The notes beneath the pieces were generated by a model. That model made no database searches. It had not been told where the DNA came from and was given only the letters and a program-made list of their open reading frames with translations. A program made the position numbers and the translations under genes. From the IMG/VR virus record IMGVR_UViG_3300032083_000329, positions 1 through 32,272 of that record: a DNA stretch of 32,272 nt. One strand, written 5' to 3'. Positions within the stretch are counted from its first letter, which is position 1, and each line of letters starts with the position of its first letter. Below are positions 1 through 32,272 of the stretch, piece after piece. This DNA comes from a virus.

Positions 1-1120
1 ATTCTTGAGCCTTTAACTTTAACTCTGGAAAATCCCATCTTCCCTTTTCAGCATCAAGTAATATGATCGCATCACCCTCACCTTCTACGGGAGTAAATAT
101 CCCCCAAGTAGTAATAGCACTAAAGTCAGCACGATCATTTTTACTGAAAGCGGTATCGTATGATTGTATGATGTAGGAACACGGAGGTGGTTCAGAATTA
201 TCCCAAACATTCCACCACTCCCTTTTTATTATAGCTCCTTCTTCTGCCGTTGGGTTCTGCATATACTGTGCATTCCACTTGGCTACTGGAATTGACGCTT
301 TGACTCCATCTAATTCCTCTCTGCTCCAATATTCGGGCCAGAGAACATTGTTGGTATCTGGAAATATTGCAGGAAACTCCACGACTTCCCATTTATCTGC
401 GCCTCCTTCAGCTTGTTTGGATATAACTCTCGCTGTTAAATCCTTAATACCCCATCTCGTCATAACAATGATAATAGAGCCTCCTGGCTGCAATCTCTGT
501 CTAGGACCTGACGTATACCATTCGTAAATACTGTCTAAAGCTGTCGGACTTAATGCGTCTTGTTCAGATACAGGATCGTCAATAATACACAAATCAGCTC
601 CACGACCAGCCAAAGCACCACCAACCCCAACAGCATAATATTCTCCTCCACCATTTGTTGACCATCTACCTGATGCCTTCGCATCACTAGCCAATTTAAT
701 ATCAGGAAATATATCCCTGAAATCATCGCTATCAATTAAGTTCTTAACCTTACGACCAAATCCAACAGCTAACTCTGCCGTGTGTGTCGCTTGTATTATC
801 TTTAAATCAGGTCGTTTACCCATCAGCCACGCTGGAAACAAGTAACTCGCAAATTCTGATTTCGTATGTCTTGGTGGCATGTTAACAATTAAACGCTTTA
901 TCTTGCCGTCTGCCACTTGTTGCAATTTGTCTGCATAAATCTTATGATGCTTACCCTCAATGAAGGTGGGCCAAATCTTCTTTACAAACTTTAAGTAATT
1001 ATCTTGGCTTTTTTTTTGATTTTCTAACATAGAAAGTCTATCAAGCAAGGGAGCTAACTTGGAAAGCTCATCGTCACTTAGATATTCTGCAAATTCCTCT
1101 GCTTTTATCTGTTCATTCAT
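1..1120 (-). CDS. terL: Terminase large subunit (C-terminus beyond left edge)
   Basis: This is the ATPase-nuclease motor that packages phage DNA into the prohead. I translated it from ATG at 1118-1120 (MNEQIKAEEFAEYLSDDELS) to base 1, about 373 codons. Visible are the P-loop-like segment VNMPPRHTKSEFAS near residues 79-92, a Walker B LCIIDDPV, the coupling motif IIIVMTRWG, and the start of the RNase H-like nuclease, IIQSYDTAFSKNDRADFSAI, with its first catalytic Asp. The rest of the nuclease lies outside the window. The start overlaps the stop of the upstream gene (TAATG), so translation is probably coupled. TerS lies almost 7 kb away, which is unusual because terS and terL are usually adjacent. 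Confidence 0.95.
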   Translation of the reverse strand, partial: MNEQIKAEEFAEYLSDDELSKLAPLLDRLSMLENQKKSQDNYLKFVKKIWPTFIEGKHHKIYADKLQQVADGKIKRLIVNMPPRHTKSEFASYLFPAWLMGKRPDLKIIQATHTAELAVGFGRKVKNLIDSDDFRDIFPDIKLASDAKASGRWSTNGGGEYYAVGVGGALAGRGADLCIIDDPVSEQDALSPTALDSIYEWYTSGPRQRLQPGGSIIIVMTRWGIKDLTARVISKQAEGGADKWEVVEFPAIFPDTNNVLWPEYWSREELDGVKASIPVAKWNAQYMQNPTAEEGAIIKREWWNVWDNSEPPPCSYIIQSYDTAFSKNDRADFSAITTWGIFTPVEGEGDAIILLDAEKGRWDFPELKLKAQE

Positions 1121-3360
1121 TAGACTGACGCTAAAAAGTTATCCACAGCATTTATTAAACCACCTTCTGCATATCCAGCAACTCCACCTTGTTTCATAAA
1201 TTGAGGAGCAGCAACACCTGTTAATTGAGCAATTAAGGCATTTAAATCTCCAGCATCGAATCCAACAGGTGTGTAATCACCAACATTACTTGTGTAAGGA
1301 GAATCAACAACAACAGGACCACTCGCTGGAGGTGTTATAGGATCGCCTCCACCTATTACGTTTGGTGGCTTATCTCCATCGTCTTCTTCTTCTATTGGTT
1401 TTGCTATTGGTTTTCTAAGAATTAATGGATTGTCGCTTTCATCTCCACCAATTTCGTTGTCATCATACATGCCTAACGATGGAGATGTTTTATCAAAAAC
1501 GTCATACCCATCTACAGTTGTTCCTGACCCAAAAAGACCTCCGGGCTGACCCATACCAATACCATAATTCGTTGTACCTGTTATACTTCCTTCTTTATCA
1601 TAGGTTGGTGTAAAACCTTTACTAATATTGTCTATTGTATTTTGTGCGCCTCTTTTGGTTGCTGCGTTAATTAAACCAGTGACAACACCAAGAGTACCAG
1701 GAACCTTATCAAGATTTGGAAATGAACCTTTCTTAGCTTGTTCCTCAACATCTGCTAAAGCATCTATGTCTGTGCTGAAATCACTCTTGTCTCTACTTGA
1801 ACCAAATCCAGTTATGTCTGCATTAGTGTTTGGACCACTCGTTGGGCTAACTGATGCTATTGAAGGAGTGTTTATACTAGGACCTAAACCTACGCCTTGT
1901 AAGCTCAAACCTAAAGGATCATCATCGCCCTTAGCACCAATGTTACTGAAATTAGTGTTAGCAGCTGCTTGAACATTAGAAGTAGGTGGGCCTCCAGGCA
2001 TAGAGCCAGATGTTTTTCCAGTTGTTGTTGTACCACTTTTTGACGGTGCAAGACTTAATTGAGTGTCAATTAAAGATTGCTGGTTAGCTTTATTTTGATT
2101 GATGGCTTGATTAATATTAGCTTTGTTTTGTGCTGCTAAAGCCCTATTTTGTATTTCATTCGCTGCGGCTTGTGCTTGTGCTACTGCCTGACCAATCTCT
2201 GAAGCTCTGTCCATATCATCTTTACCAGTGTCAGTGTCTTGAGTCGTATATCCATAATCAACATCTGTGTAATCCATGTCCTGATCTGGATCGGAATAGT
2301 CAGTGTTGTCACTAAAAGTGTTGTCACCACTGAAATCACTATAATCGCTAGGAGCATCTACGCTACTATAATCACTGAAACCACCAAAGTCGCTATCATC
2401 ATAATAACTCGGAATACCCATAGGTCCTGGCTTACCCGCACCTCCTAATGCCTTCAATATCCCACCTTCTTCGGGTGTTATATACGATAACATATGATCC
2501 TGACCCATAATCTCTGTACGTCTAGGTGGAACATTCCCACCTTCTGCAAAACCTCTTAACCCACCTAAAGATCCAAGAGATGAAAGAATGCCTCTATCTG
2601 AACCAAAACCTCCCATTGGAGATTGACCTGGCATTGGACGTTGCCCAATCGTAGAAGGCTGTACAGAAGGTACAGCAGTTCTAACTCTATTCTCCATAAC
2701 TGGATTATTAAAAATAGCTTGACCTTGAGTTGGAGCATCTCTCGTTGTTGAAAAAGTTGAAAACAAATCATTAAGAGATTGATTGTTGTAACCAGAAGAT
2801 GATTGATTAATACGATTTGGATCGTTAAAGTTGCCTGTCACAGAACCAAATTGATTTTGTCCTTGACCAATTGATTGAGAAGGTGAACTAGATAAGTTAC
2901 TCAATGCAAGAGGAGAACCAACATATGCTTGAAAAGGATTGGCATTCATGCCACCAGATTGACTTTGATCTAAATTAAACCTATCACTCGCCATCTCCTG
3001 AACTTCTTGTATAAATGGCTGAACTTGAGTGTTTTCTATCGTTTGTGATAAATAATCACCATAACTAGATAAAGGACTACCTGCAACTCCACCGTCAGCC
3101 ATCATCATAGGCGGTTGCATAACAGAATTTGTAGGTGGCTGATTGAATATATCAATATTCGCCATCGGATTGCCACCCATAGGAGGCATAGGGGATGACC
3201 CCATTGGAGGAATCGGGGTCATAGCTGTTGTCGATGGTATGGACTTCAAGAAATTACTAAAACCACCCCTGCTTTCAGCAGTTGTCGTGAAATTTACTTG
3301 TGGTGGCTGTGCAGGAGCAGGAGGCGTACCCATAAATCCACCCATAGGACCATTAACCAT
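1120..3360 (-). CDS. Gly/Pro/Ser-rich putative virion protein with ADGG/AEGG motifs
   Basis: A 746-residue low-complexity protein. The N-terminus is Met/Pro/Gly-rich (PPMGGNPMAN). ADGGVAGSP (about residue 88), FAEGGNVPPRR (about 272) and KQGGVAGYAEGG near the C-terminus recur in marine podovirus virion proteins, as does the phrase HMLSYITPEEGGILKALGG. The middle has a strongly acidic Asp/Tyr/Ser tract (about 315-385), followed by an Ala/Gln/Asn helical stretch (AQAQAAANEIQNRALAAQNKANINQ). The start is supported by GGAG about 7 nt upstream. Its place before terL and its composition suggest a structural or DNA-ejection role, but no catalytic motif is visible, so the function is inferred. Confidence 0.75.
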   Translation of the reverse strand: MVNGPMGGFMGTPPAPAQPPQVNFTTTAESRGGFSNFLKSIPSTTAMTPIPPMGSSPMPPMGGNPMANIDIFNQPPTNSVMQPPMMMADGGVAGSPLSSYGDYLSQTIENTQVQPFIQEVQEMASDRFNLDQSQSGGMNANPFQAYVGSPLALSNLSSSPSQSIGQGQNQFGSVTGNFNDPNRINQSSSGYNNQSLNDLFSTFSTTRDAPTQGQAIFNNPVMENRVRTAVPSVQPSTIGQRPMPGQSPMGGFGSDRGILSSLGSLGGLRGFAEGGNVPPRRTEIMGQDHMLSYITPEEGGILKALGGAGKPGPMGIPSYYDDSDFGGFSDYSSVDAPSDYSDFSGDNTFSDNTDYSDPDQDMDYTDVDYGYTTQDTDTGKDDMDRASEIGQAVAQAQAAANEIQNRALAAQNKANINQAINQNKANQQSLIDTQLSLAPSKSGTTTTGKTSGSMPGGPPTSNVQAAANTNFSNIGAKGDDDPLGLSLQGVGLGPSINTPSIASVSPTSGPNTNADITGFGSSRDKSDFSTDIDALADVEEQAKKGSFPNLDKVPGTLGVVTGLINAATKRGAQNTIDNISKGFTPTYDKEGSITGTTNYGIGMGQPGGLFGSGTTVDGYDVFDKTSPSLGMYDDNEIGGDESDNPLILRKPIAKPIEEEDDGDKPPNVIGGGDPITPPASGPVVVDSPYTSNVGDYTPVGFDAGDLNALIAQLTGVAAPQFMKQGGVAGYAEGGLINAVDNFLASV

Positions 3361-3404
3361 GAAAAATCTCCAAAAAAACTAGTCTTTGAAGCTATGATAT
3401 ACGA

Positions 3405-3812
3405 TTAATTCATCTTTGACAACATCAGTTGCATTTCTTTGTCGCACTGCAACAAAACTTTGGACACATATACCCTATCATTCATCTTTTCAGCCTCTGG
3501 AATCATGTGAGATATAGCATTGCTCAACTTCCATATCCTCTGCTTGTCAAATTCACTCAATGGATTGTCATTTTCATCGAAATCACGCACTTCAGCATGA
3601 CTCTTACTAGCCTCGCCATCATTCATCAGGTACAAAACTGCATATTTGATCGGTATCGGTATCTGATAAGTGTCAGTCTCATAACATCTATAACCCCTCT
3701 CACTCAATCCTAGCTTCTGTGCCATCACAATTTGGCTTAAACCTAATAACTTACGCTTCTCACGCAGCTCAGAACCATTCCAATCACAATAACTCTTTTC
3801 GTTCTTCTTCAT
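3405..3812 (-). CDS. XRE-type helix-turn-helix protein
   Basis: A 135-residue DNA-binding protein. The N-terminal HTH reads LREKRKLLGLSQIVMAQKLGLSERGYRCYE, a classic HTH_3/XRE layout with the LSQ...A..LG.S...Y pattern. The C-terminal half is charged and helical without a known fold (EFDKQRIWKLSNAISHMIPEAEKM). I chose the ATG at 3812 (MKKNEKSYCDWNG), not the upstream in-frame start at 3836, because GGAGGAG lies 6-7 nt before it. It overlaps the end of the upstream small gene by 29 nt, so the two form an operon. A regulatory role for virion or packaging genes is plausible, but the target is unknown. Confidence 0.8.
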   Translation of the reverse strand: MKKNEKSYCDWNGSELREKRKLLGLSQIVMAQKLGLSERGYRCYETDTYQIPIPIKYAVLYLMNDGEASKSHAEVRDFDENDNPLSEFDKQRIWKLSNAISHMIPEAEKMNDRVYVSKVLLQCDKEMQLMLSKMN

Positions 3813-4065
3813 TTGGCATCTCCTCCAATATTCCATAACGCATTAAATCTTTAGCAAAGTCCAAATCACTCCCAAACCTCACCGGCTTACCAGTCCAATT
3901 GCACGCAATCGCTGCACAAGTTCTTACGAAGTCTCCCCTTATCGGGTCAGCGCCTACAAACGTCTTGTATAGCTCGTCAATGACACCCTCTGGTCCAGGG
4001 GATTCAAAATACGACTTCGTTGGATATTCTAGTTTATACTTAGGCATAAAGTACTTATAGGGCAT
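3784..4065 (-). CDS. Small protein of unknown function
   Basis: An ORF of up to 93 residues with no recognised domain: MPKYKLEYPTKSYFESPGPEGVIDELYKTFVGADPIRGDFVRTCAA and so on. It looks like a folded single-domain protein, mixed alpha/beta, with two Cys. Two starts are possible: ATG 4065 (weak AGG upstream) or ATG 4047 (MPKYK). A promoter-like pair (TTGACG at 4078-4083, TATAAG at 4054-4059) would place the transcript start almost on the 4047 ATG, giving a leaderless message. The 3' end overlaps the HTH gene, so the pair is probably co-expressed. I do not recognise the family. Confidence 0.65.
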   Translation of the reverse strand: MPYKYFMPKYKLEYPTKSYFESPGPEGVIDELYKTFVGADPIRGDFVRTCAAIACNWTGKPVRFGSDLDFAKDLMRYGILEEMPNEEERKELL

Positions 4066-4083
4066 CAGTGCCTAAAGCGTCAA
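4054..4083 (-). promoter_or_regulatory. Candidate sigma70 promoter before the small-protein/HTH pair
   Basis: On the minus strand there is TTGACG, an 18-bp spacer and TATAAG. The 18-bp spacer and non-consensus last bases make it only fair. If used, translation would have to start at ATG 4047. Confidence 0.35.
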
Positions 4084-4185
4084 TATTTTTTTTATAAAAT
4101 TTTTTTTGGGTCGTGTTTCAAAAACATGGTGGGCGTATCTGGAGAACTCGGCGTAAAGGATCACCAGTGCAACAATTATTATTTT

Positions 4186-4207
4186 GGGGCGTGTATAGGT
4201 ACGCCCC
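4186..4207. other. GC-rich hairpin followed by a run of eight C
   Basis: GGGGCGT (4186-4192) pairs with ACGCCCC (4201-4207) across an 8-nt loop, next to a run of eight C at 4204-4211. There is no T tract on either side, so it does not look like an ordinary terminator. It sits in the 215-bp gap 4066-4280, which otherwise holds T-rich tracts, the promoter candidate above and the terminator at 4221-4255. Its role is unknown; a processing, packaging or pausing signal is possible. Confidence 0.5.
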
Positions 4208-4220
4208 CCCCGAATTGTAG

Positions 4221-4255
4221 ACAAAAAAATAACCTATAAAAATATTATAGGTTAT
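4221..4255 (-). terminator. Intrinsic terminator of the amidoligase cassette
   Basis: ATAACCTATAA (4229-4239) and TTATAGGTTAT (4245-4255) form an 11-bp stem with a 5-nt loop. On the minus strand it is followed by TTTTTTT. It lies about 26 nt after the amidoligase stop codon. Confidence 0.8.
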
Positions 4256-4280
4256 CTTAATTAGATTTAAGAAATACACA

Positions 4281-5474
4281 TTAGCTAAAATGTGTAATTC
4301 TATTTAGTAAGTAAGTTTTATATTCATCTTCTAAACCTACTAGAAAATGATCTTCAACACTTTCATCAATTGAGTTACTAGTAATAGCAACATCTATATG
4401 ACTAGGTATTTTATAACCATTTAAATCATGTTGTTCATTACTAGTTCCATATCTATGGTTATAGTGTTGTTGTGTTAAACACTCTACAGAATGATGACTA
4501 AACTTTGATCTAATAGTTGAAATAGTTCTTCTAACAGATTTAGCATTATCTATTCCACAATGTGCCATGATCTCTTTTGTAGTTGCTCCATTATCTGTTT
4601 TACATAAAGACCACAACAAACCTAGTTTAGAATTAGGATTGAAAGGTTGATTAGGTAAATCTTGCCTTTCAATTCTACTATTATTAGCTAACAATCTATT
4701 GTTAATAGAATGATTAAACATATTAGCTAACATCATAACAAATGGTTTTACCTTGTCTCTTTCAAGTGTTGCTCCATGTTGTCTAAACTCAATAGTTCCA
4801 TATCTTGCATATGATTGAAGATTAATAGCAAAAAACTTGTCTCTTCTATTAGTTGATGAATGCCTTTGAATAGCATTCATTAAAGAAGACACAGAACCAT
4901 CACATTGACGAATGGCATCAACACATAATTCTAAACCTTGGCAAAATCTATTGTTTGTTCTGCTAGGTGGAAATATTTTGTTAATGTCTAATTGATGAAT
5001 AGCATATCTTAAAACAACATCTTTAATTATTGCATTGTCTAAAACATCATCAAAAGAACTAGAAGATTGTGAAACATACGATCTATTAGTTCTATACTTA
5101 TCGATTGATAATTTAGTAAAATCTTGATTTGTTATATTTGTAGATATAGGTTTTAAACCTATATGGACATGAACTCCACAACACTTTTTAACACTACATC
5201 CATTATTAACAAGTAATGTTAAAACCTTATTCACATAGTACCATGATAACTCACTATCAATTGATAATATTGGAAATGCTATTTCAAAATCAACTCCGTG
5301 CGTACCATCTGTTTTAACTTGAATAAAGTTTAACTCTTCATCATTGTTAAAAACTGTTTGTAGTTCACTAATTGATTGAGTGTTTCCACGACTAGTAAAA
5401 ACCCCCTCAAATTCTAATCCCATTGTAAGACTAGTTCTATTTGTGTTTTGTAAAATATTCAATTTGTACTCCAT
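4281..5474 (-). CDS. Amidoligase (Amidoligase_2 / GCS2-like fold)
   Basis: A predicted ATP-dependent COOH-NH2 ligase that would join an amino group to a carboxylate, making amide-linked peptides or modifying a protein or wall component. Family landmarks appear in order: MGLEFEGVF (metal-binding Glu pair, residues 18-26), VKTDGTHGVDFEIAFPIL (about 53-70), CCGVHVHIGL (about 98-107) and AINLQSYARYGTIEFRQHGATL (about 217-238). The C-terminal third adds a winged-helix-like segment (GATTKEIMAHCGIDNAKSVRRTISTIR). Amidoligases are known from phages and commonly pair with AIG2/GGCT cyclotransferases; one lies in the next cassette. There is no clear Shine-Dalgarno before ATG 5474. The gene has its own terminator and a weak upstream promoter candidate, so it looks like a moron. 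The substrate cannot be read from sequence. Confidence 0.9.
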   Translation of the reverse strand: MEYKLNILQNTNRTSLTMGLEFEGVFTSRGNTQSISELQTVFNNDEELNFIQVKTDGTHGVDFEIAFPILSIDSELSWYYVNKVLTLLVNNGCSVKKCCGVHVHIGLKPISTNITNQDFTKLSIDKYRTNRSYVSQSSSSFDDVLDNAIIKDVVLRYAIHQLDINKIFPPSRTNNRFCQGLELCVDAIRQCDGSVSSLMNAIQRHSSTNRRDKFFAINLQSYARYGTIEFRQHGATLERDKVKPFVMMLANMFNHSINNRLLANNSRIERQDLPNQPFNPNSKLGLLWSLCKTDNGATTKEIMAHCGIDNAKSVRRTISTIRSKFSHHSVECLTQQHYNHRYGTSNEQHDLNGYKIPSHIDVAITSNSIDESVEDHFLVGLEDEYKTYLLNRITHFS

Positions 5475-5502
5475 TGGCTAATTTGATTTAATTTACTCAT
5501 AG

Positions 5503-5531
5503 AGCATACCACAATAGGAACTCCATACCTA
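5503..5531 (-). promoter_or_regulatory. Candidate extended -10 promoter of the amidoligase
   Basis: On the minus strand TGG-TATGCT (TATGCT at 5503-5508) resembles an extended -10, but the -35 (TAGGTA, 5526-5531) is poor. The 8-mer TAGGAACT lies in the spacer on the plus strand (about 5515-5522) and recurs at two other promoters. A weak -35 would fit a promoter needing an activator. Confidence 0.35.
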
Positions 5532-5534
5532 ATA

Positions 5535-5969
5535 AAAAATGCGAACAATTGCATTTTTTTTGCACTTTTTTTTTAAAATGTGTTCACCTGTAAAACAATT
5601 TTTTTGGAAATTGTTCGCAATTTTTTTCAGGTTTTACCTGGACACGGCTGGTCTGAAAATCGGATACCGAACAAGTCCGACCCCGACCCCGACCCGAAGT
5701 CCGATCCCGAACCCGATCCCGAGCCTTCTGCCTGGACACTGGTTAGAAAACCGAACAATTGTTCGCAATTTGACCAGGAGGCAGCAGTCACAGCGGCAAC
5801 CTGTGCAGCGCAGGCTGCTGTTTACCTGGCTTGCAGCTCCCGAATACCGAACAATTGTTACCAGTTACGCATACCTGGAACGCTGTGAAGGCGTTTCCCT
5901 GGAGGATCTGGTTAAAAACTGAACAATTGTTCGCTCCCGAAGCCCGGTAGATCCAGGCTCCGAACAAAG
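5535..5969. repeat. GC-rich repeat island 1 with GAACAATTG sites, CCWGG and CCCGA runs
   Basis: Most of the 549-bp gap between the amidoligase and cyclotransferase cassettes; I see no credible gene. GAACAATTG-type sites start at about 5543, 5613 (reverse), 5753, 5849 and 5921, with shorter GAACAA forms at 5669, 5962 and 6008. The sites at 5753 and 5921 are the full palindrome GAACAATTGTTC. The stretch 5665-5722 is a run of CCCGA/CCGAC units. At least seven CCWGG sites are present. 5781-5820 can fold through CAGCAG/CTGCTG and an inner CACAG/CTGTG pairing. The base composition contrasts sharply with the AT-rich genes on both sides. Confidence 0.8.
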
Positions 5970-6004
5970 AAAAACCCCAGAAGCGTGAAGCAACTGGGGT
6001 TTTT
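5970..6004 (-). terminator. Intrinsic terminator of the cyclotransferase cassette
   Basis: AAAAACCCCAG (5970-5980) pairs with CTGGGGTTTTT (5994-6004), an 11-bp stem with a 13-nt loop. T tracts are present in both directions, so it may work bidirectionally. It starts 20 nt beyond the cyclotransferase stop. Confidence 0.88.
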
Positions 6005-6023
6005 ACCGAACAAATTAAAGGAT

Positions 6024-6470
6024 CTAGCCCGAAGCCCTCCCCATCTTCAGGATCTCTTGTGTCCGATCTGCTTGTTTGTAAGCATCTCTCAAGGCCCAAG
6101 CAAGATGATCTCCATCAAGACCGAAGTCCTTGTACCCTTGTGCTATGCTATCGTAGTAATGTTTGAATGGTAAGCCCACTCCTTTCCTAGACATGACGTA
6201 AGTCATGGCATTTAAACCATCTACATGGATCATTTTCTTTTTATATAAATGAGGGAAGCCCTCGAATCTATCAAGTGCTTTCTCATCTGCTTTCTGTATT
6301 TCCCACAAACCTATCTGAACCTCGTCCCCTTTTGAGGGTCTGATGTCAGCTACAGTATTAAACACTAGTTTCCAATCTTTTAAGACAGTACCATACAAAG
6401 GTACTGCCGTTGGGGTTCTTGTTTCCATGTTCTTCTTGTTAAGGTTTGCACCGTAAGATGCGTATAACAT
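6024..6470 (-). CDS. Gamma-glutamylcyclotransferase-like (AIG2/GGCT family) protein
   Basis: A 148-residue cytosolic enzyme, full length for the family. GGCT-fold enzymes release a gamma-glutamyl group as 5-oxoproline from a gamma-glutamyl-amine or peptide. The N-terminal substrate loop is MLYASYGANLN (family YGSNLN). LDRFEG has the conserved Glu at residue 70 in the position of the catalytic acid, followed by FPHLYKKKMI. The ATG at 6470 has GGAG 10 nt upstream. It is transcribed alone from a near-perfect promoter (6507-6535) to a terminator (5970-6004). Its neighbour is an amidoligase, the classic partner, so the two may make and trim an amide-linked product. The actual substrate is unknown; catalysis is inferred from the motifs. 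Confidence 0.88.
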   Translation of the reverse strand: MLYASYGANLNKKNMETRTPTAVPLYGTVLKDWKLVFNTVADIRPSKGDEVQIGLWEIQKADEKALDRFEGFPHLYKKKMIHVDGLNAMTYVMSRKGVGLPFKHYYDSIAQGYKDFGLDGDHLAWALRDAYKQADRTQEILKMGRASG

Positions 6471-6506
6471 TAGCTTGTCTCTCCTTTGGCTTGTTTACTT
6501 AATACT

Positions 6507-6535
6507 AATATAAGCATTGAGTTCCTCCATGTCAA
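6507..6535 (-). promoter_or_regulatory. Sigma70 promoter of the cyclotransferase gene
   Basis: On the minus strand TTGACA (6530-6535), exactly 17 bp, then TATATT (6507-6512). The spacer contains GAGGAACT, one base from the TAGGAACT seen at other promoters in the window. Confidence 0.85.
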
Positions 6536-6559
6536 TAAATAATATATCATATGACATAA

Positions 6560-6840
6560 TTTATTTTGCCGCTGCTGTGACCTGGATACAGCTGGGAGGT
6601 AACGAACAATTGTTCGTTTTTTCACCCAGGGAGGCTGCTGTGGTTCAGGAAGGCAGCCGTGCTGTGACGCATGCTGCAGCGCAATTCCGAACAATTGTGA
6701 CCCCGAGGCTGCACTGGGTAAGCTGGGTAACAGCGCGAAGCCTTCTCCCTGGTTGCGTAAGCGAACAATTGTGAAGCCCGAACCCGACCTGGAAAAAGGA
6801 ACCAGTGCTGCTGCAAGCGAACAATTTTTAATTCAGGCAC
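6560..6840. repeat. GC-rich repeat island 2
   Basis: Fills the gap of about 420 bp between the cyclotransferase and the 141-aa gene, apart from the promoter and terminator at its ends; no credible gene. GAACAATT sites start at 6604, 6689, 6763 and 6819, spaced 85, 74 and 56 bp. The first is an 18-bp palindrome, AACGAACAATTGTTCGTT. CCWGG occurs near 6580, 6627, 6747 and 6787, and CAGCTGGG or similar near 6590 and 6720. The order CCTGG, CAGCTGGG, then GCGAACAATTGTG recurs, as in island 3. Confidence 0.8.
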
Positions 6841-6865
6841 AAAAAAAGGCAACCCGAAGGTTGCC
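6841..6865 (-). terminator. Intrinsic terminator of the zinc-ribbon/141-aa unit
   Basis: GGCAACC (6848-6854) and GGTTGCC (6859-6865) form a 7-bp stem closed by a TTCG tetraloop on the minus strand, followed by seven T. It lies 23 nt beyond the stop codon of the 141-aa gene. Confidence 0.92.
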
Positions 6866-6888
6866 CTTTCCTCTTCCAGCCAATGGAA

Positions 6889-7314
6889 TTACCTGAAATA
6901 AAAGAATCTTGCAAACTGTAGCAATATATCTTCATCTTGTTCTTTTGTTCGCTCCCAAGGAGTGAACCAATCCTGACCCTGAAGCTCTGCCGTTTCGGGT
7001 TCTCCGTGTTCGTCTAACTCACCAACGATCTGAACGGCAGGCCCACCTGTTCCAAGCAGTAGCTTATAGTGTGTTGGGTATCTGTATTCATCATGCGAAT
7101 TGACATCGTGCCAATCGCTTCTGACCTCAACACATAAAGGCATATTTCTTATTTCTTCTTCAACCTCATCAATAACTAAACCCTCATCTTGTGATTCAAT
7201 GGCTTCATTCCACTTTTCAATAAGTTCCTTAATATATTCCATGTCGCCACTTCCAGGAATTTCCTTAACGATTGGCTCAAGTGCTTTGATTACGTTGCTT
7301 TCTAATGTACTCAT
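6889..7314 (-). CDS. Acidic protein of unknown function (141 aa)
   Basis: The N-terminal half is helical and acidic (SQDEGLVIDEVEEEIRNMP). The C-terminal half has a conserved-looking beta segment, YKLLLGTGGPAVQIVGELDEHGEPETAELQGQDWFTPW, which I associate from memory with an unnamed phage protein family (GGPA...GEL...GEP..A.L...DW.TPW). No catalytic residues can be assigned. GGGAG stands 7-8 nt upstream of the ATG, which overlaps the stop of the zinc-ribbon gene (TAATG), so the pair is translationally coupled. The same promoter (7515-7543) drives both, and the terminator at 6841-6865 ends the unit. Confidence 0.8.
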   Translation of the reverse strand: MSTLESNVIKALEPIVKEIPGSGDMEYIKELIEKWNEAIESQDEGLVIDEVEEEIRNMPLCVEVRSDWHDVNSHDEYRYPTHYKLLLGTGGPAVQIVGELDEHGEPETAELQGQDWFTPWERTKEQDEDILLQFARFFYFR

Positions 7315-7475
7315 TATTTTTCTCCCATTTGTTTAATTAAATCATATTCACAGTCTTTGCATGCGTAGTAAGGTAGCTGAACAGATGCCACTATTTCGTC
7401 TTCGTGGAATAAGTTCTTGCAACCGTCACACTCTGTGAAGTTATCAACAAGATAAGAGTTTTGAAATCTACTCAT
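7314..7475 (-). CDS. 53-aa zinc-ribbon protein
   Basis: I translated this small gene directly. It reads MSRFQNSYLVDNFTECDGCK, continues NLFHEDEIVASVQLPYYACK and ends DCEYDLIKQMGEK. CDGC (residues 16-19) and CKDC (39-42) form a likely four-Cys zinc site. GGAG stands about 7 nt upstream of the ATG, and a strong promoter lies 40-70 bp upstream. It is the first gene of a two-gene unit with the 141-aa protein. Zinc ribbons of this size in phages often bind nucleic acid or a host protein, but nothing here shows which. Confidence 0.8.
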   Translation of the reverse strand: MSRFQNSYLVDNFTECDGCKNLFHEDEIVASVQLPYYACKDCEYDLIKQMGEK

Positions 7476-7514
7476 TTTTCGTCTCCTTTGGCTGTTTTTG
7501 TTTGTCTTATTATT

Positions 7515-7543
7515 AATATAGGCTTTCAGTTCCTACATGTCAA
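7515..7543 (-). promoter_or_regulatory. Sigma70 promoter of the zinc-ribbon/141-aa unit
   Basis: TTGACA (7538-7543), 17-bp spacer, TATATT (7515-7520) on the minus strand. The spacer carries TAGGAACT. The promoter is nearly the same as that at 6507-6535 over about 38 bp, suggesting a duplicated cassette end. Confidence 0.87.
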
Positions 7544-7574
7544 CAAATAAAAACATTTTTTTTATTTTTATTTA

Positions 7575-7935
7575 GCAGCATATGTTCGGTTGACGCCAGG
7601 GCCCAGCTGGGTAAATGCGAACAATTGTGCGGTTTTAACCAGGACGCTTCCCTGGTCACAGCTGGGTGATTTTGCGAACAATTGTGAGTTTCCTTCGCAC
7701 TGGGAGATCCAGGCAGCCCGACCCCGAACAATTGTGACGTTCCTTCAGGGGGTGACCAGGGTCCGAAGTCCGACAATCCCGAACAATTGTGCGGTCTGGA
7801 CGCAACAGCGAATCCCGACACCGAACAATTTGGCGTTGACCCGGGCTATGCTGCTGCCCGAAATACCGAACAATTTAAGCCCGACCAGCCCGAAAGCCCG
7901 ACACCCCCGAAACCCGAGGGTGAACGCCTGACCCG
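7575..7935. repeat. GC-rich repeat island 3 with six spaced GAACAATT sites
   Basis: Between the 7.5-kb promoter and the end of terS; no credible gene. GAACAATT starts at 7619, 7676, 7726, 7781, 7823 and 7868, spaced 57, 50, 55, 42 and 45 bp, all in the same orientation. The first four are followed by GTG. CCWGG occurs near 7597, 7638, 7649, 7708 and 7755, and ACCAGG/CCTGGT at 7638-7656 can form a hairpin. The distal part (7845-7940) is dominated by CCCGA units. Open frames here translate to repeated NNC or HNCS strings and look like by-products of the repeats. Confidence 0.82.
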
Positions 7936-7953
7936 ACCCTCCAAGTAAATTTG

Positions 7954-8481
7954 CTATTTAGTGGGTTTTACATTAATTTGCTCTATCGTAATTGGCTCGT
8001 TATGGGATTTGTTCGCTATTTTCATGCGTTTATGGGCAATGTCTTGAAATTCCTGAAGTTTTGACAGAATTTCTTCTCTTGTCATGCTATCTGTACGCTC
8101 ATGTAGCACATGGGCTTTATTTACAAGCAGTCCAGTAGCCTTTAAGCGTAGTTCTTCAGCCCTGATAGCTTCACCGAATTTGCCTGACTCCCATGCTTCG
8201 TTACGTATTTTGAGTAAGTCACGCACCGACTTATCGATTGTGACCCCGAACCGAGTTTGTGCTTCATCACGCATTTCCTGATAACGCTCTTGGACAACTG
8301 GGTTACGGAGTAACCTGACGGCATCGACACCTGGATTTGCGTATCCTGCTGACCTAGCTGCAGAAGTCTGCGTCATATCCTTATGCATAAAGTTATTCAG
8401 AAAGTCTTGCTGCTTATCAGTCAATCTTTTCCAACCTGCTAATCTTTGTTCTTTCGTTAAATCTTGTGCTACCTTTGGCAT
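7954..8481 (-). CDS. terS: Terminase small subunit
   Basis: This is the DNA-recognition subunit that marks the genome for packaging. In its 175 residues the N-terminal helix-turn-helix is typical of the Terminase_2 family: LTDKQQDFLNNFMHKDMTQTSAARSAGYANPGVDAVRLLRNPVVQERYQEM. The middle (about 75-125) is helical and suits ring oligomerisation (VRDLLKIRNEAWESGKFGEAIRAEELRLKATGLL). The ATG at 8481 follows GGAGAT at about 11 nt. It is separated from terL by the accessory cassettes, and the iteron field lies just upstream, in reach of a possible packaging or origin function. No terminator is seen after it, so transcripts may run into island 3. Confidence 0.88.
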   Translation of the reverse strand: MPKVAQDLTKEQRLAGWKRLTDKQQDFLNNFMHKDMTQTSAARSAGYANPGVDAVRLLRNPVVQERYQEMRDEAQTRFGVTIDKSVRDLLKIRNEAWESGKFGEAIRAEELRLKATGLLVNKAHVLHERTDSMTREEILSKLQEFQDIAHKRMKIANKSHNEPITIEQINVKPTK

Positions 8482-8509
8482 CTTATTTTATCTCCATTTA
8501 AATAGGTTC

Positions 8510-8745
8510 TATAGGGTAAGGTGGGGTGGTTTACTTACCACCCACCTATACCCCCTTTAGGGGGTAAGTTCGGTAAGTAAAAAAGTAGGAGCAAAATCAA
8601 TGACTTACAACCTAAAATTAACTTACCGTGGTAAGAAGTAACCTCGGTAAGTAGATTTACGCAAACCGAGGCTACACAAGGGTTTGCCAACTTACCGACC
8701 AATCTACTTACCGTGGTAAGTTGGTAAGTGGTAAGTAAATCACTC
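8510..8745. repeat. GGTAAG/CTTACC iteron field (origin or operator candidate)
   Basis: About twelve copies of the hexamer GGTAAG or its complement CTTACC in 230 bp between terS and the next gene. Two copies of the spaced palindrome CTTACCGTGGTAAG start near 8622 and 8705. TACCCCC/GGGGGTA forms a 7-bp hairpin at 8549-8566. The density and mixed orientation fit initiator-binding iterons or a cooperative operator. The open frame through it (8535-8771) consists of repeat-derived residues and is not supported. Confidence 0.75.
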
Positions 8746-9036
8746 ATAAAGCACCACAATTTTGGGGTCATCAGTAGTCTTATAGAACGTACCGTTAAGG
8801 GTACAAATATACCCTAAATGTCGCATCATCTGATCGTAATTTCTGTAGCATTCAGGGCATGAATATACATCATACGAACAATTCATGTGGTGCAGCACGG
8901 ATGATGTTAACTGTTGGGCTATACCTTTTTCTGTGGCACATCCGAGGCAAATTGTTCGGTTATTCATCACCAGTTCCATGCCTAGGACAATTTTTTCTTG
9001 GCATTCAGCACACTTTGTTTGTTTTTTCTTAGGCAT
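8740..9036 (-). CDS. 98-aa protein with multiple CxxC zinc-binding motifs
   Basis: Begins MPKKKQTKCAECQEKIVLG, with CAEC, CLGC and CPEC motifs plus further Cys, enough for two zinc sites. The first half resembles a treble-clef or ribbon (C..C...C..C within about 25 residues). The second half has YSCPECYRNYDQMMRHLGYIC, which looks like a second C2H2- or C4-type unit. The ATG is preceded by GGAGG 6 nt upstream. It is the last gene of the small-gene operon and ends inside the iteron field. Nucleic-acid binding is plausible but not shown. Confidence 0.78.
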   Translation of the reverse strand: MPKKKQTKCAECQEKIVLGMELVMNNRTICLGCATEKGIAQQLTSSVLHHMNCSYDVYSCPECYRNYDQMMRHLGYICTLNGTFYKTTDDPKIVVLYE

Positions 9037-9222
9037 TTATACCTCCTGACTTATGCTTTGTGTTTCCATATTGCTATGAAGCGTAGTGTAATCACGCCTC
9101 TTGGCTATGGTTTCCCATTGTTTCACGGCTTGATCGTAGTTATCAGCTTCGATCTGAACCATGTAATACTTTGTTTCCTTGCAATGGATAACAAATTTTT
9201 CTTTAGGTAGTTTTCTAATCAT
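9037..9222 (-). CDS. Small protein of unknown function (61 aa)
   Basis: Reads MIRKLPKEKFVIHCKETKYY and continues with VQIEADNYDQAVKQWETIAK. The shape is a beta-alpha unit (beta strands YYMVQIEA, then helix DNYDQAVKQWETI), like many small ferredoxin-fold phage proteins. I chose ATG 9222 because GGAGGAG lies just upstream and it overlaps the previous stop (TAATG). No function can be assigned. Confidence 0.65.
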   Translation of the reverse strand: MIRKLPKEKFVIHCKETKYYMVQIEADNYDQAVKQWETIAKRRDYTTLHSNMETQSISQEV

Positions 9223-9452
9223 TATGCTCCTCCAAAACATCCAGCCATAATTTTATGATCTATAGGCTCTTCGCCAAAATTATCATATATAGCGGCTTCT
9301 ATTAATTGTTCGCTTTTCGGTATATCGCTGCGGCATTGATCCAACGTCATATACTTCACTTGGCTTTCATGCATCATACACTTCTGCTCACCACCGTCAT
9401 AGCGACTACCCTCAACCCAAACGACACATATTAGTACAAACATTTTAACCAT
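9222..9452 (-). CDS. Small Cys-containing protein with a possible signal peptide (76 aa)
   Basis: The N-terminus MVKMFVLICVVWVEGSRYDG has one Lys followed by a short hydrophobic run, weakly like a signal peptide or membrane anchor. The body has Cys at CMMHES, QCRSDI and AGCFGG, suggesting disulfides if exported. I chose ATG 9452 because GGAGG lies 5 nt upstream; ATG 9464 lacks a site. Tandem hairpins precede it (9472-9515). It might act at the envelope, for example in superinfection exclusion, but only the hydrophobic start supports that. Confidence 0.65.
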   Translation of the reverse strand: MVKMFVLICVVWVEGSRYDGGEQKCMMHESQVKYMTLDQCRSDIPKSEQLIEAAIYDNFGEEPIDHKIMAGCFGGA

Positions 9453-9471
9453 ATATTCCTCCATAATTAGC

Positions 9472-9515
9472 GAGATGGGCTACCCTAGAAAGGATTAAAA
9501 CCGATAGCCCATCTC
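9472..9515 (-). promoter_or_regulatory. Stable hairpin in the leader of the 76-aa gene
   Basis: GAGATGGGCTA (9472-9482) pairs perfectly with TAGCCCATCTC (9505-9515) across a 22-nt loop. A second smaller inverted repeat, ACCATT/AATGGT, lies just to its right (about 9518-9546). No T tract follows on the minus strand, so a processing site or translation-control hairpin fits better than a terminator. Confidence 0.65.
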
Positions 9516-9548
9516 TGACCATTCTAATGGGTAAGATTAAAATGGTAT

Positions 9549-10193
9549 TCACTTCTCCTTTTTAGTCTTCCAAAAGTATTCATCTGTATCACCAAGCCTA
9601 GTGTTATTGCCATTTTCGACTTGATATTCAATCGTACTAACCAAGAAATCAGGTTTAAGTGGCTCTTGTGGTGTAAGGCTATTGTCAAACACTCTCATTC
9701 TATTGTTCGGATATAGACAATATTGACCATTATCTAATTCAAGTAGATTAAAAGACTTATGTTCGGAAGGCACTTCGCTAGTGCTATAATCAATAACATC
9801 AGGTTGATTGTGGTAGTTATCCAATGTGCATATATACACACCTTTAACGATACCAAAATCCCTGGTTAGTATTTCAAAATCCATGCTGCCTATAAACTGT
9901 TTATGGATAGCCGTAATATTATAATCCATGCAGTTCCAAAACTGTAGGTTGGGCAAATCCATATCCAACTTAGGTTTTTTAGGTTCTGACACAAAGGCGC
10001 TGATAGGTAGCTTATCGAACAAAGCACCATATTCGGGTAAATAAGTTTCAAAGTAAAAGGCTCGACCAGCCATAGACTTTGCAGTAACCCAAACACCTTT
10101 AACAAATTCTCCATGACCATCTTTCAGATCACGGAGATATTCTTTACGAACCCACACTTGTTGTGCTGGAAGATTACATATTAAATCTGACAT
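9549..10193 (-). CDS. Conserved-type phage protein of unknown function (214 aa)
   Basis: Begins MSDLICNLPAQQVWVRKEYL and continues RDLKDGHGEFVKGVWVTAKS. It is rich in aromatic residues and beta strands (GRAFYFETYLPEYGALFDKLPISAFV; YNITAIHKQFIGSMDFEILT; GQYCLYPNNRMRVFD), with a polar Lys-rich C-terminus. It looks like a well-folded globular protein. I recall similar proteins in marine phages without a function. The ATG overlaps the stop of the upstream gene, consistent with coupling. Confidence 0.72.
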   Translation of the reverse strand: MSDLICNLPAQQVWVRKEYLRDLKDGHGEFVKGVWVTAKSMAGRAFYFETYLPEYGALFDKLPISAFVSEPKKPKLDMDLPNLQFWNCMDYNITAIHKQFIGSMDFEILTRDFGIVKGVYICTLDNYHNQPDVIDYSTSEVPSEHKSFNLLELDNGQYCLYPNNRMRVFDNSLTPQEPLKPDFLVSTIEYQVENGNNTRLGDTDEYFWKTKKEK

Positions 10194-10561
10194 TAATCTT
10201 TATCCTTTTTGTAAGTGTATCGTGTTCCATCATTTGCAGAACCTCTTTTATACTTGTAGTAATTACTACCTCTAGAAGCCATACTAGCGACCTCTGACAC
10301 ACCAAAATGTATTTCTTGTGGTTTTCTAACATATCTTTGGGTATCGTTTTCTCTCAATGCCCTGGGATCGTCTTCAAACATTGCTCCATCTTCATCGACT
10401 GGTGTTGGATTTTTTTGTAATTTTTCAAAGATTTCTCTCAAAGCAGGAGACCCACTAGCCTTGTCTCCAATACACATATAACAAGTTCGTGGCTTTTCTC
10501 TTGTTATGTTCACAACTTTAAGTTTATCGCCACATACTTGGCAATAATTAAAATCTTTCAT
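10193..10561 (-). CDS. Zinc-ribbon protein with FEDDPRA motif (122 aa)
   Basis: MKDFNYCQVCGDKLKVVNIT followed by CYMC gives a four-Cys ribbon (C7, C10, then CxxC about 20 residues later). A helix (PALREIFEKLQKNP) and the acidic motif MFEDDPRALREN follow, then a Lys/Tyr-rich basic tail ending YKKDKD. The in-frame extension to 10660 is not used: ATG 10561 has GGAGAAG 5-6 nt upstream, and the extension would read through a terminator-like hairpin. The same two modules (zinc ribbon, FEDDPRA) occur as two separate genes at 11879-12254. The function is unknown; a nucleic-acid-binding adaptor is possible. Confidence 0.75.
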   Translation of the reverse strand: MKDFNYCQVCGDKLKVVNITREKPRTCYMCIGDKASGSPALREIFEKLQKNPTPVDEDGAMFEDDPRALRENDTQRYVRKPQEIHFGVSEVASMASRGSNYYKYKRGSANDGTRYTYKKDKD

Positions 10562-10616
10562 CACTTCTCCTTTTCTTAAATATTTTATTAAAAAATTCTT
10601 TAATTTTATATACAAA

Positions 10617-10640
10617 ACCACTCCTTTTTTTAGGAGTGGT
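10617..10640 (-). terminator. Terminator or attenuator hairpin inside the small-gene operon
   Basis: ACCACTCCT (10617-10625) and AGGAGTGGT (10632-10640), a perfect 9-bp stem with a 6-nt loop. On the minus strand it is followed by TTTTG, a short T run, so termination may be partial. It lies between the 52-aa gene and the 122-aa zinc-ribbon gene, followed by a very AT-rich leader. Confidence 0.65.
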
Positions 10641-10674
10641 CTGTAAGATATGCAACACAATAAACTTATTCATA

Positions 10675-10833
10675 TTAATATCCTCTTTTAATTACCTTTA
10701 AAGAGTTCATAAGGATTTTAGCTATTTCTACATCGCCTTTTTTAGTTAGCTTGCTAACTTCCTCATTAACCAAACCCTCGACTTCAAGCATAGCTTCAGC
10801 CCAATTAGGCATCATGTCATCTCTTTTCTTCAT
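10675..10833 (-). CDS. Small helical protein of unknown function (52 aa)
   Basis: MKKRDDMMPNWAEAMLEVEG leads into a probable long helix (LVNEEVSKLTKKGDVEIAKILMNSLKVIKRGY). Start ATG 10833 has GGAG 7 nt upstream; ATG 10839 is a close alternative. The gene overlaps the end of its upstream neighbour by 17 nt. No family is recognised. Confidence 0.62.
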   Translation of the reverse strand: MKKRDDMMPNWAEAMLEVEGLVNEEVSKLTKKGDVEIAKILMNSLKVIKRGY

Positions 10834-11026
10834 TATCATTCTCCATTTCAGCAGCAATGTCTAATCTTGACTTTGCATACATGATCAAACCAAAATCATA
10901 ACCTTGCTTATAGTAAGCAGAAGACCTTTTACTATCATCAATAATACCTGATAATAAACCATCAGCAACACCATCTTTAAAAAATGAAAGATATGATGCT
11001 CTCTTTTTCTCTAAAGGACTAAGCAT
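10817..11026 (-). CDS. Small protein of unknown function (69 aa)
   Basis: MLSPLEKKRASYLSFFKDGV, then ADGLLSGIIDDSKRSSAYYK and a Gly-Tyr-rich GYDFGL, ending in an acidic tail. The Gly/Tyr spacing (GVADG, YKQGYDFG) resembles small helical-hairpin phage proteins. ATG 11026 is chosen because GGAG stands 6 nt upstream. It overlaps the upstream gene by 8 nt. Confidence 0.65.
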   Translation of the reverse strand: MLSPLEKKRASYLSFFKDGVADGLLSGIIDDSKRSSAYYKQGYDFGLIMYAKSRLDIAAEMENDNEEKR

Positions 11027-11231
11027 CGGCATCTCCTATGAATAAGAAACCACCTCCATTGCCCTCGGGATCGCAACTAACTTCAATGGCTATGTCTTTA
11101 TAGCCTTTTTTCGTTAGCACAAACTTTGGGAAACCATTGTAGCCATCGTCATCAACCATGCCTACATATTGCTTGATTTTAAAACCCTCAAGCTGCTTAT
11201 AATGGTCGTCAAAACCTTTATTACCTGACAT
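11019..11231 (-). CDS. Small beta-rich protein of unknown function (70 aa)
   Basis: MSGNKGFDDHYKQLEGFKIK continues QYVGMVDDDGYNGFPKFVLT and ends with the notable stretch EVSCDPEGNGGGFLFIGDADA. The composition suggests a compact beta fold, perhaps ligand- or nucleic-acid-binding. I recall this EVS.D.EGNGGGFLFI pattern in other marine phages with no function attached. The start has GGAGG about 8-9 nt upstream and overlaps the preceding gene. Confidence 0.7.
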   Translation of the reverse strand: MSGNKGFDDHYKQLEGFKIKQYVGMVDDDGYNGFPKFVLTKKGYKDIAIEVSCDPEGNGGGFLFIGDADA

Positions 11232-11538
11232 CAGCACTACCTCCCTTGCTTTTGATTAACTTACCAAAATAGTAAACACCATCTTCTTCATTAAGTTCGT
11301 AAGAGATAAGGTCTCCAAGGTTAAAATCAGAAAACGCAGGTACGTTATTAATCTCGCCAACACCATCTTTAGCATTGCCACTAATAACTTCTACCCACAT
11401 TCTTTCGCTACCAATACCCCTTGCTTTCGACTGGGCATTAACTGGAAATCTTACTTTAATCATATTATCGCTTTGGAATAACTCATCAGTAGGTAGCGAT
11501 TCATTACCTCTAATAAATGTCATATTAGTTTTATTCAT
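11221..11538 (-). CDS. DUF2314-like protein (105 aa)
   Basis: The core segment ARGIGSERMWVEVISGNAKDGVGEINNVPAFSDFNLGDLISYEL matches the DUF2314 pattern (ERMWV.V...G....G.L.N.P.......GD.V.F). The fold is a small beta barrel of unknown role, sometimes seen in phage and immunity contexts. The N-terminus (about 25 residues) is variable and the C-terminus KSKGGSADVR is basic. The start at 11538 overlaps the upstream stop. The assignment is from pattern memory. Confidence 0.68.
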   Translation of the reverse strand: MNKTNMTFIRGNESLPTDELFQSDNMIKVRFPVNAQSKARGIGSERMWVEVISGNAKDGVGEINNVPAFSDFNLGDLISYELNEEDGVYYFGKLIKSKGGSADVR

Positions 11539-11813
11539 TATCTATCCCCCAAATTAAATTCGTTTTTAATCTTCCAAAAAGCATCCTCTAACTTTCCTAT
11601 GTCTGACATATACAGATCGTTACAATCTCTAATCATCATTAGACAGTTTGATATAGTTTCGTGAGTTTCTTTAATAGCTTTCATTTGATCCACAGTTAAA
11701 GATTTCATAGCAGCTTCTCTTATAGCGTCTGCTTCATCTCTTTCTATTTCCCATTCAGAACGATTATCTGTAGTTGACTTTGCACCATCAGGTGCTTTTA
11801 AAAGTTTAGGCAT
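11538..11813 (-). CDS. Small acidic helical protein (91 aa), first gene of the operon
   Basis: The N-terminal tail MPKLLKAPDGAKSTTDNRSE is followed by a long, probably coiled-coil helix (WEIERDEADAIREAAMKSLTVDQMKAIKETHETISNCLMMIRDCNDLYM). GGAGATGG lies about 8 nt before the ATG, and the promoter at 11848-11875 is 35-60 bp upstream, so this is the leading gene of the small-gene operon running to 8740. The function is unknown. Confidence 0.7.
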   Translation of the reverse strand: MPKLLKAPDGAKSTTDNRSEWEIERDEADAIREAAMKSLTVDQMKAIKETHETISNCLMMIRDCNDLYMSDIGKLEDAFWKIKNEFNLGDR

Positions 11814-11847
11814 ATGTCCATCTCCTTTTTTGCTAGAACAAGATAGT

Positions 11848-11875
11848 TATATAGGTATTCATAGCCTAGTGTCAA
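11848..11875 (-). promoter_or_regulatory. Sigma70 promoter of the small-gene operon
   Basis: TTGACA (11870-11875), 16-bp spacer, TATATA (11848-11853) on the minus strand, a few bases beyond the stop of the gene at 11879. It lacks the TAGGAACT element seen in other promoters, so it may be under different control. Confidence 0.72.
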
Positions 11876-11878
11876 GCA

Positions 11879-12067
11879 CTAAAATTCATCTAAAATACTT
11901 TTTGTTTCCATATGGGTATAATTTTTTTGAACTTTGCCGTATTCGACTTCTTTTGCAGCTCTTGGATCGTCTTCAAATAATTGTTCGCTTGGGTCGGGTT
12001 CGGTCTTCGTATTCATAGCTTCTTTACATACTTTTTTCAAAGCATTGTAATTCTCACTACTAGTCAT
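11879..12067 (-). CDS. FEDDPRA-motif protein (62 aa)
   Basis: MTSSENYNALKKVCKEAMNT continues with KTEPDPSEQLFEDDPRAAKE and a polar tail. LFEDDPRA matches MFEDDPRA in the 122-aa protein at 10193-10561, where it follows a zinc ribbon; here the ribbon is in the preceding separate gene. ATG 12067 lies inside the last codons of that gene (TATGAC), an 8-nt overlap, so coupling is likely. Other in-frame starts exist at 12076 and 12205; the last would overlap the ribbon gene almost fully. Confidence 0.62.
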   Translation of the reverse strand: MTSSENYNALKKVCKEAMNTKTEPDPSEQLFEDDPRAAKEVEYGKVQKNYTHMETKSILDEF

Positions 12068-12254
12068 AGCGAACATCCCATGTAGCATTATCAGGTTTGC
12101 AGGGCCAACAAAACCAAGACCAGCCGTTATTGATTGAATACGAAGCACCTGGTTTTCCACAAACCGAACAAATGTTCGTCTTTGGTATGGGCTGCGCTGC
12201 TGCAACCCATGTTCTTTTCACATCCCATGTTCTTCGTCTACTTTGTTCGCTCAT
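12060..12254 (-). CDS. Zinc-ribbon protein (64 aa)
   Basis: MSEQSRRRTWDVKRTWVAAA has a basic start, then CSVCGKPG and CWPCKPDN make a four-Cys ribbon with an aromatic loop (NNGWSWFC). GGAGG lies 6 nt before ATG 12254. It overlaps the end of the methyltransferase gene by 17 nt. Together with the next gene it reproduces the two-module plan of the 122-aa protein, so this is either a gene split or the ancestral two-gene state. Confidence 0.72.
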   Translation of the reverse strand: MSEQSRRRTWDVKRTWVAAAQPIPKTNICSVCGKPGASYSINNGWSWFCWPCKPDNATWDVRYD

Positions 12255-13302
12255 TTTCTGCCTCCTTTATTGCCCAAAATAACCTTGCAGCTACTTGGGG
12301 AACTATACTATTCCCCAAGGATTTTATTCGGTGTGTCCGATTGGATACCCCATGAGCCACTCGACCCACTCGGGGTTCAGGCTTCCACCAGATTGGTCCT
12401 GATCCGATTTCGAGTCGTCTATCTCGCTCATTCTCTTGACTATTACCCCCAATTGAGTGTCTTGCCTCTTGCTCCGATACAGATCCAGGTTCTCCCCCGA
12501 GTCCTTGTAATCCCGAGCCGTTGGTGTAGGGTACATCTCCCTTTTCTTTTTTTCTGCCATCGCAACTGCTGTCTGAAGTGTCGCTCCGAACTTCGTTCCC
12601 GTTCCTTTCCTCGTCACCGTGTAACCCGATTGATTCTCCTCCACATAATCCCCCATTCCTGGGAAGTAGTCCGTTGCTTTCGGTGTGGGCCACATCTTCA
12701 TCGTGTTCTCGTCCACTTGCTCCCTCAAATTGGAAGGTTTGCTGCGACCTTTCCGATGTCCGTTCATCATTCGGATTGTAGCTTCTTCTGACCTTTGGGG
12801 TAGATGATCCATCGTGTTCGGTGTGGCCCACAATCCAACATCGTTCTCGTCTGTGTTTGGCATCTGCGGCGCAAGCTGGAATAATAAATGGTGCGGCTTT
12901 GTATCCGATACTCTCCAAGTCAAAGAGACTTCTTTTGAGGCCCATTGGCATGTTAACAAAGCCTCGCACATTTTCCCCAATGATCCATCGAGGTCGTATG
13001 TCTTCAATAACCCTAACCATTTCGTGCCAGAGATCACGGTCATCTGAATCTCCTCGTTGTTCTCCTGCGACTGACCAGGGTTGGCAAGGGAATCCTCCAA
13101 CAACGATGTCTGCATCTCTAAATTCTTTTCCATCAAAACTCCTTATATCACTAAATATTGGAACATTATGCCAATGTTTTCGCAAGACTTTTTGGCAATA
13201 AGGTTCTCTCTCTACAAAGGCAACTGTTTCAAAGCCACCCACTAATTTCTCAGCAGCGTAACTAAAGCCACCGATCCCACTAAATAAATCAACTATTTTC
13301 AT
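12238..13302 (-). CDS. C5-cytosine DNA methyltransferase
   Basis: Transfers a methyl group from AdoMet to carbon 5 of cytosine in a specific DNA site. The 354 residues hold the full motif set: I VDLFSGIGGFSYA (4-16), IV GGFPCQPWS with catalytic Cys73, VI IGENVRG (108-114), VIII RRERCWIVG (151-159), and IX/X HRIKSLGNSIVPQVAARLFWAI near the end. The target-recognition region (about 165-300) has three HTE/YTNG-type repeats. I chose ATG 13302, which overlaps the upstream TGA (ATGA), over a TTG nine bases earlier. It may protect the phage from restriction; the recognition sequence cannot be read. A second long frame lies inside it (12324-13133). Confidence 0.95.
   Translation of the reverse strand: MKIVDLFSGIGGFSYAAEKLVGGFETVAFVEREPYCQKVLRKHWHNVPIFSDIRSFDGKEFRDADIVVGGFPCQPWSVAGEQRGDSDDRDLWHEMVRVIEDIRPRWIIGENVRGFVNMPMGLKRSLFDLESIGYKAAPFIIPACAADAKHRRERCWIVGHTEHDGSSTPKVRRSYNPNDERTSERSQQTFQFEGASGREHDEDVAHTESNGLLPRNGGLCGGESIGLHGDEERNGNEVRSDTSDSSCDGRKKEKGDVPYTNGSGLQGLGGEPGSVSEQEARHSIGGNSQENERDRRLEIGSGPIWWKPEPRVGRVAHGVSNRTHRIKSLGNSIVPQVAARLFWAIKEAENERTK
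12324..13133 (-). CDS. Overlapping frame inside the methyltransferase gene (WPTP-repeat / VEWLMGYP protein)
   Basis: 269 codons fully inside the methyltransferase gene on the same strand, shifted by one base. ATG 13133 is preceded by AAGGAG with a 5-nt spacer. The product contains DLDGSLGKMCEALLTCQW, SLTWRVSDTKPHHLLFQLAP, then three repeats LWATPNTMDH, MWPTPKATDY and MYPTPTARDY, and ends SLNPEWVEWLMGYPIGHTE. From memory, bacterial and phage databases hold proteins with exactly these phrases (LFQLAP, WPTPTA.D, LNP.WVEWLMG.P.GWT), often annotated as methylase-related. It could be a real overprinted gene or a frame kept open by the constraints on the methyltransferase. The function is unknown. 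Confidence 0.5.
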   Translation of the reverse strand: MEKNLEMQTSLLEDSLANPGQSQENNEEIQMTVISGTKWLGLLKTYDLDGSLGKMCEALLTCQWASKEVSLTWRVSDTKPHHLLFQLAPQMPNTDENDVGLWATPNTMDHLPQRSEEATIRMMNGHRKGRSKPSNLREQVDENTMKMWPTPKATDYFPGMGDYVEENQSGYTVTRKGTGTKFGATLQTAVAMAEKKKREMYPTPTARDYKDSGENLDLYRSKRQDTQLGVIVKRMSEIDDSKSDQDQSGGSLNPEWVEWLMGYPIGHTE

Positions 13303-14138
13303 CCCGTACAATCTCCTCCATCAGCTTGGCATAAGTACGCTTCATCGTTGAATATCCAATCTTGCTGTCTATCAACAAACTCTGCGAATTTCTTTAAGTT
13401 TCTTCCTCTCTCGAACTGTCTACCAGTTCTTTCTTCTGCATCAATCCACCATTTTGCTAGTTCAGGGTGGTCTCTCACCATTGATGCAAGTTGTGATTCA
13501 GACTTTAAAAAACATAAATCACAATTACCTTTAATAGTTTTGCCATTAACAACAGGCAAATCTAATTTAAAATCTTGTTTGTGCCAAAATTTATCAACGT
13601 CAAATATGGAATGATTAGCTTCACATATAGGATAAAAAGGGTAGAAGCCATTTGCAAAACCAGGTTTGCATCTGTGCTTTTCATCTGACCTTATACCCAA
13701 AGCGTTGTGCCACTTCTTCCAACCAAGGCTTCTTAAATACTTAGATGTTGTATCTCTTTTCAAGCTACCCGTACAAAACCTAGACATAGGATTAGGCAAT
13801 CTGTTGTGCTTATTTATTAATTTATCAAACGGTTCACCCTTACGACTTGCGTTGTCATAGTGAACAATTTTAAATACATGTTTGTTTTCTTCGTTCAAAT
13901 CATATTCTAACCAGGTAATTTTTACATCCCATTTTTGCGAACAATTATTTACGAAGTCCAATGTCTGTGGCATTTCACGACCAGTGTTTTGAAAGCAAAC
14001 CAAGGCGTTATCAGGCAATCCGTTGTTAGCTTCCAATATGTGATGAAGCATAAAGGCACTGGTTCTGCCTCCACTAAAGGATATGCAGACGTTATTGTCT
14101 GGAAGTTTATAAGTTTTCTGTTGCTGTTCTTGCATCAT
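13299..14138 (-). CDS. PAPS reductase-family PP-loop protein
   Basis: An adenine-nucleotide alpha-hydrolase fold, 279 residues. The PP-loop is ISFSGGRTSAFML (about 19-31), followed by FQNTGREMPQTLDFV, RFCTGSLKRD, ALGIRSDE and the Cys pair GNCDLCFLKS. Related proteins reduce adenylylated sulfate or, as in DndC, handle sulfur for DNA phosphorothioation. Phage members are widespread and uncharacterised. It is translationally coupled to the methyltransferase gene (ATGA) and overlaps the primase-helicase end by 32 nt. That context suggests nucleotide or DNA modification rather than sulfate assimilation. No dndD or dndE partner is in the window. Confidence 0.88.
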   Translation of the reverse strand: MMQEQQQKTYKLPDNNVCISFSGGRTSAFMLHHILEANNGLPDNALVCFQNTGREMPQTLDFVNNCSQKWDVKITWLEYDLNEENKHVFKIVHYDNASRKGEPFDKLINKHNRLPNPMSRFCTGSLKRDTTSKYLRSLGWKKWHNALGIRSDEKHRCKPGFANGFYPFYPICEANHSIFDVDKFWHKQDFKLDLPVVNGKTIKGNCDLCFLKSESQLASMVRDHPELAKWWIDAEERTGRQFERGRNLKKFAEFVDRQQDWIFNDEAYLCQADGGDCTG

Positions 14139-16296
14139 ATTCGCCTCTACTCATGTCTCCGTCTACAGTACCAAGCCATTTACGACCACCTGACCTAGAA
14201 AAAGAATACTTAGATATTCTAACTTCATTCAATAATTCTCTGACCAATCCATCAATTGTTCGCTGTGTTGCGTTGTCTAAAACTTTAGGTGCATCAGAAT
14301 CTGCAGCCATTCTTTGCAATATTGCATCAGCTCCCGATTGTTGTGTTAATGCTCTACCATCACGCTCACATAAGGCAATCCAAGCAAACAAAGCATCTTT
14401 CTTTATTTGTCTGTTACTGCCTGAATGCAGCCTTGCTATATCTTCAGATCGATCTTCTAATAATCCCGTAAATACATCACGAATAAAGTGACGTATATCA
14501 CGCCTTGCAGGGCCATTTGATTTAACAACTGCACCATCAAAGCATCTGTTTCTTTGATACTCTATGCCTAAGTCCTGACAACGCCTACGACCTGTTGCTT
14601 CATCAACTTGCCATATTGTAAAAGCACAGCGAACACCATCAACTAATGCTGACGTACCTCGTATCATATTCCTTGCTTGTTCAGGTGTTGATACAACTGT
14701 ATCATCTTTAATTTTTGTCATATGATGACACATAATTACTGAAGCACCCGTTTCTGTAGCTATCTTTGCAAGAAGTCCAGTCAACGCTGCTCCTGCCGCT
14801 GGATCGGAGTTTACATCTGCATGAACAAATGATGCCAACGGATCAAATACAATTAACTTTAAATTACTCATCTGTAGTATTTGTGCATATATCTTTTCAA
14901 ACTCATCGCTAGTTCTATAGCCATCATGTGTATCTTGGAGTATTGGGAATACACCACCAACATTAGGCAAAGACACGACTCGCAGTTCATGTTCATAGTT
15001 AAACCTAGAATTGTTCGTATCTAAGCGTTCAATTCTTCTGTGCATTTCACCTTCATCATCTTCTGCTGTAAAGATAATTGCATTACCGAACTCGGTAATA
15101 TTACCACCGAAAGATGCAGATAAAGGCTGACCACTTGCTACTTTCATAGCCAAGTCCAAAGTCATCATACCTTTTCCAGCATCACCAGACGCAGAAAATA
15201 TTATAGGAACAGCCAATGGTAATGTTTCACCGATTAAAAACTTCTGTTCAGGTGCTTTACCCTCAAACCTATTTATTAATAAACTGTTATCTAATAAATT
15301 TATATTTCGTTTAACATGCTTAACTGTTGCACTTAGAAACTGACCTATATCAAAACTTTCTGCTATAGCATCGGCTGCATCCCATCTTTCAGGCTTACCT
15401 AAAGGTGGTGTAAGCATTGTTACTGACCTTGCACCTGCGTTCATAGCTAAGTCTTGCACGAGTTCAGCTACCTTTTTACCTGCGTTATCGTTATCGGGCC
15501 ATATAACTAATTCTTTGCCATGCAATGGTGAGAAGTCAAATTGGCTAGCTGACTTACGAGACAGCATACCCGCTCCACCCATAGTACATGTAGCTGTAAA
15601 TCCCATCTCATTAAGAGCATCAGCACATTTCTCACCCTCAACCCATATAACTTTTTCAGAAGCAGAAATGTTCGGTATATTATATAACGGTCTTACATCA
15701 GGCATCTTAGGATAAGGATTAGTTCCAGTGAACTGACGAAACTCTTTCTTAGGCTTGCCATGATCGTCCATTACTGGATTACCTGCGCCATCTCTCATAT
15801 TGTATCGTCTGACCATACATATGACTTCGCCGTCCACACTTAAATAAGAATGCTCACTATCAAATGGTGTGTTGATATTTATTTGCTGTCTCAATGATTT
15901 GTTGATTATAGAATCAATCGGAGGAGCAGCATTTTCGTCTCTAAGAAATCTAGGAGTGTCGTCTAAATAATCAGAAAAAAATTCTTTTATTTCGGGTAGC
16001 TTCATGTCACGACCCTCCATCAATATCTTAACAATGCCTCCAACGCCACTTGATCCGTTGAAATCATTGCCTTTCATAAACCAAGGTGATCTTGGATTAA
16101 TATCTATCTTTAAAGATTTTCCAGGTTCTCCATTTAAAGAGCCTACATTGAACTCGTCACCCCTAATTACACCATTAGGATATGTGTCTCTTAAAATATC
16201 AATCTGTGTTTGTGGTGGAACTTTCTGACTTATTAATTCTACTAATTCTCTTCCACTCATATCACGATTAGCATTGCCAAATCTTACTATACTCAT
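14107..16296 (-). CDS. Primase-helicase: TOPRIM domain plus RepA-like ATPase
   Basis: A 729-residue replication protein. The N-terminal about 200 residues form a primase-like region without the usual zinc Cys set. TOPRIM is at about 215-290 (VIWVEGEKCADAL with the catalytic Glu, LVIWPDNDNAGKKVA with Asp-x-Asp). A RepA/AAA_25 RecA-like domain follows: P-loop FSASGDAGKGMMTLDLA (Lys375; Gly where Ser/Thr is usual), Walker B KLIVFDPLASF and the sensor-like VIMCHHMTK. The C-terminus has a winged-helix-like region. I prefer ATG 16296 (MSIVRFGNA); the extension to 16350 would run across a 9-bp hairpin. It probably primes and unwinds the fork with the SF2 helicase. Confidence 0.9.
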   Translation of the reverse strand: MSIVRFGNANRDMSGRELVELISQKVPPQTQIDILRDTYPNGVIRGDEFNVGSLNGEPGKSLKIDINPRSPWFMKGNDFNGSSGVGGIVKILMEGRDMKLPEIKEFFSDYLDDTPRFLRDENAAPPIDSIINKSLRQQININTPFDSEHSYLSVDGEVICMVRRYNMRDGAGNPVMDDHGKPKKEFRQFTGTNPYPKMPDVRPLYNIPNISASEKVIWVEGEKCADALNEMGFTATCTMGGAGMLSRKSASQFDFSPLHGKELVIWPDNDNAGKKVAELVQDLAMNAGARSVTMLTPPLGKPERWDAADAIAESFDIGQFLSATVKHVKRNINLLDNSLLINRFEGKAPEQKFLIGETLPLAVPIIFSASGDAGKGMMTLDLAMKVASGQPLSASFGGNITEFGNAIIFTAEDDEGEMHRRIERLDTNNSRFNYEHELRVVSLPNVGGVFPILQDTHDGYRTSDEFEKIYAQILQMSNLKLIVFDPLASFVHADVNSDPAAGAALTGLLAKIATETGASVIMCHHMTKIKDDTVVSTPEQARNMIRGTSALVDGVRCAFTIWQVDEATGRRRCQDLGIEYQRNRCFDGAVVKSNGPARRDIRHFIRDVFTGLLEDRSEDIARLHSGSNRQIKKDALFAWIALCERDGRALTQQSGADAILQRMAADSDAPKVLDNATQRTIDGLVRELLNEVRISKYSFSRSGGRKWLGTVDGDMSRGEYDARTATENL

Positions 16297-16328
16297 TATA
16301 CTATCCCTACCTTCATTGGCTGAAGTTA

Positions 16329-16360
16329 TAGGCGACATTTTTCTTCTCATGTGTCGCCTA
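16329..16360 (-). promoter_or_regulatory. Hairpin in the leader of the primase-helicase gene
   Basis: TAGGCGACA (16329-16337) and TGTCGCCTA (16352-16360) form a perfect 9-bp stem with a 14-nt loop, between the Cas4-like gene's stop and the preferred primase-helicase start. There is no T tract on the minus strand, so it may be an RNA processing or translation-control site; it is also compatible with a protein-binding palindrome. Confidence 0.6.
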
Positions 16361-16362
16361 TT

Positions 16363-17151
16363 TTAACTCCAACAAGTCTCCTTATAATTACACCACTTAC
16401 AATCAAACATTTCTTTTGATTGAGCTATTCGTGGCAACATCTCACCAGCTTTTGTAGCTTGTAATATATTAACTGCCTTATCACTAATTTCTTGAGCAAG
16501 AAATTTATCAAAAGGAACAAGTTCATAATATATTTCGCTAGTATTTTTATTAACTACGGTAAATAAACATGGATGTTCTGTTAGTTCCATGTATGCCTGA
16601 TACAAAGCTATCTGAGCTGCATATATAGGATTAGTCTTTGCCATACCTTTCGATTGAAACTCTTTGAACTTTCTGTCATTAGCTGATTTGTTTTCCCATA
16701 AAGACGGATAGCCCATACCAACAGGGCCTCCACATATTACACCATCTATATGACCTCTTATCTGTCCATCAGATATAGAAAAACCATATTGATCTCCATT
16801 TTTCTTTTCAGTTCGCAAATCAAAACCTGCTTGTTTCAACCAATTAGCCATACTGTCTTCTATTTCGTGACCAAATTGGAATATTCTTAATGTTTGTGGG
16901 CTAAAGTGTCTGTCTTGGTCAACTTCCTGACCCATGTAAGTATATTGTATTTTTCTTGAACACTTTTCTCCGAGTGAAGACCCCCCCAAATATGTTCGTC
17001 TTGGAATACTATCTGACTTTTCTTTAATACCTTTGTCAACAAAATCTGCTATTTGATCTTCAAAAGGGTATGTCTTCAAGTCCTTCGGGTTGCCTGATTT
17101 GACCGAAGTATTTAATATGAGATTGTGTAACATAGTCGCAGACAAACTCAT
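16363..17151 (-). CDS. Cas4/RecB-like PD-(D/E)XK nuclease with a four-Cys cluster
   Basis: 262 residues. Nuclease motifs: GHEIED (94-99), IRGHIDGV (Asp136), LWENKSAN (Glu153, Lys155) and QIALYQAY (Gln180, Tyr184). Cys64 in GEKCSRKIQY plus Cys251, Cys254 and Cys260 (FDCKWCNYKETC) match the Fe-S arrangement of Cas4 and AddB-type exonucleases. It probably resects DNA ends to give single strands for the Sak4/DUF669 annealing set. There is no cas gene or repeat array nearby, so a role in phage recombination is more likely than spacer capture. GGGAG stands 7 nt before ATG 17151; the first 92 nt overlap the previous gene. Confidence 0.88.
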   Translation of the reverse strand: MSLSATMLHNLILNTSVKSGNPKDLKTYPFEDQIADFVDKGIKEKSDSIPRRTYLGGSSLGEKCSRKIQYTYMGQEVDQDRHFSPQTLRIFQFGHEIEDSMANWLKQAGFDLRTEKKNGDQYGFSISDGQIRGHIDGVICGGPVGMGYPSLWENKSANDRKFKEFQSKGMAKTNPIYAAQIALYQAYMELTEHPCLFTVVNKNTSEIYYELVPFDKFLAQEISDKAVNILQATKAGEMLPRIAQSKEMFDCKWCNYKETCWS

Positions 17152-17299
17152 TTTCTATCTCCCTTGATGATTGTATGACTGATATTAAAGCTACCATTTG
17201 TTCTTCTGTCAAATCGCATAATTTCTTCTCCCAACCTATTTTGTTAAATACTTTAGCTGCATTCTTTAATGAATTGTCTTCGTTATTGGCTGTATCCAT
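17060..17299 (-). CDS. Small protein of unknown function (79 aa)
   Basis: MDTANNEDNSLKNAAKVFNK followed by IGWEKKLCDLTEEQMVALIS, mostly helical, with a short C-terminal GQIRQPEGLEDIPF. GGAG stands about 7 nt before the ATG. It overlaps the upstream gene by 34 nt and the nuclease gene by 92 nt. The long overlap with the nuclease start is unusual, but both starts have good ribosome sites. No family is recognised. Confidence 0.65.
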   Translation of the reverse strand: MDTANNEDNSLKNAAKVFNKIGWEKKLCDLTEEQMVALISVIQSSREIENEFVCDYVTQSHIKYFGQIRQPEGLEDIPF

Positions 17300-17565
17300 A
17301 TACTTTCTCCGTCATCTAAATCTTCATGTGAATAAAAATCTAATTTGAATAATTCATCGTGACCAGACATTACCTTGCAATAGCCACCTAGTATTTCATG
17401 GTCTAATTCTTCCATAATATCTTCCATAGCTTCTGTTACTTTATTCATCAATTCATTTTCACTATTTATGTTAGATGTATGCAAAAACATTAAACCATCA
17501 ACAACATCTTGAATACCAACTTCATTGGATATGTTTATTTTATAATTAAGTGTTAATTTTTCCAT
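17266..17565 (-). CDS. Small acidic protein of unknown function (99 aa)
   Basis: MEKLTLNYKINISNEVGIQD has a beta strand, then helices (VVDGLMFLHTSN; NELMNKVTEAMEDIMEELDHEI) and an acidic C-terminus (FYSHEDLDDGESIWIQP). I took ATG 17565 because AGGGAAAG precedes it, not the in-frame start at 17598. It overlaps its upstream neighbour by 20 nt. The function is unknown. Confidence 0.65.
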   Translation of the reverse strand: MEKLTLNYKINISNEVGIQDVVDGLMFLHTSNINSENELMNKVTEAMEDIMEELDHEILGGYCKVMSGHDELFKLDFYSHEDLDDGESIWIQPITKTIH

Positions 17566-17833
17566 CTTTCCCTTCAATCTGTAACGCTGCATAACCAATT
17601 ATATCAATCATATTATCCTCAACTTTTGGGTTTTGACTATTCCTAATTTGTTTAAGACCAATCATACATCTATATATATCGTTAATATCCAAATCCATTT
17701 TTAACTTTTTTCTTAATAAAATATTCCACATTGCGGCAATATTCTCGTGGGTATCATAAGCATCTCCATGTGTTTTTGCTCTTGATCCATTAATTAATAA
17801 TTCTGCTTTTTTTAACGCTTCACTACGATTCAT
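17546..17833 (-). CDS. DUF6378-like phage protein (95 aa)
   Basis: The pattern SRAKTHGDAYDTHENIAAMWNILL, then YRCMIGLKQIRNSQNPKVEDNMIDIIGYAALQ, fits a small helical phage family (DUF6378) with conserved HG..Y..H..IA.LW and LK..R....P...D...D..GY. The fold resembles helical MazG-like proteins, though no metal site is certain. It overlaps the helicase end by 11 nt. A nucleotide-pool function is only a guess. Confidence 0.72.
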   Translation of the reverse strand: MNRSEALKKAELLINGSRAKTHGDAYDTHENIAAMWNILLRKKLKMDLDINDIYRCMIGLKQIRNSQNPKVEDNMIDIIGYAALQIEGKDGKINT

Positions 17834-19499
17834 TTTTGTCTCCTATGCTTTTAATTTTGTTATCTATATCTTTTTTATTCCACAAATAATTTAACCAACA
17901 AGCAGCTTTATATTTGTTCCAACTAAAATCCATAACTCTAACTGTTATACCACAGTTCTTTAATGCTTGTGTTTGTTTAGGTGTTACAGCTTCATTCAAC
18001 CATCTTTTACCTTTTCTTGCACCGTCACTATCCTCAATTTCTCTTAGGAAGTCATCAGCAGATGCTATGGCTTGTTCTTTAGTACCAACACTAACCACCC
18101 TTAACCGTCCATTAGAACGCTTTACAAGGGCTATAGACACATCATCTAAGTGTGCAACTAACCCAAAGCCATTAAATCCACTAGCACTCATGCAACGTCC
18201 ATTATCAAATAAATCTACCCAACGATAAGGTGATCTATCCATAAGGTCAACTTCGGTCATAATGAAGTCTTCTAATACTTCTTTATCTTGTTTGCCGAAC
18301 TCATATCCACATAAAGGACACTCACGAGATGATAACGGTACAACTGATTCGCATTGTGGGCATGTTTTTTCAGGAGCAGCACCTATTCCTCGAGCCTCTG
18401 AACCCTCTAAATCAACTGTTTCATCTAACGATCCATGTGTAAGTACACTTGTTCCAAAATCTAAAACTATACAATCTCTTTTGATAATTCCAGGGTGTTC
18501 TTCGGGATCTATTGTTCGCAGTCCACGACCAATCATCTGCACCATTGTGGATTTGTATGAACATGGTCTTGTTAAAACAATGCAACTAACTGGTGGAGCG
18601 TCAAATCCTTCGGTAAGCACAGCAACATTAACAACGACCTGAACATCCCCATGTTCTAAATCATGTAATATCTTTTGTCTTTCATCACTTGGAGTATCAC
18701 CCGTAAGCAATTCAGCTCTAATATTAGCTCTACGATACTCGTCACATACATCTTGTGCATGTATAATGGTAGAACAGAAAACAACTGTTTTTCTATCGAT
18801 AGCTTTTTCTTGCCACTCCTGAACAATACGCTCATTAATAGCTCGTTTGTTCATAATACGCTCAACTTCACCCATATCAAAATCAGATATGGTTTTGCGA
18901 ACATTTTCTAATTCTTGTCTGACACCAACATCAACAACAAATGTCTTTGGTGGCACGAGAAAACCTTCACGAATTAATGTGGTGATTTCTATTTGATGCG
19001 AACAATTATTAAATATGCTGCGTAAACCTTTTCTATCTCCACGATTAGGAGTCGCTGTAAAGCCAACTATCTCAACTGAATTATTAGCTTCTTTAACTCT
19101 ATCAATAATTCTTGTATATGTTTCTGCTATTGCATGGTGACTTTCATCAACCACAACCATGTCAAAGTCACACATGTTTTCCAAATTGTTCGGTCTTGAA
19201 AGCGTCTGCACCATACTAAATATAGTTTCACCAGACCAATCTTTCTCTGACCCATCTACTACACTTGTTGTTATCTTTGGATTTACCTTTGAAAACTTTG
19301 TTCTGTTTTGCCTGACTAACTCGTCACGATGCTGCAAGATTAAAATCTTTTTGCCTTGCTTGTATCTTTTACCAACTAAAGCTGAAAGCATGATTGTCTT
19401 ACCTGCTCCCGTTGGAGCGACAACAATAGTGTTTTTGTGTTTGGTAAGAGCAATAGAAGCATCGTCAACTGCTATCTTTTGGTATGGTCTAAGTATCAT
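17823..19499 (-). CDS. SF2 DEAD/DEAH-type helicase with zinc ribbon
   Basis: 558 residues. Helicase motifs: I APTGAGKT (28-35), II DESH (118-121), III TAT (148-150), and VI MIGRGLRT near 320-330. The four-Cys insertion CPQCESVVPLSSRECPLCGYEF (about 380-400) is typical of phage and RadD-like members of this group. The C-terminal about 150 residues form an extra domain (SGFNGFGLVAHLDD; KGKRWLNEAVTPKQTQALKNCGI). It would unwind DNA or remodel forks in replication or recombination. AAGGATAATTA precedes ATG 19499, and two hairpins sit in the leader. Confidence 0.93.
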   Translation of the reverse strand: MILRPYQKIAVDDASIALTKHKNTIVVAPTGAGKTIMLSALVGKRYKQGKKILILQHRDELVRQNRTKFSKVNPKITTSVVDGSEKDWSGETIFSMVQTLSRPNNLENMCDFDMVVVDESHHAIAETYTRIIDRVKEANNSVEIVGFTATPNRGDRKGLRSIFNNCSHQIEITTLIREGFLVPPKTFVVDVGVRQELENVRKTISDFDMGEVERIMNKRAINERIVQEWQEKAIDRKTVVFCSTIIHAQDVCDEYRRANIRAELLTGDTPSDERQKILHDLEHGDVQVVVNVAVLTEGFDAPPVSCIVLTRPCSYKSTMVQMIGRGLRTIDPEEHPGIIKRDCIVLDFGTSVLTHGSLDETVDLEGSEARGIGAAPEKTCPQCESVVPLSSRECPLCGYEFGKQDKEVLEDFIMTEVDLMDRSPYRWVDLFDNGRCMSASGFNGFGLVAHLDDVSIALVKRSNGRLRVVSVGTKEQAIASADDFLREIEDSDGARKGKRWLNEAVTPKQTQALKNCGITVRVMDFSWNKYKAACWLNYLWNKKDIDNKIKSIGDKNES

Positions 19500-19526
19500 T
19501 AATTATCCTTTCATGGCTAGATGAAG

Positions 19527-19596
19527 TGGGTAGTTTGGCGGCGCTCGTACTACCCAAACGAGTTCTAGCAGACGAAGGAAAGTCTTGCCGCTAGAA
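19527..19596 (-). promoter_or_regulatory. Two consecutive hairpins in the helicase leader
   Basis: TGGGTAGT (19527-19534) with ACTACCCA (19549-19556), and TTCTAGC (19563-19569) with GCTAGAA (19590-19596). They fill most of the 109-bp gap 19500-19608. No T tract follows either, so a cis-acting RNA element (processing, autoregulation) is more likely than termination. Confidence 0.6.
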
Positions 19597-19608
19597 ATAA
19601 GTTACCCT

Positions 19609-20220
19609 TTAAGATGCCCAAGGTGGCACTACACTACCTGCCGTGGTAGCTTGGGGTTCAGATGTTGGATTGCTCTGTTGAATAGGAGCAGCAGCTTGAG
19701 GTGCATGACCACTAGGAATATAATCCTTATGATCTGCAGCTATTGGGCTGACCATCTTATTCTTATCTGAATATCCATTAGTACCTTTTTCAATACCAAT
19801 TTTAATACAGAACTCCTGACCTTGAAGAGCATCAACACCAGGAATCTTTCTTTTATTATTAGATTCAGGTGAAACGTCTTTAGGGTCAAGACCAAGCATA
19901 CTATCAACTAAAAGACGTAAAGTTCTAAGACCATTTACTCTTGCCTTAGAAATGCCTTGATCGTTTTTAGCATCTCCATCAAAAAATATATTTTGCCAAA
20001 CCTTACGTTTGTCGAACTTACCACCAACGATAGTAAATTCTGTCTCTATATACTTCGCACTAGAATGTGGAGACTCCTTAAACATAGGCGTGTTAGAAAA
20101 CTCCTCAAGTGTTAAGTAGTTAGGTTTAATTAAAAGAATGGCACGAGCAATCGTTCCTTCAGGAATCAATTCAAACTCGGTATTTGTTTCACTCATGGAA
20201 ACATCATTTAAGTCAAGCAT
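19609..20220 (-). CDS. DUF669-family protein, probable single-strand-DNA-binding partner
   Basis: 203 residues. Family pattern: IPEGTIARAILLIKPN, then KYIETEFTIVGGKFDKRKVWQNIFFDG, ARVNGLRTLRLLVDSMLGL, and LQGQEFCIKIGIEKGTNGYSDKNKMVSPI. DUF669 proteins are found beside Sak4-type or RecT-type recombinases in phages and are thought to bind single-stranded DNA. The C-terminal about 35 residues are Pro/Gln/Ala-rich and end VVPPWAS, a flexible tail like that of SSB. It starts inside the end of the ATPase gene (8-nt overlap) after GGAGAT. Confidence 0.85.
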   Translation of the reverse strand: MLDLNDVSMSETNTEFELIPEGTIARAILLIKPNYLTLEEFSNTPMFKESPHSSAKYIETEFTIVGGKFDKRKVWQNIFFDGDAKNDQGISKARVNGLRTLRLLVDSMLGLDPKDVSPESNNKRKIPGVDALQGQEFCIKIGIEKGTNGYSDKNKMVSPIAADHKDYIPSGHAPQAAAPIQQSNPTSEPQATTAGSVVPPWAS

Positions 20221-21094
20221 TATTCATATCTCCTTCTTTGCTGGACGTTACTTTAGCAGGGTCAACAAAAGTCAATTCTCTTTCTGACTGCTTTACCCCA
20301 CCACTCATTTTAGTCAGTAGTTTGCCTAAATGCGGCTCTTCCAATACATCGAGTCTGCCCGATCTATCTTTTGCTGGATAACCCCATTCATTTAACGTCT
20401 GACATACAAAAGCACGGTATGTGCCTGTATTCTCATCGCCAGTCATAACTGCCATTGTGATGACTTCATCAACAATTCCTGGAAGTTCACGACCAGTCTT
20501 AGTGCCGTCTATTTGTAGTTCAAATATTTTACGACCATAATCGTCAACTTTCTCATCAAGAATACCAACGAAAATTACATTCTTACTACGAATATGTTGC
20601 AAGTGAGTAAGCCAAGACATCATCTCTCTACCGTGCATACCATACACAGCACGAGTATCAACCTTGCCACTTCTCTCTGATTTATTATCAGCATGACCCA
20701 TGCAATGCTGAAAACACAAACGACCTGCTACAGTAATACTATCAACAAATATGCTATCGTATTTGCTCATCATTTCTAATGGATCACCGTATAACGATTT
20801 CACATAATCGTAATGAGCATTACTGTAAGGTTGGTCGTCAGTTAAAGCTGGATTAGGACCACCTAAAAAACAAGCGAAGTCACGACATTCAGCCCATGTT
20901 TGTGGTCTTACCATGTCTATCATCCACCCCTCAATAGCTGCATCACCAGCTTCTAAGTCCATAAACAATGTTGTTTGTGAATCCAAAGTTCTTGCTAGTG
21001 TAGTTTTACCAACGCCACTTTGACCACAAATAACAATCTTATGACCTTTTTTTTCAGCCAAACGCTCTTCGGCTGTTATTATCTTTAATCCCAT
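20213..21094 (-). CDS. Sak4-like RecA-fold ATPase (AAA_24)
   Basis: 293 residues. Walker A is GQSGVGKT (24-31) and Walker B SIFVDSI (114-120). The regions LFMDLEAGDAAI and SKNVIFVGILDEKVDDYGRKIFELQIDGTK are typical of the AAA_24 / Sak4 group. Sak4 proteins are minimal RecA-like recombinases that promote single-strand annealing with an SSB-like partner, here the DUF669 protein encoded directly downstream. A Cas4-like nuclease in the same operon could supply single strands. The gene starts 10 nt after the preceding stop. Confidence 0.87.
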   Translation of the reverse strand: MGLKIITAEERLAEKKGHKIVICGQSGVGKTTLARTLDSQTTLFMDLEAGDAAIEGWMIDMVRPQTWAECRDFACFLGGPNPALTDDQPYSNAHYDYVKSLYGDPLEMMSKYDSIFVDSITVAGRLCFQHCMGHADNKSERSGKVDTRAVYGMHGREMMSWLTHLQHIRSKNVIFVGILDEKVDDYGRKIFELQIDGTKTGRELPGIVDEVITMAVMTGDENTGTYRAFVCQTLNEWGYPAKDRSGRLDVLEEPHLGKLLTKMSGGVKQSERELTFVDPAKVTSSKEGDMNNA

Positions 21095-21103
21095 ACAATC
21101 CTC

Positions 21104-21526
21104 CTAAACTGATATATCTATGGTTGTGCCTTTAAGTTCAACAACTCTATGTTCTTGTAACTTAGCTTTGATCGCTGGTTGAGCTGCATTGTATTTCTTT
21201 TCTTCAACAGAATAAGTTAACTTTGCAAAGTGCCTAGCGTCATCAGGCTGCATTTCTGTAAACGCAACAGCAAGACCTTCTTGATCCCAAGTAACTTTCT
21301 TGCTTAATGTTACTTTGACCTTATAACCATCTTCATTGATAGTTACAGTACCATAATCTTTACCATCATCAGCCAGTCTGTCACGAGCATCATTCTGATA
21401 CCTTTCAGCTAACACAATGTTAAGATTATTTATCTTTTCTTTGACTTTATCTAATTCTTTTTTTAGATCCTCTTTATAATGATAAAGAGATTCAATAGAA
21501 TTATGAAACATTTTTTCGGCATTCAT
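21104..21526 (-). CDS. Coiled-coil protein of the recombination operon (140 aa)
   Basis: The N-terminal helix IESLYHYKEDLKKELDKVKEKINNLNIVLAERYQND (about 11-46) is a coiled coil. The second half is beta-rich (GTVTINEDGYKVKVTLSKKVTWDQEGLAVAF, AAQPAIKAKLQEHRVVELKG). I recall similar phage proteins with the KVTL.KKV.WDQ phrase next to Sak4 or RecT genes but no named function. It is the first gene of the leftward recombination operon, with a promoter at 21565-21593. A nuclease inhibitor or recombinase accessory role is possible. Confidence 0.72.
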   Translation of the reverse strand: MNAEKMFHNSIESLYHYKEDLKKELDKVKEKINNLNIVLAERYQNDARDRLADDGKDYGTVTINEDGYKVKVTLSKKVTWDQEGLAVAFTEMQPDDARHFAKLTYSVEEKKYNAAQPAIKAKLQEHRVVELKGTTIDISV

Positions 21527-21564
21527 TGACCTTCCTTCCGTATATTTAAGTTGCTAGAAACTCT

Positions 21565-21593
21565 AAAATAGGAACTGTAAACCAGTTTGTCAA
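21565..21593 (-). promoter_or_regulatory. Sigma70 promoter of the recombination/replication operon, with operator-like palindrome
   Basis: TTGACA (21588-21593), 17-bp spacer, TATTTT (21565-21570) on the minus strand. The spacer holds the inverted repeat AACTG-N5-CAGTT (21573-21587) and, on the plus strand, TAGGAACT. A repressor bound there would block the promoter. Confidence 0.75.
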
Positions 21594-21602
21594 CAATATT
21601 TG

Positions 21603-21980
21603 TTATTTTTTTTTGAAAGTAAGTAAAATGTCAATGTTATGAATAGCTAACATAAGTTTTTTCTTTAGCTTAAATTCAGGTGTCAATACACCTTTTGCAT
21701 CCTCTACAATGAATTTAGATTCACCGTTTTCATCTACTAATAAATATGTAAAGTCAGCGATATAATTACATATCTTTTGACCATTTACATTTAATTCGTA
21801 TTTAATTTGTCTATCTAATTGATCAACTACACCAGCTCTTTCCATAGACTTTAGTTGACCCCAACGCTCTGCTTCCCACCTAGAATCAAACTTTAATCCC
21901 ATTGCAACTGTCTTTTTTGCAAAATACTTGTTGGGTTTCCCAACTTTTCTGGGTATAATTCTTTTATTATTGCTATACAT
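21603..21980 (-). CDS. DUF1064-family nuclease (PD-(D/E)XK type)
   Basis: 125 residues. The family pattern is KYFAKKTVAMGLKFDSRWEAERWGQLKSMERAGVVDQLDRQIKYEL, then ADFTYLLVDENGESKFIVEDAKGVLTPEFKLKKKLM. Asp in IADFTY and Asp-x-Lys in EDAKG supply the metal-binding core. DUF1064 proteins are phage endonucleases thought to cut branched or replication intermediates. I used ATG 21980 (MYSNNKRIIPRK); the longer frame to 22040 would run deep into the plus-strand gene. Even so, its first codons cover the plus-strand promoter, so the two genes overlap at their control regions. No good ribosome site is visible. Confidence 0.82.
   Translation of the reverse strand: MYSNNKRIIPRKVGKPNKYFAKKTVAMGLKFDSRWEAERWGQLKSMERAGVVDQLDRQIKYELNVNGQKICNYIADFTYLLVDENGESKFIVEDAKGVLTPEFKLKKKLMLAIHNIDILLTFKKK
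21930..21959 (+). promoter_or_regulatory. Plus-strand promoter with operator-like palindrome
   Basis: TTGGGT (21931-21936), 17-bp spacer, perfect TATAAT (21954-21959), ahead of the plus-strand regulator gene. GTTGGG-TTT-CCCAAC (21930-21944) is a 15-bp palindrome over the -35, a good place for autorepression. The element lies inside the 5' coding part of the DUF1064 gene. Confidence 0.75.
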
Positions 21981-21993
21981 GGGAGTTATTATA

Positions 21994-22182
21994 ATGGCAG
22001 ACACAACAAAATTCAAGTCAATTGGTATAGATGTTGACACTTATAACAAATTAAAAAAAATATGCGCTGATGAAAGACGCAATATTCGTCAACAAATATC
22101 TATTTGGGTGGATAGAGATTACGAAGAAAGATTTAAAGAAGAAAATGTAACTCGTTTAGGATTAGGTACACTTAATAATTAA
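21994..22182 (+). CDS. Ribbon-helix-helix transcriptional regulator (62 aa), the only plus-strand gene
   Basis: MADTTKFKSIGIDVDTYNKL is followed by KKICADERRNIRQQISIWVD and a charged tail. The beta strand KFKSIGID plus two helices (DTYNKLKKICADER, NIRQQISIWVDRDYEERF) is the Arc/CopG ribbon-helix-helix plan. GGGAG stands 8 nt before ATG 21994. It has its own promoter and palindrome, and faces away from the recombination-operon promoter with the DUF1064 gene between. It converges with the lysozyme gene, overlapping by 4 nt. An early-late or recombination-operon repressor is a reasonable guess. Confidence 0.85.
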   Translation: MADTTKFKSIGIDVDTYNKLKKICADERRNIRQQISIWVDRDYEERFKEENVTRLGLGTLNN

Positions 22183-22640
22183 GCTACTTGTTCCTTAACA
22201 CCTAAGTCTTCCATACGTTTTATTAAACGATTTGCACGATTAGTTACTTGTTTGTGCCATCTCGAATCTTCCATTTGAATTGCACATTCAAGCCAATCGT
22301 TGCTATCTATAGCAGCACGAAACTTAACAAATTTAGACAAACGAGGTCTGCCCATATTGAACATCATATTGCACAAGATTAATTGCACTTCTTCAGGTAA
22401 GTCATCAAATTTATCAAATAACTTTTTACATTCTTCAATTGTGCCATGAACATCAGTTTGGAAACAATTATTAACTCGTTCTTCTGAAACTGGTGTTCCT
22501 ACTTCTTTACCATATTCTTCATCCCATTCAGTAATAAGATGTCCTATTCCATGCGTTGGCAAACCTAAATGATCTAAGTAAATTTCGTACTTACATCCTT
22601 CATCTTCTTTAAGCTCTTCTCTTAATTGCTCTATGTTCAT
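22179..22640 (-). CDS. T4-type lysozyme (GH24 endolysin)
   Basis: A 153-residue peptidoglycan muramidase. The catalytic triad Glu14 (DEGC), Asp23 (YLDHLG) and Thr29 (PTHGIGHL) has the 9- and 6-residue spacing of T4 lysozyme Glu11/Asp20/Thr26. The C-terminal lobe contains ILCNMMFNMGRPRLSKF and a conserved DSRWHKQVTNRANRL segment. There is no signal peptide or membrane anchor, so it needs a holin (not seen here) or acts from the virion. Its ATG overlaps the TGA of the 982-aa virion protein (ATGA), placing it at the end of the structural operon. Confidence 0.94.
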   Translation of the reverse strand: MNIEQLREELKEDEGCKYEIYLDHLGLPTHGIGHLITEWDEEYGKEVGTPVSEERVNNCFQTDVHGTIEECKKLFDKFDDLPEEVQLILCNMMFNMGRPRLSKFVKFRAAIDSNDWLECAIQMEDSRWHKQVTNRANRLIKRMEDLGVKEQVA

Positions 22641-25585
22641 TGAGTTAAATTCCTATATAAGTTTTGTCTTGATTCTGGTATTGATCTTGAAGCTATAGCT
22701 TGATCTTTAGGGTTAATTCCTAACGCAGCACCAACTCCAGGCTGTGTTATGTCTATACCACCGATAGATGTATTTATTGCTGGTGGTTTAACATTAGGAA
22801 CATTTGTTCGCTCACTTAGAGGCGTTGGAAACATACCACCACTTTCAGGTTCTGTTCTTGAAGGCAGTAATGCTTGTTGAGCTGATTGCCTAACAACACG
22901 ACCTATGTTTTCTGCACGATCTATTCCTGTATTAATTGCTTGTGAAACTGTAGCATTAACTCTATCTAAAGGATTAGCTCCACCTTTTTGCATTTTAATA
23001 TATGTTTTTAAATTTTCAGGCTTTGATCCTATTTTATTTAATATTTTAAATTTAGCTATGTCAAAAAACTTTTTAATAGGTGAATTAGTGTAAGCTGGAG
23101 CTGCAACACTACCTTCTTTACCTACATCTCCTAAAAATTCTATATCTTTAGCAAACTCTTTTAATGCTTTTGTATTACCTTTACCTAGAATTTGATCTAA
23201 AACTCTCGGCTCGTAACCATCAATTAACTTTACTAACTTACTTGCTGCAGCTTGATTAGAAAATATTTCTCCGTCCACAGCACTAAGTATATCATCTACA
23301 ACTAAACCTCTTAATTTATCCATTGTCGCACCGCTAGGATCTGTCTTTTCAAAAAAATCAACTATCTTTTTAACTTCTGAAGGACTTGCATTTCTTTTAG
23401 TTATTTGACCAACGGCTTCTTCTGGTAACAATTGATTGCTTTGAAGTTTGTTAACAACATTTATTTGATCTAATTCTGCAAAAGCCTTTTTAGCTTTTAA
23501 CAATTCTTCCAATGATTGTGTTAAAGTATCATCACCACCAATGTTTTTTATTTTACCAAGAATTGCAGCATCTAACTTATCAGGGCCAGACATAGCTATT
23601 TGATCTGATAATCTTTTGACTCTATTCCAATTGTTTCCAAATAAAATTTTACCAGTAGAACTGTCTCCAAATCCTAAAGAATCAATGTGAGCTTTAAATC
23701 TAGCTCCACTAAATTTTCCTGATGCGATGTCGCCTATGTCGCTAATGCCAGTTTTATTGATGCCTTCATCTAAAAATCTACGAGCTAATTGTCCTCTTAT
23801 GTCTTCAGCAGCATCATCTCCAACGGTTTTAAATAACTGTTTAAGTCTCTGTGGAGAATTGGATTTAACAACTCTGTCATAAAATTGATCTAATTCAAAT
23901 TTACCTTTAGTACCAAAGCTACCTTCTTGTTTAGTTAAATTTTTAATACTTCTAATTAAACCAAATTGAGATAAATCTTCAAAGTTTTTCATAGCTTCTT
24001 TATAATAAGTCATAGAACTTGTTCTAAGGTCTGTTGCTTCTTTAAGTATTGCTTTTTCTGCATCACTTAGATTTTTAGAAGCTATATTTGTAAGGTTTGT
24101 TGCCTCTAATGAGTCGTCTAATGTTCTTATAATATTATCTATTTCTGGTAAGAACTCTCTGTTTAACAAAGCATTTTCAGAAAACAAAGCATCATTCAGT
24201 TGTTTTCTTGCTACTGCTATTTGTCTAAATGATGCGTTTTCACCTAAATCATCAATCGCCTTGACTGCTTTTGCAGTTTCTTCTGTTAAAGCGTTTATAG
24301 AACCGACTTTAGTAACTAAATTGTTAGTAGCGCTTTTTATATCGGCTGTTTTTAAAATTTCTGCTGTTTGTCCAGTACCACCATCAGCAAGTCTAACTTG
24401 TGATAACAAATCATCAACTTTTCCAAATCTCATAGATGTTTCTGCTTGCATGGCAGAAAATGCTTTATTTATTTTTAGTAACAATTGTTCGTTAATGTCT
24501 ACGCCATTGGCTGTAGCTTTTTCAATATAATTAATACTTTCTTTTACAGCCTTAATACTAGCGTTCGCTGCTTCTTCTTCTAATTGCTTTAAAGATTTAA
24601 ATGCCTGACCAGTCACATTTGAAAAGGCTTCTCCAGCTTCTTCTTTACCAACAGCACCCAATTGAGTTTTTAAAGCATCAGCTTTGTCTAATATTTTTCC
24701 TAGATTTATATCCATACGAGTTGTGTCTTTTAACACATTCTCTGCAAATTTTTGTTGATATGCAACAATTCCTGGTGCGCCTAATCTTTCTAAACTAGGA
24801 GCATATCCTTCATCAACTAATCTTTCACCTCTTGCTATGGCGTCATCAGTAATTTGAGTTAACTTACCAGCTTGTCCAACACCTTTTTTAACACCACCTA
24901 CTACTGCTCTACCTGCTTTAAAAACTAAAGCTCCACCAAGCTCAAATGTTCCAGCTATAGCAGCTTCGGTTAAGGCATCTTTAGTTACTTCTCCAAAACT
25001 TTGTTGCTGTATTCCTAATAAACTTTCAATACCTTCTTCTAAATATTGACCTGCCGCAGCTCCAGCCGCAGCTCCAAAAGAAGATGTTATAATTCCTGGA
25101 GCAGTAATAATAGCACCTACGACAGCACCTGCAGTTTCTGGGATTAAACCTGCTAAATCGGCTACATCTCCAAAAGAGAAGCCTTCATCTTCCAATACGA
25201 TATTTTTATCAGAGATATTTTCCATACCTCTTATTCTTTGACCTTCAGGAGTTAATGCAAGTCTGCCAAAAGAATCTTTTGTATATCCACCTACACCAAC
25301 TTCATTTCTAAGTATTGCTTCTTGCTCTCCGTCTGTTTCACCGAAAGAAACTTTTGCACGAAGACCAGAATCAGCACCTGTTTCATAATCAAAGTTTTTA
25401 TCTTTGTTAGATTGTTTTGCTTCATTAATTAAATCTTCAAATGTTCTTTCTTTAGGATCAGAAGATTCGGTAGATCCAAAAAATTGACTTTGAATATCGT
25501 TTTGTTCTTGTTCTGTAGGCTCGTCACCAGCAATTCTTACTTTAACTATGCCATCATTAGGAGTTCTTACTTGTATAACAGCCAT
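22637..25585 (-). CDS. Very large putative internal virion / DNA-ejection protein
   Basis: 982 residues. After a small N-terminal domain (MAVIQVRTPNDGIVKVRIAG) there is a hydrophobic Gly/Ala region, about 130-235 (GDVADLAGLIPETAGAVVGAIITAPGIITSSFGAAAGAAAG), that could insert into a membrane. A long, mostly helical region with coiled-coil stretches follows (about 290-850), then a Pro-rich C-terminus. The arrangement resembles ejection proteins of podoviruses, such as T7 gp16-like internal core proteins, but without an identifiable transglycosylase; the lysozyme is encoded directly downstream instead. The function is inferred from size, composition and position. Confidence 0.75.
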   Translation of the reverse strand: MAVIQVRTPNDGIVKVRIAGDEPTEQEQNDIQSQFFGSTESSDPKERTFEDLINEAKQSNKDKNFDYETGADSGLRAKVSFGETDGEQEAILRNEVGVGGYTKDSFGRLALTPEGQRIRGMENISDKNIVLEDEGFSFGDVADLAGLIPETAGAVVGAIITAPGIITSSFGAAAGAAAGQYLEEGIESLLGIQQQSFGEVTKDALTEAAIAGTFELGGALVFKAGRAVVGGVKKGVGQAGKLTQITDDAIARGERLVDEGYAPSLERLGAPGIVAYQQKFAENVLKDTTRMDINLGKILDKADALKTQLGAVGKEEAGEAFSNVTGQAFKSLKQLEEEAANASIKAVKESINYIEKATANGVDINEQLLLKINKAFSAMQAETSMRFGKVDDLLSQVRLADGGTGQTAEILKTADIKSATNNLVTKVGSINALTEETAKAVKAIDDLGENASFRQIAVARKQLNDALFSENALLNREFLPEIDNIIRTLDDSLEATNLTNIASKNLSDAEKAILKEATDLRTSSMTYYKEAMKNFEDLSQFGLIRSIKNLTKQEGSFGTKGKFELDQFYDRVVKSNSPQRLKQLFKTVGDDAAEDIRGQLARRFLDEGINKTGISDIGDIASGKFSGARFKAHIDSLGFGDSSTGKILFGNNWNRVKRLSDQIAMSGPDKLDAAILGKIKNIGGDDTLTQSLEELLKAKKAFAELDQINVVNKLQSNQLLPEEAVGQITKRNASPSEVKKIVDFFEKTDPSGATMDKLRGLVVDDILSAVDGEIFSNQAAASKLVKLIDGYEPRVLDQILGKGNTKALKEFAKDIEFLGDVGKEGSVAAPAYTNSPIKKFFDIAKFKILNKIGSKPENLKTYIKMQKGGANPLDRVNATVSQAINTGIDRAENIGRVVRQSAQQALLPSRTEPESGGMFPTPLSERTNVPNVKPPAINTSIGGIDITQPGVGAALGINPKDQAIASRSIPESRQNLYRNLTQ

Positions 25586-25587
25586 TT

Positions 25588-27417
25588 TTATTCACCTGTC
25601 TGCGTATAATCATAAATATTATCTTTTCCTAAAACAAATTTTCCTTTAGAAGTAGCAACACTTTTTCTATTAATATTAACTCCTGCTTTAGATAAATTTC
25701 TGTATCCTTCAGCAACATTTTCTCTTCCTGCTGTTATTATTCTTTTATACAAATTACCAACTTTTCTAACTAATTCATCTTCATCACCACTAGTTAAACT
25801 GATTTCACCAACAATTTCAGAAACCATCTTCCTATCATTATCTGATAATGTTTTACCTGCTTCTCCTAAAATTTCAGCGGCATTTTCAGCTTTTAATCTT
25901 GTTAATAATGTTTTAATTTGTGCAATAGGCGTTGTGTCTCCACCTACATCTAAACCAAGGTTTCTAAAGCCTTGAACAACAGACGATGCTAATTGAGAAG
26001 GAACACCAACTCCAGTTTGTTCTAATAAACCTGCTATGTTGGCAAATGTTTTTTCTTGTCTATTTAAAGACTTGTCCATTGATACAAGTTGATTAACTAC
26101 AATATCTGGATTGTCTATAAATCTTGGCATAGTTCCTGCAGGAGCTTCGTTTGCATCAGGTAATTGAACATTAAAACCAAGACCTTTAGGCGCTCCAGTA
26201 AATAAAGGAGTAAAACTTTTTCCTGTTTGATATAATTTTTTAGTTTTAGTACTAGCTGTTATAGCTTTTCCAGCTAAATCTGCGTAAGTGCTACTTGGTA
26301 CAATTTCATATTGTTCGTTAAATTCTTTATTTAAAGCTAAATTGTTTAATTCATATGAATTTAACTGTGTATATTCTCCTTTACCAATTCCAGAGATAAG
26401 TCCTTCTAAACCACCTTTTTTACCTTTAGGAACAATCATGTAAGACTTTCTATTCATAGCCGCATTTTTGTCTTCTTTGGTTTTCCCTAAAGCATATTCA
26501 CCAGCCTTTGCACGAACAGCCTTAGATTCAGCAACAGCTTTTCTAAAATCAGGCATTGCGGCTTCTCCAGCCTCACCAGTAGCAGTTAAAATCTTACTTA
26601 CATCAAATCCTTTACCTGCTCTATTCTGCATTAGAGCTAATCCAAATGACATCAGAGCTTGTTTTGTATCAGGTTCTCCTGATATATCTAAACCTGTTGC
26701 ATCACCAAATTCTTTTATATACTCATCATAAGTTTGCGGCTCAACTCCTGGTCTTGCTTGTGCAAGAAACTCACTAAGAGCTGTCTTTGTAGCTGTTTGT
26801 GCTGCAGTTAAATTTTCTCCAGACCCGTCAGTATCTGTCGTTTGTTTAGTAATATTATTTTCTTCTTCTGCTATTTCAGAACCATCTGTACCATCTGTTG
26901 TGCCTTTATCTGCATTGTTGATTACATCTTGAATTGATATGCCATCAGGAAATTGAGTATCAACAAGTCTTTTTTGACCTTGACCACCGTCTTCTGTATC
27001 AAATGCGTCATACAATCCTTTTGGAACTAATTTGTCTAATCCAGTTTGATCTGTTGGCAATCCAAACTCTAATCCAGCCATGTTAGACGCTATTTTTTGT
27101 GCGTCTTGTTCTCTTTCATCATCACTTTTTTGACCCATATATTGACCAATACCACTCAAAGCTCCTGGAACATTAGAAACTAAGTCAGATGCTACTTTAA
27201 TAGGTCGAAAAGCGTTTCTTAAAAGTGCGTCAGTATATGATCCTTCAGCACCTAAAGATAATAAATTGTTGGGGTTGCTTCCGTAAAATTCATCATCTGT
27301 ATAGGCTCGAGTGTTTTTTCCTATTAACTCACCTAAACCTTTACGTTTGTCTGCACCAACTATTTGATCAACTAAACCAGGGGCAACACTCATAATTCCT
27401 TGTGGTTTTTTTGCCAT
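25588..27417 (-). CDS. Putative internal virion protein (609 aa)
   Basis: Begins MAKKPQGIMSVAPGLVDQIV. The acidic Thr/Asp/Gly-rich linker (about 170-205: ADKGTTDGTDGSEIAEEENN) separates an N-terminal region from helical parts. A C-terminal globular region follows (PDIVVNQLVSMDKSLNRQEKTFANIAGLLEQTGVG through LVRKVGNLYKRIITAGRENV). GGAG stands about 9 nt before the ATG, and the next gene starts 3 nt past its stop. It is one of three consecutive large proteins that probably form the internal or ejection machinery. I know no enzymatic motif in it. Confidence 0.72.
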   Translation of the reverse strand: MAKKPQGIMSVAPGLVDQIVGADKRKGLGELIGKNTRAYTDDEFYGSNPNNLLSLGAEGSYTDALLRNAFRPIKVASDLVSNVPGALSGIGQYMGQKSDDEREQDAQKIASNMAGLEFGLPTDQTGLDKLVPKGLYDAFDTEDGGQGQKRLVDTQFPDGISIQDVINNADKGTTDGTDGSEIAEEENNITKQTTDTDGSGENLTAAQTATKTALSEFLAQARPGVEPQTYDEYIKEFGDATGLDISGEPDTKQALMSFGLALMQNRAGKGFDVSKILTATGEAGEAAMPDFRKAVAESKAVRAKAGEYALGKTKEDKNAAMNRKSYMIVPKGKKGGLEGLISGIGKGEYTQLNSYELNNLALNKEFNEQYEIVPSSTYADLAGKAITASTKTKKLYQTGKSFTPLFTGAPKGLGFNVQLPDANEAPAGTMPRFIDNPDIVVNQLVSMDKSLNRQEKTFANIAGLLEQTGVGVPSQLASSVVQGFRNLGLDVGGDTTPIAQIKTLLTRLKAENAAEILGEAGKTLSDNDRKMVSEIVGEISLTSGDEDELVRKVGNLYKRIITAGRENVAEGYRNLSKAGVNINRKSVATSKGKFVLGKDNIYDYTQTGE

Positions 27418-27429
27418 CTTTTACAGCTC

Positions 27430-28362
27430 CTAATTACCTGTTGCGCCACCACTAAACGGTGCAATTTGTGACAATGTTGTGTAAGCTCCAATGCCTTGTA
27501 AAAAAGGATTGGCTGATGGTGTTGTTGATTGTGTAAACGTAGATGGAATACTTGAACTTGGCATTCCTTGTAACAAATTCTGACCTATTTGCAATCTTGT
27601 GTAAGGCTCTTGAGCTGTTTGCATTGCATTTTGTCTTGTTGCATCTAATGCCGCTTGATCTTGTTGTTGTCTCATTGCACCTAATTGACTTAACTGTGAT
27701 ACATCTGCTTGACCTAGAGCTTGTTGCAGACGACCTATATCTGACGTTGTACCTGCTAAAGTTCCAAATGCCTGACCAATACCACCTGACAGCCTTCCAG
27801 CTTCCTGCGAGGCTTTTTGAGCTTGTGCAAAGTTAGAAGAAAGAAGTTTTGACAAAGTATCTGCCTTAACTTGTTGTAATCCTCTGTCTCTTTCAGCTCT
27901 TTGAATACCTTCTCTACTTCCACCAAAAGCACCAGATTGTATAGCTTTGGCTGCATCGCCTTGTCTTGCAATATCTGCTTGCCTATCAAGTTGTGTCATT
28001 GTTGAATCAATAACACTTTGTTGATAAGGATTCATAAACTTATCTATGTTTTCCTGTGATGGCTGTAAGAAACCTAATCCACTAGTTAATGCTTGTTGAG
28101 CAGCTAAGTCTTGTGTCTTTGCTCCTTCAATAAAAGGCTTGTAAGAACCAGACAATTGTTCGCCTAAATTAATTGCAGAAGTACGAAGCGGGTCCATTCC
28201 AGCAATTTGATAATCTGGTAATCCTAAAGGTGAGTCTAACAATCCTGTGGACGTTTGTGTGTCACCATCAAACTCGCCAAATCCAGTTTGCAACATACGT
28301 TTTTGCAAACCTTCAAGAAAAGGGGGTAATCTATTTATATTTTCAACTGTTTGAGTTGCCAT
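27430..28362 (-). CDS. Gln/Ala-rich structural protein (310 aa)
   Basis: Contains MNPYQQSVIDSTMTQLDRQADIARQGDAAKAIQSGAFGGSREGIQRAE, a phrase I associate with virion proteins of marine podoviruses, in a long helical region (about 85-260). The N-terminus is Pro/Gly-rich and the tail is Ser/Thr/Pro-rich. It overlaps the stop of the preceding gene (TAATG), so the proteins are likely made in fixed ratio. It may be part of the internal core or tail; no enzyme motif is visible. Confidence 0.72.
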   Translation of the reverse strand: MATQTVENINRLPPFLEGLQKRMLQTGFGEFDGDTQTSTGLLDSPLGLPDYQIAGMDPLRTSAINLGEQLSGSYKPFIEGAKTQDLAAQQALTSGLGFLQPSQENIDKFMNPYQQSVIDSTMTQLDRQADIARQGDAAKAIQSGAFGGSREGIQRAERDRGLQQVKADTLSKLLSSNFAQAQKASQEAGRLSGGIGQAFGTLAGTTSDIGRLQQALGQADVSQLSQLGAMRQQQDQAALDATRQNAMQTAQEPYTRLQIGQNLLQGMPSSSIPSTFTQSTTPSANPFLQGIGAYTTLSQIAPFSGGATGN

Positions 28363-29438
28363 TATGCTCTAGCCTCCAAGTTATCCATCATATTATAAGC
28401 TCTTTGAATACCTTTTCTCTGGTTTCCTCCGCCTAATCCTTTAACTGCATCTTTAGTTAACACAAATTCACCCGCCATAAGCATAGCAGGTACATCATCT
28501 TTACGTCCAGAGCCTTCGCTTGGATCTATACCACCATTTCTGCGAGGAAAACCCATTTCACCACCCATGTTAGCATATGTTATACCGCCAAGTTTACCAC
28601 CAGGACCGCCCGCTCCAAAAGGTCTTCTTTCATAAGCTGTTCTTGTATCTTCGTCTTCATCGCCACCAGCTAAAAGTTGAGCAATTAGTCCAGCAGTCAA
28701 ACCTTCACCTGTTTTTGTGTTTAAGAGTTTAGATAACAAATTATCTTCTCCTATTCCAGCGGCTTGTAAAAGTTCTCCACTAAAAGTTTTTGGCACAAAT
28801 GCTCCTTTAATACTTTCAGACGCTGTGTCAGTTGCTGTTTTTGAAATAGCCTCTGGAACTGCTTGATTACGAGCAAGTTCTTTTGACATGTCTTTTCCAA
28901 TCGTTCCAGCTTTAACAGCAGCTTGGTTTGTAGCATCTGATCCAGTTCCACCACCAAACATAGCACCTAATCCACCTGACAAAACTCCAGCTAAAAGTGC
29001 GTCTTTGGTTTTTGCTCCACCTAATTTACTAGTCAAAGCTCCAGTTAAAGCTCTGCTTACAAAAGGATTAGATAAAAAAGAACCTGCAGTGCTACCTGCA
29101 CCAAACATACCACCAAGACCAGCTCCAGCCGCAGGACCTACCATAGCTCCAATGGCTATTGGTGCTACAGTTTTAAGTATTTTACCTAAATCAAAAAACT
29201 CTTGTTGTCCTGTCATGGGATTCATGCTTCCAGCACCAGAGCCAACAACTTGTCTATTTGGATCAACGCCTTGATCTACAAGAGCTTTTGCTATTCCCAT
29301 ACCCAATTGAGGGTTTTGTTGTAAAACAGAATTTGGAACAACCATTTCACCAGATTGAGCGTGAACCATTTGATTATCACCAAAACGACCCATATTACTC
29401 ATTGATTGATTTGGATTCATATTATTTTGCATATACAT
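28362..29438 (-). CDS. Gly/Ala-rich structural protein with GEFVLT motif (358 aa)
   Basis: The N-terminal region is rich in Met/Asn/Gln (MNPNQSMSNMGRFGDNQMV). Residues about 90-170 are hydrophobic and Gly/Ala-rich (VAPIAIGAMVGPAAGAGLGGMFGAGS), possibly membrane-interacting. Near the C-terminus MGFPRRNGGIDPSEGSGRKDDVPAMLMAGEFVLTKDAVKGLG matches a phrase I recall from many marine phage virion proteins. It fits an ejection or tail-associated protein, but the role is inferred. Confidence 0.72.
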   Translation of the reverse strand: MYMQNNMNPNQSMSNMGRFGDNQMVHAQSGEMVVPNSVLQQNPQLGMGIAKALVDQGVDPNRQVVGSGAGSMNPMTGQQEFFDLGKILKTVAPIAIGAMVGPAAGAGLGGMFGAGSTAGSFLSNPFVSRALTGALTSKLGGAKTKDALLAGVLSGGLGAMFGGGTGSDATNQAAVKAGTIGKDMSKELARNQAVPEAISKTATDTASESIKGAFVPKTFSGELLQAAGIGEDNLLSKLLNTKTGEGLTAGLIAQLLAGGDEDEDTRTAYERRPFGAGGPGGKLGGITYANMGGEMGFPRRNGGIDPSEGSGRKDDVPAMLMAGEFVLTKDAVKGLGGGNQRKGIQRAYNMMDNLEARA

Positions 29439-29452
29439 AATATAACCTTACA

Positions 29453-29740
29453 CTAAGAAACTACTATTGTCACGACCCCAAGTGATGCTGTTGAGCTTAC
29501 ACTACCAGAAAAAATGTCTGTTGTTGATTTAATTTTTAAAAAACCACCATCTGCTATAAACATATCACCATTTTGAAACACATTAGCAGCTCCTGAACTA
29601 CCAATCCCTTGAAAATTAACATTTGCATCTCTTAATTCATCTATTACGCTATTTAATGTCCTAGCTAATTGATTTATATAATTACTATCATACTCAAAAG
29701 GAGCTGTGGGTAAAATAGGTCTTACAACTTTTTTGCTCAT
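29453..29740 (-). CDS. Small structural protein (95 aa)
   Basis: MSKKVVRPILPTAPFEYDSN leads into helix YINQLARTLNSVIDELRDANVN and a beta-rich tail (NGDMFIADGGFLKIKSTTDIFSGSVSSTASLGVVTIVVS). I chose ATG 29740, which overlaps the TGA of the 622-aa gene (ATGA), over the in-frame start at 29788. The compact form and position suggest a tail or head-tail accessory protein. Confidence 0.68.
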   Translation of the reverse strand: MSKKVVRPILPTAPFEYDSNYINQLARTLNSVIDELRDANVNFQGIGSSGAANVFQNGDMFIADGGFLKIKSTTDIFSGSVSSTASLGVVTIVVS

Positions 29741-31605
29741 CTTCTTCCATCTGCTCTTACATCTATTCTTGGAGCGCCTAATCTCCATTTAACACCAGTG
29801 TCTGTGTTTTGAATTTTAATTGAAAGTTGTCTACCTCTAGCTCTTACAAAAACTTGATCTGTATATTGTTCAACAGGACTTGTTGCGGTTCTTACAGCAG
29901 ATCCTGAAGGAGATTCTGCAAAACTATCACCACTAAAATCTCTACTTTGAATTGTAAATAAAGCAGAAGGACTATTAGTGGTAGAGCCATTAAAGGTTAA
30001 ATCTGGTAATATTCTATTTATTAACATAAATTGTTGACCATCACCTATGTCAAAATCAGAAGATTCAATGTAAGCATTTATTGCAACAGCACTACCTGTA
30101 CTAAAATCATCTAAACCACTTTCATGGTTGTATAAATAATTGTCTGTTCCTGTGGCTTGTGGAAAACTTCTTAATCCAGTGCCTCTATCATTCCAAGTAG
30201 TGCGAACAAGTGTTCCATAATACCAAGCCTTTTCTGTATAATTATATACAACATAACGATCTATCTCAGAAGAGCTTGAAGAACAATAAAACCACCATAC
30301 TTCTGTTTGACTAGAAATACTTCCACCATGAAATTTAAATGATTGTTGATTGTTCATATCGTTAAAAACATAATCACGAACAGTACATGGTATAGCTTGT
30401 ATTCGCCCATCATAGACGTAAAAGTTTTCTTGACCCATCCAATAAACAGTATCATTAACACCAACAACGACATTAGGACCTGCAATACGAATATTGTCAC
30501 CTAATAAAGAAACACCAAAAGTAAATGGAGGTCCTAAAAATTGCATTGAATATAATGCCTGATCTGTCCAAACAAGTATTTGTCTACTTGTTGGTGTTGC
30601 TGTAATTATTTCACTGCCTTTAGCTAATCTTATATCACCTGCTGTATTTGTAGCTGTCGGAGTCCAATCAACTGCTGATTCTTGACTACTAAATCTTATT
30701 AACATTGGGTCTTGAGTAGCAGAATCTATTGGATTTGATCCGAAAGCTATTACATGTCTGTCAACTTCAGACACTAAAACTTTTCTTACTGATACAGGAA
30801 CATCACTTGCTCCAGTTAAGCTACTAGCTAAAACGGCTCTTGTACTAGTTCCATTTGTGGCATCCCAATAATAAATAGCACCATCATTAGCGTTAAATAT
30901 TAAATCTTCTCCAAAATTATCAGCAAACCATAATCTCAATGTTGAACCAGCAAGAGAACCAGATGCAGAACCCCATGTAAAACGACCCCATGTTCCAGAG
31001 TTCCATCCATCTCCTAAAATAGTTGTATTTAAGCCTGTATTTAATTGAAAAGCAGCAGTTTTACTATTTCCTCCACCTGCTGTACTACCAGAGGTAGCTG
31101 ATCCAGCGGTTGTTACTGTAAAAGTAGTAGTGCTTGGAACGGAAGTTATTTCGTGTTCTATATTAAGTTGAGCTGCAGTTATTCCATCAGTATCTGTTAA
31201 TCCAGTAAATGTTACAAAATCTCCTGTTAATGCTAAATGTGATGTTTGAGTTGTAACTGTTATAACACCACTTCCTGCTCCTCCAGTAGTGTTAATAGGA
31301 TTGTTTCCAAGAGTGAGAGTAGATCTAATAGGTGTTATATCACTAAAAGTTCCTGAATTTTCTAAATAAACTTTTTTTTCTGTACCAATAAATAATAAAT
31401 TTTGAGAAGCTAAAGTTACAAAATCAAATATTTTTCTAGCTGTTCCAATAATTACATCATTAGTAACACGAGTCCAACCACCAATACGTTCTACATATCC
31501 AGAACGAAAACGTATTTTGTCACCATCAAACCAACCACCTTCATTGGAGTAATTTGTACCTTCTCTATTTATACCAGGTTTAAAACCTAATTTAGACAGA
31601 GGCAT
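29737..31605 (-). CDS. Putative tail hub / packaged-DNA stabilisation-like protein (622 aa)
   Basis: The N-terminus MPLSKLGFKPGINREGTNYS continues NEGGWFDGDKIRFRSGYVERIGGW. Repeated strand-turn blades (WGRFTWGSASGS, LRLWFADNF, AIYYWDATNG, QILVWTDQALYSMQFLG, VYWMGQENFYVYDG, WYYGTLVRTTWNDRG) suggest a beta-propeller. This sequence style is common in marine podoviruses and is thought to be a tail-hub protein comparable in role to P22 gp10. A Thr/Gly/Ser-rich insertion (about 105-185) may be an Ig-like or spacer domain. The C-terminus reads APRIDVRADGRR. The specific equivalence to gp10 is inference. Confidence 0.75.
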   Translation of the reverse strand: MPLSKLGFKPGINREGTNYSNEGGWFDGDKIRFRSGYVERIGGWTRVTNDVIIGTARKIFDFVTLASQNLLFIGTEKKVYLENSGTFSDITPIRSTLTLGNNPINTTGGAGSGVITVTTQTSHLALTGDFVTFTGLTDTDGITAAQLNIEHEITSVPSTTTFTVTTAGSATSGSTAGGGNSKTAAFQLNTGLNTTILGDGWNSGTWGRFTWGSASGSLAGSTLRLWFADNFGEDLIFNANDGAIYYWDATNGTSTRAVLASSLTGASDVPVSVRKVLVSEVDRHVIAFGSNPIDSATQDPMLIRFSSQESAVDWTPTATNTAGDIRLAKGSEIITATPTSRQILVWTDQALYSMQFLGPPFTFGVSLLGDNIRIAGPNVVVGVNDTVYWMGQENFYVYDGRIQAIPCTVRDYVFNDMNNQQSFKFHGGSISSQTEVWWFYCSSSSSEIDRYVVYNYTEKAWYYGTLVRTTWNDRGTGLRSFPQATGTDNYLYNHESGLDDFSTGSAVAINAYIESSDFDIGDGQQFMLINRILPDLTFNGSTTNSPSALFTIQSRDFSGDSFAESPSGSAVRTATSPVEQYTDQVFVRARGRQLSIKIQNTDTGVKWRLGAPRIDVRADGRR

Positions 31606-31606
31606 A

Positions 31607-31789
31607 TCAATCAGCCTCAGCTATTGTGTTGCCATCTATCTTTGCCCACTCAAGGATTGCTTGGTAGTCTGTGTTTCCTGCTATTGGTGGAACACATAAA
31701 GTTTTACCATTTACTACAATATTAATTGCATAGTTATTTCCATAAATGTCATGTAGATACTGTGCTTTTGTTATATCTAAATTGTTCAT
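31607..31789 (-). CDS. Small protein of the tail module (60 aa)
   Basis: MNNLDITKAQYLHDIYGNNY continues AINIVVNGKTLCVPPIAGNT and ends DYQAILEWAKIDGNTIAEAD. The pattern NTDYQAILEW...NTI.EAD is common in small proteins beside tail-fibre genes, possibly chaperone- or assembly-related. GGGGAG stands about 10 nt upstream, overlapping the end of the fibre gene. It stops just before the 622-aa gene. Confidence 0.7.
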   Translation of the reverse strand: MNNLDITKAQYLHDIYGNNYAINIVVNGKTLCVPPIAGNTDYQAILEWAKIDGNTIAEAD

Positions 31790-31791
31790 AT

Positions 31792-32272
31792 CTATAACTC
31801 CCCTTTAAATTCTATAAACGCATCATCATCACTACTTGCACATTTAAAAAATCCAGCAAAGCCAGATTCATTATTATCTGCAATAGTTACTGCTATTTGA
31901 ACAGTATCAGGGGTTGCCCTATTTAATGTTGGTCCTGTTGCAATAGCTCGGTCACTAGTTTTTAATCTAACAGCAAAAGTTCCTGTACTCGCTATTGAAG
32001 GAACAGCTCGCATTGAAGTTTTTAAAAAATAGTCTCCAATAAATTGAGTATCACTAATCATAGCTCCAGTAAACATAGAATCACTTGCTGTATCTGCTAG
32101 CCATTTCTGATAATACCTTTGACACAAAGCTAGTGTTTCCCCATATGAAGAAGCATGCTCAAATGGTGTGGCTACAGAGCCGACTTCCATCTGGACTCCA
32201 GTGATGAAGAATGTTCTGGCATCACTATCAAAGATAGATGTATGGCTTTCTGCCATTCTAGTGTTTTCTACT
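31792..32272 (-). CDS. C-terminal part of a tail-fibre-type protein (N-terminus beyond right edge)
   Basis: The frame is open to the right edge (VENTRMAESHTSIFDSDART), so the ATG at 32256 is probably internal. FFITGVQMEVGSVATPFEHASSYGETLALCQRYYQKW is the hallmark of a common phage tail-fibre or carbohydrate-binding C-terminal region, followed by a beta-rich receptor-binding-like domain of about 110 residues ending FFKCASSDDDAFIEFKGEL. It probably contacts the host surface. Confidence 0.85.
   Translation of the reverse strand, partial: VENTRMAESHTSIFDSDARTFFITGVQMEVGSVATPFEHASSYGETLALCQRYYQKWLADTASDSMFTGAMISDTQFIGDYFLKTSMRAVPSIASTGTFAVRLKTSDRAIATGPTLNRATPDTVQIAVTIADNNESGFAGFFKCASSDDDAFIEFKGEL

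Follow-up and report, generated by a model that had tools for sequence, protein, structure and literature searches.

The interval between terS and terL in this phage is probably a fixed platform of regulated gene slots, characteristic of an uncultured marine phage family, in which open reading frames (ORFs) are exchanged by homologous recombination in shared flanks. The window, by which we mean the whole stretch of DNA analysed, is an entire IMG/VR record (32,272 bases) of a tailed phage, in which almost all genes are on the minus strand. Each slot would be an independent transcription unit. In order, it would comprise a strong sigma-70-type promoter, with an operator in its spacer for the XRE regulator that the phage itself encodes; a leader of stereotyped form with a ribosome site; a small ORF or two; a terminator; and a GC-rich spacer containing TCGGG runs and the dyad GAACAATTGTTC. 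Coinfecting phages would trade an ORF via the flanks they share, promoter and leader on one side and terminator, dyad and island on the other, so that the resident regulator would control incoming genes. At the dyads, short homologies would add or remove island units, at times whole segments, and annealing-type recombination is the presumed engine of the exchange.

Three transcription units lie between TerS and TerL (Table 1), namely a 53-aa CxxC ORF with p141, the gamma-glutamyl cyclotransferase (GGCT), and the amidoligase. They form a cassette zone of 3.7 kb, and the other ~3.1 kb toward terL is a constant block of the 93-aa ORF, the XRE regulator and the 746-aa protein. Each GC-rich island is situated between a terminator (or terS) and the following promoter. 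An Rfam search of positions 3000-9500 gave no match. An earlier note on this DNA had described three moron-like cassettes separated by repeat islands, each ending in an intrinsic terminator, two with near-consensus promoters and the third with a weak candidate. The three terminators are real as judged by folding against shuffles, and so are the two near-consensus promoters, which are near-identical and rank as the best two of 13 candidates in 3000-9000, a number of candidates not above chance. The third promoter went unscored in the promoter scan, although it holds the inverted operator word. The repeat islands are equally real, island 1 being upstream of the amidoligase, but no comparable island occurs between the amidoligase and terL.

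Table 1. Features of the terS-terL interval, with positions in the window
Feature	Position	Strand	Remarks
terL	2..1120	-	truncated by record end
746-aa protein	1120..3360	-	constant place preceding terL
XRE/HTH_3-type regulator	3405..3836	-	HTH_3 E 9.7e-5, slightly under the curated cut-off; proposed reader of the promoter operator
93-aa ORF	3784..4065	-	constant among relatives
Intrinsic terminator, amidoligase cassette	4221..4255	-	folding z = -4.2 vs shuffles
Amidoligase (PF12224)	4281..5474	-	Pfam E 1.7e-13; ~28% GC; core gene of the interval, conserved
Weak amidoligase promoter candidate	5503..5531	-	exact operator word, inverted, at 5516-5529
Island 1	~5530..5960	.	full dyads, half motifs, TCGGG run
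Intrinsic terminator, GGCT cassette	5970..6004	-	folding z = -5.8 vs shuffles
GGCT, AIG2-like gamma-glutamyl cyclotransferase	6024..6470	-	PF06094 E 9.8e-8; phrog_2520 E 7.5e-26
Promoter TTGACA-17-TATATT	6507..6535	-	operator AGGAACTCAATGCT at 6513-6526
Island 2	6565..6840	.	four sites including one full dyad; first motif ~12 nt past terminator
Intrinsic terminator, p141 cassette	6841..6867	-	folding z = -4.2 vs shuffles
p141, variable-slot gene	6889..7314	-	c15 in its place in L006/L008/L025/L026
53-aa CxxC/CxxC ORF (c18)	7314..7475	-	
Promoter TTGACA-17-TATATT	7515..7543	-	operator AGGAACTGAAAGCC at 7521-7534
Island 3	7575..7945	.	six AATTGTTC motif copies and TCGGG run; G4 pattern 7889-7915, terS-sense strand
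terS (terminase small subunit, PF03592)	7954..8481	-	Pfam E 5.7e-9; phrog_51; left border of cassette zone

Relatives were gathered by a TerS search of viral contigs (80 loci) and a search for the 14-mer CCGAACAATTGTTC; in the 14-mer set, TerS, TerL, GGCT or amidoligase of this family is present in 78 of 118 loci. Among the annotated GenBank phages in the collection, none has this TerS at E <= 1e-5, nor was it found in bacterial and archaeal genomes. In about 100 IMG/VR contigs of related phages, cassette content varies between terS and terL and the islands persist, as the earlier note had predicted. The amidoligase is present in all 58 contigs with a complete interval, GGCT lies inside the interval in 27 of them and upstream of terS in several other clades, and the first gene of at least 85 aa past terS belongs to at least 13 families in the relatives' intervals. 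On this distribution the amidoligase is a core gene and GGCT is usually kept, and only the p141 slot would be moron-like in the window. Two contigs, L024 and L025, are nearly identical in the flanks on both sides (mostly 96-100% per 50-bp block), with p141 in one and c15 in the other. Compared with the window, L003 is longer by 394 bp, an extra stretch with two small ORFs that follows the GGCT promoter and ribosome site and precedes the GGCT start codon. p141 and c15 have their first residues (up to ~47) in common with each other in the window clade (L006 and L008 compared with the window) and not elsewhere, which suggests that these may be chimeric ORFs.

The relatives nearest by TerL (56-62% identity) are phages 023Pt_psg01 and DSL-LC04 and the pelagiphages HTVC027P and HTVC023P. 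Like the slot phages, they have several kb (~3-5 kb) of small genes separating terS and terL; unlike them, they have a distant TerS, and no dyad cluster, island, GGCT or amidoligase was detected in them. Since these cultured relatives also have a wide gap there without islands, islands alone are not its cause, and the cassettes by themselves do not explain the terS-terL distance.

Edges of replaced segments were analysed in pairs with at least 92% identity outside those segments. Among 47 non-redundant left edges, each of which marks the end of homology and not necessarily the crossover point, 15 lie 50-80 bp past the -35 element, that is at the start codon, where 2.5% of positions would be expected (nominal p = 3e-13, an overstatement because related phages are not independent). 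Right edges fall at the stop codon, the terminator or an island. Many swaps start at the start codon directly past the promoter and ribosome site and finish at the stop codon or terminator, within flanks that are ~96% identical on average and often 100%. This pattern suggests movement of the ORFs alone, their promoters remaining with the resident regulator. Only a third of the left edges are inside the 50-80 bp range, so other swap routes exist. Chimeric assembly of these metagenomic contigs could mimic swaps; the pattern recurs in independent data sets. Integron-like exchange seems unlikely, the slots having their own promoters and the swaps tracking homology.

The islands recombine as well. 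Three deletions of ~55-75 bp distinguish the islands of the window and L006; the junctions of two are at CACAATTGTTCG copies and that of the third at CCAGG. Island 2 is where L006 has a unit deletion. Compared with L052, L068 lacks 597 bp between two palindromes, an island-to-island deletion that left one hybrid copy. These junctions and the variable slot content are what the earlier note's model of morons inserted at a hotspot, with the islands as exchange points, would lead one to expect; but swap edges are most often at start codons and at stop codons or terminators, and only some are in islands. The cassettes do resemble phage morons in having their own promoter and terminator (the amidoligase promoter being weak) and an odd composition (the low GC of the amidoligase), and p141, which some close relatives lack, is accessory-like, as are other slot genes. 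The ubiquitous amidoligase and the widely kept GGCT, in contrast, are not typical moron insertions, and the slot promoters appear as part of a phage regulon instead of isolated insertions. With relatives that are wide at terS-terL without islands, the hotspot model is partly refuted and in our view improbable. The earlier note is thus partly supported: its cassette observation was right and its central prediction came true, and its interpretation needs changing to regulated ORF-swapping slots with a fixed frame.

An operator-like word in the promoter spacer is common to all slots of one phage. The word derived from the window promoters has three mismatch-free occurrences in 32 kb, one per cassette. 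A fourth putative operator-bearing promoter, TTGACA-17-TATTTT at 21565..21593 (minus strand), with the operator inverted at 21570-21583 with one mismatch, is followed by a 140-aa gene at 21104-21526. Relatives also have an operator at the amidoligase promoter position, and L018 (20.5 kb) has four occurrences of its corresponding word, every one at slot promoters. The word differs with the type of XRE protein encoded ahead of the 746-aa gene, being AGGAACTSAAWGC in the window clade, TGYAATSATTRC in the 128-aa HTH group, and AGGMANTNAATGCC-like or GTAATGATTAC-like in others; closely similar words (GYAATSATTRC) are common to several HTH groups. Gene families c12, c15, c22 and c29 are found under different operator words in different phages. 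The association of operator and regulator is not proof of binding, because both groupings, HTH and operator, also track phage lineage; it is consistent with slots that would be repressed by the XRE protein.

The islands are arrays of the dyad (C)GAACAATTGTTC(G), present as CGAACAATTGTTCG and its 3' half AATTGTTCG, and of strand-biased TCGGG runs. The motif CGAACAATTGT, with at most two mismatches, occurs 53 times in the window against 12.4 expected (sd 3.0, maximum 21 in 100 shuffles), and all except two of the exact copies are within islands. In 65 contigs picked by TerS alone (~53% TerS identity to that of the window), GAACAATTGTTC was the top palindrome in an unbiased palindrome count; it is found within 3 kb 3' of terS in 57 of them, with 119 copies 3' of terS vs 0 in 208 kb upstream. 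The dyad is more conserved than TerS, and its AATT centre is nearly invariant (380 of ~420 copies). The motif is present in 92% of the gaps in the zone, and 465 of 477 copies are upstream of a promoter. The first motif follows the terminator T-run by 10-14 nt in about one third of cases, compared with 3-4% at random positions, and distances after terminators peak at ~12 and ~31 nt, which may reflect helical phasing. Unrelated ORFs share the dyad half TTGTTCG at their stop codons, either overlapping or directly adjacent (GGCT 29/49, c7 15/17, background 2%). The TCGGG runs favour the terS-sense strand (2182 vs 306), as do G4 patterns (140 vs 8), none of which occurs in 515 kb upstream. Dyad conservation, terminator phasing, stop-codon overlap and the TCGGG/G4 bias argue for a function at the DNA level. 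In divergent phages an exact GAACAATTGTTC is apparently within the amidoligase reading frame, in L205 (position 2254 after terS) and similarly in L206 and L222.

Several readings of the dyad were weighed. It could act as a transcription insulator, where a protein bound 10-14 nt past the terminator stops read-through between slots; the phasing after the T-run and the slots' own terminators and promoters favour this, but it leaves unexplained the TCGGG runs and why arrays can reach nine or ten copies, and we consider it rather unlikely as an account of the dyad. It concerns the dyad only and is compatible with the slot model. About equally tentative is the idea that the dyad, the terminator phasing and the strand-biased G-rich runs might form a dedicated cis system with a conserved phage protein as its reader; this system would mark slot borders and direct recombination there, a homologous-recombination exchange platform replacing an integrase. 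An HTH regulator reading the dyad was rejected, as the dyad is constant while the HTH type and the promoter operator change.

The dyads and G-rich runs might instead be packaging (pac) sites bound by TerS, with the genes merely among them. The dyads are concentrated 3' of terS, their biggest array adjoins terS in most window-like phages, and the dyad accompanies TerS of this type, cultured relatives with a distant TerS having none. Nevertheless, the dyad marks every cassette border in phase with terminators, and in the L065/L074 clade, whose TerS is 83% identical, copies are few and altered. Directly upstream of terS, at 8527-8745 of the window, ACTTACC/GGTAAGT dyads form another array, with 12 copies in 300 bp (28 in 32 kb), and 7-12 copies are conserved in most relatives. 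This array is a candidate packaging site or origin, and as the better pac candidate it weakens the pac reading of the dyad, to which we attach little probability. Least probable by far is a host LexA (SOS) box: the M. tuberculosis dnaE2 gene has the identical 14 bp as a LexA site (PMC8607333), but SOS boxes of the GAAC-N4-GTTC kind have a variable centre and are located at SOS promoters, and the remaining LexA sites given there have centres unlike the one that the dyad keeps, while 97% of the dyad copies are upstream of promoters at varying distance.

GGCT and amidoligase belong to recognised enzyme families (Pfam, PHROGs). Gene pairs of the two, with PF12224 adjoining an AIG2-like cyclotransferase, were reportedly described by Iyer in 2009; the slot array likewise places them side by side, but each as a separate transcription unit. 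For phages of OM43 bacteria, it has been discussed that amidoligases may modify the cell wall to counter superinfection (PMC10580990). For the other slot proteins, searches of Pfam, PHROGs and NCBIfam gave no function, the families matching unnamed PHROGs only or nothing, and the AlphaFold2 model of p141 was unusable (mean pLDDT 45.8). Distant relatives of p141 occur in the early region of P-SCSP1-group cyanophages; in P-SCSP1g the relative is the first gene of the record, preceding the RNA polymerase gene, which is consistent with an early role. We predict that the slots are expressed early, and putative accessory roles of their proteins include counter-defence or host takeover.

The closest known system, as far as it is described in PMC4503421 (citing Arbiol 2010 and Comeau 2014), appears to be that of the PeSLs (promoter early stem-loops), mobile promoter-terminator regulatory cassettes of T4-type phages. 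On that description, both systems repeat promoter and terminator stem-loop motifs at the gene junctions of a variable region and are tied to the shuffling of small genes; in the slots, element-bounded exchange accounts for a significant share of edges, not all. Unlike PeSLs as described there, the slots have an operator that follows the resident XRE regulator, add a conserved dyad phased to the terminator together with GC-rich islands, and are at a fixed site between terS and terL. The window phage is also not T4-type, its TerL relatives being podovirus-type pelagiphages, and its promoters are plain TTGACA/TATATT and not T4 early promoters.

Arguments about how accessory genes are swapped with regulation left intact usually rest on mosaics, seen only afterwards. 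At this one locus of a widespread uncultured marine family, near-identical pairs show the frame, the ORFs that move and the junctions of recombination: with a repeated DNA word and repressor-matched promoters fixed and small genes swapped, virus gene exchange becomes readable from sequence. The locus would predict the promoter over any newly arriving gene, and the slots provide a ready list of small proteins for tests of host-takeover or counter-defence activity.

Elsewhere in the window, a 214-aa gene at 9549-10193, annotated as PurM or ferredoxin in cyanophages, is ~70% identical in DNA to Synechococcus and Prochlorococcus phages. A C5 cytosine methylase gene (PF00145) is located at 12238-13311, in a stretch of ~45-50% GC, above the remaining record.

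Follow-up and report, generated by a model that had tools for sequence, protein, structure and literature searches.

A short DNA word that recurs within genes and in intergenic islands across a marine phage family

The uptake words of the Neisseriaceae and Pasteurellaceae (DUS/USS) are each a single short word that also occurs as inverted pairs between genes and has lineage dialects. The word described here resembles them in being short, hugely enriched and present in genes, but it is found in phages, has no link to competence and is not dense in the host-class genomes tested. The L5-type stoperators of cluster A mycobacteriophages are many short sites over the phage genome, at promoters and elsewhere; the available part of the source describes them as asymmetric 13-mers that serve as repressor sites, lie at promoters and in short intergenic spaces, and are oriented with transcription (PMC9283540). 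In contrast, the present word is half of a dyad, has no orientation bias in genes and no known repressor, and many of its sites lie in mid-gene and are conserved. HIP1 of cyanobacteria is also an over-represented short palindromic word, with a possible methyltransferase link according to the available text of PMC4390886, but HIP1 is chromosomal, whereas our word is viral, occurs in genes mostly as half-sites, and is not accompanied by a detectable methyltransferase in all genomes. The mycobacterial LexA SOS box shares an identical 14-bp core, CGAACAATTGTTCG, as given in the accessible part of PMC8607333, but the phages carry tens of word copies each and conserve half-sites. Finally, the pac site of SPP1/SF6 has direct repeats adjoining the small terminase gene (terS), as in the present phages, whose TerS is of the same family, but the word is scattered genome-wide and stays while the array upstream of terS changes.

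In the window, which is the whole 32,272-nucleotide stretch of viral DNA analysed, there are 41 copies of TTGTTCG, whereas 100 dinucleotide shuffles average 2.90 and reach at most 7, and the 9-mer AATTGTTCG occurs 28 times, against 0.31 expected. Outside three islands (5539-6020, 6560-6880 and 7560-7955), an order-2 Markov model predicts 3.4 copies of TTGTTCG and 0.29 of AATTGTTCG, whereas 21 and 11 are present. The original prediction had listed 17 positions outside the islands, and all 17 carry TTGTTCG or its complement, each at most 3 bases from the coordinate given; four further outside sites were absent from that list, at 10016 (minus), 12165 (minus), 12243 (plus) and 30203 (minus). It had also given AA before or GC after as the usual flanks; the full 9-mer stands at 11 of the 21 outside sites and is lacking at the others. 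The most over-represented 9-mers outside the islands are AATTGTTCG and its overlapping shifts, and the best unrelated 9-mer, CTTTCATCA, is much weaker (6 versus 0.5). The proposed check against codon usage, in which synonymous codons were shuffled in the window's main-strand open reading frames of at least 90 amino acids, gave 0.64 sites where 10 are observed. The word is repeated in genes and intergenic islands far above chance or protein-coding expectation; its counts lie outside what codon and dinucleotide usage would give, on which the original prediction depended, and, as for DUS, the excess over codon and Markov expectation is seen both in genes and as inverted pairs.

Genes totalling 240.9 kb, taken from 11 genomes or pieces that carry the word, contain 82 coding sites where synonymous-codon shuffling predicts 5.1; of the 82, 41 are sense (3.0 expected) and 41 antisense (2.0 expected). 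The word had been predicted to occur in both orientations and to reflect selection on DNA, not protein, and this is supported because the enrichment outlasts synonymous shuffling, the orientations are equal, and words are kept above random 9-mers in diverged relatives. The suggested orientation test, scored against the gene strand, found no bias in genes beyond codon expectation, which argues against Chi-like, polar or RNA roles: the in-gene bias that alignment with replication would give in a Chi-like word, or alignment with transcription in an L5-like one, is absent. A role in RNA-level pairing of island transcripts with mRNAs was abandoned, the enrichment of antisense words in genes being as strong as that of sense words. 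An orientation switch at the islands, considered as replication or packaging polarity, is explained within genes by codon usage; in the islands downstream of terS, an orientation bias of 171:66 remains. Word sites are about threefold denser in early/replication genes than elsewhere (0.57/kb versus 0.19/kb, five genomes), and the corresponding densities of the far-clade word GCGAACA are 0.83/kb and 0.25/kb (three genomes). Sites outside the early region are enriched too (24 versus 2.1 expected), and one genome, G019, has no early-gene sites in 7.5 kb.

The place of the word inside genes is partly conserved. Window words were retained in 63 of 96 comparisons with relatives about 20% diverged, against 17% for random 9-mers, and among codons with a conserved amino acid, 12 of 18 inside words were identical, compared with 638 of 2454 elsewhere (Fisher p = 3.7e-4). 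The first conservation test, with clades mixed, had given 9/16 versus 515/2406 (p = 0.0026), and p = 0.15 for 7-mer words; ten scrambled control words yielded two sites, too few for a control. The far-clade word was kept in 34 of 73 cases, against 27% of random 7-mers, and the codon test in that clade gave 4/16 versus 24% (p = 1.0). The sites of the full 9-mer in genes of the window are:

8875..8883, minus strand, AATTGTTCG in gene 8740-9036, column 153, kept in 1/6 near relatives
8950..8958, plus strand, AATTGTTCG in gene 8740-9036, column 78, kept in 6/6 near relatives
9304..9312, plus strand, AATTGTTCG in gene 9222-9464, kept 5/8
11979..11987, plus strand, AATTGTTCG in gene 11879-12205, kept 3/3
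13938..13946, minus strand, AATTGTTCG in PAPS-reductase-like gene 13299-14138, kept 2/5 (mixed set)
14254..14262, plus strand, AATTGTTCG in primase-helicase gene 14107-16350, column 2088, kept 4/13
15009..15017, plus strand, AATTGTTCG in primase-helicase gene 14107-16350, column 1333, kept 11/13
18999..19007, minus strand, AATTGTTCG in helicase gene 17823-19499, column 492
19184..19192, plus strand, AATTGTTCG in helicase gene 17823-19499, column 307
24483..24491, plus strand, AATTGTTCG in gene 22637-25585, kept 1/11
28154..28162, plus strand, AATTGTTCG in ejection-protein-like gene 27430-28362, kept 1/4

Four of these words are poorly retained (1/11, 1/4, 1/6 and 4/13 relatives). In the helicase alignment, which comprises the window and 77 of 80 fetched loci (L029, L059 and L060 were excluded for an incomplete match), the column-307 word is present in 50 of 50 near sequences and the column-492 word in 49 of 50, each against 0 of 28 far sequences. 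The third codon positions of the column-307 word are identical in 17 of 17 representatives; gene-wide, 19.6% of third positions are fully conserved.

The islands and the features around them are as follows.

5539..6020, unstranded, island 1, between an amidoligase-like gene (4281-5474) and a GGCT-like gene (6024-6470), with six copies of AATTGTTCG
6507..6535, minus strand, sigma-70-like promoter match TTGACA-17-TATATT (11 of 12), left of island 2
6560..6880, unstranded, island 2, lying upstream of the GGCT-like gene's promoter-like match, with five copies of AATTGTTCG
7515..7543, minus strand, sigma-70-like promoter match TTGACA-17-TATATT, left of island 3
7560..7955, unstranded, island 3, where six copies of CGAACAATT share an orientation and start at intervals of 42-57 bp; the island stops at the 3' end of terS
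7954..8481, minus strand, small terminase gene (terS) of SF6/SPP1 type, adjoining island 3, its product a candidate binder

The full site is a dyad, CGAAC-AATT-GTTCG, which is near-complete in the islands and mostly present as half-sites in genes: in the second half, which has five bases, four or five are matched at 63 of 109 non-coding sites versus 13 of 72 coding sites, and 46 of the 72 coding sites match at most two. Island 1 has GC-rich spacers, CCCGA tracts and terminator-like hairpins, and island 2 includes the palindrome CGAACAATTGTTCG in perfect form at 6603-6616. The region 5400-8000 has only two promoter-like matches, with islands 2 and 3 directly upstream of them; these matches are weak evidence by themselves because shuffles of this region give a mean of 4.3. 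Helical phasing was also considered: same-orientation spacings at 10.5 bp gave a Rayleigh z of 13.3 (91 pairs) before removal of homologous pairs, and z of 2.4 (85 pairs), or 3.0 (60 pairs up to 130 bp), after it; shared ancestry thus accounts for the apparent phasing, which was discarded.

The word marks one marine (seawater) phage family, and 64 of 74 word-rich contigs carry the family's genes. Word-bearing genomes share a replication module of primase-helicase, exonuclease, helicase, Sak4 and RusA, and six named phages, among them the closest named relatives, have 0 copies in 50 kb of each. This module is missing from DSL-LC04, 023Pt_psg01, HTVC027P, HTVC023P and Pag-Yong1, the first four of which carry DNA polymerase A instead, and CRP-902 has homologues of the exonuclease and helicase and lacks the word. 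Among bacteria, the word is not dense in 754 genomes (385 Alpha- and 369 Gammaproteobacteria), whereas a competent bacterium has its DUS enriched genome-wide; the densest of them, G107, reaches about 63 copies per Mb, compared with about 800 for phage G018, and classes beyond these two were covered by a few of 14 single genomes. The 18-base palindrome was found at 28 places in bacterial genomes, one per stretch, which were read as chance or terminators rather than as hosts. A tRNA scan found none in the window and one tRNA-Cys, in L150, among 20 loci. In the literature search, which covered few subscription papers, the word is unreported in phages among the matches listed.

The word sites are very probably protein-binding sites of some kind, because the word exceeds chance and coding expectation and its placement is partly conserved, as would suit the landing site of a putative DNA-binding protein. 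We propose that the word is a half-site of the dyad [C/G]CGAAC-AATT-GTTCG[C/G], read by one putative sequence-specific protein on the family's phage DNA. This binder would be dimeric, with tight binding to the islands and weak binding to the scattered half-sites, and islands and half-sites together might serve as an operator network by which early-region transcription is controlled or insulated, and may gather the phage DNA into one nucleoprotein complex. The operator role is offered tentatively, as a possibility suggested by the density in early genes, the islands behind terS, the adjoining promoter-like matches and the two tiers of sites. In addition, LexA binds the dnaE2 SOS box of M. tuberculosis, which contains the same 14-bp core, with an affinity of about 2 nM (PMC8607333); this shows that the core can be read by a dimeric repressor. 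On the other hand, enrichment outside the early region would be superfluous for an early operator network, and the mid-gene sites have no known regulatory role; both count against it. A somewhat doubtful reading is that the word is the family's genome-wide self-recognition code, selected in genes in both orientations, with dyad islands at the junction of terS and the early genes, and read by a putative protein that would tell phage from host DNA or fold it. By analogy with uptake-sequence dialects, and with the same doubt, the slight shift of the word between clades might be that of a code belonging to the virus, not the host. As for the binder, a helix-turn-helix gene at 3405-3836 was not detected in word-bearing G024 and G019, which counts against its product.

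If TerS were the binder, the islands would be pac-like arrays and the scattered words weaker TerS sites, so that mainly phage DNA would be packaged. Of 60 distinct stretches behind terS in the family, 59 have the word within 700 bp, and the helix-turn-helix of this SF6/SPP1-type protein varies hardly at all among 35 word-bearing TerS but differs in four word-less relatives; the SPP1 pac site, in the accessible part of PMC4737164, likewise has direct repeats at the terS gene. However, the same source has the SF6 TerS domain binding DNA nearly without sequence preference, residues 36-59 of TerS are identical between the window and L253 (G010) despite the changed word of G010, and a packaging tag used uniformly should show no excess in early genes. 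Moreover, the DNA immediately upstream of terS has a separate array, fast-changing and specific to the lineage (ACTTACC in the window; scored in 29 of 31 listed relatives, L145 and L132 having too little upstream DNA), and this array is a better candidate for the packaging site than the word. The structural model of TerS (mean pLDDT 68.5) is closest in fold to the SF6 DNA-binding domain, a match that its E-value of 0.21 marks as weak. The packaging analogy of the original prediction is weakened rather than lost by the unchanged helix-turn-helix and the other array, and we consider it distinctly unlikely. Iteron-type origins in the islands, with scattered sites serving the phage primase-helicase, would fit the replication module that is common to word-bearing genomes and missing from five named phages, the six direct repeats of island 3 beside AT-rich DNA, and the concentration of sites in the replication half of the genome. 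Nevertheless, this is unlikely, given the lack of orientation bias in genes, the absence of a clear GC-skew switch at the islands, the word-less CRP-902 with its exonuclease and helicase homologues, and the C-terminal region of the primase-helicase, a possible location of an origin-binding domain, which is among the most variable parts of the protein in phages sharing the same word. A P4-alpha-like initiator was another candidate, but the primase-helicase matches RSF1010 RepA in its helicase part instead and varies at its C-terminus.

The remaining explanations place the reader of the word outside the phage or in a modifying enzyme. The identity of CGAACAATTGTTCG with the core of the dnaE2 SOS box, the LexA target with a KD of about 2 nM in the available part of PMC8607333, brings up a host LexA-type regulator with a CGAAC-N4-GTTCG box, for which the islands would be SOS-box arrays for regulation or decoys; the bacterial genome scans leave room for it, since a regulator may have few targets in its host, whose genome need then show no enrichment of the box. 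It is quite improbable, because half-sites are conserved although most coding sites match at most two bases of the second half. A Chi-like, uptake or other polar host word, the remaining analogies of the original prediction, is resembled by analogy in over-representation and scattering in genes, but the balanced orientations disfavour Chi, and no scanned alpha- or gammaproteobacterial genome approaches the density in phage, which disfavours a host uptake word (the host may lie elsewhere), as do the six named phages without copies; such a word is very unlikely. Equally remote is a methylation-linked word, created or kept by a methyltransferase like HIP1 of cyanobacteria, whose words accompany matching methyltransferases in the text available from PMC4390886. 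The window and several relatives do encode methyltransferases (C5 or amino types in several other relatives by motif search), but the same crude search found none in word-bearing G018, G027 or the piece G026p, and half-sites are not a usual methylation target.

The word is a clear example of a short DNA sequence under selection that is independent of codons, over a whole virus genome. It predicts a specific DNA-binding protein and supplies a sequence tag for an uncultured marine phage family. Should the word serve the virus to mark or fold its own DNA, bacterial uptake words would have a viral counterpart.

TTGTTCG occurs 41 times in the window, a 32,272-base IMG/VR virus record, against 2.9 in shuffles, and the nine-letter word AATTGTTCG 28 times against 0.31. 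With the three islands excluded, 21 copies of TTGTTCG are found where 3.4 are expected and 11 of AATTGTTCG where 0.29 are expected, and no unrelated 9-mer outside the islands comes near AATTGTTCG in over-representation. All 17 positions given by the original prediction for words scattered through genes are correct to within 3 bases, but four sites were missed. Its claim that selection acts on DNA, not protein, is supported by shuffling synonymous codons inside each genome, which shows that codon usage does not account for the word: in 240.9 kb of genes from 11 word-bearing genomes or pieces, called by a simple open-reading-frame rule (an earlier shorter-ORF tally, which included spurious island ORFs, was set aside), CGAACAATT has 82 sites against 5.1 expected, 41 against 3.0 one way and 41 against 2.0 the other. 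This excess over synonymous shuffles differs between genomes, being strong in the window and the relatives G018 and G027 and weaker in G024 (6 sites against 0.9) and G019 (4 against 0.4).

The window features concerned are:
3405-3836, HTH protein gene
4281-5474, amidoligase-like gene
5539-6020, island 1
6024-6470, GGCT-like gene
6560-6880, island 2
7560-7955, island 3
7954-8481 (-), terS, small terminase of SF6/SPP1 type
8533-8736, second repeat array
14107-16350, primase-helicase gene
17823-19499, helicase gene

Judged from its bases, the full site appears to be a dyad, with complete sites in the islands and half-sites in the genes: at least four of the five second-half bases match at 63 of 109 non-coding sites versus 13 of 72 coding sites, both halves of one palindrome being tallied separately. 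The islands sit between transcription units, and two identical promoter-like matches adjoin islands 2 and 3. A word lies within 700 bp downstream of terS in 59 of 60 distinct terS genes, with a mean of four copies and an orientation bias of 171:66. Tallies at the ends of other genes, inflated like the terS one because most loci were chosen for holding a palindrome, are 35/46 for GGCT-like, 10/38 for amidoligase-like, 13/25 for primase-helicase, 8/17 for exonuclease and 2/16 for helicase genes, and zero for sm3784 (0/31), HTH3405 (0/18) and Sak4 (0/18); the word falls within 12 bp of the gene end in 5/46 GGCT-like and 4/60 terS genes. Inside genes, site density is about threefold greater in the early/replication half (28 in 49.1 kb versus 24 in 127.6 kb), and the excess over shuffles is 18-fold there and 12-fold elsewhere; the far clade, whose word is shifted, has 36 sites in 43.4 kb of the early/replication half versus 26 in 106.0 kb elsewhere.

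By eye, the word at times directly follows a stop codon, TAA then ATTGTTCGG (locus L200 at 1984; G018 at 27817, 28566 and 29274; locus L156 at 6130), and a GCAATCATTGC-like palindrome occupies the spacer of promoter-like TTGACA / TATATA regions (L156 at ~6730 and ~7270; L200 at ~2790 and ~3390). Islands contain, in addition, stretches of repeated CCCGA, CCCGATCCCGA and CCCGACCCCGA, all of them over-represented across this family (window 5680-5720 and 7870-7940; L200 3860-4010).

In an alignment of the helicase gene from 50 near sequences (including the window) and 28 far ones, the word stands at column 307 in 50/50 near and 0/28 far, and at column 492 in 49/50 and 0/28; a third site, at column 412, is found in 31 near sequences and is absent from the window. 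Among 17 near representatives (<95% identity), third positions of the column-307 word are all identical, versus 19.6% gene-wide. Taking every alignable gene together, 63 of 96 comparisons preserve the window's words, versus 17.0% for random 9-mers. Codons whose amino acid is conserved are identical in 12/18 cases inside words versus 638/2454 outside (p = 3.7e-4). Conservation is uneven, several window words being poorly kept, and the codon identity test lends no support to the far-clade word. On these alignments, selection maintains the word at set positions, with turnover.

The palindrome CGAACAATTGTTCG is found in at least 118 stretches of viral contigs. Among the matches listed, 64 of the 74 stretches with at least four words carry genes of this marine phage family, versus 4 of the 44 that have up to three. 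Of the ten other word-rich stretches, some at least carry structural genes from this family: L102 belongs to G018, and the structural genes of the window can be aligned with L119, L142 and L169. The longest relatives, G018, G024, G009 and G011, measure 57.6 to 60.0 kb. By large terminase, the named relatives are HTVC027P, HTVC023P, 023Pt_psg01 and DSL-LC04 (56-62% identity); none of the four, and neither of two other phages, has CGAACAATT in 50 kb of its sequence. Word-bearing genomes have in common a replication module and early region that these four lack, save a distant TerS, and G018, G009 and G024 yielded no homologue of the DNA polymerase A carried by the word-less relatives. The far clade, its helicase protein 79-81% identical, has the word shifted to GCGAACA with a looser centre. 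The window also encodes C5 methyltransferase, PAPS-reductase-like, amidoligase-like and gamma-glutamylcyclotransferase-like genes (12238-14138 and 4281-6470), and the word-rich relative L150 a tRNA-Cys gene (9122-9195). Across 385 genomes of Alphaproteobacteria and 369 of Gammaproteobacteria, CGAACAATT reaches at most ~63 per Mb (densest in G107, 107 in 1.7 Mb) versus ~800 per Mb in phage G018 (47 in 58.4 kb). CGAACAATT is not a host word in the tested genomes of these two classes.

Directly upstream of terS, the window holds ten ACTTACC/GGTAAGT in both orientations (14 in the whole window). At least four copies of ACTTACC occur there in 5 of 29 relatives scored, and many others have a different repeated word, so that this array evolves fast while CGAACAATT is unchanged. 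Around terS and terL, the word-less HTVC023P, HTVC027P, 023Pt_psg01 and DSL-LC04 show repeats of their own: tandem copies of 33 bases and the words GCTTG, GCTCGC/GGGCCCACCC and CGGCCG.

Repeats upstream of terS, by locus, and repeat regions in word-less relatives
ACTTACC: L024, L253, L165, L150, L251 (four copies)
TACGTCA: L103, L198, L107, L158, L148
TACCGGA: L095
TAACGTA: L105, L106
ACCCAAA: L136
ACCCCAA: L199
TGACCAA: L121
ACTTGCA: L130
Word-less relatives: L238 12372-12566; L237 16490-17480; L236 15380-15560; L235 14328-21120

The lineage-specific array upstream of terS is possibly the packaging site. It is also a better candidate than CGAACAATT for a site read by TerS, and packaging as a role of CGAACAATT is ranked lower partly on that account. 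TerS as binder of the word would accord with a helix-turn-helix nearly invariant across 35 word-bearing phages and different in four word-less relatives, but the window and genome G010 have the same 24 TerS residues although G010's word differs, and its SF6 homologue, in the excerpted text of PMC4737164, binds DNA almost without sequence preference. None of the other candidates reviewed is convincing either: the primase-helicase is most variable in the part where a binding domain could be, and the HTH protein is not universal. A host LexA-like factor is a possible reader, the dyad core being identical to an M. tuberculosis SOS box (excerpt of PMC8607333), but the half-sites do not suit it.

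Given the equal orientation in genes, the dyad form and the early-region density, a dimeric DNA-binding protein fits better than a polar signal. The words are very probably sites for a DNA-binding protein in general; more tentatively, the favoured reading is that they constitute an operator network of the early region.

Follow-up and report, generated by a model that had tools for sequence, protein, structure and literature searches.

A stretch of phage DNA is read in two overlapping frames that appear to encode the two halves of a single C5-cytosine DNA methyltransferase, one half catalysing and the other probably choosing the target, and the same arrangement recurs across many viruses and bacteria. 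The locus lies in a 32,272-base virus record (IMG/VR record IMGVR_UViG_3300032083_000329), the whole of which was analyzed and is referred to here as the window. In our interpretation, subunit A supplies SAM binding, catalysis and motif X, and its stretch across the overlap is an unstructured spacer that only has to stay open. Subunit B is inferred to start at an internal ribosome-binding site and to supply a tandem array of target-recognition modules plus motif IX, and the two are inferred to assemble into one enzyme that marks phage DNA against host restriction. The frames, their conservation, the division of selection, the internal start signal, the module turnover and the relatives with other arrangements were established by computation, whereas translation of B, assembly, methylation, recognition by the modules and the anti-restriction role are inferred, in the absence of expression, interaction or methylation data. 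We place the probability of this reading at roughly 0.85. The features of the locus are as follows.

12238-13302, minus strand: frame A, C5-cytosine methyltransferase catalytic subunit, 354 aa from the ATG at 13302 (357 aa from the TTG at 13311).
12841-13290, minus strand: motifs I to VIII of A (DLFSGIGGF; PCQ at 13081-13089; ENV at 12967-12975; HRRER at 12841-12855).
12358-12804, minus strand: residues 167-315 of A, a spacer across the overlap.
12298-12318, minus strand: motif X of A (LGNSIVP), after the end of frame B.
13139-13144, minus strand: internal Shine-Dalgarno-like AAGGAG, 5 nt before the ATG of B.
12324-13133, minus strand: frame B, an overprinted 269-codon gene, +1 relative to A, stop included.
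12831-13133, minus strand: N-terminal part of B (residues 1-101), over motifs IV-VIII of A.
12693-12830, minus strand: repeat module 1 of B, beginning WATPNTMD.
12534-12692, minus strand: repeat module 2 of B, beginning WPTPKATD.
12387-12533, minus strand: repeat module 3 of B, beginning YPTPTARD.
12327-12383, minus strand: motif-IX-like end of B, SLNPEWVEWLMGYPIGHTE; the same bases read EPRVGRVAHGVSNR in A.

Frame A matches PF00145 (E 1.1e-44) over residues 4-183 only, and phrog_363 (E 5e-75). The Pfam match stops at position 181 of a 324-position profile, and A lacks a recognisable recognition region and motif IX. Frame B is an ATG...TAA frame preceded by AAGGAG-TTTTG-ATG (13144-13131). It has no Pfam or NCBIfam match, but matches phrog_1008, "DNA methyltransferase", over nearly its whole length (E 9.8e-30, B residues 6-268, profile positions 37-279 of 329). 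A search of the PDB by sequence with a B profile gave no match up to E 10, and phrog_1008 was not found in 14 control genomes. B ends in LNPEWVEWLMGYPIG, which resembles motif IX and sits, in the other frame, just where motif IX should be, 5' of motif X of A (LGNSIVPQ). Where B reads its three repeat units, A reads HTEHDG, HTESNG and YTNGSG.

Frame B is not a chance ORF. In 13 other genes of the window the longest stop-free run in either of the two other same-strand frames is at most 126 codons, against 272 here. We redrew the codons of A from the window's own usage while keeping its protein, and frame B was open in 0 of 400 draws over the N-terminal part (99 codons) and in 0 of 400 draws over the repeat part (168 codons). 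G+C is raised in positions 12001-13000 (0.479, against 0.31-0.44 in the other 1-kb steps), coinciding with the dual-coded stretch.

To establish how widely the overlap is conserved, we searched phage, viral and bacterial sequences. A tblastn search with B found 60 phage records, 51 of which cover at least 80% of B, most of them Paenibacillus larvae phages, at about 30% identity. In phage Shelly, the same frame is annotated as "g55 internal gene". Two B-based scans and one A-based scan of viral contigs, together with six phage records and the window, gave 240 loci (186 clusters at 97% identity, from the 238 whose overlap was long enough; individual loci are given L numbers below). All 240 have an A ORF and a B ORF overlapping in the +1 frame. 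This includes all 80 loci found with A only (78 new), although these are the best 80 of 589 candidates and hence near relatives of A. A scan of bacterial genomes gave 80 loci, all with the same overlap. Their titles and lineages name Bacillota, Bacteroidota, Pseudomonadota, Actinomycetota, Acidobacteriota, Nitrospirota, Planctomycetota, Verrucomicrobiota, Chloroflexi, Treponema and others, but many are metagenome-assembled genomes, so individual labels are uncertain. Five of the loci (L271-L275, OX638333.1, uncultured Roseovarius) have the same match statistics on one chromosome, suggesting several copies of one prophage or mobile element. By motif, 72 of the 80 are overprinted, 2 ambiguous, 1 split and 5 unclear. 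Of the 240, 202 are overprinted, 20 ambiguous (a second motif IX match in A), 3 split, 8 cut by a contig end, and 7 unclear or without a catalytic ORF hit. Among plasmids, 5 of 72,556 records match B. No stand-alone B was seen in the 240 viral/phage/window loci or the 80 genome loci, each scan keeping only its best 80.

Selection switches frame along the DNA. In 55 independent pairs at 70-97% nucleotide identity, we compared observed substitutions with neutral placement of the same substitution types. Over motifs IV-VIII of A, A-synonymous change was 1.85 times expectation (95% 1.75-1.96) and B-nonsynonymous change 1.01. Over the repeat modules, B-synonymous change was 1.81 (1.68-1.96), B-nonsynonymous 0.75 and A-nonsynonymous 1.09. 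Over motif IX, B-synonymous change was 1.95, B-nonsynonymous 0.72 and A-nonsynonymous 0.99. Counting single changes that would create stops was uninformative at this divergence, because neighbouring changes mask each other (stop A 0.92 and stop B 0.58 of expectation over the modules). In the window's own neighbourhood, all 8 substitutions in the module region against the near relative L088 are at B third positions, as are 9 of 9 against L089, 11 of 12 against L090, 18 of 20 against L087 and 12 of 15 against L105. Against L007, L008 and L091 the 62 changes are spread over all positions (17, 20, 25), and L007 carries a different module there. The more distant of the 14 comparisons show the same lean with more noise. 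Thus, the working parts of the enzyme alternate between A (motifs I-VIII), B (modules and motif IX) and again A (motif X).

The N-terminal part of B is also constrained. The fourfold-degenerate sites of A differ at 0.196 within the overlap and at 0.391 in the non-overlapping 5' part (ratio 0.50, 0.42-0.61, 49 pairs). In a wider set, the ratio is 0.44 (0.40-0.48, 104 pairs, not freed of near copies) for overprinted loci, 0.88 (0.81-0.96, 14 pairs) for single-chain loci and 0.79 (0.65-0.96, 26 pairs) for split loci. B is open from PCQ to motif VIII in 174 of the 179 clusters that have both motifs. However, this part shows no overall depletion of nonsynonymous change in B, and the classic single-chain enzymes of phages MM1 and D7138 also give a weak +1-frame match to it (E about 4e-4), so part of the similarity follows from A's own codons. 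In Streptococcus phage MM1 (L329, 1501-2658), a single-chain methyltransferase with in-frame motif IX, the weakly matching internal +1 gene (1652-2077) is annotated as ORF14, "putative methyltransferase", possibly a spurious call or a relic. An ATG with an SD-like site occurs in the start region of B in 157 of 176 loci, and in-frame ATGs there have such a site in 123 of 200 cases, against 303 of 1731 elsewhere in B.

Frame A, in turn, stays open through the modules. Of 180 clusters in which neither frame runs off the contig, A reaches motif X in 175 (166 by pattern with motif IX in B, 5 with motif X but an unusual IX, and 4 with an unusual X read by eye). If only the B protein were constrained, 0.28 of 164 loci would be expected to keep A open; those 164 were chosen for having both motifs, so 175 of 180 is the fair count. 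In the remaining 5 clusters, A stops after motif VIII. In 3 of these (L042, L081 and L217), B carries modules, IX and X, and these are natural two-gene versions nested among overprinted loci. The other two (L158, L202) look broken or are unexplained. In L202 the TRD-region frames appear switched and no motif IX is found in either, so that it may be a broken copy or a sequencing error.

The AlphaFold model of A (62 sequences) contains a confident catalytic domain over most of residues 1-160, with pLDDT mostly above 90 over motifs I to VIII, a disordered stretch at residues 167-315 (pLDDT about 35), and predicted motif X helices (322-330 and 335-353). In the alignment of the 62 sequences, the motif residues are invariant, including L329, G330, N331 and P335 of motif X. 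The best Foldseek match is M.HhaI (E 3e-13, over 163 columns). The model of B (73 sequences) is poor overall (mean pLDDT 59.5), but better for residues 31-90 (about 70-79 in most blocks) and for the motif IX end, in which M261, G262 and P264 are invariant. A fold search with B placed only 2 of 93 aligned chains at Z 2 or more (best 2.9) and was inconclusive.

Relatives carry the same parts in three arrangements. In the single-chain form, mycobacteriophage DillTech15 (gp66) has catalysis, several LPTPxxxD repeats, an EWMMGWP motif IX and motif X in one ORF, within which the B profile matches (E 8e-11). In the split form, the first gene of Cindaradix ends after motif VIII and a +1 ORF carries repeats, IX and X. 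50 of 80 Cindaradix-like viral loci are typed so (the rest being 10 single chain, 1 split in +2, and 19 unclear or cut), and Lymara reads the same way by eye. The overprinted form is found in the window and most others, including mycobacteriophage Royals2015. Of the 11 records we typed among 1568 matching phage records, five (RB16, MM1, D7138, Wphi, uvMED) are single-chain enzymes with no such +1 partner. Interestingly, Gordonia phage Neville (L325) has a single-chain enzyme with IX and X in frame, yet its +1 frame still holds an ORF that matches B residues of the N part and one TP unit (E 1e-17), a possible fossil of a frame change. On a tree of the catalytic domain (100 rows, quick method), 50 overprinted rows form one branch with 3 split rows nested in it (SH-aLRT 95), and two of these, L042 and L217, lie in the window's own five-row group (96). 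Six other overprinted rows lie outside, and the direction of change is not settled by this tree.

The repeat modules turn over as whole units between otherwise near-identical B proteins. The B proteins of 170 overprinted clusters carry 1 to 9 xTP units, most often 3 (71) or 4 (48). The window has units NTMD, KATD and TARD. The close relative L007 has NTMD, TATP and TARD, and L088, otherwise identical to the window's B, has all four. L105 and L103 have five and six, respectively. B of L105 (990-2399) carries an extra insertion of about 147 residues after module 1, which is open in both frames and is longer than a usual module. Such turnover of units is what exchangeable recognition modules would look like, although that they recognise DNA is inferred. 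The neighbouring genes are ordinary phage replication genes (PAPS-reductase-like, primase/helicase, Cas4-like exonuclease, helicase and Sak4-like annealing protein), with no restriction-enzyme partner evident among those scanned. Elsewhere in the phage, positions 4281-5474 on the minus strand encode a putative amidoligase (Amidoligase_2, E 1.7e-13).

A preliminary description of the sequence had proposed that the 269-codon frame could be a true dual-coding gene, with one nucleotide repeat feeding both proteins. The observation is correct, and the interpretation is supported by conservation, by selection acting in both frames and by the internal start sites. There are no stops in B among close relatives, synonymous variation is reduced, and homologous blocks exist outside the overprinted setting in single-chain or split enzymes. 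We add two refinements. Rather than an unrelated second gene, B looks like the target-recognition/motif IX half of the same enzyme. Furthermore, although one nucleotide repeat does feed both proteins, selection at the amino-acid level in the repeats is visible only in B, and A behaves there as an open but otherwise unconstrained spacer.

We considered whether programmed frameshifting might join the pieces into one chain, with A up to motif VIII, a +1 shift into B for recognition and motif IX, and a return to A for motif X. The working parts do alternate in this order, and single-chain relatives have exactly that order in one ORF. However, frameshifting would need neither the N part of B nor the spacer of A to stay open, and would require two separate shifts. 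Since both regions are open in nearly all clusters, an SD-preceded ATG is usual at the start of B, and the fourfold sites of A are suppressed over the N part of B, we regard this as unlikely, without having searched for slippery sites. It is similarly doubtful that B is a separate regulator or anti-restriction protein. The lack of a Pfam or NCBIfam match and of a confident fold would allow this, but A lacks a recognisable recognition region and motif IX, B supplies a motif-IX-like end, and relatives carry the B block in frame in a single-chain enzyme or with motif X in a split one. That B is a functionless by-product of the codon use and composition of A, as the raised G+C and the weak N-part matches in classic enzymes might suggest, is contradicted by selection following B in the module and IX regions and by the stops expected in B given the A protein, averaging 5.6 over the N part and 4.4 over the modules.

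The principle of such a divided enzyme is already known. The nearest known enzyme is the two-polypeptide M.EcoHK31I (Lee, Kam and Shaw 1995), in which the larger subunit has motifs I-VIII and X and motif IX is on a smaller polypeptide (PMC3404938); the small gene probably lies within the large one in another frame. The arrangement in the window agrees with this division of motifs. It differs in that the recognition domain of M.EcoHK31I has been placed, itself by prediction, in the larger subunit (PMC3404938), while here the conserved, modular recognition-like region is in B and the matching region of A looks like a spacer, and in how widespread the arrangement is. M.AquI is split within the variable region into two polypeptides, the first with motifs I-VIII (PMC3404938). 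L042, L081, L217 and Cindaradix have A ending after motif VIII and IX and X on the second polypeptide, whereas in the window motif X is in A and B lies wholly inside A. The single-chain enzyme of DillTech15 has the same catalytic half and the same repeat and motif IX block, but in one chain and one frame. In ShiLan, a second protein is also hidden in another frame of a phage methylase gene (PMC11855218), but this is a mobile HNH insertion, whereas B appears to be part of the enzyme itself. Our literature searches (papers consulted included PMC3404938, PMC3439449, PMC5944983, PMC11855218, PMC3025963, PMC6456624 and PMC4574080) found no paper whose title or opening of the abstract describes this phage-wide overlap, which is weak evidence of novelty given that most subscription papers lay outside their reach.

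A broader reading, which we consider more likely than not, is that these loci represent a general, old class of frame-partitioned enzymes. In phages and bacteria of many phyla, the target-recognition half of a C5-methyltransferase would have been displaced into the +1 frame, leaving catalysis and motif X in the first frame with a spacer between them. The displaced frame would carry an exchangeable array of recognition modules that phages shuffle to change or widen specificity, and the view that the large subunit of M.EcoHK31I-like enzymes holds the recognition domain would be wrong for this class. The locus is also a clean case of long same-strand dual coding in prokaryotes, with single-chain and split relatives as natural controls, so the origin and upkeep of an overlapping gene can be tested directly. 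Many genes filed as complete cytosine methyltransferases would be half-enzymes whose specificity lies in an overlapping frame that gene callers skip or label hypothetical. Expressing the annotated gene alone would give no activity, and target prediction from it would use the wrong protein.
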